Shown here piece by piece: positions 1-64,000 of a DNA stretch of 64,000 nucleotides. Both the position numbers and the translations under genes were made by a program. How positions within the stretch are numbered: position 1 is the first letter of the stretch; the number at the start of each line of letters is the position of its first letter. This stretch comes from Ensifer sesbaniae (GTDB lineage: Bacteria > Pseudomonadota > Alphaproteobacteria > Rhizobiales > Rhizobiaceae): assembly GCF_013283665.1 (NCBI RefSeq), contig NZ_JABEKU010000001.1:3541137-3605136 (forward strand). Reading direction: 5' to 3'. The notes beneath the pieces were generated by a model. That model saw nothing but the letters and a program-made list of their open reading frames with translations. It did not search any database and had not been told where the DNA came from.

Positions 1-554
1 GTCTTGACCGGATGGTTCGCCAAGAGGGCGGGGCTTGCAGCGGGCACGATGATCTCGCTGCAGAGATAGCTGCAGGTGGCGCGCGCCCAGACCGGTTGGC
101 CGTAGTGGATGGCGAGATCGAAGTTCTGTTCGTCGAAATCGAAAGGCGCGGAACGGGAGGCGATGTTCAGCACCGTATCCGGATGGCGCTTGAGGAAATC
201 GGGAAGGCGCGGCACCAGCCAGCGGCTGCCGAAGGTCGGCAGCGAGGCGATCGACAGCGTCGAGTCCGCCCGGGCCGAGGCCATGGCGCGCACCATCAGT
301 TCCTCGGTCTGGTTGAGGAGACGCCGAACCTCCGGCAGGAATTTTTGGCCGGCATCCGACAGGATCACCCGCTGGCGCACGCGCTCGAATAGAAGCACGC
401 CGAGTTGGTTTTCGAGATCCTTGATCTGCCGACTGACGGCACTTTGGGTGAGGTTCAGCTCGGCTGCGGCCTGCGTGAAGCTGCCATGTCGCGCCGCGCA
501 TTCGAACGCCTGCAGCGTCGTCACGTCGGGAACCAGCCTGCGGCTTAACTTCAT
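1..554 (-). CDS. LysR-family transcriptional regulator (partial, C-terminus outside window)
   Basis: About 184 codons are visible, starting from ATG at 554 and running off the left edge. The N-terminus is a typical LysR winged helix-turn-helix: LQAFECAARHGSFTQAAAEL, then NLTQSAVSRQIKDLE in the recognition helix. The start of the effector-binding domain follows (STLSIASLPTFGSRWLVPRL). The overall look is of the GcvA-like branch. It is divergent from hglS with 113 bp between starts, the classic LysR arrangement, so it is probably the regulator of the adjacent aminoadipate/lysine catabolic operon; that role is inferred from position only. The effector cannot be predicted. Confidence 0.9.
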   Translation of the reverse strand, partial: MKLSRRLVPDVTTLQAFECAARHGSFTQAAAELNLTQSAVSRQIKDLENQLGVLLFERVRQRVILSDAGQKFLPEVRRLLNQTEELMVRAMASARADSTLSIASLPTFGSRWLVPRLPDFLKRHPDTVLNIASRSAPFDFDEQNFDLAIHYGQPVWARATCSYLCSEIIVPAASPALLANHPVK

Positions 555-606
555 TCCAGCCTCGCATCAACATAGTCGGAAGCAACGCGATCAATGGCCA
601 GTTCGA

Positions 607-621
607 TCGGATATGATCCGA
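607..621. promoter_or_regulatory. Dyad in the lysR-hglS divergent promoter region
   Basis: TCGGAT-ATG-ATCCGA is a perfect 6-3-6 inverted repeat lying 53 bp upstream of the lysR start and 46 bp upstream of the hglS GTG. LysR proteins usually bind a short interrupted dyad (T-N11-A class) between divergent promoters, so this is the best candidate operator visible. Assignment is inference. Confidence 0.4.
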
Positions 622-667
622 AATGAGAATGACCTTGTCCTTCACCCATAGCGCGAGGCGAGCCCCA

Positions 668-2068
668 GTGAAAGAGAATAGTTCCGTATCCGCCGACGAC
701 ATCCGTTCGGCCTTTTCCGCAGCCATGTCGGTCATGTACCGCGAAGAGGTGCCGGCCTATGGCACGCTGATGGAACTGGTCGCCAAGGTGAACGACGATA
801 CGCTCGCCGCCGACCCGCTCCTGAAGGAGCGTCTGAACGCCACGGATTCGCTCGATCGTATCTCCGAGGAGCGCCACGGCGCGATCCGCCTGGGCACGCC
901 GGCCGAACTCGCAATGATGCGCCGCGTCTTCGCCGTCATGGGCATGTATCCGGTCGGCTACTACGATCTGTCGACCGCCGGCGTCCCCGTCCATTCGACC
1001 GCCTTCCGCCCGGTCGGCGAGGCCGCGCTGAAGCGCAACCCGTTCCGCGTCTTCACCTCGCTGCTGCGCCTCGACCTGATCGCCGACGAAGCGCTGCGCG
1101 CCGAAGCCGAGGTCATCCTCGCCGCGCGCCAGATCTTCACCGCCGGCGCCGTGGAGCTGACGGAAAAGGCCGAGCGCGACGGCGGCCTCGACAAGGCGGA
1201 CGCCGAGCGTTTCGTCTCGGAAGTGCTCGAAACCTTCCGCTGGCACGACAAGGCCAATGTCAGCGCCGACATGTATAAGCGCCTGCATGACGCCCATCGC
1301 CTGATCGCCGACGTCGTCTCCTTCAAGGGGCCGCACATCAACCACCTGACGCCGCGCACGCTCGATATCGACAAGGTGCAGGCGCTGATGCCGGAATACG
1401 CCATCGCCCCGAAAGCCGTCGTCGAGGGGCCGCCGACCCGCAAGTGCCCGATCCTCCTGCGCCAGACCTCGTTCAAGGCCCTGGAAGAGCCGGTCTCCTT
1501 CAGGGATGCCGACGGCACCTGGAAGGCCGGTTCGCACACCGCCCGCTTCGGCGAGATCGAACAGCGCGGCATTGCGCTGACGCCGAAGGGCCGTGCGCTC
1601 TACGACGAGCTGCTCGACGCCTCGCGCAAGATCGTCCGCCCGGCGGCCGACGGCTCGAATGCCCGCGAATACGAAGCGGCACTCGCCAAGGCGTTCCAGC
1701 CTTTCCCCGACACCTGGGCAGGTATCCGCGAAGCCGGCCTCGGCTATTTCAGCTATTCGCCGACGGAGAAGGGCCGCAAGGCCGGCATTTCCCCGGCCCG
1801 TGACATCGAGGCGCTGATCACCGACGGCCTCGTCCAGTTCGACGCGATCGTCTACGAAGACTTCCTGCCGGTCAGCGCCGCAGGCATCTTCCAGTCGAAC
1901 CTCGGCGACGGCGCCCAGCAGGAATTCATCGCCAGCCCCAACCAGAAGCGTTTTGAAGCCGATCTCGGCGCCACCGTGCTCAACGAATTCGACCACTATG
2001 CCGGCATCGAGCAGGCTTCGATCGAAAGCTGCATCCAGGCCTTGACCGGCGCGATCGCTGCGGAATGA
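668..2068 (+). CDS. hglS: 2-oxoadipate dioxygenase/decarboxylase (HglS, DUF1338)
   Basis: DUF1338/VOC-fold Fe(II) enzyme converting 2-oxoadipate to D-2-hydroxyglutarate in lysine catabolism. I chose the GTG at 668 (466 aa) because AGGCGAG lies 5 nt upstream and because residue numbering then matches the characterised Pseudomonas putida HglS as I recall it: the metal ligands fall at His70 (ERHGAIRLG, with the substrate-contacting Arg74), His226 (GPHINHLTPR) and Glu296 (ARFGEIEQRG; Glu294 in the P. putida protein). An in-frame ATG at 623 would add 15 residues. It is first gene of a four-gene operon; the next gene, 10 bp downstream, would oxidise its product. E. coli YdcJ belongs to the same family. 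Confidence 0.9.
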   Translation: MKENSSVSADDIRSAFSAAMSVMYREEVPAYGTLMELVAKVNDDTLAADPLLKERLNATDSLDRISEERHGAIRLGTPAELAMMRRVFAVMGMYPVGYYDLSTAGVPVHSTAFRPVGEAALKRNPFRVFTSLLRLDLIADEALRAEAEVILAARQIFTAGAVELTEKAERDGGLDKADAERFVSEVLETFRWHDKANVSADMYKRLHDAHRLIADVVSFKGPHINHLTPRTLDIDKVQALMPEYAIAPKAVVEGPPTRKCPILLRQTSFKALEEPVSFRDADGTWKAGSHTARFGEIEQRGIALTPKGRALYDELLDASRKIVRPAADGSNAREYEAALAKAFQPFPDTWAGIREAGLGYFSYSPTEKGRKAGISPARDIEALITDGLVQFDAIVYEDFLPVSAAGIFQSNLGDGAQQEFIASPNQKRFEADLGATVLNEFDHYAGIEQASIESCIQALTGAIAAE

Positions 2069-2078
2069 TGCTTTCGAG

Positions 2079-3500
2079 ATGATCGAGAAACTGCACATCG
2101 ACGCATTGACCGGCATCCTTGGAGACAAGGGTGTCGTCACGCGTCCTGAAGACCTGGAAGCCTACGAGACCGGCGCGCGCTATGATCGTGGCCGGGCTTC
2201 GCTCGTGTTGCGGCCGGCGACGACGGAAGAAGTCTCCGCCGCTGTTGCCTATTGCGTCACGAACGGCATCGCTTTGATCCCGCAATCCGGCAACACCGGC
2301 CTCGTCTCCGGCTCGACCCCGGACCAGTCGGGTGATGAAGTCGTCCTAAGCCTCGACCGGCTGACCAAGCAATTCGATCTCGACCTCGACAACCGCTCGG
2401 TGCGGCTCGATGCCGGCTTCCGGCTGTCCGATCTCAACCGGCGCCTGGAAGAGCACGGCCTGTTCTTCCCGATCGATCTCGGCGCCGACCCGCGCATCGG
2501 CGGTATGATCGCCACCAACACCGGCGGTTCGCGCTTCCTGAAGTACGGCGACGTGCGTCGCAATACGTTGGGCCTCAAGGTCGTGCTGGCGGACGAGGAC
2601 GGCACCGTGCTCGACCTGCAATGCGACCTGCGCAAGAACAACACCGGCGTCGACTGGAAGCAGATCTTCTTCGGCACCTCGGGCGCCTTCGGCATCGTCA
2701 CCGAATGCGTGCTGAACCTCGAGCGCCTGCCGCAGCAGACGGCAACCGCGCTTCTGGTTCCGGCCAGCGGCGCTGATGTACTGCCATTGCTGAGAGCCAT
2801 GGAAGAGCGGCTCGGCGCCTATCTCTCGGCCTTCGAGGGCATGTCGAAGAACGCCGTCAAGGCGGCCTTCGCCCATGTGCCATCGCTGAAAAATCCGTTC
2901 CAGGGCGGCAACGTCCCTGATTACGTCATCCTTGCCGAGATCAGCCGCACCTGGAGCCCACGCGAGGGCGAGCAGTCGCTCGACGCCGTATTGGAATCCG
3001 TGCTCGCCGAGATCTGGGAAATGGACTCGGCGCCGCTCGCCGACGCGTTCGTCGGCCCACCGCACGAGATCTGGGCGCTGCGCCACGCCTTGTCTGAGGG
3101 CGTCAAGCACCTGGGCAAGCTGATTGCCTTCGACCTCTCCTTCCGCAGGGGTGACATCATGGCCTTCTGCGACCATATGAAGGGCGAAATGCCAGCGAAA
3201 TTTCCTGACGTGACCGTCTGCGATTTCGGCCATATCGGCGACGGTGGCGTGCACTTCAACCTCGTCGTGCCGAAGGACAGCGACCTTCTCGAGGACGAGA
3301 CCTTCGAACCGAGGCTTCGCGAATGGGTTTTCGCGGTCGCCGTCGAGGAGTACCACGGCAGCTTCAGCGCGGAACATGCGATCGGCCGCCGCAACCAGGC
3401 CTATTACGACTTTTATACACCAGACAAACTCAAGGACATGGCCGCAGGCCTGAAGACGCTCACCTCGCCGGGAAAGCTCGGCAGCGTGCGTTTCGGATAG
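2079..3500 (+). CDS. FAD-linked D-2-hydroxyglutarate dehydrogenase-type oxidoreductase
   Basis: 473-residue flavoprotein of the GlcD/D2HGDH/D-lactate dehydrogenase family. The PCMH-type FAD domain carries IPQSGNTGLVSGS near residue 65; the C-terminal FAD-oxidase domain has the metal-site motif FGHIGDGGVHFNLV and the late SAEHAIGRR segment. D-2-hydroxyglutarate, the product of the HglS reaction, is the natural substrate to propose, giving 2-oxoglutarate for the TCA cycle. It starts 10 bp after hglS and is clearly co-transcribed. Family members also use D-lactate or glycolate, so substrate is inferred from the operon, not from sequence alone. Confidence 0.85.
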   Translation: MIEKLHIDALTGILGDKGVVTRPEDLEAYETGARYDRGRASLVLRPATTEEVSAAVAYCVTNGIALIPQSGNTGLVSGSTPDQSGDEVVLSLDRLTKQFDLDLDNRSVRLDAGFRLSDLNRRLEEHGLFFPIDLGADPRIGGMIATNTGGSRFLKYGDVRRNTLGLKVVLADEDGTVLDLQCDLRKNNTGVDWKQIFFGTSGAFGIVTECVLNLERLPQQTATALLVPASGADVLPLLRAMEERLGAYLSAFEGMSKNAVKAAFAHVPSLKNPFQGGNVPDYVILAEISRTWSPREGEQSLDAVLESVLAEIWEMDSAPLADAFVGPPHEIWALRHALSEGVKHLGKLIAFDLSFRRGDIMAFCDHMKGEMPAKFPDVTVCDFGHIGDGGVHFNLVVPKDSDLLEDETFEPRLREWVFAVAVEEYHGSFSAEHAIGRRNQAYYDFYTPDKLKDMAAGLKTLTSPGKLGSVRFG

Positions 3501-3503
3501 GCC

Positions 3504-3553
3504 AGAGCGGAATGAGGAAAAGTGTGTGCGGTTTTCCGCCCGCATTCCGCTCT
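3504..3553. repeat. Short rhizobial intergenic palindrome
   Basis: AGAGCGGAATG (3504-3514) is repeated inverted as CATTCCGCTCT (3543-3553), with an inner GGAAAA/TTTTCC pairing. It sits between two co-oriented operon genes. The same layout, outer GGAAT-containing arms around a short G/A-rich loop, recurs at 33252-33289 and 59093-59132, so this is a dispersed REP-like family. It could act as an mRNA-stabilising or attenuating hairpin inside the operon. Confidence 0.7.
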
Positions 3554-3590
3554 AACTAATGATCTAAGCCAAGAAAACGGGAGTCAGACC

Positions 3591-5123
3591 ATGAACATCG
3601 CAACCAAGAAAGTCGACGTGACCAAGGAAGCCGCAGCGCTTCTCGAAAAGATGGGCGTCGCCAAGGAACTCTACAGCGGCGGCGACATGCCGTCCTATAG
3701 CCCGGTCACCGGCGAGAAGATCGCGAGCCTCAAGACCGTTTCGGCCGTTGAAGCCGCTGCCAAGATCGAACAGGCCCATGAAGCCTTCAAGGCCTGGCGT
3801 CTCGTTCCGGCGCCGAAGCGCGGCGAACTGATCCGCCTGCTCGGCGAAGAACTGCGCGCGTTCAAGGCCGACCTCGGCCGCCTGGTTTCGATCGAAGCCG
3901 GCAAGATCACCTCCGAAGGCCTCGGCGAAGTCCAGGAAATGATCGACATCTGCGATTTCGCCGTCGGTCTTTCCCGCCAGCTCTACGGCCTGACGATCGC
4001 CACCGAGCGCCCCGGCCACCGCATGATGGAGACCTGGCATCCGCTCGGCGTCGTCGGCGTCATCTCCGCCTTCAACTTCCCGGTCGCCGTCTGGTCGTGG
4101 AACGCAGCGCTTGCCATCGTTTGCGGCAACTCGGTCGTCTGGAAGCCGTCGGAAAAGACCCCGCTCACGGCGCTTGCCTCGCAGGCGATTTTCGAGCGTG
4201 CGCTCGCCCGCTTCGGCGACGCTCCGGCAGGCCTGTCGCAGGTGCTGATCGGCGACCGCACCGTCGGTGAAGTCCTCGTTGACAACCCGAAGGTACCGCT
4301 CGTTTCCGCCACCGGCTCCACCCGCATGGGCCGCGAAGTCGGTCCGCGCCTCGCCAAGCGCTTCGCCCGCGCCATCCTCGAACTCGGCGGCAACAATGCC
4401 GGCATCGTCTGCCCCTCGGCCGATCTCGACATGGCTTTGCGCGCCATCGCCTTCGGCGCCATGGGCACCGCCGGCCAGCGCTGCACCACCATGCGCCGCC
4501 TCTTCGTGCACGAGAGCATCTACGACCAGCTCGTTCCGCGTCTGAAGAAGGCCTATGGCTCGGTATCGGTCGGCAACCCGCTGGAAACGACGGCCCTCGT
4601 CGGCCCGCTCGTCGACAAGGCTGCCTTTGACGGCATGCAGAAGGCGATCGGTGAAGCGAAGTCGCACGGCGGCACCGTCACCGGCGGCGAACGCGTCGAG
4701 CTCGGCTATGACAACGGCTACTACGTCAAGCCCGCGCTGGTCGAAATGCCGAAGCAGGCTGGCCCGGTTCTCGAAGAAACCTTCGCGCCGATCCTCTACG
4801 TCATGAAGTACAGCGACTTCGACGCGGTTCTCGCCGACCACAATGCGGTCGCAGCCGGCCTGTCGTCGTCGATCTTCACCCGCGACATGCAGGAATCGGA
4901 ACGCTTCCTCGCCGTCGACGGCTCGGATTGCGGTATCGCCAATGTCAACATCGGCACCTCGGGCGCCGAAATCGGCGGCGCCTTCGGCGGTGAGAAGGAA
5001 ACCGGCGGTGGCCGCGAATCCGGTTCGGACTCGTGGAAGGCCTATATGCGTCGTGCCACCAACACGGTGAACTATTCGAAGGCTCTGCCGCTGGCGCAGG
5101 GCGTGTCGTTCGACATCGAATAA
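3591..5123 (+). CDS. amaB: L-aminoadipate-semialdehyde dehydrogenase, ALDH7 type (AmaB-like)
   Basis: 510-residue NAD(P)-dependent aldehyde dehydrogenase of the ALDH7/antiquitin group, expected to oxidise 2-aminoadipate 6-semialdehyde (in equilibrium with piperideine-6-carboxylate) to 2-aminoadipate. The general-base Glu264 is in LELGGNNAG and the nucleophile Cys298 in GQRCTTMRRL. SATGSTRMGREVG and WSWNAALAIVCGNSVVWKPS are typical of ALDH7. ATG 3591 is preceded by CGGGAG; an upstream extension to 3522 runs through the palindromic repeat and is not credible. With HglS, the D2HGDH-type enzyme and the aminotransferase on either side it completes the route to 2-oxoglutarate, which strongly supports AmaB function. 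Confidence 0.87.
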   Translation: MNIATKKVDVTKEAAALLEKMGVAKELYSGGDMPSYSPVTGEKIASLKTVSAVEAAAKIEQAHEAFKAWRLVPAPKRGELIRLLGEELRAFKADLGRLVSIEAGKITSEGLGEVQEMIDICDFAVGLSRQLYGLTIATERPGHRMMETWHPLGVVGVISAFNFPVAVWSWNAALAIVCGNSVVWKPSEKTPLTALASQAIFERALARFGDAPAGLSQVLIGDRTVGEVLVDNPKVPLVSATGSTRMGREVGPRLAKRFARAILELGGNNAGIVCPSADLDMALRAIAFGAMGTAGQRCTTMRRLFVHESIYDQLVPRLKKAYGSVSVGNPLETTALVGPLVDKAAFDGMQKAIGEAKSHGGTVTGGERVELGYDNGYYVKPALVEMPKQAGPVLEETFAPILYVMKYSDFDAVLADHNAVAAGLSSSIFTRDMQESERFLAVDGSDCGIANVNIGTSGAEIGGAFGGEKETGGGRESGSDSWKAYMRRATNTVNYSKALPLAQGVSFDIE

Positions 5124-5149
5124 TCGGCGCACCCAACTAGGATTCGACC

Positions 5150-6382
5150 ATGACCATCAACGCAACGGTCAAGGAGGCGGGCTTTCAGCCCGCCTCGCGG
5201 ATCTCCTCGATCGGGGTGTCCGAAATCCTCAAGATCGGTGCCCGCGCGCAAGCCATGAAGCGCGAAGGCAAGCCGGTGATCATCCTCGGTGCGGGCGAGC
5301 CGGACTTCGACACGCCCGACTACGTCAAGGACGCCGCCTGCGAAGCGATCCGGCGCGGTGAAACGAAGTACACGGCGCTCGACGGCACGCCGGAACTGAA
5401 GAAGGCGATCCGCGAAAAGTTCCAGCGCGAGAACGGCCTTGCCTACGAGCAGGACGAGATCACGGTGGCGACCGGCGCCAAGCAGATCCTGTTCAACGCC
5501 ATGATGGCGTCGATCAATCCCGGCGACGAAGTGATCATCCCGACGCCCTACTGGACCTCCTATTCGGATATCGTCCAGATCTGCGAAGGCAAGCCGGTTC
5601 TGATCCCCTGCGACGCCTCGTCCGGCTTCCGGCTGACCGCCGACAAGCTCGAAGCAGCCATCACGCCTAGGACGCGTTGGGTGCTCCTGAACTCGCCGTC
5701 GAACCCCTCGGGTGCCGCCTACGGCGCTGCCGACTACCGGCCGCTGCTCGATGTTCTCCTGACGCATCCGCGTGTGTGGCTGCTGGTCGACGACATGTAC
5801 GAGCACATCGTCTATGACGGCCTCCGCTTCGTCACCCCGGCCCAGCTCGAGCCCCGCCTCAAAGACCGGACGCTCACGGTCAACGGCGTCTCCAAGGCCT
5901 ATGCCATGACCGGCTGGCGTATCGGCTATGCCGGTGGCCCGCGCGACCTGATCAAGGCGATGGCCGTCGTCCAGAGCCAGGCGACCTCCTGCCCCTCCTC
6001 CGTCAGCCAGGCCGCATCCGTTGCCGCGCTGACCGGTCCGCAGGAGTTCCTGAAAGAGCGCACGGCCAGCTTCCAGCGCCGCCGCGATCTCGTCGTGAGC
6101 GCCCTCAACGCCATCGACGGCCTCGACTGCCGCGTCCCGGAAGGCGCCTTCTACACCTTCTCCGGCTGCGCCGGCATGCTCGGCAGGGTCACGCCCTCGG
6201 GCAAGAAGATCGAAACGGATGCGGACTTCTGCGCCTACCTGCTCGACGACGCCCATGTGGCTGTCGTACCGGGTTCGGCCTTCGGCCTGTCGCCCTTCTT
6301 CCGCATCTCCTATGCGACCTCGGAAGCGGAGCTGAAGGAAGCGCTGAAACGCATCGCCGACGCCTGCGCACGGCTTTCGTAA
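5150..6382 (+). CDS. aatB: PLP-dependent class I aminotransferase (aspartate aminotransferase AatB type)
   Basis: 410-residue fold-type I aminotransferase. The Schiff-base lysine is near residue 249 in NGVSKAYAMTGWRIGYAGGP, and SPSNPSGAAYG carries the PLP ring-contact Asn. The fold resembles the AspC subgroup Ib enzymes, and in Sinorhizobium a close protein is called AatB as far as I recall. Start ATG 5150 has AGGA 8 nt upstream, 26 bp after amaB. Being last in an operon that makes and consumes 2-aminoadipate, it probably converts 2-aminoadipate to 2-oxoadipate, feeding HglS; broad activity with aspartate is likely too. Confidence 0.8.
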   Translation: MTINATVKEAGFQPASRISSIGVSEILKIGARAQAMKREGKPVIILGAGEPDFDTPDYVKDAACEAIRRGETKYTALDGTPELKKAIREKFQRENGLAYEQDEITVATGAKQILFNAMMASINPGDEVIIPTPYWTSYSDIVQICEGKPVLIPCDASSGFRLTADKLEAAITPRTRWVLLNSPSNPSGAAYGAADYRPLLDVLLTHPRVWLLVDDMYEHIVYDGLRFVTPAQLEPRLKDRTLTVNGVSKAYAMTGWRIGYAGGPRDLIKAMAVVQSQATSCPSSVSQAASVAALTGPQEFLKERTASFQRRRDLVVSALNAIDGLDCRVPEGAFYTFSGCAGMLGRVTPSGKKIETDADFCAYLLDDAHVAVVPGSAFGLSPFFRISYATSEAELKEALKRIADACARLS

Positions 6383-6394
6383 CGGGCTGATTGG

Positions 6395-6606
6395 CCCCTC
6401 ACCCTAGCCCTCTCCCCGCAAGCGGGGCGAGGGGACGGTCGAGACCGCCGCACCAACACTTTCTCACCTGCAAAGACAGGTTTTGTGGTTGGCGTCGCTT
6501 CCTAAGAAGCAACTCCACAACTCCACAGGAGAGGGATTGGGGAGCACGCCTCATGTCCCTTCTCCCCGTCAAAACGGGGAGAAGGTCGCGGCAGCGGGAT
6601 GAGGGG
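6395..6606. repeat. Long intergenic inverted-repeat element (RIME2-like)
   Basis: A CCCCTCACCCTAGCCCTCTC arm at 6395 onward is matched in inverted, imperfect form by the arm ending GCGGGATGAGGGG at 6606. Each arm has its own small hairpin, CCCCGC AA GCGGGG (6414-6427) and TTCTCCCC..GGGGAGAA (6560-6583). Such CCCTCA-type palindromic islands are common between genes in Rhizobiales. There is no open reading frame of note inside. It occupies the gap between convergent aatB and the XRE gene and could end both transcripts. Confidence 0.65.
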
Positions 6607-6647
6607 CATTCTCCCACTCCACCGCTGCGATTAAGCGGTCCCTACCC

Positions 6648-7196
6648 TCAAAACGTCGGTGGCGTGCAGGCGCTGATCACCTCGCAGGGCACCGGCCCGA
6701 CGCAGCGAAATCGATGGGGCCGCCGGCTTTCGAAGTAATAGGCATCCCCCGGCCCGAGGATCCGCCGCTCGTCATCGACCGTCACTTCGATGCGGCCTGA
6801 AAGCACGATTCCCCCCTCCTCGCCATCATGCACCAGCGGCACCTTTCCGGTGTCGGCGCCCGGCTGGTAGCATTCCTTCAGGATCTGCAGGCTGCGGCCG
6901 AAGAGGTTTTCGCCGATCTGGCGATAGGAAATCGGCCCCTTGCCGATCTCGACCAACTCCTCCGCCGCATAGAACGCCTTGCGCGGCTTCTCCGGCTCGA
7001 AGGAGAAGAACTCCGCCAACCCGATCGGTATCCCGTCGAGAATGCGCTTCAGCGCGCCGACAGAAGGGTTGGAGGCGTTCGACTCGATCAGCGAGATGGT
7101 CGAGTTGGTGACGCCGGCGCGCTTGGCGAGTTCGCGTTGCGACAGGTTGTGCATGAGTCTCAGATGGCGAAGCCGGTTTCCGATATCGACGCTCAT
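6648..7196 (-). CDS. XRE-family regulator with C-terminal cupin domain
   Basis: 182 residues. Residues ~5-60 form a lambda-repressor-type HTH (LSQRELAKRAGVTNSTISLI), and residues ~105-180 a cupin 2 barrel (LVHDGEEGGIVLSGRIEVTV, GDAYYFESRRPHRFRC). This PuuR-like architecture usually represses amine or amino-acid catabolic genes, with the ligand bound in the cupin. It diverges from the omega-aminotransferase gene with 148 bp between starts, so that gene is the probable target. Ligand is unknown; beta-alanine, putrescine-derived compounds or GABA are reasonable guesses. Confidence 0.88.
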   Translation of the reverse strand: MSVDIGNRLRHLRLMHNLSQRELAKRAGVTNSTISLIESNASNPSVGALKRILDGIPIGLAEFFSFEPEKPRKAFYAAEELVEIGKGPISYRQIGENLFGRSLQILKECYQPGADTGKVPLVHDGEEGGIVLSGRIEVTVDDERRILGPGDAYYFESRRPHRFRCVGPVPCEVISACTPPTF

Positions 7197-7344
7197 GGGC
7201 GCTCAGGTCTCTGTTCAGGTTGTTCGGAATAGCGCAAACCAGCCACTCCTGCATTATGAAAATCAATGGCTTAACTGACAGCAGAAAAGGACTTGTTTGG
7301 CAAATCAAATCATGGCGTCAATCGCCGCATTTCAGGAGGATGCC

Positions 7345-8682
7345 ATGAACCAGCACACCAAACCCAACGCCCCCGTTCTCGATAGCTATTGGATGCCCTT
7401 TACCGCCAACCGGCAGTTCAAGGCGGCACCCAGGCTGCTCGCCTCGGCCGAGGGCATGCACTACACCAGTGTCGACGGACGGACGATCCTCGACGGCACC
7501 GCCGGGCTCTGGTGCGTCAATGCCGGCCACGGTCGCCGCCAGATCGCCGCTGCTGTCGAGCGCCAGCTTTCGACCATGGATTTCGCCCCCTCCTTCCAGA
7601 TGGGCCACCCGATCGCCTTCGATTTTGCCGAACGCCTTGCCGAGATCGCGCCAGGCCCAGAAGGCCAGAAGCTCGACCGCGTATTCTTCACCGGCTCAGG
7701 TTCTGAATCGGTCGATACCGCCCTGAAGATCGCGATCGCCTACCAGCGCGCCATCGGCCAGGGCACCCGCACGCGCCTCATTGGCCGCGAGCGCGGCTAT
7801 CACGGCGTCGGCTTCGGCGGCATTTCGGTCGGCGGCATCCTCAACAACCGCCGCGTCTTCCCGCAACTGCCGGGTTCCGACCATCTGCGCCATACCCATG
7901 ACCTTGCCAAGAATGCCTTCGTCAAGGGCCAGCCGGAACACGGCGCCGAGCTTGCCGACGACCTCGAGCGGCTGGTCGCGCTGCACGGCGCCGAGACCAT
8001 CGCCGCCTGCATCATCGAACCGGTCGCCGGCTCGACCGGCGTGCTGGTCCCGCCGAAGGGTTACCTCGAGCGACTGCGCACCATCTGCGACAAGCACGGC
8101 ATCCTGCTGATCTTCGACGAAGTGATCACCGGCTTTGGCCGTCTGGGCGCCGCGTTCGCCACCGATTTCTTCGGCGTGGCGCCGGATCTGGTGACGACGG
8201 CCAAGGGCCTCACCAACGGCGCGATCCCGATGGGCGCGGTCTTTGCCAGCCGCAAGGTGCATGACGCGCTGATGCACGGCCCGGAAGGTCAGATCGAGCT
8301 CTTCCACGGCTACACCTATTCCGGCCACCCGGCCGCCTGCGCCGCCGGCATCGCCACGCTCGACATCTACCGTGACGAGGGCCTGATGACCCGCGCCGCC
8401 GAGCTGCAGGACGCCTGGCACGATGCCATGCATTCGTTGAAGGGCCTGCCGCATGTCATCGACATCCGCACGATCGGCCTCATCGCCGGCATCGAACTGC
8501 AATCGCGTGATGGCGCGATCGGCGCCCGCGCCTATGACGTCTTCGTCGATTGCTTCGAGAAGGGTCTGCTGATCCGCGTCACCGGCGACATCATCGCCTT
8601 CTCGCCGCCGCTGATTGCCGAGGAGAAGCATTTCGGCGAAATCGTCTCGATCCTTGGCGATGCGCTGAAGCGCGCCAAGTAA
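7345..8682 (+). CDS. omega-amino acid:pyruvate (class III) aminotransferase
   Basis: 445-residue PLP fold-type I class III aminotransferase. Seen are YWMPFTANRQFK near the N-terminus, GSGSESVDTALKIA, the PLP-binding LLIFDEVITGFGRLG and the Schiff-base lysine in LVTTAKGLTNGAIPMG. This signature set is that of beta-alanine:pyruvate/omega-amino acid aminotransferases. Start ATG 7345 has AGGAGGA 4 nt upstream; a longer frame from 7297 lacks a ribosome site. It is a single gene controlled, by inference, by the divergent XRE-cupin regulator. Substrate (beta-alanine, taurine, GABA or a diamine) cannot be fixed from sequence. Confidence 0.87.
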   Translation: MNQHTKPNAPVLDSYWMPFTANRQFKAAPRLLASAEGMHYTSVDGRTILDGTAGLWCVNAGHGRRQIAAAVERQLSTMDFAPSFQMGHPIAFDFAERLAEIAPGPEGQKLDRVFFTGSGSESVDTALKIAIAYQRAIGQGTRTRLIGRERGYHGVGFGGISVGGILNNRRVFPQLPGSDHLRHTHDLAKNAFVKGQPEHGAELADDLERLVALHGAETIAACIIEPVAGSTGVLVPPKGYLERLRTICDKHGILLIFDEVITGFGRLGAAFATDFFGVAPDLVTTAKGLTNGAIPMGAVFASRKVHDALMHGPEGQIELFHGYTYSGHPAACAAGIATLDIYRDEGLMTRAAELQDAWHDAMHSLKGLPHVIDIRTIGLIAGIELQSRDGAIGARAYDVFVDCFEKGLLIRVTGDIIAFSPPLIAEEKHFGEIVSILGDALKRAK

Positions 8683-8696
8683 CACGACCAACAAAT

Positions 8697-8722
8697 GGCC
8701 GCTGTCCTCGTGGGCAGCGGCC
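8697..8722. terminator. Hairpin between convergent genes
   Basis: GGCCGCTG (8697-8704) pairs with CAGCGGCC (8715-8722) around a 10-nt loop, between the ends of the aminotransferase and the glycerate kinase gene. There is no clear T-run, so this is a weak bidirectional terminator candidate. Confidence 0.5.
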
Positions 8723-8746
8723 TGACTATTCAACTGACGAATCCGG

Positions 8747-10012
8747 CTAACGGATCAGCAACGCCCGGAAATCGTTGACGTTCGTTCCGGTCGGTCCGGG
8801 CACGAACAGATCGCCACTCGCGGCAAAGGCCGACCAAGCATCATGACGGGCGAGATGCAGGCGCGGATCGATACCGGCGGCGCGCATGCGGGTTATGCTC
8901 TCGCCATCGGCAAACGCCCCGGCATTGTCTTCCGAACCGTCAATTCCATCCGTATCCGCGGCAAGCGCATCGATGCCTGCAACACCATCGATGTCGAGCG
9001 CCAGCGACAGCAGCAATTCGCTGTTGCGGCCGCCCTTGCCATACTCCTTGCCGGAGATCGTCACCGTCGTCTCGCCGCCGGAAAGCAGCACCACCGGCTT
9101 GTCGAAGGGGCGATTCCGGAGCGCCACCTCGCGCGCCAGCGCCGCATGCATGCGGCCGATGTCGCTGGCCTCGCCTTCGATCGCATCGGAAAGGATGCGC
9201 GCCTCGATGCCGAGCTGCCGCGCCTTGGCGGCGGCCGCCTCCAGCGACACGCTGGCCGAAGCGATTACATGGCAACGATGCCCGGCGAACCGGGGATCAT
9301 CCGGATCGGGCGCTGCGGCCGCTTCCGAGCGCAGATGCGCCATCACGCCATCCGGAAGCTGCATCCGGTAGCGGGTGACGATGTCGAGCGCCTCGTCCGC
9401 CGTGCTGCGGTCCGGAACGGTCGGACCGGAGGCGACGAAGGCCGGGTTGTCACCGGGCACGTCGGAGACCACAAGGCTGACGACGCGCGCCGGGAAAGCC
9501 GCTGCGGCAAGCCGCCCGCCCTTGATCCGTGACACGTGTTTGCGCACGACGTTCATCGCCGAGATCGGCGCGCCCGAAGCGAGCAGCGCCCTGTTGACCG
9601 CGACCTCATCGGCAAGCGTCAACCCCGCGGGCGGCGCCGGCAACAAGGCAGAGCCGCCGCCGGAGATCAAGGCGATGACGAGATCGTCGGCGGTCAGGCC
9701 CGCCACGGCCTTGAGCAAGGTATCCGATGCGGCAAGTCCCGCCTCGTCCGGTACCGGATGGGCCGATTGCAGCACCGTAATCCGCTCGCAACGCACCACC
9801 GGCCCATGACGCGCCACCACGGTGCCACTGTAGGGATGCTCCCAAAGCTTCTCGAAGGCCGCCGCCATCTGGCTTGCCGCCTTGCCGGCACCGACGACGA
9901 CCGCCCGCCCCTTCGGCGGGTCGGGCAGATGCGCCTTGAGCGCCTCATAGGGATCGGCGGCTCTGACGGCCGCCTCGAAAAGCCGGGTCAGGAACGGGCG
10001 CGCTTCAAACAT
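8747..10012 (-). CDS. ttuD: Glycerate 2-kinase, MOFRL family (TtuD/GckA-like)
   Basis: 421-residue protein of the type-2 glycerate kinase family (DUF4147 plus C-terminal MOFRL domain), often annotated hydroxypyruvate reductase TtuD in rhizobia. Seen are VVVGAGKAASQMAAAFE near residue 40, ALISGGGSALLPAPP near residue 115, the NVVRKHVSRIKGGRLA lysine segment near 155, and the MOFRL tail LSGGETTVTISGKEYGKGGR. It phosphorylates glycerate to 2-phosphoglycerate, an exit to lower glycolysis. It is third in the operon with the GMC flavoprotein and Dabb protein (9-bp gap), so that pathway probably yields glycerate or a related hydroxyacid. Confidence 0.85.
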   Translation of the reverse strand: MFEARPFLTRLFEAAVRAADPYEALKAHLPDPPKGRAVVVGAGKAASQMAAAFEKLWEHPYSGTVVARHGPVVRCERITVLQSAHPVPDEAGLAASDTLLKAVAGLTADDLVIALISGGGSALLPAPPAGLTLADEVAVNRALLASGAPISAMNVVRKHVSRIKGGRLAAAAFPARVVSLVVSDVPGDNPAFVASGPTVPDRSTADEALDIVTRYRMQLPDGVMAHLRSEAAAAPDPDDPRFAGHRCHVIASASVSLEAAAAKARQLGIEARILSDAIEGEASDIGRMHAALAREVALRNRPFDKPVVLLSGGETTVTISGKEYGKGGRNSELLLSLALDIDGVAGIDALAADTDGIDGSEDNAGAFADGESITRMRAAGIDPRLHLARHDAWSAFAASGDLFVPGPTGTNVNDFRALLIR

Positions 10013-10021
10013 AACTTTCGC

Positions 10022-10339
10022 TCAATCGGCAATTTCGAGGTCGTAGACGAAGATGCCGGCGACACCGCCCTCGGCGGCAGCGACGATCTTGGCGCCGGTC
10101 TTGCGATGTTCCTCGTCTTCCAGATAGGCATCCCGCGCCGCTGCATCGGTGAAATCGACGATGAAGCCTTCGCTGAACCCCTTGTCCATGCCCACTTCCG
10201 GGCTGACATTGCCGCCGATATGGGCCGCCATGAACCCCGGCAACCGTGCTTTCAGCGCGACGATCTCGTCGAAGATCGCCACCTTGTCCTCCCTGGTGAT
10301 TTCGGGCCGGAAACGAATGAAGACGCAATGGCGGATCAT
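10022..10339 (-). CDS. Dabb (stress-responsive alpha/beta barrel) domain protein
   Basis: 105-residue dimeric alpha+beta barrel protein of the Dabb family: MIRHCVFIRFRP at the N-terminus, a central HIGGNVSPEVGMDKGFSEGF and a DEEHRK segment. I chose ATG 10339 because GAGG lies just upstream and the family begins with this beta-strand; an upstream frame start at 10393 would overlap the GMC gene. Dabb proteins include small lyases/cyclases and proteins of unknown role. It lies 7 bp after the GMC gene and 9 bp before the glycerate kinase, so it is part of that catabolic operon, perhaps handling a reactive keto intermediate. Confidence 0.8.
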   Translation of the reverse strand: MIRHCVFIRFRPEITREDKVAIFDEIVALKARLPGFMAAHIGGNVSPEVGMDKGFSEGFIVDFTDAAARDAYLEDEEHRKTGAKIVAAAEGGVAGIFVYDLEIAD

Positions 10340-10346
10340 GGAGACC

Positions 10347-12002
10347 TCAACGGATATCGGCGCGGGCGCGTGGGCGGCTGTCGTTACGTTCATGGGCGAA
10401 GATCGCCGGCGGCAAGGGCTGGCGCTCGCGGATGATGTCGGCGCCCTTTTCTCCCATCATGATCGTCGGTCCGTTGGTGTTGCAGGAGGGAACCCGCGGC
10501 ATCACCGAGCTGTCGCAGACCCTGAGGCCCTCGAGCCCCTGCACCTTGAGGTCGAGTCCGACCACAGCCGAGGCGTCCGTCCCCATCTTGCAGGTTCCAA
10601 CCGGGTGGTGATCCGTCTTGGCATTGGCGCAACCATAGTCGAAGAGCTGTTCGTCGGTCGCAATCGAATTGCCCGGCAGACGCTCCGCCAGGACGAACGG
10701 CTTGAGTGCTGCCTGCTGCATGATCTCGCGGGCGATCTTCAGGCCCTCGATCGACATCTTGCGGTCATGCGGGTCTTCCCAGTAGTTGGGATCGATCAGC
10801 GGCGCTACCGCCGGATCGGACGCTGACAGCCGCACGGTGCCGCGCGAGCGCGGGTGCAGGTAAGCGGAGTTGAGCGTGACGCCGGCGTTCTTCAGCTTCT
10901 CGACGCCCGCCTCGATGCCGGACCCAAGGCCCAGATGAAACTGGATGTCCGGCGAGCGGGCATCGGGGTCGGCGTACCAGAAGCCGCCAGTCTCGAAGAG
11001 CGAAGAGGCCACCGGTCCGGAGCGGAACAGCACATATTGCAGCCCTGCCCATAGCGTACGATGAAGTTTCGCCACGCCGTCATAGGTGTGGTCGCCGGTG
11101 CATTCGGAAATCACGAAGAGATCGAGGTGATCCTGAAGATTGCCGCCGACCCCGGGCAGATCGTGCTTCACCTGGACACCCACCGATTTCAGGTGATCGG
11201 CTGGCCCGATGCCGGATTGCAACAAGAGCTTCGGGGAGCCTATAGCACCGGAGGAAACGAGCACTTCGCGCTCGGCCCGGATGATCTCGCTGCCCTTGCC
11301 GGTGACGACCTCGACGCCGACGGCGCGCGTACCTTCGAGCACGATCCGCGCGACACGCGCACCGGTCCGGACCGTCAGGTTGCGGCGGTTCTTGATCGGC
11401 GAGAGGTAGGCAAGCGATGCGCTCGACCGGCGGCGATTGCGCTGGGTGAGCTGGTAGAAGCCGACGCCCGCCTGCTGGCGTCCGTTGAAATCATGGTTGT
11501 AGGGAATGCCGAGTTCCTGGCCGGCGCGGATATAGGCGTCGCAGATCGGCAGCGCCGCGACCGGCATCGAAACACCGAGCGGCCCGCCATAGGCATGGTA
11601 ATCGTCGGCGAAGCGCTGGTTGTCCTCGGCGCGCTTGAAATAGGGAAGCACGCTCCGATAATCCCAGCCGCTGCAGCCGTCCTCGGACGCCCATAGGTCG
11701 TAATCGGCGGCATTGCCGCGCGTATAGAGCTGGGCATTGATCGACGAGCCGCCGCCGATCACCTTGGCCTGGGTATAGCGCAGCACCCTGCCCTTCATGT
11801 GTTTTTGCGGCACCGTGTGCCAGCCCCAGCTCGCGACCCCCTTGGTCATCTTGGCAAAGCCCGCCGGCATATGGAACAGCGGGTTCCAGTCGCCGCCGCC
11901 GGCCTCCAGCAGCAGGACTCGAACCGAAGGATCCTCCGAGAGGCGATTGGCAAGAACGCAGCCGGCCGGACCGGCGCCGGTGATGATGTAGTCGTAGCTC
12001 AT
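10347..12002 (-). CDS. GMC-family FAD oxidoreductase (choline dehydrogenase-like)
   Basis: 551-residue flavoprotein. The Rossmann FAD motif GAGPAGCVLANRL is at the N-terminus, followed by the GMC signatures GGGSSINAQLYTRG (about residue 84) and SSGAIGSPKLLLQSGIGP. The C-terminus has the catalytic HPVGTCKMG and NTNGPTIMMGEKGADII. It oxidises a primary or secondary alcohol, probably passing electrons to the respiratory chain. It is first gene of an operon with Dabb and glycerate 2-kinase genes; ATG 12002 follows GGAGGA. A perfect LacI-type palindrome sits 24 bp upstream, matching the operators of the LacI gene at 25158-26198. Similarity to choline dehydrogenase is familial; betaine synthesis is not implied. 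Confidence 0.85.
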   Translation of the reverse strand: MSYDYIITGAGPAGCVLANRLSEDPSVRVLLLEAGGGDWNPLFHMPAGFAKMTKGVASWGWHTVPQKHMKGRVLRYTQAKVIGGGSSINAQLYTRGNAADYDLWASEDGCSGWDYRSVLPYFKRAEDNQRFADDYHAYGGPLGVSMPVAALPICDAYIRAGQELGIPYNHDFNGRQQAGVGFYQLTQRNRRRSSASLAYLSPIKNRRNLTVRTGARVARIVLEGTRAVGVEVVTGKGSEIIRAEREVLVSSGAIGSPKLLLQSGIGPADHLKSVGVQVKHDLPGVGGNLQDHLDLFVISECTGDHTYDGVAKLHRTLWAGLQYVLFRSGPVASSLFETGGFWYADPDARSPDIQFHLGLGSGIEAGVEKLKNAGVTLNSAYLHPRSRGTVRLSASDPAVAPLIDPNYWEDPHDRKMSIEGLKIAREIMQQAALKPFVLAERLPGNSIATDEQLFDYGCANAKTDHHPVGTCKMGTDASAVVGLDLKVQGLEGLRVCDSSVMPRVPSCNTNGPTIMMGEKGADIIRERQPLPPAIFAHERNDSRPRARADIR

Positions 12003-12025
12003 TCCTTGTCTTCCTCCGCCGCCGT

Positions 12026-12045
12026 AATTTGGAACGTTCCAAATT
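12026..12045. promoter_or_regulatory. LacI-type operator upstream of the GMC operon
   Basis: AATTTGGAACGTTCCAAATT is a perfect 20-bp palindrome 24-43 bp upstream of the GMC start at 12002. Its core TTGGAACGTTCCAA is identical to the palindrome in front of the LacI gene at 26238-26255 and one base different from the site at 26440-26455. The central CG with A/T-rich flanks is typical of LacI-family operators. Confidence 0.75.
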
Positions 12046-12103
12046 TTCGACGTGATAATTCCAAAACCTGCCCGCTTGCGAGCGTCAAAGTCCTGCCCGT
12101 TCC

Positions 12104-12883
12104 CTAGAGCCGGCCGATCGAAAGACCGCCATCCGCCTGGATGACCGAGCCCGTTGCAAAGCCGAATTTACCGCCGGCAAGCCCGGCCACCATGTTGCCG
12201 ATATCCTCGGGCTCGCCCCAACGCCGCATCGGCACCAGTCCGCCATCGATCAGGGCGTCGTATTTCGCCGAAACGCCGGCGGTCATGTCGGAGCGGATGA
12301 TGCCGGGCCGGATCTCGAAGACGGAGATCCCGGTATTGGCGAGCCGGAGCGCCAGCCCCTGGCTGAAGGCGGCAAGGCCGGCCTTGGTCACGCAATAGTC
12401 GAGCCGCTCCGGCGAGCTCATCGTCGCCGAAACCGAGGTGATGTTGATGATCGACCGCGGCGTCACGTCCGTCGGATCGGTCAGCATCGAAACCAGCACG
12501 GCCTGGGTGAAGAACACCGTGCCGCGCAGGTTGGTGGCGACGATCGTGTCAAAGTTCTCCGGCAGCAGATCGAGGAAGTCTCCCCGGACCACCGAGGCGA
12601 TGCCGGCGTTGTTGACGAGGCAGCGGATCGGGCCGAGCTCGGCGCGGACCCGCTCGACGGTCGCGGCATGGCCGCTGACATCGGCGAGGTTCGCCTCGAT
12701 GTAGATGGCCCGGCCGCGATCGCCCGAAAGGTCGGATAGCGTCTGAGCGGTCGTGGCGTCTGCGGCACCGAGGCCCGTGATGGCGATGTCGAAACCTTCT
12801 CGGGCAAGCGCACGGGCAATGCCGAGACCGATGCCGCGGCGGCCGCCGGTGACGATGGCGACAGGACGCGTCGATGACGTCAT
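12104..12883 (-). CDS. SDR-family NAD(P)-dependent dehydrogenase (FabG-like)
   Basis: 259-residue classical short-chain dehydrogenase. TGGRRGIGLGIA is the glycine-rich cofactor loop near residue 12, NNAGIAS follows, and the catalytic Ser-Tyr-Lys are in NITSVSATMSSPERLDYCVTK. ATG 12883 overlaps the stop of the preceding GMC gene by 4 bp (ATGA), indicating translational coupling. Such proteins are routinely called 3-ketoacyl-ACP reductase, but placement at the end of a sugar ABC/GMC operon points to oxidation or reduction of a sugar, polyol or keto-sugar instead. Confidence 0.85.
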   Translation of the reverse strand: MTSSTRPVAIVTGGRRGIGLGIARALAREGFDIAITGLGAADATTAQTLSDLSGDRGRAIYIEANLADVSGHAATVERVRAELGPIRCLVNNAGIASVVRGDFLDLLPENFDTIVATNLRGTVFFTQAVLVSMLTDPTDVTPRSIINITSVSATMSSPERLDYCVTKAGLAAFSQGLALRLANTGISVFEIRPGIIRSDMTAGVSAKYDALIDGGLVPMRRWGEPEDIGNMVAGLAGGKFGFATGSVIQADGGLSIGRL

Positions 12884-14379
12884 GAGCGGAACTCCCTCGT
12901 GGCGATATGGTCGGCGACGCGCAGCGCCTGGGCGGCGACCGTCAACGCCGGGTTGACGGCCGCAGACGTCGGCAGGAAACCGGCGTCGACGACGAAGAGG
13001 TTCGGATGGTCGAAGGCCCGGCAATAGGGATCGAGCGGCGCATCCTTGGGATCATTGCCCATCCGCACCGTTCCGCACTGATGCGATGGCGTCCGCTTGT
13101 CGAAGGCCTGGGAAAGCACGATCGGATAGCCGGCGGCCTTGAAGTGCGCGCGCATCTTCGCTTCGAGCCCGGAGAGCGCCTCCATGTTCGAGCGCCGCCA
13201 CTGCATGATGATGCCCTTGCCGTCGACCATGATGCGGCTTTCCGGATTCGGCAGGTCCTCCGTCATCATGTACCAGTCGACCGCATGGCCGGCTATGAAG
13301 TCGAAGGCGAAGCGCGGCGCCCAGAGTGGCGCATTGGCCTTGAGGATGTCGCCGTTGATCTTGCCGAGAAGCTGGACATTGCCAAGCGGCAAGCCGTCCC
13401 GGCCGCCGGTCAGGTAATAATCGTTCAGCATCAGCGTCTTCTGGTAGATGCTGTCATTGCGCCGGAACGGATTGATCGCCAGCATGGCACTGCAATTGTG
13501 GTTCATGAAGTTGCGGCCGACCTGGTCGGAAGCGTTGGCAAGCCCCTTGCCGTCGCCGGAGCGCAGCAGGATCGCAGCCGAGTTGATTGCGCCTGCCGAC
13601 AGGATCACCAGCTTTGGCGACAGGCGCTTCTTTTCGCCCCTGTGGGTGTAATGGATCGCCTCGATCCGGCCACCCGGCCCCGCCTCCAGCGTGTCGACAT
13701 GGGCGGAGGTGATCAGCTCGACTTTGGGATCCTTCAGCGCCGAGGCAAGCGATGCGGTCTCGGCATCCCTCTTGCCTTCACCGGTATTGGGAAAACCATC
13801 CCACGGCGTGCGCCCGCCGGCCAGCCACGTGCCGATGTCGACACCGAGCGGCAGCGTCGCCGGGTTGAGTCCCTGCGCCTTCAGCTCGGCGCGAGCACGT
13901 GCAATCGCCGGCTCGTCCGGTACAGGTCCGTGAGGGTAAGGCGTGGTGTGGAACGGCTCCGTCGGATCCTCGCCCAATGCGCCGCGCACCTCGAACAATT
14001 GCTCGGCCTTGCCGTACCACGGCTCCAGCTCCTCATAGGGAAAGGGCCAGGCCGGCGAAACACCGCCAAGGTGCTGCATCTCGGTAAAGTCCTCGGCGCG
14101 GTAGCGCAGCAGTACCGCGCCGAAGAGCTTGGAATTTCCGCCGACGAAATAGAAATTTCCCGGATTGAATTCGGTACCATCCGGTTCACGCCACATCTCT
14201 CTCGGCCGGAAGTGGCCCTTGACGAAGATCGAGTTGTAGCTTCGCGCATCCGGCGTGTCGGGCAGCCGTTCGCCGCGCTCGAGTATGGCGATGCGGGCAC
14301 CGGAGTCGGCAAGCCCCGCCGCAATGGTGGAGCCGCCGATGCCTGAGCCGATGATGACGATGTCCGGCTGCGTCTGCAT
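12880..14379 (-). CDS. GMC-type FAD oxidoreductase of the sugar operon
   Basis: 499-residue flavoprotein: GSGIGGSTIAAGLADSG FAD motif at residues ~11-27, VGGNSKLFGAVLLRYRAEDF, and a C-terminal SHQCGTVRMGNDP followed by VVDAGFLPTSAAVNPALTV. The HxCGTxRMG ending marks the sugar/alcohol dehydrogenase branch of GMC enzymes. No signal peptide is seen. It starts 6 bp upstream of the end of the region coding the ABC ATPase (gap 14380-14385) and overlaps the SDR by 4 bp. Sequential oxidation of an imported sugar or glycoside by GMC then SDR is a plausible reading; the substrate is not known. Confidence 0.83.
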   Translation of the reverse strand: MQTQPDIVIIGSGIGGSTIAAGLADSGARIAILERGERLPDTPDARSYNSIFVKGHFRPREMWREPDGTEFNPGNFYFVGGNSKLFGAVLLRYRAEDFTEMQHLGGVSPAWPFPYEELEPWYGKAEQLFEVRGALGEDPTEPFHTTPYPHGPVPDEPAIARARAELKAQGLNPATLPLGVDIGTWLAGGRTPWDGFPNTGEGKRDAETASLASALKDPKVELITSAHVDTLEAGPGGRIEAIHYTHRGEKKRLSPKLVILSAGAINSAAILLRSGDGKGLANASDQVGRNFMNHNCSAMLAINPFRRNDSIYQKTLMLNDYYLTGGRDGLPLGNVQLLGKINGDILKANAPLWAPRFAFDFIAGHAVDWYMMTEDLPNPESRIMVDGKGIIMQWRRSNMEALSGLEAKMRAHFKAAGYPIVLSQAFDKRTPSHQCGTVRMGNDPKDAPLDPYCRAFDHPNLFVVDAGFLPTSAAVNPALTVAAQALRVADHIATREFRS

Positions 14380-14385
14380 CGTCGG

Positions 14386-15501
14386 TTACGCGATCCGCTG
14401 CTGGCTCTGCGGATCGAAGAACACCGCCTTGTCGAGGTTGAAGGCGAGCCGCGAGGTCTGGCCCGGCGCAATGCGGGCATCGGCCCTGAGCCGGGCAACG
14501 ATCTCCTTGCCGCCGAGACGGGTAACCGCAAAGGTGTCGGAACCGGCCGGCTCCACCACCTCGATCAGGCAATCGCCCTCTACGACCACCTTGGCATTGC
14601 GGTCGGCGCCGTCTGGATCGGTCAGTGCTTCCGGACGAATGCCGAAAACGACGTCCTTGCCGGCATAGGCCGAGAGCGCGCCATTGGCATGCGGCACCGC
14701 AAGCTTCAGCGGCTCGGAATTCGGACGCGCCAGCGCCACGGCGATATCGTTGCCGCTCTTTTCGATTCGTGCAGTCAGGAGGTTCATCGCCGGCGACCCC
14801 ATGAAGTCGGCAACGAACATGTTGGCCGGGTTGTTGTAGATCTCGGCCGGCGTTCCGAACTGCTGCAGCACGCCATCCTTCAAGACGGCGATCTTCGTCG
14901 CCAGCGTCATCGCCTCGATCTGGTCGTGGGTGACGTAGACGATCGTCGTCTTCATGCGGCTGTGCAGCCGTTTGATCTCGGTGCGCATGTCGACGCGCAG
15001 CTTGGCATCGAGGTTCGACAACGGCTCGTCGAACAGGAAGACCTGCGGGTTGCGCACCAGCGCACGGCCCATGGCGACGCGCTGACGCTGACCGCCGGAA
15101 AGCTGGCTCGGTTTGCGGTCGAGCAGATGGCCGATCTGCAGCATGTCCGCGACCTGCTTGATCGCCTTCTCGCGCTCCTCCTTCGGCACGCCGCGGATTT
15201 CCATGCCGAAGGCGATGTTTCCGGCAACCGTCATGTTCGGATAGAGCGCATAGGACTGGAACACCATGGCGATGTCACGCTTCGACGGGTGCAGGTCGGC
15301 GACCGAGCGTCCGTTGATGGCGATGTCGCCCGAGGTGATCGGCTCCAGTCCGGCAATGGTGTTGAGCAAGGTCGACTTGCCGCAGCCGGAGGGGCCGACA
15401 AGCACCAGGAAGCCACCCTTCTCGATCTCCAGGTTGATGTCCTTGAGTATCTCAAGCGAGCCGTAGGATTTGCGCAGGTTGGTGATTTTCAAGAAAGACA
15501 T
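14386..15501 (-). CDS. Carbohydrate ABC transporter ATPase (UgpC/MalK type)
   Basis: 371 residues. Walker A GPSGCGKST (36-44), signature LSGGQRQRVAMGRALVR, Walker B VFLFDEPLSNLDA and the switch VYVTHDQ are all intact. The C-terminal ~120 residues form the MalK-type TOBE/OB regulatory domain (VVFGIRPEAL). It energises the two permeases encoded just upstream (4-bp gap) for uptake of the sugar bound by the 17541-18785 protein. Confidence 0.93.
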   Translation of the reverse strand: MSFLKITNLRKSYGSLEILKDINLEIEKGGFLVLVGPSGCGKSTLLNTIAGLEPITSGDIAINGRSVADLHPSKRDIAMVFQSYALYPNMTVAGNIAFGMEIRGVPKEEREKAIKQVADMLQIGHLLDRKPSQLSGGQRQRVAMGRALVRNPQVFLFDEPLSNLDAKLRVDMRTEIKRLHSRMKTTIVYVTHDQIEAMTLATKIAVLKDGVLQQFGTPAEIYNNPANMFVADFMGSPAMNLLTARIEKSGNDIAVALARPNSEPLKLAVPHANGALSAYAGKDVVFGIRPEALTDPDGADRNAKVVVEGDCLIEVVEPAGSDTFAVTRLGGKEIVARLRADARIAPGQTSRLAFNLDKAVFFDPQSQQRIA

Positions 15502-15505
15502 GAGC

Positions 15506-16387
15506 TTATCCTTTCACGGCGCCCGACATCAGCCCGCGCACGAAGTAACGGCCGGACACGATGTAGACGATGAGCGTTGGCAGGGCGGCGAGGATCGCGC
15601 CCGCGAAGTGGACGTTGTATTCCTTGACGCCTGTCGAGGACGAAACGAGGTTGTTGAGCGCGACCGTCATCGGCGTCGAATAGGGGCCGGAGAAGGAGGC
15701 GCCGAACAGGAAGTCGTTCCAGATGTTGGTGAACTGCCAGATGACCGAAACAACGATGATCGGGCCCGAGGACGGCAGCAGGATGCGCCAGAAGATCTGG
15801 AAGAAGCTGGCACCATCAATCTGCGCCGCGCGCACCAGTTCGGTCGGGAAGGCCTCGTAGTAGTTGCGGAAATAGAGCGTCGTGAAGCCGATGCCGTAAA
15901 CCACATGCACCATGATCAGGCCCCAGATCGACCCGGCGAGCCCCAGGATACCGAGGATGCGCGCCATCGGGATCAACACGATCTGGAACGGGATGAAGCA
16001 GGAGAGCAGCAGCATGCCGAAGAAGATGTTGGCGCCGGGGAAGCGCCACTTCGTCAGTACGTAGCCATTCAGCGCGCCGACGATCGTCGAGATCGCGACG
16101 GCCGGGACCACCATCAGGATCGAGTTGATGAAGAACGGCTTGAGGCCGGTCGGCTGCACGCCGATCTGCGCCGTCGACCAGGCCGAGAGCCAGGGCTCGA
16201 CCGTCCAGGTCTGCGGCAGGTTGAGCATGCCGCCCTGGCGGATCTCGTCGAGCGGCTTCAGCGAGTTCACCACCATCACGTAAAGCGGCAGCAGCGAATA
16301 GAGCGCGAAGAGGATCAGCGCCGTGTAAATCAGCGCTCGCGTCAGGCGATTGTGCGAGATGACATTGTCTGGGCTCGGAGCGCTCAT
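15506..16387 (-). CDS. Carbohydrate ABC transporter permease (MalG/UgpE type)
   Basis: 293-residue inner-membrane protein with about six transmembrane helices. An N-terminal TM is at ~residues 14-35 and the EAA loop is in YYEAFPTELVRAAQIDGASFFQIFW, the contact for the ATPase. The C-terminal FVRGLMSGAVKG is typical of MalG-like CUT1 permeases. It overlaps the companion permease by 1 bp and precedes the ATPase by 4 bp. Confidence 0.92.
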   Translation of the reverse strand: MSAPSPDNVISHNRLTRALIYTALILFALYSLLPLYVMVVNSLKPLDEIRQGGMLNLPQTWTVEPWLSAWSTAQIGVQPTGLKPFFINSILMVVPAVAISTIVGALNGYVLTKWRFPGANIFFGMLLLSCFIPFQIVLIPMARILGILGLAGSIWGLIMVHVVYGIGFTTLYFRNYYEAFPTELVRAAQIDGASFFQIFWRILLPSSGPIIVVSVIWQFTNIWNDFLFGASFSGPYSTPMTVALNNLVSSSTGVKEYNVHFAGAILAALPTLIVYIVSGRYFVRGLMSGAVKG

Positions 16388-17265
16388 CAGCGTTTTCCTC
16401 CGCGGATTTCGGAATAGAGATAGGGAATGATGATCGAGAAGATCATCACCAGCATGATGATCGCCGAGGACGCGCCGATGCCCATCTGGTTGCGGGTAAA
16501 CGTGTAGGAATACATGAAGGTCGCCGGCAGCTCGGTCGCCTGGCCCGGACCGCCGCCGGTCAAGGCGATGATCAGGTCGTAGGCCTTGATCGCGAGATGC
16601 GCGAGAACCACGAAAGCCGAGAGGAATACGGGCCGCATCAGCGGAATGATGATCCGGCGATAGATCGTCGAGGTCTTGGCGCCGTCGATCTGCGCCGCCT
16701 TGATGATTTCGTTGTCGACGCCGCGAAGACCCGCGAGGAACATCGCCATGATGAAGCCGGTCGACTGCCAGACCGCGGCGATGACGACGCAGTAGATCGC
16801 GTAGTTGCGATCCTTGATCCAGTTGAAGGAGAAGCTCTCCCAGCCCCAGAGATGCATGGTGTTTTCAAGCCCGATGCCGGGATCGAGGAACCACTTCCAG
16901 GCGGTGCCGGTGACGATGAAGGAAAGCGCCATCGGATAGAGGTAGATCGGCCTTAGGAAGCCTTCGGCGCGGATCTTCTGGTCGAGCAGGATCGCCAGCC
17001 CCAGGCCGAGCACGGAGCAAATGGCGATATAGAGCGCGGCGAAGATCGCCAGGTTGCTCACCGCCCGCCACCAGTGCGGCAACGCCCACAGCTTCGCATA
17101 GTTGCTGAAGCCCACGAAGTTGTAGGACGGCAGCATCTTGCTGTCTGTCATCGACAGAAAGCCGGTATAGGCGATGAAGCCGTAAACAAAGACGAGGACG
17201 ATAAGGAAGCTCGGGGCAAGGACCAGCTTCGGCACCAGTTCCTGCAGTCGACTGCGGCTATCCAT
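16387..17265 (-). CDS. Carbohydrate ABC transporter permease (MalF/UgpA type)
   Basis: 292-residue CUT1 permease with six predicted TM helices. The EAA-type loop reads VDNEIIKAAQIDGAKTSTIY. The proline-rich LVPKLVLAPSFLIVLVFVYG first helix is typical. It is partner of the 15506-16387 permease (1-bp overlap). A RIME element of about 107 bp separates it from the upstream binding-protein gene, which could lower expression of the membrane genes relative to the binding protein. Confidence 0.92.
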   Translation of the reverse strand: MDSRSRLQELVPKLVLAPSFLIVLVFVYGFIAYTGFLSMTDSKMLPSYNFVGFSNYAKLWALPHWWRAVSNLAIFAALYIAICSVLGLGLAILLDQKIRAEGFLRPIYLYPMALSFIVTGTAWKWFLDPGIGLENTMHLWGWESFSFNWIKDRNYAIYCVVIAAVWQSTGFIMAMFLAGLRGVDNEIIKAAQIDGAKTSTIYRRIIIPLMRPVFLSAFVVLAHLAIKAYDLIIALTGGGPGQATELPATFMYSYTFTRNQMGIGASSAIIMLVMIFSIIIPYLYSEIRGGKR

Positions 17266-17413
17266 GAACGTTCACCACTTCTGGCGCTCGGCCGTGGGGA
17301 AGCCCCTGATTTCGGCCTCTGCGCGAGGTTCTGGGTATCAGAGCGCCCCTCCCCGCGTCCCATTGGCCACGGTGGTTCGACGGCGCTTGCATGTCGAAAT
17401 GGGTGTCCGGGGC

Positions 17414-17520
17414 GCCTGCAGCGCCGCGCGTCTTTCAAGACGCGCTAAGGTCGCTGCAACACTTAAGCTGCTGCATAATTTGTCCTTAAATCCAATAGGG
17501 ATTCAAGGAATTATGCAGTA
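17414..17520. repeat. RIME1-like rhizobial intergenic mosaic element
   Basis: Two adjacent palindromes. The first (17418-17457) has GCAGCG..CGCTGC outer arms and GCGCGTCTT/AAGACGCGC inner arms; the second (17471-17518) has CTGCATAATT..AATTATGCAG arms with CCTTAAATCC/GGATTCAAGG inside. The same order and similar sequence recur at 31051-31157. This two-palindrome ~107-bp layout is that of RIME1 elements known from Rhizobium and Sinorhizobium. The 275-bp gap between the permease and binding-protein genes holds nothing else evident. Confidence 0.8.
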
Positions 17521-17540
17521 TGCGCCCCGGAACAGGCCCG

Positions 17541-18785
17541 TTACTTCGCAGCCTCGACGGCAGCGACCAGTTCCTTGACGGCCGCTTCGGACGTCAGTTC
17601 GCCGTTGAACTCACGCGTCACGACGTCGTAGATCGCGTTCTTGACGGCAGCCGGGTTGGCATGGCCGTGCGCCATGGAACCGAAGAGCTTGCCGCTGGCA
17701 TTGGCTTCGGCGAGGTCCTTGATGCCCTTCTTGCCGCAGGCGTCGAATTCCGTGTCCGGAACGTCGGTGCGGGCCGGAACCGAGCCCTTGACGACGTTGA
17801 AGGCCGACTGGAAGGTCGGGCTTTCGATGGCCGAAGCCATGGCGAGCTGCGCCGGAACCTTGTCGTCGGAAACCTTGAACATCGCGAACTGGTCGGAGTT
17901 GAAGGTGACGGACCCTTGCGTTCCCGGGAAGCGCATGCAGACGAAATCGGTGCCAGGCACCTTCTTGGCCTTCAGGAATTCACCCTTCGCCCAGTCGCCC
18001 ATGAACTGCAGGCCGGCCTTGTTCTCGATGACCATGGCGGAAGCGAGGTTCCAGTCGCGGCCGGAGAAGTTGTCGTCGACATAGGAGCGCAGCTTCGTCA
18101 TGCGGTCGAAGGCTTCCTTCATCTTGTCGCCGCCGAGCGCTGCCGGGTCGAGGTCGATGAAGGCCTGCTTGTAGAAGTCGGTGCCGAGCGAGAGCACGAC
18201 GGCGTCGAAGATGGTCGCATCCTGCCAGGGCTGGCCGCCATGGGCGATCGGGGTGATACCCTGGGCCTTGAAGTTGTCGAGAAGCGCAATCAGCTCGTCC
18301 CAGTTGGTCGGCTCCTTGCCGCCGGCCTTGTCGAGTGCCGCCTTGTTGATCCAGACCCAGTTGGTCGAATGCACATTGACCGGTGCGGCGATCCAGTGGC
18401 CGTCATATTTCGAGAACTGCTGCAGGGCGGTCGGGATCACCTTGTCCCAGCCTTCCTTGGCAGCGGTCTCGTCGAGGTTACCGAGCGCGCCTTCCTTGGC
18501 CCAGTCGAGAATGTCGAAGCCGAGCATCTGCACGGCAGTCGGAGCGTTGCCTGCGGTGACGCGAGCGCGCAGAACGGTCATGGCTTCCGTACCGCCACCG
18601 CCGGCAACCGGCATGTCGGTCCAGGTGATGCCCTTGCTTTCCAGATCCTTCTTCAGAACGTCGAGTGCGGCGGCTTCGCCACCGGATGTCCACCAGTGCA
18701 GAACTTCCACGTTCTCGGCTGCGCGCGCGGCGGTGGCCGCCATCATCAGCGCCACAGCGGCCGTCGTCGTCATCAACTTGCGCAT
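17541..18785 (-). CDS. Periplasmic sugar-binding protein of ABC transporter (GtsA-like)
   Basis: 414 residues. The N-terminal signal peptide ([22 protein letters not shown]) is cleaved after residue 22. The mature start [17 protein letters not shown], then [17 protein letters not shown] and [14 protein letters not shown], closely match glucose-binding GtsA-type proteins of CUT1 transporters, so glucose, mannose or a simple glucoside is the likely ligand. GGGAGGA precedes the ATG. It is first gene of the leftward transport operon and is divergent from the LacI gene; two AAAACGTT-type operators lie in the shared 303-bp promoter region. Confidence 0.9.
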
Positions 18786-18867
18786 CGTTATCCTCCCGTT
18801 TGCAAGTTTTCGAGATGGAACCTCCTCCCACCCCGGAATTCGCGCCGCTCTAGCCAGCGGCTGGCCA

Positions 18868-18885
18868 TTTAAAACGTTACAAATT
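18868..18885. promoter_or_regulatory. LacI-type operator near the binding-protein promoter
   Basis: TTTAAAACGTTACAAATT is an imperfect palindrome around ACGT, 83-100 bp upstream of the binding-protein start. Its left half is identical to the site at 19003-19020. It is the probable operator of the adjacent LacI protein (19089-20153). Confidence 0.6.
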
Positions 18886-19002
18886 CAGCAAGTCAAGCAC
18901 TCCGCCTTTTTGTATTTTAGCACCTTCGGAACTGTTTGAATTTACTGAATTATACAGCACACACCGGCTATTGCAGCGCAGCAAATCATGCCGCAATGCG
19001 AG

Positions 19003-19020
19003 ATTTAAAACGTTTTCATG
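19003..19020. promoter_or_regulatory. LacI-type operator near the lacI promoter
   Basis: ATTTAAAACGTTTTCATG contains the perfect palindrome AAAACGTTTT (19007-19016), 69 bp upstream of the TTG start of the LacI gene. A third half-site-like ACGTTACAAAA occurs at about 19047-19057. Paired sites about 135 bp apart could support DNA looping across the divergent promoters. Confidence 0.6.
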
Positions 19021-19088
19021 ATTCGATTGCCTAAGCGTTCGCTCCACGTTACAAAACCCGCTCTCACCCGCTTTCAGGATGACTAGCA

Positions 19089-20153
19089 TTGGCCGATCCC
19101 TCCAAGCCCGCCCATCACGAAGACAGTGGCGCTGCTGCCAAGCGCAGCAAGCCGACCCTTCGGACCATCGCGGAAATCACCGGCCTTGCGGTCACCACCG
19201 TTTCGCGCGCGCTCTCCGATGCGCCGCAGATCTCCATCGAAACCCGCAAGCGGGTGCGCGAGGTCGCCGATCAGATCGGCTATTCGCCTGACCGGGCCGC
19301 CCAGCGCCTGAAAACCGGTCGCACCAATGTCATCGGCGTGCTGCTCGACCCGCACGAGGAAATCCTCGGCTACGGCACCTCGATCATGAGCGGCATCGCC
19401 AAGGCGTTGCAGGGCACCGCCTATCACCTGATCGTCATGCCGAACTTCCTCAACTCGACCAATGTCCAGGCGGTGCACTACATTACCCGCAACGGCATGG
19501 CCGACGGCCTGATCTTCTCGCGCACGGAACCGCTCGATCCGCGCGTCCGGCTCCTGTCCGATCTCGGCTTTCCCTTCGTCACCCATGGACGCACGGAACT
19601 TTCGACCCCACACCCCTATGTCGACTACGACAACTTCACCTTTGCCTATCAGGCGACGAAACGCCTGATCGCCAAGGGCAGACGCAAGCCCGCGCTGATC
19701 AGCGGCCCGGCTGACTTCACCTTTTCCGGCCATCTGCAGCACGGCTTCATGACCGCCGTGCGTGAGGCCGGCTGCGCCTACGAGATCCTCTCCGGCATCG
19801 ACCTCGACAGTCCCGCAGGCGCGATCCGCGACCGAATCCGCCAGCGCTACGCCGAGCCCGATCCGCCCGACAGCTTCATGTGCGGCGGCGAGGTCTGTGC
19901 ATTGGCGACCATCACCGGCATGAGCGATTGCGGCCTGACACTCGGCCGCGAATACGACATCGTCGCAAAGCAGACCTCGCATCTTCTCAGCGCCATCCAG
20001 CCGCAAGTCGAGACGATCTACGAGGACCTGACGGCGACCGGCGAGGACATGGGCAGGGTGCTGCTGCAGAAGATCGGCGGCGAGAGCGACGTCAGCAAGC
20101 TGCAACTGCTGCTCTGTCCGCAGATCCCGTCGAGCTTCGGCGCGGCCGACTGA
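19089..20153 (+). CDS. LacI-family transcriptional regulator (sugar transport operon)
   Basis: 354 residues. The HTH LRTIAEITGLAVTTVSRALSD begins near residue 24, followed by the hinge helix RAAQRLKTGRTN and a periplasmic-binding-protein-like sugar-sensing domain. The start is TTG at 19089 with AGGA upstream; an ATG at 19079 is in another frame. The unusually long leader before the HTH (~23 residues) is hydrophilic. It diverges from the GtsA-like binding protein and very likely represses the transporter/GMC/SDR operon in the absence of the sugar. Confidence 0.9.
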   Translation: MADPSKPAHHEDSGAAAKRSKPTLRTIAEITGLAVTTVSRALSDAPQISIETRKRVREVADQIGYSPDRAAQRLKTGRTNVIGVLLDPHEEILGYGTSIMSGIAKALQGTAYHLIVMPNFLNSTNVQAVHYITRNGMADGLIFSRTEPLDPRVRLLSDLGFPFVTHGRTELSTPHPYVDYDNFTFAYQATKRLIAKGRRKPALISGPADFTFSGHLQHGFMTAVREAGCAYEILSGIDLDSPAGAIRDRIRQRYAEPDPPDSFMCGGEVCALATITGMSDCGLTLGREYDIVAKQTSHLLSAIQPQVETIYEDLTATGEDMGRVLLQKIGGESDVSKLQLLLCPQIPSSFGAAD

Positions 20154-20174
20154 GCGGACGGAACGGGCGCTTAA

Positions 20175-20196
20175 GGCGGCGTCGCGTGACGCTGCC
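20175..20196. terminator. Hairpin between convergent lacI and ALDH genes
   Basis: GGCGGCGTC (20175-20183) pairs with GACGCTGCC (20188-20196), one G-U pair, around GCGT. It follows the LacI stop by 21 bp and precedes the end of the leftward ALDH gene, so it may serve both; no T-run. Confidence 0.45.
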
Positions 20197-20252
20197 TCCT
20201 GCTGCCGTATTCCCTCCCTGGTCCGCATGTCCTCGTCTCCCCTGTTCCAGCC

Positions 20253-21761
20253 TCAGCGCGGCATCCACCAGCCGGTGCGCGGCCCCATATGCATGTTGAG
20301 CGTCTTGGTCTCGGTGTAGTCCTCGACCGCATGGCGGCCGAGCTCGCGGCCGAGACCGGACTGGCGGTAGCCACCGAAGGGCAGTTCCGACGCACCGTCC
20401 ATGAAGGTGTTCATCCAGATCGTGCCGGCCCGCACGCGGCGACCGATCGTCAGGCAGGTGTCGAAGTCGCGGCTCCAGACGCCGGCCGAAAGGCCATAGT
20501 CGATCGCATTGGCGATCCGGATCGCTTCTTCCGTCGTCTCGAAGGTTAGCACCGAAAGAACCGGGCCGAACACCTCTTCGCGCGCCACTGCCATGTCAGG
20601 GCGCACGGCCGAAAGGATCGTCGGCGCCATGAACTGGCCCATGCCGAGATCGAGCGCCGTGCCGCCATGGGCGACCGCAGCGCCGTCCCTGGAAGCGGCA
20701 GAAACATAGCCGACGATCTTTTCCAGATGCTGCGGCGTGATGATCGCACCGATCTGGGTTTCCGGGTCGAGCGGATCGCCGACCTTCACCTTGGCCGAAA
20801 GCGCGGCGATGCGCCGCGTCACCTCGTCGGCGATATCGCGATGCAGGATCAGCCGCGAGCCGGCATTGCAGCATTCGCCGGCATTGAAATAGGCGCCGAA
20901 GACAGCCGCATCGATGAACTCATCGAGATTGGCGTCCGGAAAGACGATCTGCGGGTTCTTGCCGCCGAGTTCCAGCGAGACCTTCTTCAGCGTCTGCGCC
21001 GCACTCGCCATGGTCAGCCGGCCGACGCCGGTCGAACCGGTGAAGGACACCATGTCGACATCCGGGTGGCTGGTCATCGGCGCACCGACCTCAGGCCCCG
21101 TGCCGGTGATGATGTTGACGACACCGGCGGGAACACCGGCCGCTTCGAGGATTTCGCCGAGCAGCAGCGTCGAGGCGGACGTCAACTCCGACGGCTTGAC
21201 CACCGTAGTGCAGCCGGCAGCAAGCGCAAAGGGCAGCTTCTGGCTGACGATCAGGAAGGGGAAATTCCAGGGCGTGATGATCGAGACGACGCCGACCGCT
21301 TCGCGCAGCACGACGCCAAGCGTGCCGTCGCCGAGCGTGTTGTAGCTTTCGCCATGCAGGTCGCGGGCAAGTGCTGCGGCATAGCGCCAGATATCGGCGG
21401 CACCGCCGAGTTCGCCCTTTGCCTGGCTGATCGGCTTGCCGGATTCGATCGCATCGAGATAGGCGAGTTCATCGGCCCGTTCGGCGATGATGTCGGCGGC
21501 ACGCAAAAGCACCAGCGAGCGCTGCGACGCGGTCATGCGCGGCCAGGCGCCTTCATCGAAGGCGCGGCGCGCGGCGGCAATCGCCTTCTCGGCGTCTGCC
21601 TTGGTGCCGGCCTGATAGCGGCTGACGACGACGCCGTGACCGGGCGCCACGCGTTCGATCGTGCGTCCTTCGGCGCTGTCCACCCATTCGCCGTCGATCA
21701 GCATCTGGAAGGCGCGCACCTTGTGGCCTTCGATCGGCTTGGGTTTCACGAGCACGGTCAT
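20253..21761 (-). CDS. NAD(P)-dependent aldehyde dehydrogenase (BetB/ALDH superfamily)
   Basis: 502 residues. The catalytic Glu is in SLELGGKNPQIVFPDA and the nucleophile Cys in FNAGECCNAGSRL; SFTGSTGVGRLT, ITPWNFPFLIVSQK and the C-terminal ELPFGGYRQSGLGRELG are typical. I chose ATG 21761, which overlaps the enoyl-CoA hydratase stop (TAATG) and lies 7 nt after GGGAG; the ATG two codons earlier is too close to that site. It is last gene of the operon headed by the second LacI gene. The aldehyde is unknown; the gene set suggests an aldehyde released from an alcohol made by the co-regulated GMC enzyme or from a C-C cleavage step. Confidence 0.87.
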   Translation of the reverse strand: MTVLVKPKPIEGHKVRAFQMLIDGEWVDSAEGRTIERVAPGHGVVVSRYQAGTKADAEKAIAAARRAFDEGAWPRMTASQRSLVLLRAADIIAERADELAYLDAIESGKPISQAKGELGGAADIWRYAAALARDLHGESYNTLGDGTLGVVLREAVGVVSIITPWNFPFLIVSQKLPFALAAGCTTVVKPSELTSASTLLLGEILEAAGVPAGVVNIITGTGPEVGAPMTSHPDVDMVSFTGSTGVGRLTMASAAQTLKKVSLELGGKNPQIVFPDANLDEFIDAAVFGAYFNAGECCNAGSRLILHRDIADEVTRRIAALSAKVKVGDPLDPETQIGAIITPQHLEKIVGYVSAASRDGAAVAHGGTALDLGMGQFMAPTILSAVRPDMAVAREEVFGPVLSVLTFETTEEAIRIANAIDYGLSAGVWSRDFDTCLTIGRRVRAGTIWMNTFMDGASELPFGGYRQSGLGRELGRHAVEDYTETKTLNMHMGPRTGWWMPR

Positions 21762-22543
21762 TACCATTCTCCCTTGAATTGGGCTTCACGCTTTTCGGAG
21801 AAGGCGGCGACACCTTCCTTGAGGTCGCCGGTCTTGGCGACGAGGATGGAGCCGAGCGCCTCGACCGCGGCGCCATTGTCTTCGCCATTTGCCGAAGCGA
21901 TCATTAGTTTCGAAATCTCCAGCGCCGCAGGCCCGCGCTTGGCGACCCGCACCGCATAGTCGCGGGCGGCAGCAAGGACCGTGCCGGTTTCGACCACGGC
22001 ATCGACCAGGCCTTCGGAAAGAGCCGCCTCGGCCGTGAACATCTCGCCGCCGAGCACCATGCGCCTGACGATCTGGGCACCGAAGCGGGAAACCAGGCGC
22101 TGCGTACCGGACCAGCCCGGCACCATGCCGAGGCTCGTCTCCGGCAGGCCGATCTTGATCTGCGCCTCGGCAAGGCGGATGTCAGCGGCGGCCGCAAGCT
22201 CCAGCCCGCCGCCGAGCGCATGACCGTTGAGCGCGGCGATGACCGGCATGCGCAGCGTCGCCAGCCGCTCGAAGACGCGGTGACCGAAACGCACCCAGTC
22301 ATGACCGAAGGCGGGCGCGTCCATGCCGCCCCAGGCCTTGATGTCGCCGCCGGCGGAGAATGCCTTGCCTTCGCCGGTGAGAATGACGGCGCGGATGTTA
22401 CGATCGGCCTCGACCATATCGCAGGCGGATGCCAGCGCCTTCAGCATATCGATGTCGAAGGCGTTGAGCTTTTCCGGACGGGCGACCGTCATGGTCGCGA
22501 TCGCTCCATCCACCTCGATGCGGATACGGCCGCCCTCAGCCAC
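21761..22543 (-). CDS. Enoyl-CoA hydratase/isomerase family protein (crotonase fold)
   Basis: 260 residues. The oxyanion-hole loop GKAFSAGGDIKAWG near residue 65 and the second segment ALNGHALGGGLELAAAADIRLA are intact; the general-base region reads GLPETSLGMVPGWSGTQRL. GTG 22543 is chosen because GGGAGG is 7 nt upstream and it overlaps the CoA-transferase stop by 8 bp. Crotonases hydrate, isomerise or cleave acyl-CoAs. Placed directly after a CoA-transferase, it probably acts on the CoA ester that enzyme makes. Confidence 0.87.
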   Translation of the reverse strand: MAEGGRIRIEVDGAIATMTVARPEKLNAFDIDMLKALASACDMVEADRNIRAVILTGEGKAFSAGGDIKAWGGMDAPAFGHDWVRFGHRVFERLATLRMPVIAALNGHALGGGLELAAAADIRLAEAQIKIGLPETSLGMVPGWSGTQRLVSRFGAQIVRRMVLGGEMFTAEAALSEGLVDAVVETGTVLAAARDYAVRVAKRGPAALEISKLMIASANGEDNGAAVEALGSILVAKTGDLKEGVAAFSEKREAQFKGEW

Positions 22544-24155
22544 GCGCGCCTCCCTCAAGCCGGCGTGCCGGCTTCTTCGGCAACTCGAGTCCGATCGGAG
22601 CTTCCCGGAACAGGGAGGCATCCATCGTCTTCAGATTGTCGGAAACGAGCAGCGGGAACTCGGACTGGTCGAGAATATGCGCCTGCAGATCGACGCCCGG
22701 CGCGATCTCCGTCAGCATGACGCCCTGAGGCGTCAGCTTCATCACGCAGCGTTCCGTCACATAGGTGATGTCCTGGCCCTGCTCTACGCCACGACGGCCG
22801 GAGAAGGTGACGTGCTCGACCTCGTTGACCAGCTTCTTCAGCCTGCCTTCCTTCTCGATCACCAGCCTGCCATCGGCGACCGCAAGCTTGGCGCCCGCAT
22901 TGAACATGCCGGAGAAGACGATCTTTTTCGCCCGCGCGGTGATGTCGACGAAGCCGCCGGCGCCCGCCGTCACATGCGGGCGGAAGGAGAGCTTCGAGAC
23001 ATTGACCGAGCCGTTGCGGTCGATCTCGAGGAAGGAGAGCAGCGAGGCATCGAAGCCAGCGCCCTGGAAATAGGTGAACTGGTAGGGCGAAGGCATGAAT
23101 GCATCGGCATTCGAGGCGCAGCCAAAAGCGAAATCGAGCAGCGGCACGCCGCCGACGGCGCCCTGCTCGATCACCCACGTAACGGCACCATGCAACCCCT
23201 CTTCGAGCAGGATGCGCGGCACGTTGGCCGAAATGCCGAAGCCGAGATTGACGGCGCTGCCGGCCTCGAGTTCCTGCGCCACCCGACGGGCAATCACCTT
23301 CTGGATGTTGAACTCCGGGACGCGGAAACTGTCGAGCGGCCGGAAGATCTCGCCGGAGATTGCCGGGTCGTAAAGCGTCTGGGTCGTCTGCTTCTGGTCG
23401 GGATCGACGATGACATAATCCACCAGGACGCCCGGCACGCGCACGTCGTGGGGCTTCAGCGATCCTTCCTTGGTGATGCGCTTGACCTGGGCAATGACAA
23501 TGCCGCCATTGTTGCGGGCGGCGAGCGCCTGGTCGAGACCGCCGAGATAGGCGCCCTCGTGCTCGTAGGTGAGGTTGCCGCGCTCGTCGGCGGTCGTGGC
23601 GCGGATGATCGCCACCTCAGGCGCGATCGCCTTGAAATAAAGCCAGTCCTCACCCTCGAACGAGACCTTCTTGACCATCGGCTCGGCGGCGGCCGAAGCA
23701 TTCATGGCGCAGCCTTCACGCGACGGATCGACGAAGGTGTCGAGCCCGACCTTGGTCATCACGCCCGGCCGCTTGGCCGCAGCTTCACGGTGCATGTCGA
23801 AGAGGATGCCGGAGGGAATATTGTAGGCAGCCACCTCGTTGGCCCCGATCATCTGCCAGATCATCGGCGGCTCCGCACTCGACGGACCGGACGGATAGGA
23901 GCCGCCGATGATCTTCTTCAGAAGCCCCTTCTTCGCGATGTAGTCGACACCCTTGATACCGCTCATGTCGCCGGCGGCAATCGGGTGCAACGTCGTGAGA
24001 TCGCGCGGATGACCGGTCGTCTCGAAGCGTTCTCCGATCGCCTTCAGCATCAGGTCGGGGCAGCCGAGGCCGCTGGACGAGGAGACGGAAACCACCGCAC
24101 CGTCCGGGATCAGGGCGGCCGCTTCGGCCGGCGAGATATGCTTGTTCATCGACAT
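22536..24155 (-). CDS. Acetate/3-ketoacid-type family I CoA-transferase (YdiF-like)
   Basis: 539 residues with fused alpha and beta halves. The alpha part begins ISPAEAAALIPDGAVVSVSS and has GGSYPSGPSS; the beta half has the catalytic-glutamate region TWVIEQGAVGGVPLLDFAFG (EQGAVGG) and ends with LTEIAPGVDL. It moves CoA from acetyl- or succinyl-CoA to a carboxylic acid. ATG 24155 is chosen, 4 bp after the Gfo/Idh gene; a second in-frame ATG is at 24149. A long open extension upstream lies inside the neighbouring gene and is not coding. The acid activated is unknown. Confidence 0.87.
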   Translation of the reverse strand: MSMNKHISPAEAAALIPDGAVVSVSSSSGLGCPDLMLKAIGERFETTGHPRDLTTLHPIAAGDMSGIKGVDYIAKKGLLKKIIGGSYPSGPSSAEPPMIWQMIGANEVAAYNIPSGILFDMHREAAAKRPGVMTKVGLDTFVDPSREGCAMNASAAAEPMVKKVSFEGEDWLYFKAIAPEVAIIRATTADERGNLTYEHEGAYLGGLDQALAARNNGGIVIAQVKRITKEGSLKPHDVRVPGVLVDYVIVDPDQKQTTQTLYDPAISGEIFRPLDSFRVPEFNIQKVIARRVAQELEAGSAVNLGFGISANVPRILLEEGLHGAVTWVIEQGAVGGVPLLDFAFGCASNADAFMPSPYQFTYFQGAGFDASLLSFLEIDRNGSVNVSKLSFRPHVTAGAGGFVDITARAKKIVFSGMFNAGAKLAVADGRLVIEKEGRLKKLVNEVEHVTFSGRRGVEQGQDITYVTERCVMKLTPQGVMLTEIAPGVDLQAHILDQSEFPLLVSDNLKTMDASLFREAPIGLELPKKPARRLEGGARG

Positions 24156-24159
24156 AAGT

Positions 24160-26198
<2,039 letters not shown>

Positions 26199-26237
26199 AG
26201 CATCCTCCCGAATTTTCTTATCCGCTTTCCCTTTCAT

Positions 26238-26255
26238 AATTGGAACGTTCCAATT
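26238..26255. promoter_or_regulatory. LacI operator upstream of its own gene
   Basis: AATTGGAACGTTCCAATT is a perfect 18-bp palindrome 40-57 bp upstream of the chosen GTG start of the LacI gene. The core is identical to the 12026-12045 site. It likely gives autorepression of the five-gene operon. Confidence 0.75.
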
Positions 26256-26439
26256 TCGTCAAGAGATGGCGGATCACTTTTTTCCACCTTGCTCGCTCAT
26301 CGCATGATTGCTCAGCCTCGTTGATCGATGCAAAGAGAGATTTAAGTCAAAATAACATTATGAAAAATAAAGATATATTCGCCGCTTCGTCACCGACGAT
26401 CTTGCGTGGTCGCACACCCAAAAACATTGCCGCTTGCCA

Positions 26440-26455
26440 TTTGGAACGATCCAAA
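26440..26455. promoter_or_regulatory. LacI operator upstream of DUF993 gene
   Basis: TTTGGAACGATCCAAA, a palindrome broken only at the centre, lies 40-55 bp upstream of the DUF993 start. It is a one-base variant of the two perfect TTGGAACGTTCCAA sites. The 296-bp divergent region (26199-26494) is AT-rich at 26330-26380 and holds no gene I can support. Confidence 0.65.
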
Positions 26456-26494
26456 GTATTCCAAGACAAATTTCCGCGGAGGAGACCAACCCCG

Positions 26495-27667
26495 ATGACA
26501 AGCCTGACGCTGCCGCGCCAAGACGGCTCGCTTGAACAGTACCACCTGGCGGGAACGCCGATCGCGCGGCCCGGGACGCCGCCGACCTTCAACCGCATTG
26601 CCTATGCGGCCGCCCATGTGGTCTCGGATCCGCTTCGCGATCTCGATCCCTGGGGCAGTCCGGCGATCGACTGGGACGCAACGATGGCGTTCCGCCGCCA
26701 CCTCTGGAGCCTCGGCTTCAAGATCGCCGAGGCGATGGACACTGCCCAGCGCGGCATGGGCCTTGCCTGGCCAGGCGCGCAGGAATTGATCCGCCGCTCG
26801 CTTGCCGATGCGCGGCAGGTACCTGGGGCCGACCTTGCCTGCGGCGCCGGCACCGACCATCTGGCGCCCGCCGACACGCGATCGCTGGACGACGTGATCG
26901 CCGCTTATGAGGAGCAGGTCGGCTTCGTCGAAGGCGAGGGGGGAAGGGCGATCATGATGGCAAGCCGGGCGCTCGCCCGGGTCGCGCGCTCGGCCGGCGA
27001 TTATCGCCACGTCTACGGGCACATCCTTCGCCAGACCCGGCACAAGGTCGTGCTGCACTGGCTCGGCGACATGTTCGACCCGCAGCTTAGGGGATATTGG
27101 GGCTCTGAGGATTTCGACCAGGCGCTCGATACCGTGCTCTCGATCATCGAGGCCAACCGCGACAAGGTGGAAGGCATCAAGATCTCGCTGCTCGACAACG
27201 ACAAGGAAGTGGCGTTGCGCAATCGCCTGCCCGAAGGCGTGCTCTGCTTCACCGGCGACGACTTCAACTATGCGGAACTGATCGAAGGCGACGGCGCGAA
27301 ATATAGTCATGCCTTGCTCGGCATCTTCGACGCGGTGGCGCCCTCCGCCTCCAAGGCGCTCACCGCTCTCGCGAAGGGCGACCTCGCCACCTTCCGCGGC
27401 GTGATCGAGCCCACCGTGCCGCTGTCGCGCAAGATCTTCGAAGCACCGACGCAATACTACAAGGCCGGCGTCGTCTTTCTCGCCTGGCTGAACGGTCACC
27501 AGCGCCACTTCACCATGCCGGCGGGCATGCAATCCGCCCGCGGGGTGCTGCACTATGCCGACATCTTCCGCCTCGCCGACCGCGCCAATGTGCTCGACCG
27601 GCCGGAACTGGCGGCAGAGAGGATGAAAAGCCTGCTATTGACCTTGGGCGTGGACCGGGGCGCGTAA
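26495..27667 (+). CDS. DUF993 protein, dihydrodipicolinate synthase-like TIM barrel
   Basis: 390 residues of the DUF993 family, which is related to the DHDPS/N-acetylneuraminate lyase class I aldolases. Seen are VSDPLRDLDPWGSPAIDW, GMGLAWPGAQELIRRSL, HWLGDMFDPQLRGYWGS and a central VEGIKISLLDNDKEVALRNR whose GIKIS lysine sits where DHDPS-type enzymes form the Schiff base. Start ATG 26495 follows GGAGGAG. It diverges from the LacI operon with matching operators, so it works in that pathway, perhaps as an aldolase or dehydratase on a keto-sugar acid. No substrate is known to me. Confidence 0.82.
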   Translation: MTSLTLPRQDGSLEQYHLAGTPIARPGTPPTFNRIAYAAAHVVSDPLRDLDPWGSPAIDWDATMAFRRHLWSLGFKIAEAMDTAQRGMGLAWPGAQELIRRSLADARQVPGADLACGAGTDHLAPADTRSLDDVIAAYEEQVGFVEGEGGRAIMMASRALARVARSAGDYRHVYGHILRQTRHKVVLHWLGDMFDPQLRGYWGSEDFDQALDTVLSIIEANRDKVEGIKISLLDNDKEVALRNRLPEGVLCFTGDDFNYAELIEGDGAKYSHALLGIFDAVAPSASKALTALAKGDLATFRGVIEPTVPLSRKIFEAPTQYYKAGVVFLAWLNGHQRHFTMPAGMQSARGVLHYADIFRLADRANVLDRPELAAERMKSLLLTLGVDRGA

Positions 27668-27780
27668 GGAAAATCAGACGGCGCCCCTGTGAGAGCGCCA
27701 TCTGTCCTTGACTTTGAGCCGGGCAGGGTCCGGCCTCCGGTCGGAACGTGGCTGCCAGGCTCAGCCAGAAGCGGCCGCCG

Positions 27781-27808
27781 ACCGGTCACGCCGGGTGGCG
27801 TGACCGGT
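27781..27808. terminator. Strong hairpin between convergent DUF993 and dcp genes
   Basis: ACCGGTCACGCC (27781-27792) pairs perfectly with GGCGTGACCGGT (27797-27808) around GGGT. It lies 114 bp after DUF993 and 13 bp before the end of dcp, and probably acts on both strands. A smaller GGCGC/GCGCC hairpin is at about 27680-27698. Confidence 0.65.
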
Positions 27809-27820
27809 GATTGGAGCGGT

Positions 27821-29884
27821 TCAGGCTGCCAGGCCCTTCTTCGCAAGCATCGCGTCCGGGCTTGGCAGCTTGCCGCGGAACGCCTTGTAGGCATCCTCCG
27901 GGTCGACCGAGCCGCCGACCGAATAGATGTTGTCCTTGAGGCGGGCGGCCATCACCGGATCGAAGGCGTTGCCGGTCTCCTCGAAGGCCGCGAAGGCATC
28001 GGCATCGAGCACTTCCGACCACATGTAGGAATAGTAGCCGGCCGAATAGCCGTCGCCGGAGAAGACATGCAGGAAATGCGGGCTGCGGTGACGCATGACG
28101 ATCGATCGGGGCATGCCGATCTCATTGAGTTTATTCGCTTCGAGCGCCATCGGCTCCGCGATCGCCTCAGCCGTGTGATAGGCCATGTCGACCAGGGCGG
28201 AGGAGGTGAACTCGACGGTGGCAAAGCCGGAGTTGAAGGTCCGGGCTGCCAGCACCTTGTCGAGCAGCGCCTGCGGCATCGGCTCGCCGGTCTGGTAATG
28301 CACCGCGTAGCGCTTGAGGATCTCCGGCACCGTCAGCCAGTGTTCGTAGAGCTGCGACGGCAGCTCGACGAAATCGCGTGAGACGCCCGTCCCGGAAACC
28401 GAAGGATAGGTGACATTCGACAGCATGCCGTGCAGGGCGTGCCCGAACTCGTGGAAGAGCGTGCGGGCATCGTCGAGCGACAACAGCGCCGGCTTGCCCT
28501 CGGCGGGCTTGGCGAAATTGCAGACATTGTAGATGATCGGCAGCTCGCCCTCGGCACCGTTCTTCAGCTTGAGCTTGTGCTGCGACTGGAACGAACTCAT
28601 CCATGCGCCGGAGCGCTTGGAGGGCCGGGCGAAATAGTCGCCGAGGAAGAGCGCCACCAGCTTGCCCGCCGGATCGCGGATCTCGAAGACACGCACATCG
28701 GGATGGTAGGCGGCAACGCCCTTCTTTTCCGTCGCGGTGATGCCGAACAGGCGCTTGGCAACGTCGAAGCAGGCCTCGATGATCTTTTCGAGCTGCAGGT
28801 AAGGCTTGAGTTCGCCTTCGGAGAAATTGAACTTCTCGGCCCGGAGCTTCTCGGCGTAGTGGCGCCAGTCCCAGGGCATGACGTCGTGATTGCGGCCCTC
28901 GTCGGCAATGAGCCGCGCAAGTTCGGCCTCTTCCTCGCGGGCGCGGGCAACGGCCTTTTCCCAGACCTGCATCAGGAGACCGTTCACCGCAGCCGGCGTC
29001 TTCGCCATGGTGTCGTCGAGCTTCAGCGACGCGAAGTTTTCGTAGCCGAGCAGCTTCGCCTTTTCCGCGCGCAGCGCCAGCATCTCGGCGATCAGCCCGC
29101 GATTGTCGGTGTCACCGCCGTTCTCGCCGCGCGCAATCCAGGCGCGGAAGGCCTGCTCACGGAGCTCGCGATTGTCCGAGAAGGTCAGGAACGGTTCGAT
29201 GATCGAGCGCGACAGGGTGACCGCGTATTTTCCCTTCTGACCGCGATCTTCGGCGACCGCCGCCATCGCGTCACGCAGGAAGTCCTGCAGACCGGCAAGC
29301 TGCTCCTCGCTCTCCAGGAACAATACCCAGCTCTTTTCGTCGGCAAGCACGTTCTGGCCGAATTTGGCGCCGATGCCGGCGAGCTTCTCGTTGATTCCCG
29401 CCAAGCGTTCCTGCTCCGGCTTTTCGAGCTTGGCGCCGGACTTGACGAAACCCTTCCAGTGCCGCTCCAGCACACGCGTCGCTTCGAGATCGAAACCGAG
29501 AGCCTGACGTCCCTGCCACAGCGTATCGATGCGCTTGAACAGCGCCGCGTTCATGCCGATCTTCGAATAATGCCGCGACATCTTCGGCGCGATGTCCCGT
29601 TCCAGGGCCTGGATCGTTTCGTTGGTGTCGGCGCCGGCCTTGTTCCAGAAGATCGAGGACACCCGCGAAAGCCCGTCGCCGGCGATCTCGAGCGCGACGA
29701 TCGTGTTCTCGAAGGTGGGGGCGGCAGGATTTCCGGCGATCGCGTCAATCTCCGCCTCGTGTTCCCGAAAGGCCGCGTCGAAAGCCGGGGCGAAATCCTC
29801 GTCCCTCACCAGATCGAAACGCGGCAGGCCCTCGTGTCCCGTCCACTGCGTAAGTGCGGGGTTGAGCGGGGTGCTGGTGGTCAT
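27821..29884 (-). CDS. dcp: M3-family peptidyl-dipeptidase (Dcp)
   Basis: 687-residue zinc metallopeptidase. The HEFGHALHG zinc motif is at residues 478-486, with the third ligand region downstream (SVSGTGVSRDFVELPSQ). Length and segments such as DVRVFEIRDPAG and AWMSSFQSQ match Dcp rather than oligopeptidase A. No signal peptide, so it is cytoplasmic or peripheral and removes C-terminal dipeptides in peptide turnover. ATG 29884 follows AAAGGA. It is a single gene, with LysE-type exporter gene 105 bp upstream in the same direction. Confidence 0.93.
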   Translation of the reverse strand: MTTSTPLNPALTQWTGHEGLPRFDLVRDEDFAPAFDAAFREHEAEIDAIAGNPAAPTFENTIVALEIAGDGLSRVSSIFWNKAGADTNETIQALERDIAPKMSRHYSKIGMNAALFKRIDTLWQGRQALGFDLEATRVLERHWKGFVKSGAKLEKPEQERLAGINEKLAGIGAKFGQNVLADEKSWVLFLESEEQLAGLQDFLRDAMAAVAEDRGQKGKYAVTLSRSIIEPFLTFSDNRELREQAFRAWIARGENGGDTDNRGLIAEMLALRAEKAKLLGYENFASLKLDDTMAKTPAAVNGLLMQVWEKAVARAREEEAELARLIADEGRNHDVMPWDWRHYAEKLRAEKFNFSEGELKPYLQLEKIIEACFDVAKRLFGITATEKKGVAAYHPDVRVFEIRDPAGKLVALFLGDYFARPSKRSGAWMSSFQSQHKLKLKNGAEGELPIIYNVCNFAKPAEGKPALLSLDDARTLFHEFGHALHGMLSNVTYPSVSGTGVSRDFVELPSQLYEHWLTVPEILKRYAVHYQTGEPMPQALLDKVLAARTFNSGFATVEFTSSALVDMAYHTAEAIAEPMALEANKLNEIGMPRSIVMRHRSPHFLHVFSGDGYSAGYYSYMWSEVLDADAFAAFEETGNAFDPVMAARLKDNIYSVGGSVDPEDAYKAFRGKLPSPDAMLAKKGLAA

Positions 29885-29989
29885 CAGAAATCCTTTCGCA
29901 TGCGGTCCGGCTCGAGACCGGGGAGGGGGCCGGCGACCTATGACATCAGGAAGCGGCGAAAATGAAGGTGGTTGCCGGCGGGGACACCG

Positions 29990-30631
29990 TCAAGGTTTGC
30001 GCAGGCCGAGAAGGCCGGGAGCGGCATGCCAGACCGCCTGGACGGCAAAGCCCATGAACAGGAGTCCGGAGAGCCTGACGATCGCCAGTTCGTGGCGACG
30101 ATAGAAGCGTCGTACCACCGAGGCACCGATGATGGCGACCAGGATCAGGTCGGCAACGAGAAAGCCGACCAGCGAAACGCCGAGCAGCGCCGGCAGCGCA
30201 TCGAATTCAAGCGCATTGGCGGAACCGGCAAGCAGGGCCGTGAAGGTTGCGAGCGCGACCGGATATCCCTTGGGATTGGTGAGCCCGAAGATCAAACCGC
30301 GTCGCAACGGACGCTCGACCGTCAAAAGCGCCCGATTTTCGCCGGCCGGCCGCGCCCGTAGCGCCGTCCAGCCGATCCAGCCGAGATAGGCACCGCAGAA
30401 AAGGCCGAGAATATCGAAGATCGTCGTGCCGACGGAACGGGCGCCGACGATTGCGACCAGCGCCAGCGTCGACCAGAGGATATCGCCAGCCAGATGCCCG
30501 CCCATGAATAGGGCGCCTGCCTTGCGCCCCTGACCGGCACCGATACCGAGCAATGCCAGAAAGGCGGGGCCTGGAATGAGCGTATAGGAGAGGGCGGCGA
30601 GAAAGGCTCCGATCAGCAGCGTCTCGGACAT
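29990..30631 (-). CDS. LysE/RhtB-family amino-acid exporter
   Basis: 213-residue membrane protein with about six TM helices. The N-terminal ALSYTLIPGPAFLALLGIGAGQGRKAG (PGP motif) is the hallmark of LysE/RhtB proteins; FGLTNPKGYPVALATF is the second conserved segment. It exports an amino acid or analogue; the substrate cannot be told from sequence. It stands alone upstream of dcp. Confidence 0.9.
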   Translation of the reverse strand: MSETLLIGAFLAALSYTLIPGPAFLALLGIGAGQGRKAGALFMGGHLAGDILWSTLALVAIVGARSVGTTIFDILGLFCGAYLGWIGWTALRARPAGENRALLTVERPLRRGLIFGLTNPKGYPVALATFTALLAGSANALEFDALPALLGVSLVGFLVADLILVAIIGASVVRRFYRRHELAIVRLSGLLFMGFAVQAVWHAAPGLLGLRKP

Positions 30632-31050
30632 GGCATATTCCTGATTTTATCGCCGGCATTCGATCCCGCAGCACCGATTCCGTCAAGAGGAAAGCAAGGC
30701 ATTCGATGCCAGTCGTTGCACCGGTAGAGCCGGGACCGTGGCCCGCCCCGTTCCTCATTTCCCCGCGCGCCATTCCATGTGCCGACCGCCAAGGCGGTCA
30801 CCGTCCGCTGATCAGGCTGACAAAGGTCAGGGCATCGTTGTCGCCTGCGGCATCGCCATTACGGCGCTGATGAGTTTTCGCATGATTGCGCTCCTCTCCC
30901 GGGGCTGAGCCTGCCCTCGGACACGCTCGCACCGGCAGCATTCCATCTGCCTGCACAACCGCCTGTTTCTCCGGGAATGCGCGGCCACGACGGACGCACA
31001 AATCTTTCGTCGCAATGATTTCCCTCGACACGAAGTTGCGCTAGAACGCG
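30632..31050. other. Intergenic region without supported gene
   Basis: About 420 bp between the LysE-type gene and the RIME element. It holds an 18-codon leftward frame starting at about 30884 after a good GGAGAGGAG site, and a small GACCGCC/GGCGGTC hairpin near 30789-30806. I see no conserved gene. The right part presumably carries the leuB promoter. Confidence 0.5.
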
Positions 31051-31157
31051 GCCTGCAGCGCCGTGCATCTGTTCAGACGCACGAAGGCCGCGTAGCACTA
31101 TTTGAAGGGCTGCATGTTTTCCCCTTGGATCGGCCAGGATCTGAGCAAACATGCAGT
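31051..31157. repeat. RIME1-like element in the leuB leader
   Basis: It shares with 17414-17520 the order GCCTGCAGCGCCG, a GTGC..GCAC inner hairpin, GTAGCAC and a second palindrome CTGCATGTTT..AAACATGCAG (31110-31155). It ends 27 bp upstream of leuB ATG, so unless a promoter lies inside it, it is transcribed as the leuB 5' leader. Confidence 0.78.
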
Positions 31158-31184
31158 CAGTTTTCCCCGCGAGAAGGACTATCC

Positions 31185-32297
31185 ATGACTGTGCGCAACC
31201 TCTTCCTTCTGCCCGGCGACGGCATCGGCCCGGAAGCCATGGCGGAAGTCCGCAAAATCATCGCCTACATGAATGCCGAGCTTGGCGCCGGCTTCGTGAC
31301 GGACGAGGGCCTGGTCGGCGGTTCGGCCTATGACGCCCACGGCCAGGCGATCTCGGAGGCGGACATGGCAAAGGCGCTGGCCGCCGATGCGGTGCTGTTC
31401 GGCGCCGTCGGCGGCCCGAAGTGGGATGCGGTGCCCTATGAGGTCCGCCCGGAAGCCGGTCTGCTGCGCCTGCGCAAGGACCTCGAGCTCTTCGCCAACC
31501 TGCGGCCGGCGATCTGCTATCCGGCGCTCGCCAGCGCCTCGTCGCTGAAGCCCGAGCTCGTCGAAGGCCTCGACATCCTGATCGTGCGCGAGCTGACCGG
31601 CGGCGTCTATTTCGGCGAGCCGAAGGAGATCATCGATCTCGGCAACGGCCAGAAGCGCGGCATCGACACCCAGGTCTACGACACCTACGAGATCGAGCGC
31701 ATCGCCGGCGTCGCCTTCGAGCTTGCCCGCACGCGGCAGAACCGCGTCTGCTCGATGGAGAAGCGCAACGTCATGAAGTCGGGTGTGCTGTGGAACCAGG
31801 TGGTGACCGAGACGCACAAGGCGAAATACGCCGACGTCCAGCTCGAGCACATGCTGGCGGATGCCGGCGGCATGCAGCTGGTGCGCCAGCCGAAGCAGTT
31901 CGACGTCATCGTCACCGACAATCTGTTCGGCGACATGCTGTCGGACGTGGCGGCGATGCTGACCGGCTCGCTCGGCATGCTGCCGTCGGCCTCGCTCGGC
32001 GCCCCGGATGCGGTCAGCGGCAAGCGCAAGGCGCTCTACGAGCCGGTGCATGGTTCGGCCCCGGACATCGCCGGCAAGGGCATTGCCAACCCGATCGCGA
32101 TGATCGCCTCCTTCGCCATGTGCCTGCGCTACTCCTTCAACCTGGTGAAGGACGCCGACAATCTGGAGAAGGCGATCGCCAACGTGCTCGACCAGGGCAT
32201 CCGCACCGGCGACATCATGGCCGAAGGTGCGAAGAAGGTCGGCACGACAGAGATGGGCGACGCCATCCTCGCCGAGTTCAAGGCGCTGTCGGCCTGA
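31185..32297 (+). CDS. leuB: 3-isopropylmalate dehydrogenase
   Basis: 370 residues, the normal LeuB length. It catalyses NAD-dependent oxidation and decarboxylation of 3-isopropylmalate in leucine synthesis. Seen are [15 protein letters not shown] at the N-terminus, [17 protein letters not shown], the YFGEPKE tyrosine loop, [12 protein letters not shown] metal-binding aspartates and [21 protein letters not shown] 31185 has AGAAGGA 6 nt upstream. It is monocistronic, closed by a strong hairpin; leuCD are not in the window. Confidence 0.96.
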
Positions 32298-32352
32298 TCA
32301 GCGGACGATGCCGCAGCGCGTGGCGTCGGCCCGACGCGCCACCCGACAAACA

Positions 32353-32384
32353 GACACCTCCGGATGCGCATCCGGAGGTGTCTT
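32353..32384 (+). terminator. leuB rho-independent-type terminator
   Basis: A perfect 30-bp palindrome, GACACCTCCGGATGC followed directly by its reverse complement, then TTGCGTTT. It lies 55 bp after leuB. Confidence 0.75.
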
Positions 32385-32499
32385 GCGTTTAGCGCCTTGA
32401 AATTGCCAAAAGATCCGACACATCGAGAGAGATGGGCCGAGAGCCAGTCAAACGCAATGACCGCAGGATTGACGAGAGATGGCGGCTGGACGGAGAGTC

Positions 32500-33189
32500 A
32501 TGAAACGACCATTAGTGGCCACCGGATGGATCTTGCTGACGACGATCGTCCTCGTGTTCGCCCTCGTTCCGCTGGACCCGTTTCTGTCCCAAAAGGCGCA
32601 AGGCTTGCCGGCCAGCATCGTGGCCTTCAACGAAACGATCACCGACTTCGGTCGCTTCGGCTGGATGATCTATCTTTCCGCCACTGCCCTGGCCGCCGCC
32701 TTCGTCGTGCGGCGCGCGGCAAAACAGGAGCCGCTCCAGCGCAAGGCAAGCACCGCCCGCGACCTTGCCGCCTATTTCCTCCTGACGATCGGCACAGCCA
32801 GCGCGCTGGTGCACACACTGAAGATTCTCGTCGGCCGGGCCCGGCCGGAGCTCTTTACCGAACTCGGCGCCTATAGCCTGACGCCGTTTGCCAACACCAA
32901 TCTCTACGAGAGTTTTCCCTCCGGCCATTCGACCGCCGCCGGCGCCTTCTTCGGCGTCTTCGCCATGCTGCTGCCGAAGCTGAGGCCGCTGTTTCTGATC
33001 CTGGCGCTAATGATCGGCGTCTCCCGCGTCATCGTCGGCGCGCACTATCCAAGCGACGTCGCTGCCGGGCTGCTGCTCGGCCTTTGGACATCGGTGATGA
33101 TGGCCTTTCTCTTCGCCAAATATGATCGGCTGTTCCATCTCGGTCCAGGCGGCTGGCCGTTGCTCGGACGCAGCGACCAGGCCAAATAA
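32500..33189 (+). CDS. PAP2-family membrane phosphatase
   Basis: 229 residues with about six TM helices. The three acid-phosphatase signatures are present: KILVGRARP (C1), SFPSGHSTAAGA (C2) and SRVIVGAHYPSDV (C3). C3 is periplasmic in this family. Likely substrates are undecaprenyl pyrophosphate, phosphatidylglycerol phosphate or lipid A phosphates (LpxE-type), which sequence alone does not separate. ATG 32500 follows GGAGAG; an ATG at 32479 is an alternative adding seven residues. It stands alone between leuB and a convergent transporter gene. Confidence 0.87.
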   Translation: MKRPLVATGWILLTTIVLVFALVPLDPFLSQKAQGLPASIVAFNETITDFGRFGWMIYLSATALAAAFVVRRAAKQEPLQRKASTARDLAAYFLLTIGTASALVHTLKILVGRARPELFTELGAYSLTPFANTNLYESFPSGHSTAAGAFFGVFAMLLPKLRPLFLILALMIGVSRVIVGAHYPSDVAAGLLLGLWTSVMMAFLFAKYDRLFHLGPGGWPLLGRSDQAK

Positions 33190-33193
33190 AAAG

Positions 33194-33215
33194 CCGGCGC
33201 GGAAGGCCGCGCCGG
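33194..33215. terminator. Bidirectional hairpin terminator
   Basis: CCGGCGCGG (33194-33202) pairs with CCGCGCCGG (33207-33215) around AAGG. On the minus strand it is followed by CTTTTTATTT, a proper T-run, so it ends the leftward MHS transporter transcript and may also end the PAP2 transcript. Confidence 0.7.
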
Positions 33216-33251
33216 AGTCAGGAGAGCCATGATAGCTCGGGGAAGATCTGG

Positions 33252-33289
33252 GCAATTCCGGGCGAAACGGGTTTTCCGCCCGGAATTGC
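33252..33289. repeat. Short rhizobial intergenic palindrome
   Basis: GCAATTCCGGGCG (33252-33264) is repeated exactly inverted at 33277-33289 around a 12-nt loop. It has the same design as the 3504-3553 and 59093-59132 elements. It sits 14 bp from the 3' end of the MHS transporter gene. Confidence 0.65.
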
Positions 33290-33302
33290 GTGATTTCAGC
33301 CT

Positions 33303-35192
33303 CTAATCCATCACGTGGATGTCGCGATCCTTCGTTTCCGGCAGGAACAGCAGACCGATCACCAGCGTGATGCCTGCGAATACGATCGGGTACCAGAGGC
33401 CGTAGTAGATGTCGCCCTGGGCCGCGCTCATCGCGAAGGCCGTTGCCGGCAGCAGACCGCCAAACCAGCCATTGCCGATGTGGTAAGGCAGCGACATGCC
33501 GGTGTAGCGGATGCGGGTCGGGAAGAGTTCGACCAGCAGCGCGGCGATCGGGCCGTAGACCATCGTCACGTAGATGACGAGCACGGTCAGAACGGCGATG
33601 ATCGTTGTCCAGTTGACGTTGGCGGGATCCGCCACCATCGCGAAGGTGCCGCCGCCGGCGATCGTGTAGACGGCCATTTCGGTGGCAGTGCCGACTTCAT
33701 CCTTGGTCAACAGCTTGTCAGCGATCAGCTTCTCCGCCGGAACCATGGTCTTTTCGCCGCCGCGGATAGCGGCCGCATCGAGCGACAGTTCCGGGTTGGC
33801 CGCGACGAAAGCGTCGAGCTTGGTTTCCGCAACCTTGGCCGCGCCGCGAACCAGCGGATAGCCGGCCCCGTGCAGCGCCATGTTGACCTGCTTTTCAAAG
33901 GCGGCGTTCGAAGCCTTGGCCTTATCGCCGGCGGCAATCGCATCGTAGCTATTGATCGTGGTTTCCCCGACCTTGACCGTTGCGGCCGTGCCGGCGGCTG
34001 CGGTCGTAACGACGTCGTAAGGCACGGAGTTCTTGGTCAGGAACGCGGTTGCGATATCGCATGAGGTGGTGAATTTCGCCGTACCGGTCGGGTTGAACTG
34101 GAACTTGCAGTCGCCCGGTGCTGCGGTCACGGTGGCGCGGACCGTCGCCTGGGCCTGAGCGAGCGCCGGGTTACCGGCCCAGGTCAGCGCCTTGAACAGC
34201 GGGAAGTAGGTAAGCATGGCAAGCAGCAGACCGGCCATGATGATCGGCTTGCGACCGATCTTGTCGGAGAGCCAGCCGAAGAACACGAAGAAGCCGGTAC
34301 CGATCAGCAGCGAGGCAGCGACCATCAGGTTGGCGGACTGGCCGTCCACCTTGAGCACGCCCGTCAGGAAGAACAACGCGTAGAACTGGCCCGAGTACCA
34401 GACGACTGCCTGACCGACGACAGCGCCGAACAGCGCCAGAAGTGCAATCTTGGCGTTCTTCCACTGACCGAAGGCTTCCGACAGCGGCGCCTTCGAGCCC
34501 TTGCCCTCTTCCTTCATCTTCTTGAAGGCGGGCGATTCGTTCATCTTCAGACGAATCCAGACCGAGACGCCGAGCAGAGCGACCGAGACCAGGAACGGAA
34601 TGCGCCAGCCCCAGGCGGCAAAGGCTTCCTTGCCGACGGCAAACTGCACGAGCAGGATCACCACCAGCGACAGGAACAGGCCGAGCGTCGCCGTGGTCTG
34701 GATCCAGGAGGTGAAATAGCCGCGGCGCCCGTGCGGCGCATGTTCGGCCACATAGGTGGCGGCACCGCCATATTCACCGCCGAGCGCCAGGCCCTGCAGC
34801 ATGCGCAGGGCGATGAGCAGGATCGGCGCGGTGATGCCGATCGAGGCAGCGCCGGGCAGGACGCCGACGAGGAAAGTCGACAGGCCCATGATCAGGATGG
34901 TGACGAGGAAGGTGTATTTGCGGCCGACGAGATCGCCGAGCCGACCGAAGACCAGTGCGCCGAACGGACGCACCAGGAAGCCGGCGGCGAAGGCCAGCAA
35001 TGCGAAGATGTTGCGTGTCGTTTCCGGGTAGGCACTGAAGAACGTCGCGCCGATGTAGACGGCAAGCGAACCATAGAGATAGAAATCGTACCATTCGAAT
35101 ACGGTACCGAGAGACGAGGCGAAGATGACCTTCTTCTCCTCGCCGGTCATCGGACGGGTTCTTACATCGTCCGCTGTCGCGACATTTGCCAT
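33303..35192 (-). CDS. MFS metabolite:H+ symporter (MHS family) with a large periplasmic insertion
   Basis: 629 residues, against about 430-450 for KgtP/ShiA/ProP-type MHS proteins. The signature FEWYDFYLYGSLAVYIG opens TM1, and the cytoplasmic loops GRLGDLVGRK (TM2-3) and GWLSDKIGRKP (TM8-9) are intact. After TM9 there are about 190 extra residues (338-526, bases ~33615-34181), topologically periplasmic, before TM10. The insertion has a Cys pair in CKFQFNPTGTAKFTTSC and is Ala/Thr/Lys-rich. ATG 35192 follows GGAGGA. Substrate is probably an organic acid or zwitterionic metabolite; not determinable. Confidence 0.88.
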   Translation of the reverse strand: MANVATADDVRTRPMTGEEKKVIFASSLGTVFEWYDFYLYGSLAVYIGATFFSAYPETTRNIFALLAFAAGFLVRPFGALVFGRLGDLVGRKYTFLVTILIMGLSTFLVGVLPGAASIGITAPILLIALRMLQGLALGGEYGGAATYVAEHAPHGRRGYFTSWIQTTATLGLFLSLVVILLVQFAVGKEAFAAWGWRIPFLVSVALLGVSVWIRLKMNESPAFKKMKEEGKGSKAPLSEAFGQWKNAKIALLALFGAVVGQAVVWYSGQFYALFFLTGVLKVDGQSANLMVAASLLIGTGFFVFFGWLSDKIGRKPIIMAGLLLAMLTYFPLFKALTWAGNPALAQAQATVRATVTAAPGDCKFQFNPTGTAKFTTSCDIATAFLTKNSVPYDVVTTAAAGTAATVKVGETTINSYDAIAAGDKAKASNAAFEKQVNMALHGAGYPLVRGAAKVAETKLDAFVAANPELSLDAAAIRGGEKTMVPAEKLIADKLLTKDEVGTATEMAVYTIAGGGTFAMVADPANVNWTTIIAVLTVLVIYVTMVYGPIAALLVELFPTRIRYTGMSLPYHIGNGWFGGLLPATAFAMSAAQGDIYYGLWYPIVFAGITLVIGLLFLPETKDRDIHVMD

Positions 35193-35455
35193 TTCGTTTA
35201 TCCTCCACTCCAAAACAGTTGTTGGAGCGCCCATTGGCTGGTCCGGCATTCCTCCCTTGAATGTCCAGACGTGGTGCGCCTGATCCCGAGGATGTCAGAA
35301 AAGCGCCGCCGCAGGCAGAGATGCTTTCGGCTTATGACTTTCGTCTAATGCGGCGATCGACCGCGGAGGGTCCGGCAAAGACGCCGTAGCGCCGCCATGT
35401 CTTGACTCTTCCCCAAAACCGCGTAAGAGCAGCGTCGAACGAGGAAATCACCACC

Positions 35456-35575
35456 ATGCGACCGATCGGTCCAGCCATTGCTGCTTTGATCCTGCCGGCT
35501 CTTGCCGCGGGGCAGGATGTCGATTTTTCGTTCGCTTGCAAAACAACGGCCAAAACGACGACGAAAACCGTCTGA
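35456..35575 (+). CDS. Possible 39-residue exported peptide
   Basis: A short frame ATG 35456 - TGA 35573 encodes MRPIGPAIAALILPALAAG, a signal-like hydrophobic stretch with a plausible cleavage near ALAAG/Q, followed by a 20-residue tail rich in Thr and Lys with one Cys (SFACKTTAKTTTKTV). GAGGAAAT lies about 9 nt upstream and TTGACT occurs at 35402-35407. A CCCCGG/CCGGGG hairpin follows at ~35597-35613. It lies in an otherwise empty 495-bp gap between the MHS transporter and asd. I recognise no family; it may be spurious. Confidence 0.4.
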   Translation: MRPIGPAIAALILPALAAGQDVDFSFACKTTAKTTTKTV

Positions 35576-35687
35576 CGTCTCTGGCCCTCCGCTCTCTCCC
35601 CGGTAAGGCCGGGGACCGGAACCTTCGCGGCAGCGCGCGCAGTTCCCCCTCCACCCGATGAGGAGAGACAGAAAGAGAGCTTAGATC

Positions 35688-36722
35688 ATGGGTTTCAAGA
35701 TTGCAGTTGCAGGCGCCACCGGCAATGTCGGCCGGGAGATGCTGAACATCCTTTCCGAACGCGGCTTTCCCGCGGATGAAGTGGTCGCCCTCGCTTCCGC
35801 CCGCTCCCAGGGCACGGAAGTTTCCTTTGGCGACAAGACCCTCAAGGTCAAGAACCTCGAAAATTACGATTTCTCCGATACCGATATCTGCCTGATGTCG
35901 GCCGGCGGCGCGGTTTCGCTCAAGTATTCGCCGAAGATCGGCCAGCAGGGCTGCGTCGTCATCGACAATTCTTCGGCCTGGCGCTACGACGCCGAAGTGC
36001 CGCTGATCGTTCCGGAAGTAAACCCGGACGCGGTCTCGCTCTTCACCAAGAAGAACATCATCGCCAACCCGAATTGCTCGACCGCACAGCTCGTCGTCGC
36101 GCTGAAGCCGTTGCACGACCACGCCAAGATCAAGCGCGTCGTCGTCTCGACCTACCAGTCGGTTTCCGGTGCCGGCAAGGAGGGCATGGATGAGCTCTTC
36201 AACCAGACCCGCGCGGTCTTCGTTGCCGACCCGATCGAATCGAAGAAGTTCACCAAGCGCATCGCCTTCAACGTCATCCCGCACATCGACGTGTTCATGG
36301 AAGACGGCTACACGAAGGAAGAGTGGAAGGTCTTGGCTGAAACCAAGAAGATGCTCGATCCGAAGATCAAGGTGACCTGCACCGCCGTGCGCGTTCCCGT
36401 GTTCATCGGCCATTCGGAATCGGTCAACATCGAATTCGAAAACGAGATCACCGCCGATGAAGCGCGCGATATCCTGCGTGAGGCACCGGGTTGCCTGGTC
36501 GTCGACAAGCATGAAAACGGCGGCTACGTCACCCCTTACGAATGCGCCGGCGAAGATGCGACCTACATCTCGCGCATCCGCGAAGACGCGACGGTCGAAA
36601 ACGGCCTCAACCTGTGGGTCGTCTCCGACAACCTGCGCAAGGGCGCCGCACTGAACGCGATCCAGATCGCCGAGCTCCTGGTCAACCGTGGCCTCATCAA
36701 GCCGCGCAAGCAGGCAGCCTGA
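35688..36722 (+). CDS. asd: Aspartate-semialdehyde dehydrogenase
   Basis: 344 residues. NADPH-dependent reduction of aspartyl phosphate to the semialdehyde, the branch point to lysine/DAP, threonine and methionine. The cofactor loop AVAGATGNVGREML is at the N-terminus, the nucleophile Cys is in ANPNCSTAQLVVAL (near residue 129), and the substrate-binding TYQSVSGAGKEGMDEL and VPVFIGHSESVNIEF segments are intact. It is followed by a clear terminator and stands as a single gene. Confidence 0.97.
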   Translation: MGFKIAVAGATGNVGREMLNILSERGFPADEVVALASARSQGTEVSFGDKTLKVKNLENYDFSDTDICLMSAGGAVSLKYSPKIGQQGCVVIDNSSAWRYDAEVPLIVPEVNPDAVSLFTKKNIIANPNCSTAQLVVALKPLHDHAKIKRVVVSTYQSVSGAGKEGMDELFNQTRAVFVADPIESKKFTKRIAFNVIPHIDVFMEDGYTKEEWKVLAETKKMLDPKIKVTCTAVRVPVFIGHSESVNIEFENEITADEARDILREAPGCLVVDKHENGGYVTPYECAGEDATYISRIREDATVENGLNLWVVSDNLRKGAALNAIQIAELLVNRGLIKPRKQAA

Positions 36723-36744
36723 AACAGGCAGTAGAGCAGTTCTT

Positions 36745-36775
36745 CCCGCCGAGCCCATCCGGGCTTGGCGGGTTT
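36745..36775 (+). terminator. asd terminator
   Basis: CCCGCCGAGCCC (36745-36756) pairs with GGGCTTGGCGGG (36761-36772) around ATCC and is followed by TTTCCCGTTT. It starts 22 bp after asd. Confidence 0.75.
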
Positions 36776-36807
36776 CCCGTTTCACGGGCCATGGGCCGTG
36801 TCGCCCC

Positions 36808-36823
36808 GGATTCACGTGAAACG
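36808..36823. promoter_or_regulatory. parS-like palindrome (13/16)
   Basis: GGATTCACGTGAAACG matches the ParB-binding consensus TGTTTCACGTGAAACA at 13 of 16 positions and lies in the asd-mltB intergenic gap. It is weaker than the 52245 site. Function as parS is inferred. Confidence 0.4.
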
Positions 36824-36904
36824 ACGATAAAGTTACCCGCCGCTCCCGGCAGGTGACACCGCCGGCGAAGGCTGGCATTTTTTGAAAGCAACGAGATTCG
36901 GGCT

Positions 36905-37741
36905 ATGACGGGGTATTTCATGCACAGGGCAAAGTGCGTAGCAGTGGGGCTTGCTGCCCTGATTTCGACTGCAATTTTTCCGGCGGTGGCATCTGCCGCC
37001 CAATGCGGCAATGACGGAAGCGGCTTTGCTGCCTGGGTGCAGAACTTCAAGCAGGAAGCCTCCGGCAACGGGATCAGCCCTGCGGTCCTCGATCGCGCCC
37101 TCTCGAGCGTCTCCTACAACAAGGCCACGATCCGCGCCGACCGTGGCCAGAAGAGCTTCAAGCTGTCACTTGACCAATTCATGCAGAAGCGCGGTGGCCA
37201 GGCGATCATTTCCCGCGGCAAGAAGATGAAACAGCAGAACGCCGCGCTGTTCACCAGCATCGAGCAGCGTTTCGGCGTCCCGGCCGGCCCGCTGATCGCC
37301 ATCTGGGGCATGGAGACCGGCTTCGGTGGCTTCATGGGCAAGGAGCATACGCTTTCGGCCGTGTCGACGCTTGCCTATGACTGCCGCCGCTCGGACTACT
37401 TCACCGATCAGCTCTATGCGGCGCTGCGGCTCGTGCAGCGCGGCGACCTGAGCCCGGATGCGCGCGGTGCTGCCCACGGCGAGATCGGCCAGACCCAGTT
37501 CCTGCCGGCCAACGTCTTGAAGTATGGCGTCGATGGCGATGGCAATGGCCACATCGACATGGTGCGCTCCAAGGCCGACGCGCTGGCTTCGACCGCCAAC
37601 TTCCTGCGCGGCCACGGCTGGCAGCCGGGTGCAGGCTATCAGCCCGGCCAGGCGAACTTCGGTGCGATCCAAGGCTGGAACGCGGCAAGCGTCTACCAGC
37701 AGGCAATCGCCATCATCGGCGCGGAGATCGACGGCCTCTGA
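36905..37741 (+). CDS. MltB-type lytic murein transglycosylase
   Basis: 278 residues. The N-terminal signal peptide is from about residues 6-30 (VGLAALISTAIFPAVASA, cleaved before AQCG), so the protein is periplasmic. The catalytic Glu lies in IAIWGMETGFGGFMG; HGEIGQTQFLPANVLKYGVDGDG and SKADALASTANFLRGHGW are standard SLT_2/MltB segments. It cleaves glycan strands of peptidoglycan with 1,6-anhydro ends. ATG 36905 is kept; ATG 36920 would trim five residues. No C-terminal peptidoglycan-binding domain is present, which makes it shorter than many relatives. Confidence 0.9.
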   Translation: MTGYFMHRAKCVAVGLAALISTAIFPAVASAAQCGNDGSGFAAWVQNFKQEASGNGISPAVLDRALSSVSYNKATIRADRGQKSFKLSLDQFMQKRGGQAIISRGKKMKQQNAALFTSIEQRFGVPAGPLIAIWGMETGFGGFMGKEHTLSAVSTLAYDCRRSDYFTDQLYAALRLVQRGDLSPDARGAAHGEIGQTQFLPANVLKYGVDGDGNGHIDMVRSKADALASTANFLRGHGWQPGAGYQPGQANFGAIQGWNAASVYQQAIAIIGAEIDGL

Positions 37742-37776
37742 TCTTTGGGATGTCCGACCTTTTCTGAGATAGTCTC

Positions 37777-37804
37777 AAGCCCGGTTCGATGGACCGGGCT
37801 TTTT
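37777..37804 (+). terminator. Rho-independent terminator of the transglycosylase gene
   Basis: AAGCCCGGT (37777-37785) pairs with ACCGGGCTT (37793-37801), continuing into TTTT. It lies between convergent genes, 36 bp after the transglycosylase stop. Confidence 0.85.
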
Positions 37805-37809
37805 GCTGG

Positions 37810-38463
37810 CTACATGCCCGGGCGGGAGAAGTCGCCGGTCGCCGGGTCCATCACCCAGAGCTCGCCGGTCGAGATGTCGAACCAGGCGCCATGCAGGTGA
37901 AGCTTGCCCTTGGCCTCGAGGATCTGAACGCAGGGGAAAGTGCGCAGGTTGGCAAGCGAGTTGCGGATCGAGACCCGCTCGAGCGCACGCTGGCGCTCCG
38001 CCTGGGTCATGATGTCGTTGCTCTGGATCTGCTCGGCTGCCGGCTTCAGGAGGTGCATCCAGCGACCGATGAAATCACCGGGCGACAAGGGCTCGGCATC
38101 CGGATCGAGGGCCGCCTTGATGCCGCCGCAGCGGCCATGCCCCATCACGACGATATCGCTGACGCGCAGCGACTGCACAGCGAACTCCAGGGCGGCCGAC
38201 GTCGAGTGATAGTGACCGTCGGGCTCATAGGGCGGCATGAGATTGGCGACGTTGCGCACGACGAAGAGTTCACCCGGGCCGCTGTCGAAGATCGTTTCCG
38301 GCGCCGCACGCGAATCGCAACAGGCAACGACCATCGTCTTCGGCTTCTGGCCGGTTTCCGCGAGCACCTTGTAGCGTTTCTGCTGCTCGTTGAAGCGGCC
38401 ATTCATGAAGTTGCGGTAGCCGTTCAGAAGGTGATCCGGAAAACGCTGCTGCTGCTTGTCCAT
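37810..38463 (-). CDS. Beta-class carbonic anhydrase
   Basis: 217 residues. Zinc ligands appear in VVACCDSRAAPE (Cys48, with the Asp50-Arg52 dyad) and GHGRCGGIKAAL (His and Cys); the VVRNVANLMPPY segment follows the first. It interconverts CO2 and bicarbonate in the cytoplasm, supplying carboxylases. ATG 38463 has GGAG 6 nt upstream; an extension to 38538 has no ribosome site. It is followed in the same direction by nothing before the convergent terminator; pdxY lies upstream, 129 bp away. Confidence 0.93.
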   Translation of the reverse strand: MDKQQQRFPDHLLNGYRNFMNGRFNEQQKRYKVLAETGQKPKTMVVACCDSRAAPETIFDSGPGELFVVRNVANLMPPYEPDGHYHSTSAALEFAVQSLRVSDIVVMGHGRCGGIKAALDPDAEPLSPGDFIGRWMHLLKPAAEQIQSNDIMTQAERQRALERVSIRNSLANLRTFPCVQILEAKGKLHLHGAWFDISTGELWVMDPATGDFSRPGM

Positions 38464-38592
38464 CGGTTTCTCCGCTGCTGCTTCGAGCCAGACGCGGGCC
38501 TTCGCCCGCATCACGCTCCAAGTCATGAAAATCATCATGATCTAAAGTTCAATCCACGATGTCTTCCAGGCATCGTCGATGAACAGCTTCTT

Positions 38593-39474
38593 CTATTTTC
38601 GCCGTATCTGATTCGGATGTACCAGCCGGCGCATCTGCACCATCGCCATCGGCGTCGAAAGGCTCGAGGCGTCCTGCTCGATCGTCAGTTCATCGGCACC
38701 GCGCTTGACGCTGCGCGCGATGATCTCGAACACGCTCGCAGTCGCCATCTGCAGTGCGCGCTCTTCTGAAAGTCCTTCGAGAAGTCGCGCCAGGAACACG
38801 GCAGTCAGCAAGTCGCCTGTGCCATTCGGCGGGTTCTCGACGAGCCGATGCTCGGCAAGCAGCGCATGATTGCCCGAAAGGAACAGGTTGCCCGTACCGC
38901 CGCTCATCATCGGCACTGCCGAGGTCACCAGCACGCGGGCCGGGCCGAGGCCGAGAGCGGCATCGAGGATCGCCGTATTCGTTTCCAGCGTGGCGCCGGA
39001 GAGCCAGGCAAGCTCGAAGCGGTTCGGTGTCGCCAGATTGGCAAGCGGCAGCAGCCGGTCGCGAATGGCCGTCGCGGTCGCCTCCGGAACATAGAGCCCG
39101 CCGGCATCGCCGATGACGGGATCGCAGGCATAGATGAGTTTGGGATTGCGCTCTCTGAGAGCTGCCACCAGTCGCGCGACACCCTCGGCCTGGCCGGCCG
39201 AGCCGAGATAGCCCGAAAGCACGGCGCGCACCTCGCCCACCCAGGGCGCGGCAATGAGATTGTCGATCACCGACTGGAAATCCGCATCCGCAATGGTGAC
39301 GCGCGTCGAGCGCCCGTGCCCGGGATGCCAGGGAAGAATGACCGTCGGCAGAGCCCAGACCGGATGCCCCAGCGTCTCCAGCGCGAAGACTGCGGCCCGG
39401 TTGCCGACCTTGCCACGTACGACATGGCTCGAGATGACGATGACGGCGCCGGGCAGGGAGGGCATTTCGGGCAT
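38593..39474 (-). CDS. pdxY: Pyridoxal kinase
   Basis: 293 residues, ribokinase fold. Seen are ISSHVVRGKVGNRAAVFALE at the N-terminus, YACDPVIGDAGGLYV in the centre, TPNRFELAWLSG, and the anion-hole/catalytic NPPNGTGDLLTAVFLARLLEG, where the catalytic Asp is in GTGD. It phosphorylates pyridoxal to PLP in the salvage pathway. Start ATG 39474 is preferred, with AGGA upstream; a TTG at 39486 is the longer alternative. It stands alone, same direction as the carbonic anhydrase gene. Confidence 0.92.
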   Translation of the reverse strand: MPEMPSLPGAVIVISSHVVRGKVGNRAAVFALETLGHPVWALPTVILPWHPGHGRSTRVTIADADFQSVIDNLIAAPWVGEVRAVLSGYLGSAGQAEGVARLVAALRERNPKLIYACDPVIGDAGGLYVPEATATAIRDRLLPLANLATPNRFELAWLSGATLETNTAILDAALGLGPARVLVTSAVPMMSGGTGNLFLSGNHALLAEHRLVENPPNGTGDLLTAVFLARLLEGLSEERALQMATASVFEIIARSVKRGADELTIEQDASSLSTPMAMVQMRRLVHPNQIRRK

Positions 39475-39641
39475 CGACGAGTCCAATCCTTCAGTCTAGA
39501 ACTCTGATCACCCGACTGTCACCGCCCTGTCAACAGCCGATGGCAAATAGGTCCCGCAGAAGCCGCTGGCGTTTTCGTGCTTTTTCATCGATTTTCGAGC
39601 AATTTTCGCGAAATTGCCTTCGATTTAAATGGATTTAAGCT

Positions 39642-39657
39642 GTTTTCACGTGAAATT
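39642..39657. promoter_or_regulatory. Weak parS-like palindrome (12/16)
   Basis: GTTTTCACGTGAAATT contains the inner palindrome TTTCACGTGAAA and matches the ParB consensus at 12 of 16 positions. It is in the pdxY-gdh divergent promoter region, so it may instead be an ordinary regulator site for the gdh gene. Confidence 0.25.
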
Positions 39658-39758
39658 CTCCGATTTTGGGCTCGATTTTGCCGAAATCGGCGTAAAAAGC
39701 GGTCGCCATTAGCCATGGTTCTGATAGGGTTTGGCCTATCATGAGTGGGAGAGACTTC

Positions 39759-42700
39759 ATGGGCGTGAAATACAATCCGAAGCGGGACAGACACATCGAC
39801 GCAGCAAAGGCGGCCGCCATCAAACTGGGCGTCGACGGGCTGGCGCCGGAAATCCTCTTCGGTGGGGCCAGCAACGACGACCTCGATCTCTATTCGGCGG
39901 ACATGCTGGCGCTGACTGCAGCCCATGCGCACCGTGAGCTCGCCCGCTGGGATGGCGGCAAGCCACAGGTTTCGGTGGAGAGCGTCGCCGGCGTCGCACC
40001 TGGCGGCACCGAGGTTTCGATCATCGCGATCACCGAACGCAACATGCCGTTCCTCTATGATTCGATCATGGGGGAGATCACCAGCACCCACCGCGACATT
40101 CACCTCGCGATCCATCCCATCCTGGTTCAGGAACCGGGCAAGCCGGCGAAGCTCTTCGATCCGGACGAGGCAAGCGATCCGGCACACCGCGTCAGCCACA
40201 TCCAGATCCATCTGACCAAGCTGGCACCCGTCGAGGCCGAACACCTCAGCAACCGCATTCGCGACGTGCTGGAGCAGGTGCATCAGACCGTGCACGACTG
40301 GCCGGCGATGACGGCGCTGCTCGACCAGGCCATGCAGGAACTCGAGGCCTACAACGCGTCGCGCAAGAAGAGCGACCGTGACGAGGCGCTCGCCTTCCTT
40401 CGCTGGCTGCGCGACAACAACTTCACCTTCCTCGGCATGCGCGAGTACACCTATTCGGGCAAGGGCGAGAAGGCAGCCGTCGAACGCGGCAAGGGCAGGG
40501 GCCTCGGCATTCTTTCCAACCCGGACGTACGCGTCCTGCGCCAGGGCAAGGACGCGGTGCTGACCACGCCGGAAATCCTCGCCTTCCTTGATGGCCCGGA
40601 TTTCCTGATTGTCACCAAGGCCAACGTCAAGTCGGTCGTGCATCGCCGCGCCTATATGGACTATGTCGGCGTCAAGCGTTTCGATGCCGACGGCAATGTC
40701 ACCGGGGAATTGCGCATCGTCGGCCTGTTCACCTCCACGGCCTACACCCGCCAGGCATCCGAGATCCCGCTGCTGCGCCACAAGATCGAGAAGATCGTCG
40801 ATCACTTCGGCTACGACCCGCAGAGCCATTCCGGCAAGATGCTGGCAAACACGCTGGAGTCCTATCCGCGTGACGACCTGTTCCAGATCGATGTCGGCCT
40901 GCTTGCCGCCTTCTGCGAGCAGATCAACGAGCTCGGCGACCGGCCGCGCATCCGCGTGCTGCCGCGCATCGACCATTTCGACCGTTTCGTCTCGGTCATC
41001 GTCTTCGTGCCGCGCGAACAGTATGATTCGGACGTTCGCGAGAAGATCGGCGACTACCTGAAGACGGTCTATGACGGCCGCGTCTCGGCTTACTACCCGG
41101 CCTTCCCGGAAGGCGGCCTGGCCCGCGTCCACTTCATCATCGGCCGTTCCGCCGGCAAGACCCCACGCATTCCGCAGGCCAAGCTCGAGGAAGCTGTCCG
41201 CGAAATCGTGACGCGCTGGATCGACCGGTTCGATCTGCTCGCCCGCAAGGACGGCATCGAACTCAATGTCGACGAAGCCTATCAGTCATTCTTCACCCCG
41301 GCGGAAGCCTATGCCGACCTCGCGGATATCGCCGCCTGCAAGATGGAAGACCCGATCCGGATCTCCTTCTATCACTACCCGCGCGCCGTCACGCGCGCCG
41401 ATACGGCAGAGCTGAAGATCTTCCATGCCGGCGAGCCCGTATCGTTGTCGCGCCGCGTGCCGCTGCTCGAAAACCTCGGCTTCCGGGTGATCAGCGAGCA
41501 GACCTACGATATCGGCGTCAAGGTCCATGGCGAAGACGAGCGCAAGGTCGTGCTGCACGACATGGAGCTGATCCACCGCGACGGGCACACGCTGAACCTC
41601 GACAAGACGGGCCCGGCTCTGGAGGAGGCGTTCCTCGCCGCCTGGAACGGCACGATCGAGGACGACAACTTCAACCGGCTGATCCTGCTTGCGGGCCTCA
41701 ATGCCCGCGAAGTCACGGTGCTGCGCGCCTATGCCCGCTATCTGCGCCAGGCCGGCATCACCTATTCGCAGGGCTATATCGCCGACACGCTGAACAAGTA
41801 TCCGGCGATCGCCGCCGAGATCTTCAAGCTGTTCGTGACCCGCATGGATCCGAAGCTCGAGGAAAAGCCGCGTGCCAAGAAGTGCAGCGCCCTGGTTTCC
41901 GCGATCGAAGACGCGCTGTCAGCCGTTCCGAGCCTCGACGAAGACCGCATCCTGCGCCGCTACGTCAACGCGATCGAAGCGACGCTCAGGACCAACTACT
42001 TCCAGCATGACGCAGAGGGCAAGCCGCGCGCGGTTCTCGCCTTCAAGCTCGATCCGAAGCAGCTCGACGGCCTGCCGGAACCGCGTCCGTTCCGCGAAAT
42101 CTTCGTCTACGGCACCGAGGTCGAGGGCGTGCACTTACGCTTCGGCAAGGTCGCTCGTGGCGGCCTGCGCTGGTCGGACCGCGCTCAGGACTACCGCACG
42201 GAAGTGCTTGGCCTCGTCAAGGCGCAGCAGGTCAAGAACGCCGTCATCGTGCCGGTTGGCGCCAAGGGCGGCTTCTACCCGAAGCAGCTCCCGGTCGGCG
42301 GCACCCGTGACGAGGTCTTCAAGGCCGGTACCGAGGCCTACAAGACCTATATCCGCACTCTGCTCTCGGTGACCGACAACATCGTCGGCCAGGATATCGT
42401 GCCGCCGGCCGATACGCTGCGCCGCGACGGCGACGACCCGTATTTCGTCGTTGCCGCCGACAAGGGCACGGCAACCTTCTCCGACACCGCCAACGGCCTT
42501 GCGCAGGAAGCGGGCTTCTGGCTCGACGACGCCTTCGCCTCCGGCGGTTCCGCCGGCTACGACCACAAGAAGATGGGCATCACCGCCCGCGGCGCCTGGG
42601 AGACCGTCAAGCGGCACTTCCGCGAGATGGACATCGACATCCAGACGACGCCCTTCACCGTCGCCGGTGTCGGCGACATGTCGGGCGACGTCTTCGGCAA

Positions 42701-44552
42701 CGGCATGCTGCTCTCGGAGAAGATCCGCCTGATCGCGGCCTTCGACCACCGCGACATCTTCATCGATCCGTCGCCGGATATCGAAGCCTCCTTTGCCGAG
42801 CGCAAACGCATGTTCGCCCTGCCGCGTTCGAGCTGGCAGGACTATGACCGCAAGACCCTTTCCGAGGGCGCGATGATCATCTCGCGTGCCGAGAAATCGG
42901 TGACGCTGACGCCGCAGGCGATGGCGGCCATCGGCCTCGACAAGCAGAAGGCGACCCCCTTCGAGATCATGAACGCGATCCTGAAGAGCCAGGTCGACCT
43001 GCTCTGGTTCGGCGGCATCGGCACCTATGTGCGCGGCAGCAACGAAACGGATGCGGAAGTCGGCGACCGTGCCAACGATGCCATCCGCGTGACGGCCGAA
43101 GAGGTCCGCGCCCGCGTCATCGGCGAGGGTGCCAACCTCGGCGTTACCCAGAAGGGCCGCATCGGCTTCGGCCTCAATGGCGGCCGCTGCAATTCGGATG
43201 CCATCGACAACTCGGCGGGCGTCAACTCCTCGGACGTCGAGGTCAACATCAAGATCGCGCTTGCTTCCGCCATGCGCGACGGTCGCCTGACCCGTGCGAA
43301 GCGCAACACGCTGCTTGCCTCGATGACCGAGGAAGTGGGCCATCTGGTGCTGCGCAACAACTACGAGCAATCGCTGGCGATCTCGCTGACCGCGATGCAG
43401 GGCCTCGGCAACCGCACGGCGCTTGGCCGGCTCATGACGCGCCTCGAGGCCGACGGCCATCTCAACCGCAAGGTCGAGACGCTGCCGACCGACCAGGCGA
43501 TGACCGAGCGCTACCAGGCGGGCAAGCCGCTGACCCGCGCGGAAATCGGCGTGCTGCTGTCCTACTCCAAGCTCGTTCTCTTCGATGAGCTGATTGCGAG
43601 CGAACTGCCTGACGATCCGTACTTCACGGCGACGCTGGAGCGCTACTTCCCGGCGAAGATGCGCAAGGCCTATGCGGGCGACATCCGCGGGCATCGCCTG
43701 CGCCGCGAAATCATCGCGACGATCCTCGCCAATGAGGTGATCAACCGTGGCGGTCCCGCCTTCGTCTCGACCCTGACGGACGCCACCGGCTTCCTCTCGG
43801 CCGATGTCGTCAAGGCCGCAGTGCTGGCACTCGACGGCTTCGACCTGCCGCGCATCTATGACGAGATCGACGCGCTCGACAACAAGATCGGCGGCGGCCT
43901 GCAGAACATCCTCTACCAGGAAGTCGGCCGCATCTTCACGCTCGTCACCGAGCGGGCGTTGCGTACCCATGCGGCGACCGGCTCCGTCTCCGAGGCCGTA
44001 TCGCGCCTGCGTGACGGCCTGCAGAAGCTGCGCGCCACGATGCGCACCGCGGTTTCCGGCGAGAGTGCCGAAGAAGCACGGCTGAAGACGGCGGCCTTCG
44101 TCGAGGGCGGCGTACCGGCCAAGCTCGCCGAGGAAATCTCGGAACTGACGCTGATGACGCTCGTGCCGGAGATCATGCAGATTGCCGCTGAAACCGGCGA
44201 GACGCTGAGCCGCACGGCGCAGAGCTACTTCGCCGTCACCGATACGCTTCGGATCAACCGGCTGCTGGCGGCCTCCGATCGCGTTCCGGCAACGGAGCAG
44301 TTCGAGGCCATGGCTCTGTCGCGGGCCGTCTCCGATATCGCCGCGGCACGGCGGGAGATCACAGCAGCAGCGCTGCGCGAGCAGAAGAAGGAACGCAATC
44401 CGGTTGCCGCCTGGGAGGAGAGCGCGCGTGTCCGTGTCGCCCAGGCGACCGGCCAGCTGCAGCTCCTGACCGAGAAGGGCGAAACGACGCTCGCCAAGAT
44501 CACGGTTGCTGCAGGCCTCCTCAACGACCTGGCGCGCGGAAGGGCGCAGTGA
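39759..44552 (+). CDS. gdhB: NAD-specific glutamate dehydrogenase, large (~180 kDa) type
   Basis: 1597 residues, the size of the L_180 GDH class known from Pseudomonas, Streptomyces and Caulobacter. N-terminal ~700 residues carry ACT-like regulatory domains (SIIAITERNMPFLYDSIMGE). The catalytic part has LRWSDRAQDYRTEVLGLVKA, VIVPVGAKGGFYPKQLP with the conserved lysine, ATFSDTANGLAQE, the FTVAGVGDMSGDVFGNGMLL Rossmann segment and IGEGANLGVTQKGRI. It deaminates glutamate to 2-oxoglutarate in catabolism. ATG 39759 has GGGAGA upstream; ATG 39741 has none. It stands alone. Confidence 0.95.
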   Translation: MGVKYNPKRDRHIDAAKAAAIKLGVDGLAPEILFGGASNDDLDLYSADMLALTAAHAHRELARWDGGKPQVSVESVAGVAPGGTEVSIIAITERNMPFLYDSIMGEITSTHRDIHLAIHPILVQEPGKPAKLFDPDEASDPAHRVSHIQIHLTKLAPVEAEHLSNRIRDVLEQVHQTVHDWPAMTALLDQAMQELEAYNASRKKSDRDEALAFLRWLRDNNFTFLGMREYTYSGKGEKAAVERGKGRGLGILSNPDVRVLRQGKDAVLTTPEILAFLDGPDFLIVTKANVKSVVHRRAYMDYVGVKRFDADGNVTGELRIVGLFTSTAYTRQASEIPLLRHKIEKIVDHFGYDPQSHSGKMLANTLESYPRDDLFQIDVGLLAAFCEQINELGDRPRIRVLPRIDHFDRFVSVIVFVPREQYDSDVREKIGDYLKTVYDGRVSAYYPAFPEGGLARVHFIIGRSAGKTPRIPQAKLEEAVREIVTRWIDRFDLLARKDGIELNVDEAYQSFFTPAEAYADLADIAACKMEDPIRISFYHYPRAVTRADTAELKIFHAGEPVSLSRRVPLLENLGFRVISEQTYDIGVKVHGEDERKVVLHDMELIHRDGHTLNLDKTGPALEEAFLAAWNGTIEDDNFNRLILLAGLNAREVTVLRAYARYLRQAGITYSQGYIADTLNKYPAIAAEIFKLFVTRMDPKLEEKPRAKKCSALVSAIEDALSAVPSLDEDRILRRYVNAIEATLRTNYFQHDAEGKPRAVLAFKLDPKQLDGLPEPRPFREIFVYGTEVEGVHLRFGKVARGGLRWSDRAQDYRTEVLGLVKAQQVKNAVIVPVGAKGGFYPKQLPVGGTRDEVFKAGTEAYKTYIRTLLSVTDNIVGQDIVPPADTLRRDGDDPYFVVAADKGTATFSDTANGLAQEAGFWLDDAFASGGSAGYDHKKMGITARGAWETVKRHFREMDIDIQTTPFTVAGVGDMSGDVFGNGMLLSEKIRLIAAFDHRDIFIDPSPDIEASFAERKRMFALPRSSWQDYDRKTLSEGAMIISRAEKSVTLTPQAMAAIGLDKQKATPFEIMNAILKSQVDLLWFGGIGTYVRGSNETDAEVGDRANDAIRVTAEEVRARVIGEGANLGVTQKGRIGFGLNGGRCNSDAIDNSAGVNSSDVEVNIKIALASAMRDGRLTRAKRNTLLASMTEEVGHLVLRNNYEQSLAISLTAMQGLGNRTALGRLMTRLEADGHLNRKVETLPTDQAMTERYQAGKPLTRAEIGVLLSYSKLVLFDELIASELPDDPYFTATLERYFPAKMRKAYAGDIRGHRLRREIIATILANEVINRGGPAFVSTLTDATGFLSADVVKAAVLALDGFDLPRIYDEIDALDNKIGGGLQNILYQEVGRIFTLVTERALRTHAATGSVSEAVSRLRDGLQKLRATMRTAVSGESAEEARLKTAAFVEGGVPAKLAEEISELTLMTLVPEIMQIAAETGETLSRTAQSYFAVTDTLRINRLLAASDRVPATEQFEAMALSRAVSDIAAARREITAAALREQKKERNPVAAWEESARVRVAQATGQLQLLTEKGETTLAKITVAAGLLNDLARGRAQ

Positions 44553-44686
44553 GACGGTTCGTCCCGTCTTGATCGGCACGGATCGGATCGGACCGGTCCG
44601 CCTGAACAGGACGAATGGGGGCGTGGGCAGTTTTTTCGCCCGGATCCCGCTCTGGACCTTTTGGAATCGGTCCGATTGAAGATAGG

Positions 44687-44719
44687 CTGCGCCGCGCGTT
44701 CCAGGGACGCGCGGCGCAG
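44687..44719 (+). promoter_or_regulatory. Very stable hairpin just upstream of the UMF1-type gene
   Basis: CTGCGCCGCGCGT (44687-44699) pairs perfectly with ACGCGCGGCGCAG (44707-44719). It ends about 10 bp before the GGGAGGGGGA ribosome site of the TTG-started gene and 135 bp after the gdh stop. It could stop read-through from gdh or shape translation of the next gene. Without a T-run it is not a standard terminator. Confidence 0.5.
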
Positions 44720-44738
44720 TCGTTTCGGGAGGGGGACC

Positions 44739-46166
44739 TTGCAGATTTTGGCCGAGAGGACGGAAGAACAGCCGCGGACATCGCGCGCAGGCATCGCCGG
44801 CTGGATGCTGTTCGACTGGGCGGCGCAACCCTTCTTCACCGTCGTCACCACCTTCATCTTCGGCCCCTACTTCGTCTCCCGATTGACCGAGGATCACGCC
44901 GTCGGCCAGGCGATGTGGGGCTACACGCTGACCGTTTCCGGCATCATCATCGCGGTCCTTTCGCCAGTGCTGGGTGCCATCGCGGACGCGACCGGCCCGC
45001 GAAAGCCCTGGATCGCCTTCTTCGCCGTCATCAAGATGACATCGCTGGCTATGCTCTGGTTTGCGGCCCCGGGCTCTCCGATCCTCTACCCGGCGATCTT
45101 CATGGTGCTCGCGACCGTCGCGGCCGAATTCTCGATCGTCTTCAACGATTCGATGATGACCCGGCTGGTCGACGAGAAGGATGTCGGCCGCATCTCCAAC
45201 ATCGCCTGGGGTCTCGGCTATCTCGGCGGCATGATCGTGCTGATCGCCGTCGTCGCATTGCTTGCCGGCAACCCCGAAACCGGCAAGACGGCAGCCGGCA
45301 TCGATCCCTTGTTCGGGCTGGATCCGGCAACGGGGGAGGACGCGCGCATCACCGGACCGATTTCAGCACTTTGGTATTTCGTCTTCATCCTGCCGATGTT
45401 CCTGTTCACGCCTGATGCGACCAAGGCGACCATGTCGCTCGGCAAGGCGACCGTGACCGGCCTCAGAGAGCTCAAAGGCACGCTCGGCGAACTCAGGGAT
45501 AGAGCCGGCATTCTGCGCTTCCTGATCGCGCGCATGATCTTCCAGGACGGCGTCAACGGCCTTCTGGCACTCGGCGGCACCTTCGCCGCGGCCATGTTCG
45601 GCTGGCGGACGCTGGAACTCGGCATCTACGGCATCATTCTCAACGTCGTCGCCATCGGCGGCTGTCTCTATGCAAGCAGGCTCGATGCCCGGCTCGGTTC
45701 CAAGGCCATCGTCACCGCCAGCCTCATCTGCCTTATCGTTGCGACGATAGGCATCGTCTCGACCGGGCCCGGCTTCACCGCCTTTGGCTTGATACCGCTA
45801 TCGACAGACGACTCCGGTGCGCTCTTCGGCACCGCCGCCGAGAAAGCCTACATCCTCTACGGACTGCTGGTCGGCATCGCCTTCGGTCCGGTACAGGCCT
45901 CCTCACGCTCCTATCTCGCCCGCAGCGTCAGCCCGGACGAGGCAGGCCGCTACTTCGGCCTCTATGCGCTCTCCGGCCGCGCCACCTCATTCCTCGCCCC
46001 GGCGGCGGTTGCCACGATCACGCTTGCCACCGGCTCGGCCCGCACCGGCATGATGGCGCTCATCGTCTTCCTTGCGGTCGGTTTCCTGATCCTGCTGCGC
46101 ACGCCGTATCCGGCCGACACCAGACACAAGAAGGCCGCCGAGTCCTGGGGACGCGACGGCCTCTGA
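44739..46166 (+). CDS. MFS transporter, UMF1 (Atg22-like) family
   Basis: 475 residues with about 12 TM helices. The N-terminal GIAGWMLFDWAAQPFFTVVTTFIFGPYF is the UMF1/Atg22 hallmark, followed by ADATGPRKPWIAFFAVIK in the TM2-3 loop and GPVQASSRSYLARSVSPDEAG late in the protein. TTG 44739 is chosen as start because GGGAGGGGGA lies 2-3 nt upstream and no ATG fits as well. Bacterial members are unassigned; the yeast relative exports amino acids from the vacuole. Proximity to gdh makes an amino-acid role possible but unproven. Confidence 0.85.
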   Translation: MQILAERTEEQPRTSRAGIAGWMLFDWAAQPFFTVVTTFIFGPYFVSRLTEDHAVGQAMWGYTLTVSGIIIAVLSPVLGAIADATGPRKPWIAFFAVIKMTSLAMLWFAAPGSPILYPAIFMVLATVAAEFSIVFNDSMMTRLVDEKDVGRISNIAWGLGYLGGMIVLIAVVALLAGNPETGKTAAGIDPLFGLDPATGEDARITGPISALWYFVFILPMFLFTPDATKATMSLGKATVTGLRELKGTLGELRDRAGILRFLIARMIFQDGVNGLLALGGTFAAAMFGWRTLELGIYGIILNVVAIGGCLYASRLDARLGSKAIVTASLICLIVATIGIVSTGPGFTAFGLIPLSTDDSGALFGTAAEKAYILYGLLVGIAFGPVQASSRSYLARSVSPDEAGRYFGLYALSGRATSFLAPAAVATITLATGSARTGMMALIVFLAVGFLILLRTPYPADTRHKKAAESWGRDGL

Positions 46167-46222
46167 CTGTTGATCTACAGGCAAACTCCGGGACATGCGT
46201 CGAACGCTATCCCGGTGTCGTC

Positions 46223-47833
46223 TCAGTGACGGAAGTGGCGCATGCCGGTGAAGACCATGGCGACGCCATGTTCGTCGGCAGCGGCAATCACCTCTTCGTC
46301 ACGCATCGAACCACCCGGCTGGATGACGGCGGTTGCACCCGCGGCGATCGCCGAAAGCAGACCGTCGGCAAAGGGCAGGAAGGCTTCGGAGGCGACAGCG
46401 GAGCCCTTGGTGAGCGGCGTGGCCAGGCCCAGGGCCTTGGCCGCTTCCTCGGCCTTGATTGCCGCGATGCGAGCGGAATCGACGCGGCTCATCTGGCCGG
46501 CGCCGATGCCGGCGGTCTGGCCATCCTTCGCATAGACGATCGCGTTCGACTTGACGTGCTTCGCCACCTTGAAGGCGAACTTCATGTCCTCGAGTTCCTG
46601 AGCGGTCGGTGCACGCTTGGTCACGACCTTGAGCTCGAGATCTTCGACCATGCCGTTGTCACGCGTCTGCACCAAAAGGCCGCCCGAGACGGTTTTGGCC
46701 GCAAGGCCCGGAATGCGCGGGTCCGGCAGGCCGCCGGTCGAAAGCAGGCGCAGGTTCGGCTTGCGGGCGATCACGGCCTTGGCCGCGTCACTCACGGACG
46801 GAGCGATGATCACTTCGGTGAACAGCTTGACGATTTCTTCCGCCGTCTCCGCATCGAGTTCCTGGTTGAGCGCGATGATACCGCCGAAAGCCGAGGTGGA
46901 ATCGCAGGCAAGCGCCCGGCGATAGGCTTCGGCAAGCGTCGGCGCGGTGGCGACGCCGCACGGATTGGCATGCTTGATGATGGCGCAGGCCGGCGCCTTC
47001 TCCGGCAGGAATTCGCCGACGAGTTCGAAGGCGGCATCCGTATCGTTGATGTTGTTGTAGGAAAGCTGCTTGCCCTGCAGCAGCGTCGCGGTGGCGACGC
47101 CCGGGCGGTTCTCGCCGGTGAGGTAGAAGCCCGCCTTCTGATGCGGGTTCTCCCCGTAACGCATTTCTTCCTTCAGCACGCCGCCGATGACGCGGTGGCG
47201 CGGCATCGCCGTATCCAGCGCCTCGGCAAACCAGTTGGAGATAGCCGCATCGTAAGCCGCAGTGCGGGCATAGGCCTTGGCCGCCATCTTCTGGCGGAAC
47301 GCATAGGTCGTCTTGCCCGCGTCAAGCTCTTCGAGCAGCAGCGGATAGTCAGCCGGATCCGTGACGATCGTCACATAGGCATGGTTCTTGGCCGAGGCGC
47401 GGATCATTGCCGGGCCGCCGATGTCGATGTTCTCGACGGTGGTCGGATAGTCGCCGCCCTTGGCCCGGACTTCTTCGAAGGGATAGAGGTTGATGATCGC
47501 GAGGTCGATCGCGGTGATGCCGTGCGTGGACATGGCGGCGACGTGTTCGGCATCGTCCCGGATTGCCAGCAGGCCGCCATGCACGCCCGGATGCAGGGTC
47601 TTCACCCGGCCATCCATGACTTCGGGAAAACCGGTCAGTTCGGAAACGTCACTCACCGGCAGGCCGGCTTCCGAGAGTGTTTTGTGCGTGCCGCCGGTCG
47701 ATACGAGCCGGATCCCCTTCTCGTGAAGGGAACGCGCCAGATCGACGACGCCGGTCTTGTCGGAGACGGAGAGGAGGGCGGTGCGGACCGTAACCTCGTT
47801 CGGGGCGGGGATTTTCTTGGAGGCGACAGCCAT
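46223..47833 (-). CDS. purH: Bifunctional AICAR formyltransferase/IMP cyclohydrolase
   Basis: 536 residues, usual length. The IMP cyclohydrolase (MGS-like) domain occupies residues ~20-165 ([29 protein letters not shown]), and the AICAR transformylase domain follows ([14 protein letters not shown]-type segment, [22 protein letters not shown]-type tail). It carries out the last two steps of IMP synthesis. ATG 47833 has AGGAG 8 nt upstream; a TTG precedes it directly. The heparinase-family gene lies 125 bp upstream and may be co-transcribed. Confidence 0.97.
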
Positions 47834-47958
47834 CAACCATGCTCCTTTGGCGGCGCCGGACGCCCGGGAGGATGCTCCGGCGGTTGGGATGGCTGCCCGT
47901 TAGCATAGCTTGCCGGTCGAAGAAACCTCCACGAGGCGGCAGCGCTAAAATAAGCACC

Positions 47959-49665
47959 TCAATTCGCGCGCGAGAAGGTCCACTGGATCTCCGGCTGGCG
48001 GCCGACGGCGAAGGTTACGGTCAGTTGCGACGACGCGCGGATGCCGGAAGGATCGGCAAAGAAGATATCCTCTTCGACGGCGAGCTCTCCGTCCTGGCAG
48101 GCAAAGAGCCAGATCTCGCCATCCGGCGCGGTCAGAAAGACCTCGCGTGCATTGTTCTGGCGGATGCCGACCGCCGGATGAATATGGAAGCGGGCGACCG
48201 CGGTGGCCGTATCGCCTTCGTCCGGATCACTGCCGTCGGCGCGCGACAGCCGGTCGCGACCGCGGATCATGCGGCCACCGTTCAGGACGCCGATGTCACG
48301 CTCGTGCACCAGGCCGAAGGCGGCAAGATAACCGTCATGACTTGCCGTCACCGACTCCAGCCGACCCGGCTCGTCCTTGCGCGCCACCGCAACCTTGGAA
48401 ACGCCTGTCGTCATGATCGGTCCGAGAAAGCGCGACTGCGAGAAGCGTGACGAGGACGTGTCGTTGACGGTCACCGTCGAATGCGCCGCGGTCGTGCGCG
48501 ACATCTGCCTGAAACGATCGCCGGCAAATTTCGGTGCGCCCGAATTGACGACGAAGCGCGTCTTGCCCGAGGACATTTCGAAGGACAGGCAGCCGGCATG
48601 GGCGCTGCGCGAAAGATCGACGGACAGCGGCCGGCCGGTATCCATGATGACGACGGTGTTCTCGATCGCCAGACGCTCGTAATGCGCATGGGGCAGAGAC
48701 CGGAACGGGTCGCCTGCCGTCTCGTCGTAACGCAGCACGGAGGCCAGTTCATGTGCCAGGACCGAGGTTGCACCGTTGAACAGCGCGAGCTCCCCTCCCT
48801 GATGCCGGAAGAAGCGCAGAGCCGGATACATCCGATCGATGCAGGGGATCAGCCGCGACGGCACGTCATGGCCGAGATTGACGTAGGTCTGCCGGAGCGG
48901 CAGCAGATCGAGCAACAGTTCGAGCCCGGCCCGCGGGCTGCGCGAGCAATGGCTGCCATCCGGCAGGATCTGGCGGTCGAGTTCGAGGTCGAGATGGCGC
49001 GAGGCCTTGCGAATGGCGCTCGGCGAAGCCGGCATGGCGACCGACGCCATGGCAAGCGCAAGCCGCACCCGAAGCCGCGCCTCGCCGTCGCGCACCGTAT
49101 CGGCGATATGGCGAAGATAACGCACCTGAAGCGCGAGGCTCTTCAGGAAACGGCGATAGAAACCGTGTTCGGCGTTGCGCAGAACCACAGGCGAGTGAGA
49201 AAGCCAGGCAATGATGCGCTGGGCGATGATATCAGGATCCCAGGCGATGCCGCCGAGATCGCGGCCATGGGTGGCGATCCAATCGTCGACGATCTGGCGC
49301 AAGCGCACGTAGCCGGCGTCCTCGCGGATCGCACGCAGATGTCTCAGCCAGCCGAAGGAGTGGAGACGCGCCGCAAACTCGCGCGACGGAAGATCGATCT
49401 CGAACGGCGACTCGCCTTCCGTATCGAGGACGCGGCCGGCAAGCGGGAAACGCCCAGCGAGGATTTCCTCGGCGACAAAGGGATCGACGGCTCTGAGATC
49501 GGTCGGCGCGACGATCAGGCGGTTCGGCGTCGTGCCGGTGAAACGCAGGGTGGAGACACGGCCGATCGACAGCCGGCGCGACACGCGGCGCCAGCCTTCA
49601 CGCACATACAGGTAAGAAAGCCTCCGCCTGCCGGAAAACAACCTCAACGCCGCCGGTTTCCTCAT
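47959..49665 (-). CDS. Heparinase II/III-family protein
   Basis: About 568 residues. The N-terminal half is an alpha/alpha toroid (SFGWLRHLRAIREDAGYVRL) and the C-terminal half the beta-sandwich heparinase II/III domain (GCLSFEMSSGKTRFVVNSG, HSTVTVNDTSSSRF). There is no evident signal peptide, only an arginine-rich start, which is odd for a polysaccharide lyase. ATG 49665 overlaps the stop of a seven-codon frame (TAATG); GTG 49674 is the alternative start. It sits between rsmB and purH in the same direction. Family members act on uronate-containing glycans; here the substrate is unknown. Confidence 0.85.
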   Translation of the reverse strand: MRKPAALRLFSGRRRLSYLYVREGWRRVSRRLSIGRVSTLRFTGTTPNRLIVAPTDLRAVDPFVAEEILAGRFPLAGRVLDTEGESPFEIDLPSREFAARLHSFGWLRHLRAIREDAGYVRLRQIVDDWIATHGRDLGGIAWDPDIIAQRIIAWLSHSPVVLRNAEHGFYRRFLKSLALQVRYLRHIADTVRDGEARLRVRLALAMASVAMPASPSAIRKASRHLDLELDRQILPDGSHCSRSPRAGLELLLDLLPLRQTYVNLGHDVPSRLIPCIDRMYPALRFFRHQGGELALFNGATSVLAHELASVLRYDETAGDPFRSLPHAHYERLAIENTVVIMDTGRPLSVDLSRSAHAGCLSFEMSSGKTRFVVNSGAPKFAGDRFRQMSRTTAAHSTVTVNDTSSSRFSQSRFLGPIMTTGVSKVAVARKDEPGRLESVTASHDGYLAAFGLVHERDIGVLNGGRMIRGRDRLSRADGSDPDEGDTATAVARFHIHPAVGIRQNNAREVFLTAPDGEIWLFACQDGELAVEEDIFFADPSGIRASSQLTVTFAVGRQPEIQWTFSRAN

Positions 49666-49855
49666 TACTGGCACGACCGCTCAAACATCTGAACGGGCGA
49701 TGGTCTCGCGCCAGCCGCCGCATGGTGCCAGAGAGACCGTTAAACTTTTATCAATCTTGCCATCTTTGATAGGCCCCTGGCGCGAAAGCGTCAAATGACA
49801 CGGCAAGACAGGGCCTTGAGCCCATCCTGACCGGCCTGACCGCGGGCCAGCGGTG

Positions 49856-51265
49856 CTATTTGCGGCGAATCACTGCCGCGTAGAAGCCATCGAGGCCGCC
49901 GGCAAAGGGCGCATCGAGCGGCAGCATGGCCGGCGTAGTGCGCATCTCACCAAGCGGCGTGATTGCGTCCTCCAGCCCCGGCCAATCCGCGCGGGAGATC
50001 GCAACCCGCTCATAGACGGCGCCCGAACCGACCACCCGCTGGACGACCTCTTCGCCTTCGAGCGGATCGAGGGAGCAATTGGAGAAGACGACGATGCCGC
50101 CGGGCTTGACCACGGTGAGCGCGTGGCGGAGCAACCGCTCCTGCAAGGCGGCGAGCTTCGCGATATCTTCCGGGCCCTTGGTCCACAGCACGTCGGGGTG
50201 ACGACGGGTCGTGCCGGTGGACGAGCAGGGCGCGTCGAGCAAGGCCGCATCGAACAGCGTTTCCGGCTGGAAGTCGGCCATGTTGACTTCCTTCGTCTCC
50301 GCCTCCAGGCCGAGCCGCTTCAGGTTGCTCTTCAGCCGGCGCAAGCGGCTGCCGGACTGATCAAGCGCCGTCACTTCGGCGCCGGCGAGGATGAGTTGAG
50401 CGGTCTTGCCGCCCGGTGCGGCACAGAGATCGACGACCCGCTTGCCGCTAAGGTCACCGAACAGCCGCGCGGGGATCGATGCGGCGGCATCCTGAACCCA
50501 CCAGGCGCCCTCTTCGAATCCGGCTAAGGAAGGGATGGCGCCGGAGAATGCGCCGAGACGAACCGAGCCCGTCGGCAACACAGTGCCGCCGAGGCGCTCG
50601 GCCCAGCTTGCCGGTTCCGATTTGACCGACAGATCGATTGCCGCCGGTGTGAGCTGTGCTTCGGCGATCTGTTGGGCTGGTCCAGCCCCATAGCGGGCAA
50701 CTAGGCGCTCAAAGAACCAGTCCGGCATCGCCGGCACATCCCGCATGCTTTCGAGAATGGCATCCTTCTCACGCGACAGCCGCCGAAGAACCGCATTCAC
50801 GAGATTGGCGAAACGCCGATTGCGCGGATCCGCCTGCGCCTGCTCGACGGCGAGGTCGACGGCGGAATGATCGGGTACATCGAGATAGAGGATCTGCGCT
50901 GCCGCCACGGCAAGCACGTGCTCGAGCGCGCGTGCGCCCTCCGGCAAAGGCGTCTGCAGCAGCGAATCGATGGCGGCCTGGATGCGTGGCAGATGGCGAA
51001 GTGCGGAGTTCAGGATTGCCCGAACGAGCGCGCGATCGGCCTCGTTGAGCTCGCGGTAGGCCGGATTGCCGTGCTCGCTGTCGAGCATCCCGTCAAGCGA
51101 GGTCTTGCGGTCGATGACCGCGGCCAGAATTTTTGCGGCGGCCTGCCGTGCCCTGAGACCCGGTTTTTCCGGGCCGCGCGGAGCGGCGGGCTTCTTCGAT
51201 TTTGCCGCGGCGCCGTTTCCGTGTGATCGTTTCGGACGTGAATCGTTTTTGTTTTCTGCGGACAT
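49856..51265 (-). CDS. rsmB: RsmB-family 16S rRNA m5C methyltransferase
   Basis: 469 residues. An N-terminal NusB-like domain (~40-170, RALVRAILNSALRHLPRIQ) is joined to a SAM-dependent methyltransferase: VVDLCAAPGGKTAQL (motif I), LLDAPCSSTGTTRRHPDV (PCS cysteine, motif IV) and VFSNCSLDPLEGEEVV (NCS, catalytic cysteine, motif VI, replacing the usual TCS). It methylates C967-equivalent in 16S rRNA by homology. ATG 51265 overlaps the htpX stop (TGATG), so it is translationally coupled to htpX. The Lys/Pro-rich first 40 residues look disordered. Confidence 0.92.
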   Translation of the reverse strand: MSAENKNDSRPKRSHGNGAAAKSKKPAAPRGPEKPGLRARQAAAKILAAVIDRKTSLDGMLDSEHGNPAYRELNEADRALVRAILNSALRHLPRIQAAIDSLLQTPLPEGARALEHVLAVAAAQILYLDVPDHSAVDLAVEQAQADPRNRRFANLVNAVLRRLSREKDAILESMRDVPAMPDWFFERLVARYGAGPAQQIAEAQLTPAAIDLSVKSEPASWAERLGGTVLPTGSVRLGAFSGAIPSLAGFEEGAWWVQDAAASIPARLFGDLSGKRVVDLCAAPGGKTAQLILAGAEVTALDQSGSRLRRLKSNLKRLGLEAETKEVNMADFQPETLFDAALLDAPCSSTGTTRRHPDVLWTKGPEDIAKLAALQERLLRHALTVVKPGGIVVFSNCSLDPLEGEEVVQRVVGSGAVYERVAISRADWPGLEDAITPLGEMRTTPAMLPLDAPFAGGLDGFYAAVIRRK

Positions 51266-52224
51266 CAGGACCAGGGACCTTTGGGCGGTTCGGAACCACC
51301 GCGACCCCAACCGGTAGGAGGCACAGAGCGCGATTTGCGCACGGGATTATCAGCACGAACCGGCGGCGTCGAGCCCGAAGACATTTCCTGGGCCATCTGC
51401 TGCAGAGCCGCAATCCGGTTTTCCGTGTTCGGATGGGTCGAGAACAGATTGTCCATGCGCTCGCCGGAGAGCGGGTTGATGATGAACATATGCGCCGTGG
51501 CCGGATTGCGCTCGGCCTCGTCATTGTGAATCCGATGGGCAGCGCCGGCGATCTTCTCCAGGGCGGAGGCCAGCGCCATGGGCTTGCCGCAGATCTCGGC
51601 GCCGCGCCGGTCTGCGGAGTATTCACGGGTGCGGCTGATCGCCATCTGCACCAGCATCGCCGCCAGCGGTGCCACGATGATGGCGACCAGCGTGCCGATG
51701 AAACCCAGCGGGTTGTTGTTTTCGCGGTTGCCACTGAAGAAGAAGGCAAAGTTGCCGAGCATCGAGATCGCACCCGCAAGCGTCGCCGTCAGCGTCATCG
51801 TGAGGGTGTCGCGATTTTGGACGTGCGCCAGTTCATGCGCCATCACGCCCGCGACTTCATCATAGCTCAGCGCATGCAGCAGGCCGGTCGAGGCGGCAAC
51901 CGCGGCATTTTCCGGGTTGCGACCGGTGGCGAACGCATTCGGCTGCGGGTTGTCGATGACATAGACGCGCGGCATCGGCAGCCCGGCATTTCGCGCGAGA
52001 TCACGGACGATGCCGTAATATTCCGGTGCGCTGCGTTCATCGACTTCCTGGGCGCGATACATGCGCAGCACCATCTTGTCGGAGTTCCAGTAGGAGAAGA
52101 AGTTCATGCCCGCAGCGATGACGAAGGCGATCATCATGCCGCCACGTCCACCGATGGCGAGGCCCACCGCCATAAACAGGGCGGTCATGACTGCAAGCAG
52201 CATGGCGGTGCGGACAAGGTTCAT
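51265..52224 (-). CDS. htpX: Membrane zinc metalloprotease HtpX
   Basis: 319 residues, M48 family. Two N-terminal TM segments are followed by the catalytic [15 protein letters not shown] (HELAH at 130-134), two more hydrophobic segments (~140-200) and the third zinc ligand region [14 protein letters not shown]. It degrades misfolded inner-membrane proteins under envelope or heat stress. ATG 52224 with GGAGAC upstream is preferred over the preceding TTG. A parS-like palindrome occupies the 5' region. Confidence 0.96.
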
Positions 52225-52244
52225 CAAAGTCTCCGGATCGTCGA

Positions 52245-52260
52245 TGTTTCACGTGAATCA
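52245..52260. promoter_or_regulatory. parS-like ParB-binding site (15/16)
   Basis: TGTTTCACGTGAATCA differs from the widely conserved parS consensus TGTTTCACGTGAAACA at one position. It is intergenic, 21 bp upstream of htpX. Together with holA at the window's right edge, which in Rhizobiales neighbours parB, this fits an origin-proximal parS. Confidence 0.65.
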
Positions 52261-52347
52261 GGGTTCCCGTTCTGGGAATGGCATCCTATATGATGGGTGC
52301 AAATGCCCCGTTCTTCAATATTGATGCTCGAATCCGGATACGTTCAG

Positions 52348-52548
52348 ATGCAGAACGACAATGACAATGCTCCCGATCGTCCGAAGCGACCACTGCCGCC
52401 TGCAGCCATACGCGCACTGAAGGAAGCCGAAGAGCGACGTCGGGCGGAGGTCACGAAGGAATTGCCGCCGGAAATCGGCGGGCGCGGCGGTGAAGATCCT
52501 GCCCGCTACGGCGACTGGGAGATCAAGGGGCGGGCGATCGATTTCTGA
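52348..52548 (+). CDS. DUF1674 protein (SDHAF4-type succinate dehydrogenase assembly factor)
   Basis: 66 residues from ATG 52348, or 74 from ATG 52324. The C-terminal EIGGRGGEDPARYGDWEIKGRAIDF (split GGRGGEDPARYGDWE / KGRAIDF) is the DUF1674 signature, shared with mitochondrial SDHAF4, which helps load flavinylated SdhA. The N-terminal half is charged and probably disordered (ALKEAEERRRAEV). It is divergent from htpX. Neither start has a strong ribosome site, so the exact N-terminus is uncertain. Confidence 0.85.
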   Translation: MQNDNDNAPDRPKRPLPPAAIRALKEAEERRRAEVTKELPPEIGGRGGEDPARYGDWEIKGRAIDF

Positions 52549-52642
52549 ATTTGAGACTGCAAGCTGTCAGTCGTTGGTCGCGATCTGAATCCGGCTCACG
52601 ACACCGCACTTCACTTGCGAAGCTTGTTTGTTTCGATCGAAA

Positions 52643-52679
52643 CGGCCGCTGCCCACCCCAACGGGATGGACAGCGGCCG
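52643..52679 (-). terminator. acs terminator hairpin
   Basis: CGGCCGCTG (52643-52651) pairs with CAGCGGCCG (52671-52679), with CCACCCC/GGGATGG pairing inside. Reading leftward out of acs it is followed by TTTCGATCG. It lies 6 bp past the acs stop. Confidence 0.65.
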
Positions 52680-52685
52680 AGAGCG

Positions 52686-54635
52686 TCAGGCCCTGTTCTG
52701 ACGGTTGGCGATCAGATCGTCGACGACAGCCGGATCGGCGAGCGTTGACGTATCGCCGAGCGTTCCGAAATCGTCTTCGGCGATCTTGCGCAGGATGCGC
52801 CGCATGATCTTGCCCGAGCGGGTCTTCGGCAGGCCGGGCGCGAACTGGATCTTGTCAGGCGTGGCGATCGGTCCGATTTCCGAACGAACGTGCTTCACCA
52901 GAGCTGCGCGAAGATCATCATTGCCGATCTCGCCGGCCATCAGCGAGACATAGCAGTAGATGCCCTGGCCCTTGATCGGATGCGGATAGCCGACGACGGC
53001 GGCTTCCGAGACCAGGTGATGCGACACCAGCGCGGATTCGACTTCAGCCGTGCCGAGACGATGGCCGGAGACGTTCAAGACGTCGTCGACGCGACCGGTG
53101 ATCCAGTAATAGCCGTCCTCATCGCGACGGCAGCCGTCACCAGTGAAATACTTGCCCTTGTAGGTGGCGAAGTAGGTCTGGGCGAAGCGCGCGTGATCGC
53201 CATAGATCGTACGCATCTGGCCCGGCCAGCTATCAATGATGCAAAGGTTGCCGTCGGCAGGGCCCTCGAGCACGTTGCCCTCATTGTCGACGAGCTGCGG
53301 CTGCACGCCGAAGAACGGCCGGGTCGCGGAACCGGGCTTGAGATCGGTCGCGCCCGGCAGCGGCGTGATCAGAATGCCGCCCGTCTCCGTCTGCCACCAG
53401 GTATCGACGATCGGCGACTTCTGCTCGCCGACAACGTTGTAATACCACTCCCAGGCTTCCGGGTTGATCGGCTCCCCGACCGAGCCGAGCAGGCGCAGCG
53501 ACGAGCGCGACGAACGCTGGACGAACTCGTCGCCAGCCCCCATCAGCGAGCGGATCGCCGTCGGCGCCGTATAGAAGACGTTGACCTTGTGCTTGTCGAC
53601 CACTTCCCAGAAGCGCCCGGCATCCGGGAAATTCGGAACACCTTCGAACATCACGGTCGTCGCCGCATTCGCGAGCGGACCATAGACGATATAGGAGTGG
53701 CCGGTGACCCAGCCGACGTCCGCCGTGCACCAATAGACTTCACCATCGCGGTAGTCGAAGACATATTCATGCGTCATCGACGCATAGACGAGGTAACCGC
53801 CGGTCGTGTGCAGCACGCCCTTCGGCTTGCCGGTCGAGCCCGACGTATAGAGGATGAACAGCGGATCTTCCGCCTTCATCTTCGCCGGCTCGCAATGCGG
53901 CTTCACGGTCGCGATTTCCTGGTGATACCAGAGGTCGCGGCCAGGCGCCCAGGCGGTCTTGCCGCCGGTGCGGCGGACCACCAGCACCTTGTTGACGATG
54001 ACATGCTGCTTGGCCGCGATATCGATCGCCGTGTCGGTGTTTTCCTTGAGCGGTACCGGCTTGCCGCCGCGCACACCCTCGTCGCAGGTGATGACGAAAG
54101 TGCTCTCGCAGTCGACGATACGGCCGGCCAGCGCGTCCGGCGAGAAGCCGCCAAAGACGACGGAATGGATCGCCCCGATGCGGGCGCAGGCGAGCATCGC
54201 ATAGGCCGCTTCCGGGATCATCGGCATGTAGATGGTGACGCGGTCGCCCTTCTTTACGCCGTGCTTCTTCAGCACGTTGGCGAGGCGACAAACCTGTTCG
54301 TAGAGCTGGTTGTAGGTGATCTTCTTGTCGATATAGGGATTGTCGCCTTCCCAGATGATCGCGGTCTTCTCACCATGCGTCTTCAGGTGGCGGTCGATAC
54401 AGTTGTAGGAGACGTTGGTCAGGCCGTCTTCGTACCACTTGATCGAAACCTTACCCTTGAAAGAGGTGTTCTTGACCTTGGTATAGGGCTTGAACCAATC
54501 GATCCGTTTGCCGTGTTTGCCCCAGAACTTTGCCGGGTCCGAAACACTCTCCTCGTACCACTTCAGGTAAGTGGCGTTGTCGAGCAACGTCCGGCTCTTG
54601 GCAGACTTCAACACCGGATAGATCTTGGCGGACAT
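52686..54635 (-). CDS. acs: Acetyl-CoA synthetase
   Basis: 649 residues, ANL superfamily. P-loop-like [29 protein letters not shown] (A5), [20 protein letters not shown] (A7-A8 hinge) and the acetyl-regulated lysine in [18 protein letters not shown] are intact. It activates acetate to acetyl-CoA through acetyl-AMP. ATG 54635 follows GGGAGGA; the longer frame to 54701 is not needed. It is divergent from trcR (225 bp between starts). The prpE paralogue is only 2.4 kb away, in the same direction. Confidence 0.96.
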
Positions 54636-54860
54636 TTTTTCCTCCCTGCGCATTTCGATGCCGGCGACCCCTCCCCGGGGCGCTCGCTCGCGCACATTCA
54701 TAGCAGGTCAAATCCCCGCCGCAATTAGACAAAAGGACATTTGGAACTGAAGAATTGCAATTTTGAGACAAGGACGGTATAGAGGCCCACATTTCCCGGA
54801 AATCAGTGGTAGACTCCACGGCCCGCGACACCGGCGCGGACGGACAAAAGGACTATATCC

Positions 54861-55562
54861 ATGGCTCAGCAACTGCTTATGCCCAAGGCAACAGCCGTCT
54901 GGCTCGTTGACAATACCGCGCTGTCCTTCGACCAGATCGCGCAGTTTTGCAAGCTGCACCCGCTTGAAGTGAAGGCGATCGCCGACGGTGAATCCGCGCA
55001 GGGCATCAAGGGCCTCGACCCGATTGCCACCGGCCAGCTTTCGCGTGACGAGATCGCGCGCGCAGAAGCAAACCCCAACCACAAGCTGAAGCTTTCGGAG
55101 CCGAAGGTCCGCGTTCCCGATTCCAAGCGCAAGGGTCCGCGCTACACGCCGGTCTCCAAGCGCCAGGATCGCCCCAACGCCATTCTCTGGCTCGTACGCA
55201 ACCATCCCGAGTTGAAGGACGCGCAGATTTCGCGCCTCGTCGGCACGACCAAGTCGACGATCGAACAGATCCGCGAGCGCACCCACTGGAACTCCGCTAA
55301 CCTGACGCCGATGGATCCGGTGACCCTCGGCCTGTGTTCGCAGATCGACCTCGACCTCGAAGTCGAACGCGCCTCCAAGGGCCGTCCGCTGCCGACGGCT
55401 GCCGAACTCGGCCAGACGCTGGAGTCGGCTCAGGAAACCGAAAAGCTCGGCTTCAGCTACGAGCGCGAAGAAGAGAAGGAAATCGACGCCGATGCCGTCT
55501 TCGCCAAGCTCAAGTCGCTGAAGTCGGACCGCAAGGACGAGGACGACGACGATCAATACTGA
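54861..55562 (+). CDS. trcR: Cell-cycle transcriptional regulator TrcR (DUF1013)
   Basis: 233 residues of the DUF1013 family, confined to Alphaproteobacteria and named TrcR. Seen are MPKATAVWLVDNTALSFDQI, a predicted HTH-like FCKLHPLEVKAIADGE, the RKGPRYTPVSKRQDRP-type basic linker and a second HTH-like PELKDAQISRLVGTTKSTIE. The tail is acidic (KDEDDDDQY). It is a core alphaproteobacterial gene thought to affect cell-cycle transcription. AAAAGGAC precedes ATG 54861; a strong terminator follows. Confidence 0.9.
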   Translation: MAQQLLMPKATAVWLVDNTALSFDQIAQFCKLHPLEVKAIADGESAQGIKGLDPIATGQLSRDEIARAEANPNHKLKLSEPKVRVPDSKRKGPRYTPVSKRQDRPNAILWLVRNHPELKDAQISRLVGTTKSTIEQIRERTHWNSANLTPMDPVTLGLCSQIDLDLEVERASKGRPLPTAAELGQTLESAQETEKLGFSYEREEEKEIDADAVFAKLKSLKSDRKDEDDDDQY

Positions 55563-55581
55563 TCACCGTCCAGTTCGATCA

Positions 55582-55610
55582 AAGCCCGGATCGACGATCC
55601 GGGCTTTTTT
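55582..55610. terminator. Rho-independent terminator of trcR
   Basis: AAGCCCGGATCG (55582-55593) pairs perfectly with CGATCCGGGCTT (55595-55606), followed by TTTT. It also lies 25 bp beyond the end of the convergent ectC gene and may serve it. Confidence 0.88.
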
Positions 55611-55634
55611 GTTGGCCTGTGCTCAAGAAAGTGT

Positions 55635-56021
55635 TCAGTAAGCCGAACCGGATGGATCGTTGAGGTTGTGACGCTCGGTTCCCTTAAGCGGCGGATTGAA
55701 GATGCTGACGAGGATCAGATCTTCATCCTTGCCGCCGCGCAGATAGTGCTTGTCGTGCTGGTCCAGCACGTAAATGTCGCCCTTGGTGATCGGGAAGATC
55801 TTGCCCTGCATGTCCTCGACCTCACCGTGGCCGGCGATGCAGTAGCACGCCTCCAGATGGTTGCGGTATTCGAGCAGCGACACGGTGCCAGCGCGCACGA
55901 CCGTGTGGCATACGGTGAAACCCATGCCATCCTTCTCGGTAAGCAGGCGGTGGCTGGTACCGCTGCCCCATTCGACGAAATGATCGGTTGCCTCGACTTG
56001 CTGCAGGCTGCGCACGAACAT
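55635..56021 (-). CDS. ectC: Ectoine synthase (orphan EctC)
   Basis: 128-residue cupin enzyme that cyclises N-gamma-acetyl-L-2,4-diaminobutyrate to ectoine. The metal ligands known from structural work on Paenibacillus lautus EctC (Glu57, Tyr85, His93) correspond to Glu57 in RNHLEACYC, Tyr84 in GDIYVL and His92 in QHDKHYL, so the active site looks complete. ATG 56021 follows GGAGAG. No ectA or ectB is nearby: its neighbours are trcR and a divergent LysR gene. It may process an imported precursor, act in reverse during ectoine use, or make another compound. Confidence 0.9.
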
Positions 56022-56031
56022 GGGTCTCTCC

Positions 56032-56160
56032 ATCTGTAAAGATTTCTAATGTTTCCGGGCGAGCTTCCCGCTCATTCCCGTGATGAAACCAGTATCCGTT
56101 GACATCGGCAGCCGATCAAACGACGATTCCTCACGGAATAGCTGAGGAAATCTTACAGAT
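56032..56160. promoter_or_regulatory. Inverted repeats bracketing the ectC-lysR promoter region
   Basis: ATCTGTAAAGATTTC (56032-56046) and GAAATCTTACAGAT (56147-56160) are inverted copies differing by a single extra A. One lies 11 bp upstream of the ectC ATG and the other runs into the lysR ATG at 56159. The symmetry suggests binding sites for the LysR product or a duplicated leader; the region between holds both promoters. Confidence 0.5.
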
Positions 56161-57028
56161 GACACTGCCGCCACTTGGCATGCTGCGCGCCTTCGAAGCT
56201 GCGGCGCGTTTGGCAAGTTTCTCCCGCGCCGGGGACGAACTGCACGTGACGCATGCCGCCGTCAGCCACCAGATCCGCCTGCTGGAGGAGTGGTTCGGCC
56301 GGCCGCTCTTCGTGCGGGAGAAACGTGGTGTGCGGCTGGCGGCGGAAGCCGAGAGCTTGGCAGCAACACTGACATCGGCCTTCGAGCGCATCGCCGCGGA
56401 AACGGAGTTGCTGCGACTGAATGCCAAGGCGCAAGTGAGCGTCGCCTGTATTCCTTCGATCGCCACGCGCTGGCTGATACCGGCACTCGGAGAGTTTCTC
56501 CGCGATCACCCGGACGTCGACGTCAGGGTCGTCTACGCCATGGCCGAGCAGCAATTGCGCGAAACCGGCTGCGATATCCTCATCACCCTCGGCGCCGATA
56601 CAAGCGAAGGGACGCGCTCAGACCGGCTGTTTTCACGAATCAACCGGCCGGTTGCCAACCCACGCTACATCGAACGGAAAGGGGACCTGAGGACGGCGCA
56701 GGCGATCGCTTCCGCCGATCTGCTGCATGACGAGACAACTTCGCGCTGGCGCGATTGGTCCGCCAAGGCAGGGGTGGCAGCGGGGCAAGCCTTGCGAGGT
56801 CCGATCTTCCAGGACTTCAACCTTCTCGCCACGGCCGTCATCGCCGGCCATGGCGTGGCACTGTGCCCCGTCGAAGTCTTCCGGCGCGAAATCGAGAGCG
56901 GCGATCTCGTGATACTCTCCGATATCGCCACTCTCGAAAACGAAAGCTATTTTCTCATCACCAAGACCGCACGCTCAAAGGCGGTGTCGGCTTTCAGCGA
57001 CTGGTTCGCAATGGTTGCCAGATCTTGA
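56159..57028 (+). CDS. LysR-family regulator (GcvA-like) divergent from ectC
   Basis: 289 residues from ATG 56159. HTH MLRAFEAAARLASFSRAGDEL / HVTHAAVSHQIRLLEEWFGR, then an effector domain beginning QVSVACIPSIATRWLIPALG and including HGVALCPVEVFRREIESG, typical of GcvA-like LysR proteins. GAGGAA lies upstream. Divergent placement and the flanking inverted repeats make ectC its likely target. The co-inducer could be an osmolyte or a diaminobutyrate derivative; this is speculation. Confidence 0.88.
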   Translation: MTLPPLGMLRAFEAAARLASFSRAGDELHVTHAAVSHQIRLLEEWFGRPLFVREKRGVRLAAEAESLAATLTSAFERIAAETELLRLNAKAQVSVACIPSIATRWLIPALGEFLRDHPDVDVRVVYAMAEQQLRETGCDILITLGADTSEGTRSDRLFSRINRPVANPRYIERKGDLRTAQAIASADLLHDETTSRWRDWSAKAGVAAGQALRGPIFQDFNLLATAVIAGHGVALCPVEVFRREIESGDLVILSDIATLENESYFLITKTARSKAVSAFSDWFAMVARS

Positions 57029-57073
57029 TGCGAGCGCCACGGCGCTCACATCATAAGCCGGCTCAGAAAGCCT

Positions 57074-58981
57074 CTAGATTCCGATTCCCCGGCCATGCAA
57101 GGCCACGGTGATCTCGTCGAGGATAAGCGGATCGTCGATCGTCGCCGGCATTTTCCAGGGTTGCCGATCGGCGATTTTCTGGATCGTTGCCCGCAGGATC
57201 TTGCCTGAGCGCGTCTTCGGCAGCCGCTTGACGCAGATCGCCATCCGGAACGCCGCCACCGGCCCGATGCGCTCGCGAACGAGGCTGATCACTTCGCGTT
57301 CGATCTCCGACGTTTCACGGGAAACATTGGAATTGATCACCAGGAAGCCCGCCGGCACCTGGCCTTTCAGATCGTCGGCGATGCCGATGACGGCGCATTC
57401 GGCGACATCGGGGTGGCTGGCGCAGACTTCTTCCATCGCCCCGGTCGAGAGGCGATGACCGGCAACATTGATGATGTCGTCGGTGCGCGCCATAATGAAG
57501 ATATAGCCGTCCTCGTCGAGATAACCGGCGTCAGCGGTCTTATAGTAGCCGGGGAACTCGTCGAGATAGGCCGCGCGGAAGCGATGGTCGGCGTTCCAGA
57601 GCGTCGGCAGGCAGCCGGGCGGCAGCGGCAGTTTTACGACGACATTGCCGAGCGTCCCCGGGCCGACCAGATGCCCGGCATCGTCGAGGATCTGAACATC
57701 ATATCCCGGCAACGGAACGGACGGCGACCCATATTTGACCGGCAACAGGCCGAGGCCCATGGGGTTGCCGGCCACCGGCCACCCGGTCTCCGTTTGCCAC
57801 CAGTGATCGATGACCGGCACGCCAAGCGCCTTTTCTGCCCAGCGGATCGTGTCAGGGTCCGCCCGCTCACCGCCAAGGAACAGCGCACGGAAGCGCGACA
57901 GGTCGTAGCGGCCGACATGGGAAGCGTCAGGGTCCTCCTTGCGGATCGCCCGCAACGCCGTCGGCGCCGTGAACATCACCACGACGCCGTGCTCGGCAAT
58001 GATCCGCCAATAGGTTCCGGGATCAGGCGTTCCGACCGGCTTGCCTTCGAAGAGGATCGAGGTGCTGCCGTTCAGGAGCGGCCCATAGACGATATAGGAG
58101 TGGCCGACGACCCAGCCGATATCGGAGGCGGCCCAGAACACCTCGCCCGGCTGGACGCCGAAGAAATTCTCCATCGACCACTTGAGCGCGACCATGTGAC
58201 CGCCATTGTCGCGCACCACGCCCTTGGGCTGGCCGGTCGTGCCTGAGGTGTAGAGCACATAGAGCGGATCGGTGGAGGCAACGGGCGTGCATCCGACCTC
58301 TTCGCCCGCCTGCTTCGCCGCGGCCAGCGCCGCAGCAAAATCGATGTCGCGTCCCTCCGTCATGGCGGCTTCCGCCATTTCGCGCTGGAAGACGAGGCAA
58401 TGCGCCGGCTTGTGGGTAGCGATCTCCAGCGCCGCATCGAGCAACGGCTTGTAGGCGACGGTCCGGCCGGGTTCGATGCCGCAGCTTGCGGAAACCACGA
58501 GCTTCGCCTGGCAATCGTCGATGCGCACCGCCAATTCGTTGGCGGCAAAACCGCCGAAGACCACGGAATGGACGGCGCCGATCCGGGCGGCAGCAAGCAT
58601 GGCAACCGCCGCCTGCGGGATCATCGGCATGTAGATGATAATGCGGTCACCCTTGCCGATGCCGAGCTTCCGATAGACGGCGGCCAGCGCCTTCACGTCG
58701 GCGAGCAGGGCCGCATAGGAAATGCGCTCGACCCGACCGGTGACCGGACTGTCATAGATGAAGGCGATCTGCTCTCCGCGCCCCGCTTCGACATGACGGT
58801 CGAGACAGTTGTAGCAGGTATTCGTCAGGCCATCGGCATACCAGTGCCCATAGGTGCCACGCTCGGCGTCAAAGGCCCGCTGCGGACGTTCGAACCAATC
58901 GATGGCGTCGGCGGCACCAGACCAGAAACCCTGCGGATCCGCCTTCCAGGCGGCGTACACTTCGGAATAGCGACTCGCCAT
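57074..58981 (-). CDS. prpE: Propionyl-CoA synthetase
   Basis: 635 residues, ANL superfamily, acetyl/propionyl-CoA synthetase branch. The start YSEVYAAWKADPQGFW and RAFDAERGTYGHWYADG are PrpE-like, and LYTSGTTGQPKGVVRDNGGH, VIDHWWQTETGWP, YKTADAGYLDEDGYIFIMAR and [19 protein letters not shown] are the core motifs, with the regulatory lysine in the last. It activates propionate for the methylcitrate or methylmalonyl route. GGAGGA precedes ATG 58981. No other prp genes are adjacent. Confidence 0.92.
   Translation of the reverse strand: MASRYSEVYAAWKADPQGFWSGAADAIDWFERPQRAFDAERGTYGHWYADGLTNTCYNCLDRHVEAGRGEQIAFIYDSPVTGRVERISYAALLADVKALAAVYRKLGIGKGDRIIIYMPMIPQAAVAMLAAARIGAVHSVVFGGFAANELAVRIDDCQAKLVVSASCGIEPGRTVAYKPLLDAALEIATHKPAHCLVFQREMAEAAMTEGRDIDFAAALAAAKQAGEEVGCTPVASTDPLYVLYTSGTTGQPKGVVRDNGGHMVALKWSMENFFGVQPGEVFWAASDIGWVVGHSYIVYGPLLNGSTSILFEGKPVGTPDPGTYWRIIAEHGVVVMFTAPTALRAIRKEDPDASHVGRYDLSRFRALFLGGERADPDTIRWAEKALGVPVIDHWWQTETGWPVAGNPMGLGLLPVKYGSPSVPLPGYDVQILDDAGHLVGPGTLGNVVVKLPLPPGCLPTLWNADHRFRAAYLDEFPGYYKTADAGYLDEDGYIFIMARTDDIINVAGHRLSTGAMEEVCASHPDVAECAVIGIADDLKGQVPAGFLVINSNVSRETSEIEREVISLVRERIGPVAAFRMAICVKRLPKTRSGKILRATIQKIADRQPWKMPATIDDPLILDEITVALHGRGIGI
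57311..57326. promoter_or_regulatory. parS-like palindrome inside prpE (14/16)
   Basis: CGTTTCACGGGAAACA matches TGTTTCACGTGAAACA at 14 of 16 positions, with one mismatch in the centre. It is within the prpE coding sequence (SNVSRETSE region). parS sites can lie inside genes, but the central mismatch lowers confidence. Confidence 0.35.
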
Positions 58982-59004
58982 TTCCGTTCCTCCCTGTGCA
59001 TGTT

Positions 59005-59020
59005 GCCGGACATGTCCGGC
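59005..59020. promoter_or_regulatory. Palindrome upstream of prpE
   Basis: GCCGGACATGTCCGGC is a perfect 16-bp palindrome 24-39 bp upstream of the prpE start. It is a candidate operator for a propionate- or acyl-CoA-responsive repressor; no matching regulator gene is in the window. Confidence 0.45.
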
Positions 59021-59092
59021 CTCCTCATGCGCAAGGATAGGCTAATGAGTGGGCAGGGGAACCCCGACGAAAGCGGTATGCGTCGAGCTCGA

Positions 59093-59132
59093 GCAATTCC
59101 AGCGAAAGCGTGAAAGGGTTCGCTGGAATTGC
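59093..59132. repeat. Short rhizobial intergenic palindrome
   Basis: GCAATTCCAGCGAA (59093-59106) is repeated exactly inverted at 59119-59132 around a 12-nt loop. It is the third member of the family seen at 3504-3553 and 33252-33289. It lies 19 bp from the 3' end of the yggS gene and may end that transcript. Confidence 0.65.
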
Positions 59133-59151
59133 AAGTTCCTACACTCTGTCG

Positions 59152-59811
59152 TCAGCGCGCGCCGAAAATGGCCGAACCGACGCGAACGCTGGTGGCGCCG
59201 AACTGGATGGCCGTCTCGAAATCGCCGGACATGCCCATCGACAGCTTGTCGAGCCTGCAGGCGGCGGCGAGCTTCGCAAGCAGGGCAAAATGCGGGCCGG
59301 GATTTTCCTCGACCGGCGGAATGCACATCAGCCCCTCGATCTGAAGGCCCAGCTCCCGGCGGCAGAGATCGACGAAGGCGACCGTCTCCTCCGGTGCGAT
59401 GCCGGCCTTCTGCGGCTCGAGCCCCGTGTTGACCTGAACGTAGAACCTGAGGTTCCGGCCCTGCTTCTGCATCTCTGCCGCGAGCGCGCGGGCAATCTTC
59501 TCGCGATCGACGGTCTCGATGACGTCGAACAGGGCCACGGCCTCGGCCGCCTTGTTCGATTGCAGCGGGCCGATCAGGTGAAGTTCGAGGTCGGATGTCT
59601 CCGCCTTCAGCTCCGGCCACTTGCCCTGCGCTTCCTGCACCCGGTTTTCGCCAAAGACCCGCTGGCCCGCCGCGATCACCGGCCGGATGGTATCGGCGTC
59701 GAAGGTCTTGGAAACCGCGACCAGCGTAACGGCGCCCTCGGCGCGATCGGCAGACTTCTCCGCCGCCTGAATCCGGCTCACGACATCCTGCAACCGCTCT
59801 TGGACTTCCAT
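59152..59811 (-). CDS. yggS: YggS/PROSC-type PLP homeostasis protein
   Basis: 219 residues, single-domain alanine-racemase-like TIM barrel. The PLP lysine is in LVAVSKTFDADTIRP (near residue 33), then FGENRVQEAQGKWPEL, LHLIGPLQSNKA and the phosphate-binding LSMGMSGDFETAIQFGATSVRVG-type C-terminal segment. It binds PLP without racemase activity and buffers vitamin B6 and amino-acid pools. ATG 59811 is chosen by family length; the frame to 59940 is unlikely to be coding. It diverges from leuS. Confidence 0.93.
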   Translation of the reverse strand: MEVQERLQDVVSRIQAAEKSADRAEGAVTLVAVSKTFDADTIRPVIAAGQRVFGENRVQEAQGKWPELKAETSDLELHLIGPLQSNKAAEAVALFDVIETVDREKIARALAAEMQKQGRNLRFYVQVNTGLEPQKAGIAPEETVAFVDLCRRELGLQIEGLMCIPPVEENPGPHFALLAKLAAACRLDKLSMGMSGDFETAIQFGATSVRVGSAIFGAR

Positions 59812-60034
59812 CGACCCGTTCTCCGACAAGGAACTATCAAACCACTGACCGAGCGGCTTAGGCAAACTTGACCGACTTGCCAAGGCCATGGCCACACCGG
59901 CAGGCTCAAATCCGCCAAAGTGTCGCGGCAAACCCTTCAAAAACTTGACCGTCAGGCGGTTTCGTGGTGAAGGTCACCCCAACTATCATGAGGCGCGCCG
60001 ATGCGCCGCAGAACTTCCGGAACATCGAAAAGAC

Positions 60035-62662
60035 ATGTCTAGCGAACGATACAATCCGCGTGATGCCGAGCCCCGTTGGCAACAGGAATGGGAAAAGCAC
60101 GAGGTCTTCCAGACCGAGAACGACGATCCGCGCGAAAAGTACTACGTGCTCGAGATGTTCCCCTATCCGTCGGGCCGCATCCATATGGGCCACGTGCGCA
60201 ACTACACCATGGGCGACGTGGTAGCGCGCTACAAGCGTGCCCGCGGCTTCAACGTGCTGCATCCGATGGGCTGGGACGCCTTCGGCATGCCGGCCGAAAA
60301 CGCCGCCATGGAACGTGGCGTGCATCCGGCCAGCTGGACCTACCAGAACATCGCCTCGATGAAGGCGCAGCTCAAGGTCATGGGCCTGTCGCTCGACTGG
60401 AACCGCGAATTTGCGACCTGCGACCCCGCCTACTACCAGCGCCAGCAGCACCTGTTCCTGGACTTCCTGGAGAAGGGTCTCGTCTATCGCAAGCAGTCGA
60501 AGGTCAACTGGGACCCGGTCGACAACACCGTGCTCGCCAACGAGCAGGTGATCGACGGCCGCGGCTGGCGGTCGGGCGCTCTGGTCGAACAGCGCGAGCT
60601 GACGCAATGGTTCTTCCGCATCACCGACTTCAGCCAGGAACTGCTCGACGCGCTCGACACGCTGGATCAGTGGCCCGAGAAGGTGCGCCTGATGCAGAAG
60701 AACTGGATCGGCCGCTCGGAAGGCCTGTCGCTGCGTTGGGAACTCGTGAACGGTACCGCTGGTGACGCGGCCGAGCTCACCGTCTACACGACCCGTCCGG
60801 ATACGCTCTTCGGCGCCTCCTTCCTGGCGATCGCCGCCGACCATCCGCTGGCCAGGCAGGTGGCAGCCACCAATCCGGAGGTCGAGGCATTCTGCGAGGA
60901 ATGCCGCCGCGCCGGCACGTCGCTCGCTGCACTGGAAACGGCAGAAAAGAAGGGCATCGATACCGGCATTCGCGCCAAGCACCCGCTCGATCCGAGCTGG
61001 GAGCTGCCGGTCTATGTCGCCAACTTCGTGCTGATGGACTACGGCACGGGCGCCATTTTCGGCTGCCCCTCCGGCGACCAGCGCGACCTCGATTTCGCCC
61101 GCAAATACGGCCTGCCGGTCGTCCCCGTCGTCATGCCGAAGGACGGTGATGCCGCGACCTTTGCAATCGGCGACGAGGCCTATATCGGCGACGGCGTGAT
61201 GATCAACTCGCGCTTCCTCGACGGCCTGTCGACGGAAGACGCCTTCGAGACGGTCGCTTCGAAGCTGGAAAAGGAAACGTTCAACGGCACGCCGCGCGCC
61301 GAGCGCAAGGTGAACTTCCGCCTGCGCGACTGGGGCATTTCGCGCCAGCGCTATTGGGGCTGCCCGATCCCGGTCATCCATTGCGACGACTGTGGCGTCG
61401 TGCCGGTTCCGAAAGCCGATCTGCCTGTCGTGCTGCCGCCGGACGTCACCTTTGACAAGCCAGGCAATCCGCTCGACCGTCACCCGACCTGGCGCCACGT
61501 CGCCTGCCCGCATTGCGGCAAGGATGCCCGGCGCGAGACGGACACGATGGACACCTTCGTCGACTCGTCCTGGTATTTCACGCGCTTCACCGCACCCTGG
61601 GAAGACAATCCGACCGACCCCAAGGTCGCCAACCACTGGCTGCCGGTCGATCAATATATCGGCGGCATTGAACACGCGATCCTTCACCTGCTCTACTCGC
61701 GCTTCTTCACCCGCGCGATGAAGGCAACCGGCCATGTCGCGATCGACGAGCCGTTCAAGGGTCTGTTCACCCAGGGCATGGTCGTGCACGAAACCTATAG
61801 CCGCGGCGAGGGCGCCCAGCGCGAATGGGTTACGCCGGCTGAGATCCGCATCGAAGAGATCGACGGACGACGCCGCGCCGTACTGCTTGAGACCGGCGAG
61901 GAAATTGCCATCGGCTCGATCGAGAAGATGTCGAAGTCGAAGAAGAATGTCGTCGATCCCGACGACATCATCGCTTCCTACGGCGCCGATACGGCGCGCT
62001 TCTTCGTTCTTTCCGATTCGCCCCCGGATCGTGACGTTATCTGGTCCGAAGCCGGTGTCGAAGGATCGCATCGCTTCGTCCAGCGCGTGTGGCGTTTGGT
62101 GAGCGAGGCCGCCGAAAATCTGCGCGCGACCGAGGCTGCACCGGCGTCTGAAGGCGAAGCCCTTGCCGTTTCGCAGGCCGCTCACAAGACGCTGCGCGCC
62201 GTCGAGGCGGATTATGACAAGCTCGCCTTCAACAAGGCCGTGGCGCGCATTTATGAACTGGTGAACACGCTTGCCGCGCCGTTGACCCAGGTTGCCGCCG
62301 GCAAGGCGGATGCGGCACTCGCTGGCGCCGTAAAGGACGCCACGACGATCCTGATCAACCTGATCGCGCCGATGACGCCGCACCTTGCCGAGGAATGCTG
62401 GCGTGAAATCGGTGGCGAGGGGCTGATCGCGGAACGCGGCTGGCCGGCCTTCAACCCGGCGCTGGTCGTCGAGAACGAAATCACGCTTCCGGTACAGATC
62501 AACGGCAAGAAGCGCGCCGATTTGACAATCGCCCGCGATGCGGATCAGAGTGCGATCGAAAGCGCCGTCCTGGCGCTTGATGCCGTCAAGACTGCGCTCA
62601 ACGGCAGCAGCCCCAAGAAAATCATCGTCGTGCCCCAGAGGATCGTCAATGTCGTTGTCTGA
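60035..62662 (+). CDS. leuS: Leucyl-tRNA synthetase
   Basis: 875 residues, class Ia synthetase. The HIGH motif variant HMGH is at 50-53 ([20 protein letters not shown]), the CP1 editing domain follows with [15 protein letters not shown], and KMSKSKKN is at about residue 631. The zinc-binding-like CDDCG and CPHCG pairs near residues 450-500 are seen. ATG 60035 gives the standard [16 protein letters not shown] start. It overlaps lptE by 14 bp, in the order leuS-lptE-holA that is usual in Rhizobiales. Confidence 0.97.
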
Positions 62663-63182
62663 TAGAGCTGGCGCCCGCATCCGGTCGATCCCGGTGCTGG
62701 CAGGTGTTCTTTTGCTGACCGCGCTCGCCGGCTGCCAGGTCAGGCCGCTCTATTCCGATCCTGTCGGCACGTCGACGGCATTGGCGGCCATCGAGATCTC
62801 CGATGCCGACGACCGCGTCGAACAGGAAGTCCGCAACGACTTGATCTTCCTTGTGGCGGGCGGGCAGGGCGAACCGGTAAACCCGCAGTATCACCTGGCA
62901 CTGGAGGTCACGACCCGTGCCATGGGCGTGCTCTATGACCAAGACAAGGACCGAGTGGACCGCGCCAGCGCCGGACGCATTGTCGTCAAGGCGGACTACA
63001 ACCTGACGAAGATCGGCACGGGCGAGACGATCAAGTCCGGCAACCGTACGGCGGTCGCGCTCGTCGACTTCCCGGTCCAGGAATTTGCCAAGTTGCGCGC
63101 CATCCGCGACGGCGAAAACCGCGCCGCAAAGGAACTGGCCGAGCTGATCCGGGCTGATATCGCCGCGGCCCTCAGCCGCTAG
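62649..63182 (+). CDS. lptE: LPS-assembly lipoprotein LptE
   Basis: 177 residues. A lipoprotein signal with lipobox LALAG-type (LTALAGC, Cys29) is followed by [12 protein letters not shown] and an LptE-like alpha/beta domain. It anchors in the outer membrane and plugs the LptD barrel for LPS export. ATG 62649 lies inside leuS (14-bp overlap) with AGAGGA upstream, so translation is coupled. Sequence similarity in this family is low; the position between leuS and holA is strong support. Confidence 0.9.
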
Positions 63183-63193
63183 TCGGTGTCGGG

Positions 63194-64000
63194 ATGAGCG
63201 AAGTCAAGTCGCACGAATTCGACTCCTTCCTCCAGAAGTCCGCCGGGGTCTATCGGCTGTTCATTCTCTACGGGCCCGACCGCGGGCTCGTCTCCGAGCG
63301 TGCGTCCGCGCTCGCCGCGCGCTGCGGCGTGCCGCTGGATGATCCCTTTTCCGTCCTGAAACTCGATGTCAGCGAGCTGACGCAATCGCCGGGCCGGTTG
63401 CTCGATGAGGTCAATTCGATCGGCCTCTTCGGAGGTGACAAGCTCATCTGGGTGCGGGGTGCGGCCAACGAGAAGTCGCTCGTCGACGCGATGCAGCTTC
63501 TGGCCGCCGAACCGCCGTCCGGAAGCTATGTGATCGTCGAGGCCGGTGACCTGAAGAAGGGTGCCGCGCTTCGCAAGATCGCCGAAACGGCCCGTTCTGT
63601 GGCCTGCATCGCCTGTTACAGCGACGACATTCGCGGCCTGCAGGCCTTGATCGACAAGGAACTTGGCGACGAGAAGCTGGGAATCACGCCGGCCGCCCGT
63701 GCGCGCCTGCTGGAGGCGCTTGGTGGCGATCGCCTGGCGTCACGCAACGAACTGCGCAAGCTCGCCCTTTATTGCCGCGGCAAGACGGCTGTCGACGAGG
63801 AGGATGTCCTAGACATCGTCGGCGACGCCAGCGCCATTTCCGTTGACGACGCAGTCGACGCCGTGCTGAAGGGCGATCTCGACGGTCTGCTGCATGCGAT
63901 GCAGAAGATCACCACGTCGAAGACACCGGCGTTTCTGGTGCTGCAGGCCTGCCTAAGACAGTTCCAGCAGCTCGACGTGATGCGCGCCGAAATGGATGCC
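63194..64000 (+). CDS. holA: DNA polymerase III delta subunit (partial, 3' end outside window)
   Basis: 269 codons are visible from ATG 63194 to the window edge. The start EFDSFLQKSAGVYRLFILYG and GPDRGLVSERA, then SIGLFGGDKLIWVRGA and the later GDRLASRNELRKLALYCRG are typical of HolA, an AAA+-like clamp-loader subunit that opens the beta clamp. It begins 11 bp after lptE. In Rhizobiales the next genes are normally parB and parA. Confidence 0.92.
   Translation, partial: MSEVKSHEFDSFLQKSAGVYRLFILYGPDRGLVSERASALAARCGVPLDDPFSVLKLDVSELTQSPGRLLDEVNSIGLFGGDKLIWVRGAANEKSLVDAMQLLAAEPPSGSYVIVEAGDLKKGAALRKIAETARSVACIACYSDDIRGLQALIDKELGDEKLGITPAARARLLEALGGDRLASRNELRKLALYCRGKTAVDEEDVLDIVGDASAISVDDAVDAVLKGDLDGLLHAMQKITTSKTPAFLVLQACLRQFQQLDVMRAEMDA

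Follow-up and report, generated by a model that had tools for sequence, protein, structure and literature searches.

What is degraded by the genes of this locus, and does a single LacI-family regulator hold them together? The window, i.e., the whole stretch of 64,000 nucleotides that was analyzed, contains a cluster of catabolic, transport and regulatory genes (Table 1), which the initial annotation had read as an undescribed regulon in which one LacI protein ties together three transcription units 14 kb apart. Scans with NCBIfam and Pfam returned the gene content that had been described for the marked units. Taken as a whole, the locus is best explained as a 1,5-anhydro-D-fructose reductase (AFR) cluster that would be controlled by LacI2, together with LacI1, and would serve a CoA-dependent route, an explanation that we consider reasonably probable.

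Table 1. Genes and candidate regulatory sites of the cluster, with positions in the window.
Feature	Position	Strand	Remarks
Glycerate kinase, MOFRL type	8747..10012	-	DUF4147 + MOFRL; below NCBIfam equivalog cut-offs
Dabb-domain protein	10022..10393	-	
GMC1, choline dehydrogenase-like alcohol oxidoreductase	10347..12002	-	
O3, candidate LacI2 operator	12026..12045	none	AATTTGGAACGTTCCAAATT; perfect palindrome, 20 bp; before GMC1
SDR, 3-ketoacyl-ACP-reductase-like	12104..12883	-	NF009386 above cut-off; start at MTSSTRPV
GMC2, glucose/fructose dehydrogenase-like flavoprotein	12880..14379	-	
abcK, ABC ATPase, UgpC type	14386..15501	-	
abcG, ABC permease	15506..16387	-	
abcF, ABC permease	16387..17265	-	
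abcE, ABC transporter sugar-binding protein	17541..18785	-	775 bits to 4r2b
lacI1-abcE intergenic region	18785..19089	none	Two conserved ATTTAAAACGTT-type sites, unlike the LacI2 operator (alignment, 27 sequences)
LacI1, second LacI regulator	19089..20153	+	Own conserved sites
Aldehyde dehydrogenase, betaine-aldehyde-dehydrogenase-like	20253..21767	-	Below equivalog cut-offs
Crotonase / enoyl-CoA hydratase	21761..22534	-	Both catalytic-Glu motifs; ORF open to 22621
CoA-transferase, YdiF type	22536..24155	-	382 bits to 2ahu ydiF; EQGAVGG motif; start MSMNKH chosen by eye
AFR (the 'Gfo/Idh' gene)	24160..25161	-	Identities to PDB 4koa and 2glx
LacI2, LacI-family regulator	25158..26198	-	GTG start; Pfam LacI + Peripla_BP
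O1, candidate LacI2 operator	26238..26255	none	AATTGGAACGTTCCAATT; perfect palindrome, 18 bp; before lacI2 and its operon
O2, candidate LacI2 operator	26440..26455	none	TTTGGAACGATCCAAA; one centre base off; before DUF993
DUF993, DHDPS-superfamily TIM barrel	26495..27667	+	

The perfect palindromes O3 and O1 and the one-base variant O2, on which the idea of a common regulator had been built, were borne out by the sequence. Their 14-bp core is exact at 12029-12042 and 26240-26253 and has one mismatch at 26441-26454, the O3 core (12029) being separated by 26 bases from the start of GMC1 (12002). A scan of the whole genome (6.9 Mb) detected two exact cores and one with a single mismatch, all three at the cluster and none elsewhere. 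With a first-order Markov model built on the window, the numbers expected per genome are 0.012 for exact and 0.56 for one-mismatch cores. That palindromes occur beside a LacI gene by chance and mark no regulon could be argued from looser matches. When three mismatches were allowed in the window, four sites were observed versus a mean of 1.44 expected, a test that is weak by itself as 7 of 100 shuffles reach four, and cores with two mismatches occur at 11 places in the genome, which barely exceeds the 7 obtained with a reversed control pattern and makes looser sites uninformative. However, the strict sites are unique genome-wide and deeply conserved, and we regard such a coincidence as highly improbable.

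O3 was present in all 16 genomes of the genus, forming a conserved island within its intergenic region, and 41 of the 43 sites with at most one mismatch in these genomes are located at the cluster locus, the reversed control giving 5 matches. Similarly, the cluster accounts for 53 of 57 forward sites in 27 genomes that were picked for having LacI2 orthologs (reversed control, 15 matches). Among 80 named loci, which are the best 80 of at least 591 matches to a search pattern that contained the recognition helix and are therefore biased to close orthologs, 77 show a site with one mismatch or none within 420 bp upstream of lacI2 and 74 have two or more upstream sites with at most two mismatches. 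When the palindrome and the co-occurring genes were sought across relatives, a check that had been suggested at the outset, a palindrome with at most one mismatch was found before the first gene in all six clusters of a distant clade with the 5' end examined, and in five of these six AFR, CoA-transferase, enoyl-CoA hydratase, aldehyde dehydrogenase, ABC, GMC2, SDR, GMC1, Dabb, DUF993 and LacI2 form one collinear run. More distant AFR orthologs adjoin the CoA-transferase gene in 7 of 9 cases, with a site before AFR, and in one genome (G203) lacI2 and two target sites are on different contigs. Conservation in the genus, in most of the named relatives and in some distant lineages ties the operator to LacI2. 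The f42 genomes (G042, G147) were set aside as a different system, having a LacI2-like protein (47-48%), only a three-mismatch site and TRAP-transporter genes beside it.

LacI2 combines a LacI helix-turn-helix with a periplasmic-binding-protein-like effector domain, as is found in the LacI family. Although an ATG at 26237 can also be read as start codon, the GTG at 26198 assumed initially is favoured by the starts of orthologs and, by eye, by a GGGAGG ahead of it. The recognition helix (11 residues) is shared by 20 of 20 aligned orthologs and is absent from the other 27 LacI-HTH loci of the genome, according to a plain string search that covered all 28 loci, some of which were missed by pattern-based helix extraction. 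Apart from the LacI2 match, this 28-locus search gave one out-of-place SKSTIS reading, in L288. A palindromic operator upstream of the regulator's own gene and of its targets, conserved alongside the regulator, is the arrangement of an autoregulated local regulon of the LacI family, and by comparison this regulon is well supported. LacI2 very probably represses the cluster from three TTGGAACGTTCCAA operators, which precede its own operon (lacI2-AFR-CoA-transferase-crotonase-ALDH), the divergent DUF993 gene and the GMC1-Dabb-glycerate kinase unit, and an anhydro sugar or a derivative would release this repression.

The proposal that one LacI protein links three units thus holds for these three targets, but the abcEFGK-GMC2-SDR unit faces LacI1 with a different conserved operator and one regulator is therefore not the whole story; judged from the alignment, LacI1 is a second putative regulator with its own conserved sites before that unit. 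Also, the sites are indeed spaced over 14 kb, but the transporter, GMC, SDR and second LacI genes lying between them belong to the same conserved cluster. The presence of LacI1 was considered as the cause of the extra GMC1 site and rejected, since G351 (L191, L245) has LacI1 and lacks the GMC1 site, and five f16 clusters have this site and no LacI1 in their gene maps.

With regard to the substrate, the initial annotation had found no matching textbook pathway, thereby overlooking that the Gfo/Idh protein is an AFR. Over its full length it is identical to PDB entry 4koa at 296 of 333 positions and to 2glx, which we take to be the S. morelense enzyme, at 287 of 331 (87-89%), and its motifs EKP (93-95) and DITVHD (176-181) match the catalytic residues Lys94 and His180. 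Because of this identity, the locus is likely an AFR catabolic cluster, carried by a soil bacterium of the Ensifer/Sinorhizobium type with legume symbionts among its relatives, and its probable function is the breakdown of 1,5-anhydro sugars. Branched-sugar, cyclitol, deoxyribonate-like and PEG-like pathways had been weighed and were dropped on the AFR match. A polyol, branched sugar or sugar acid had been suggested as the starting compound and a C3 hydroxyacid as one product; the latter is plausible as glycerate, whereas for the substrate an anhydro sugar or an anhydrohexitol is the better reading. According to the review PMC12441222, the metabolism of 1,5-anhydrofructose in Rhizobiaceae starts with such a reductase, which comes from a strain that had been isolated on this sugar. 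The binding protein AbcE, with 4r2b as its nearest match followed by sugar- and glucose-binding proteins, was also counted in favour of this kind of substrate.

Alternatively, the substrate might be another glucose-like compound, e.g., an osone, a 1-deoxy sugar or a glucoside, and the reduction of anhydrofructose a side activity of the Gfo/Idh enzyme. AbcE is related to glucose-binding proteins, AFR reduces osones too, and the cluster is retained minus AFR and DUF993 in 6 of 65 named loci (from the best 80 of at least 591, 15 being dropped for contig edges). Where DUF993 was missing, no replacement aldolase divergent from lacI2 was recognised by eye in 13 loci. One ORF from loci without DUF993 was identified as a histidine kinase in a family search, and c18 of f16, considered as a glycerate-kinase substitute, was rejected as it is a riboflavin-synthesis gene. 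In S. meliloti, SMc04396, which is named among sugar transport genes, is reported to be induced by dextrin (PMC4960864). However, in distant lineages AFR is the leading gene of the operon, and it is 87-89% identical to an enzyme family from a strain of the same group that was isolated on anhydrofructose (PMC12441222), and we consider another substrate rather unlikely.

For the reading as an anhydro sugar cluster a route can be drawn, whose chemistry we infer throughout, except for the AFR activity, as a close relative is reported to have it. The ABC transporter would import 1,5-anhydro sugars, AFR would reduce 1,5-anhydrofructose to 1,5-anhydromannitol in an NADPH-dependent step, and GMC2 or SDR would perhaps feed in anhydroglucitol via C2 oxidation. 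Oxidation of C6 to the carboxylate by GMC1 and the aldehyde dehydrogenase may be followed by thioester formation by the CoA-transferase, whereupon the crotonase would eliminate the 4-OH, which occupies the 3-hydroxyacyl-CoA position, to give an enol ether; its hydration would open the ring and yield a 2-keto-3-deoxy acid. The best solved relative of the crotonase is the 3-hydroxypropionyl-CoA dehydratase 5zai, which, with the presence of both Glu motifs, was counted in favour of this elimination, and the five distant clusters with all genes in one run were counted in favour of a single pathway. DUF993 would then cleave the keto acid to pyruvate and glyceraldehyde, the latter being oxidised to glycerate and phosphorylated. 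As the AFR product has the manno configuration, the aldehyde formed would be D-glyceraldehyde and the acid made from it D-glycerate, on which the kinase usually acts, whereas the gluco epimer would give L-glyceraldehyde; that only the manno epimer yields D-glycerate would explain why AFR makes it. As an undescribed aerobic CoA-dependent route for 1,5-anhydrohexitols, comprising C6 oxidation and thioesterification, 4-OH elimination, ring opening, DUF993 cleavage to pyruvate and D-glyceraldehyde, and the choice of manno for D-glycerate, this sequence of steps is put forward tentatively, as one possibility.

The role given to DUF993 agrees with its TIM-barrel fold of the DHDPS/NAL aldolase superfamily, which is near YagE, 4-hydroxy-2-oxoglutarate aldolase and a KDG aldolase (11-16% identity among the alignments listed), from all of which it differs in being a separate Pfam family. 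DHDPS/NAL aldolases carry their Schiff-base lysine on strand 6, in a GIKEAT-type motif. In DUF993, Lys229 (GIKIS) is invariant and falls on predicted strand 6 (225-231), which makes it a candidate for this lysine. We propose that DUF993 may be a new aldolase family for the pyruvate-forming cleavage of a 2-keto-3-deoxy acid. A literature search for DUF993 by name and for the operator motif found no paper, which does not prove absence in print. The cluster provides a short, testable list of candidates and a proposed function for DUF993.

For the same class of substrates the ring might be opened differently, if GMC2 or SDR oxidises C3 to a ketone and beta-elimination of the ring oxygen follows, with the CoA steps acting on the opened chain and DUF993 cleaving a different keto acid. 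There are three candidate oxidoreductases for ring hydroxyls (AFR, GMC2, SDR), GMC2 is similar to dehydrogenases of glucose and fructose, GMC2 and/or GMC1 occur in several AFR-less clusters (L068, L145, L149, L179, L180), and glycoside chemistry offers a 3-keto precedent. However, a C3 ketone leaves no special role for C6 oxidation by GMC1 and the aldehyde dehydrogenase or for the manno stereochemistry of AFR. The present data do not discriminate between oxidation at C3 and the C6/CoA route; we judge the former to be of low probability.

Among the known systems that come close is the breakdown of 1,5-anhydro-D-fructose by Sinorhizobium morelense S-30.7.5 (Kuhn, Yu and Giffhorn 2006, via PMC12441222), a member of the same bacterial group; the AFR described here is 87% identical to 2glx, named 1,5-anhydro-D-fructose reductase. 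The next step reported for that strain is a C1 hydroxylation to mannose, for which the 2025 review names a P450-like enzyme that is still unidentified (PMC12441222), whereas the present cluster has CoA-dependent and aldolase-type genes and no oxygenase. If the reviewed route operated here, an oxygenase encoded elsewhere would convert anhydromannitol to mannose and the remaining genes would serve another substrate under a shared regulator; indeed, 11 stretches elsewhere in the genome match P450s. However, none of the cluster ORFs matched a P450 in scans (NCBIfam, Pfam and a P450 search), and on this contig the closest P450 lies at a distance of more than 100 kb. A P450-like oxygenase is neither co-encoded nor, as LacI2 sites with at most one mismatch are confined to the locus, co-regulated by LacI2. 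Also, in other families and classes AFR heads an operon with CoA-transferase and mostly enoyl-CoA hydratase and aldehyde dehydrogenase, which would be hard to explain with unrelated substrates, and hydroxylation to mannose is in our view quite unlikely. If true, the CoA-dependent route would replace the C1-hydroxylase step of the reviewed account (PMC12441222). The same class of substrates is used in the anaerobic degradation of 1,5-anhydroglucitol and anhydromannitol by the glycyl-radical enzymes YbiW/PflD (Ma et al., via PMC12441222), but no PTS or glycyl-radical gene was found among the cluster ORFs, each scanned with NCBIfam, Pfam or both, and the gene set is oxidative.

For the regulator, 'undescribed' was too strong a term, since SMc04401 of S. 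meliloti, of which LacI2 is likely the ortholog as inferred from locus-tag order, was among the regulators with motif models in 2015 (PMC4560400); the entry, as excerpted, gives regulon size and conservation and no substrate, motif letters or pathway. SMc04390/91/92 are annotated like GMC1/SDR/GMC2 (PMC12542648), and the extracts of the literature found give no substrate for the 12 S. meliloti locus tags of the cluster run. Local LacI sugar regulons of the AglR/ThuR type, as outlined in PMC4052901, likewise consist of a LacI regulator and a divergent target operon with an ABC transporter, whereas the cluster described here has an additional operator ahead of GMC1, its transporter unit faces a second LacI that has a different motif, and its catabolic genes are CoA-dependent.

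The palindromes that the initial annotation had placed before lacI2, DUF993 (a DHDPS-superfamily TIM barrel) and GMC1 (a GMC oxidoreductase) were borne out in position when the window sequence was checked. In the 6.9 Mb genome, TTGGAACGTTCCAA occurs in two exact copies and one copy with one mismatch, all three being the window palindromes; under a first-order Markov model of the window sequence, a genome would be expected to hold 0.012 exact copies and 0.56 with one mismatch. At two mismatches 11 genome places compare with 7 for the reversed control pattern, so that only strict sites are meaningful.

Coordinates of the features discussed (positions in the window unless a locus is named)
Feature	Position	Strand	Remark
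LacI2	25158-26198	-	LacI regulator
LacI1	19089-20153	+	second LacI regulator
O1	26238-26255		before lacI2
O2	26440-26455		before DUF993
O3	12026-12045		before GMC1
lacI1-abcE gap	18785-19089
PuuR-like regulator and omega-aminotransferase	6648-8682
LacI2 paralog	L092:8207-9430		genome G210
DUF993 paralog	L099:9274-10437
DUF993 paralog	L100:9532-10695

In the search across Rhizobiales that the initial annotation had called for, the palindrome accompanies LacI2. A LacI2-like match was found in 127/297 genomes of the order (E 1e-40). The best 30 matches include that of the window itself; in 24 of them a site lies within 420 bp upstream of the LacI2-like gene when up to one mismatch is allowed, and in 25 when up to two are; the five loci without a site are those at 45-48% identity, L031 excepted. 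Sites no more than one base off the palindrome occur in 25 of 27 genomes selected for a LacI2 match, and the 57 forward sites (versus 15 matches for the reversed pattern) comprised 53 in the cluster, one next to a LacI2 paralog and three elsewhere. This paralog (49%) adjoins a sugar ABC transporter, has the same palindrome type upstream and is perhaps part of a duplicated regulon. Among the best 80 named relatives of a longer list (Ensifer, Sinorhizobium, Rhizobium, Aminobacter, Phyllobacterium and others), 77 carry a copy of the palindrome differing by one base or none within 420 bp of lacI2; when up to two mismatches are allowed, 74 have at least two sites. The closest named relative among the matches listed, in which records very near the window genome may be missing, was Ensifer sp. 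LC11 (LacI2 97%). The 11-residue recognition helix of LacI2 is invariant across 20 aligned orthologs and absent from the other 27 LacI-HTH loci of the source genome, all of which were searched.

The site before GMC1 is lineage-specific yet recurrent. With at most one mismatch, it stands directly upstream of GMC1 in 16/16 genus genomes as a conserved island within the SDR-GMC1 gap, and genus-wide 41 of 43 forward sites belong to this locus versus 5 reversed-control matches. A 121-genome family search retained 30 loci, two of which, both from the genus, have the GMC1 site. It also occurs immediately before GMC1 in 5/5 clusters of one group of relatives (f16) and upstream of GMC1 in genome G308; one cluster of another group (f11; G155) has a site before GMC2.

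The marked genes form a single cluster rather than three separate units. Within one divergent clade, the order CoA-transferase (CoAT), crotonase (ECH), aldehyde dehydrogenase (ALDH), abcEFGK (ABC transporter), GMC2, SDR, GMC1, Dabb, DUF993, LacI2 is contiguous in 6/9 loci (L229-L237), some of which are truncated where the fetched stretch ends; glycerate kinase (GlyK) follows LacI2 in two of the six. When the 5' ends of five of these six clusters and of G308 were fetched, the first gene was preceded in 6/6 by a palindrome deviating at one position or none; G308 begins with CoAT and the other five with 1,5-anhydro-D-fructose reductase (AFR). In G203, one contig carries the regulator with AFR and ECH, and another DUF993, CoAT, ALDH, GMC2, SDR, GMC1, Dabb and GlyK with two sites. 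AFR-like matches were present in 17/398 genomes of a phylum-level search; nine of these loci, all from outside the nearest groups, were fetched, and seven adjoin CoAT with a palindrome (at most one mismatch) before AFR, one ending at a contig edge after CoAT, while the other two do not show this arrangement.

LacI1 faces the ABC operon, and 27 aligned intergenic regions share two conserved ATTTAAAACGTT-type sites in the lacI1-abcE gap that differ from the LacI2 operator; judged from sequence, the middle unit is therefore probably under LacI1. Thus, of the regulon of three units under one LacI that had been proposed, the conservation of the operator with LacI2 stands, but the genes are one cluster whose middle unit probably has its own regulator. 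LacI1 control may be the reason why GMC1-Dabb-GlyK has its own LacI2 site in the window genome; as a general explanation of the extra GMC1 site, LacI1 presence was rejected, the correlation failing in other lineages. Elsewhere in the window, a PuuR-like XRE/cupin regulator is divergent from an omega-aminotransferase scoring above the NCBIfam cut-off for AptA, and no LacI2 site was found within this region at up to three mismatches.

Excerpts of a review (PMC12441222) state that in Rhizobiaceae 1,5-anhydrofructose is reduced to anhydromannitol, which is converted to mannose by a P450-like enzyme, still unidentified according to that review. There is no P450 in the cluster, and the 11 P450-matching stretches of the source genome all lie outside it. 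CoAT, crotonase and ALDH are present in 65/65 scorable named loci, AFR in 58/65 and DUF993 in 54/65. On these grounds we propose a route in which the anhydro sugar would be oxidized at C6, activated with CoA, subjected to elimination, opened at the ring and cleaved by an aldol reaction. As drawn from Fischer projections, the manno product of AFR would lead to D-glyceraldehyde and the gluco epimer to the L-form. Counting against the CoA route are the published mannose report, as excerpted, and the lack of both AFR and DUF993 in 6/65 scorable named loci.

Loci L145, L149, L167, L169, L179 and L180, from mostly Rhizobium leguminosarum/phaseoli types and one Xaviernesmea, are without AFR and DUF993 yet keep LacI2, its operator and CoAT-ECH-ALDH. 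AFR orthologs (64-65%) lie outside the cluster in L314 and L315, in whose genomes a LacI2-like gene (L098) adjoins AMP-ligase, SDR and TRAP transporter genes. In L099 and L100, a DUF993 paralog (58-59% identity) belongs to a different cluster with Gfo/Idh genes; 4dnh (SMc04132), a solved structure, may represent this type.

In summary, the observation of the initial annotation is confirmed and its interpretation partly supported. As to the chemistry, our literature search found no description of the proposed CoA-dependent C6-oxidation/elimination/aldol route, which is directly testable. Excerpts of PMC4052901 contain no mention of LacI2. The regulator itself has a probable counterpart: by inferred orthology, SMc04401, listed in the excerpted part of PMC4560400 among S. 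meliloti regulators having motif models, is probably the LacI2 ortholog. Excerpts of two further papers report that dextrin induces SMc04396 (PMC4960864) and that SMc04390-04392 are annotated like GMC1, SDR and GMC2 (PMC12542648).
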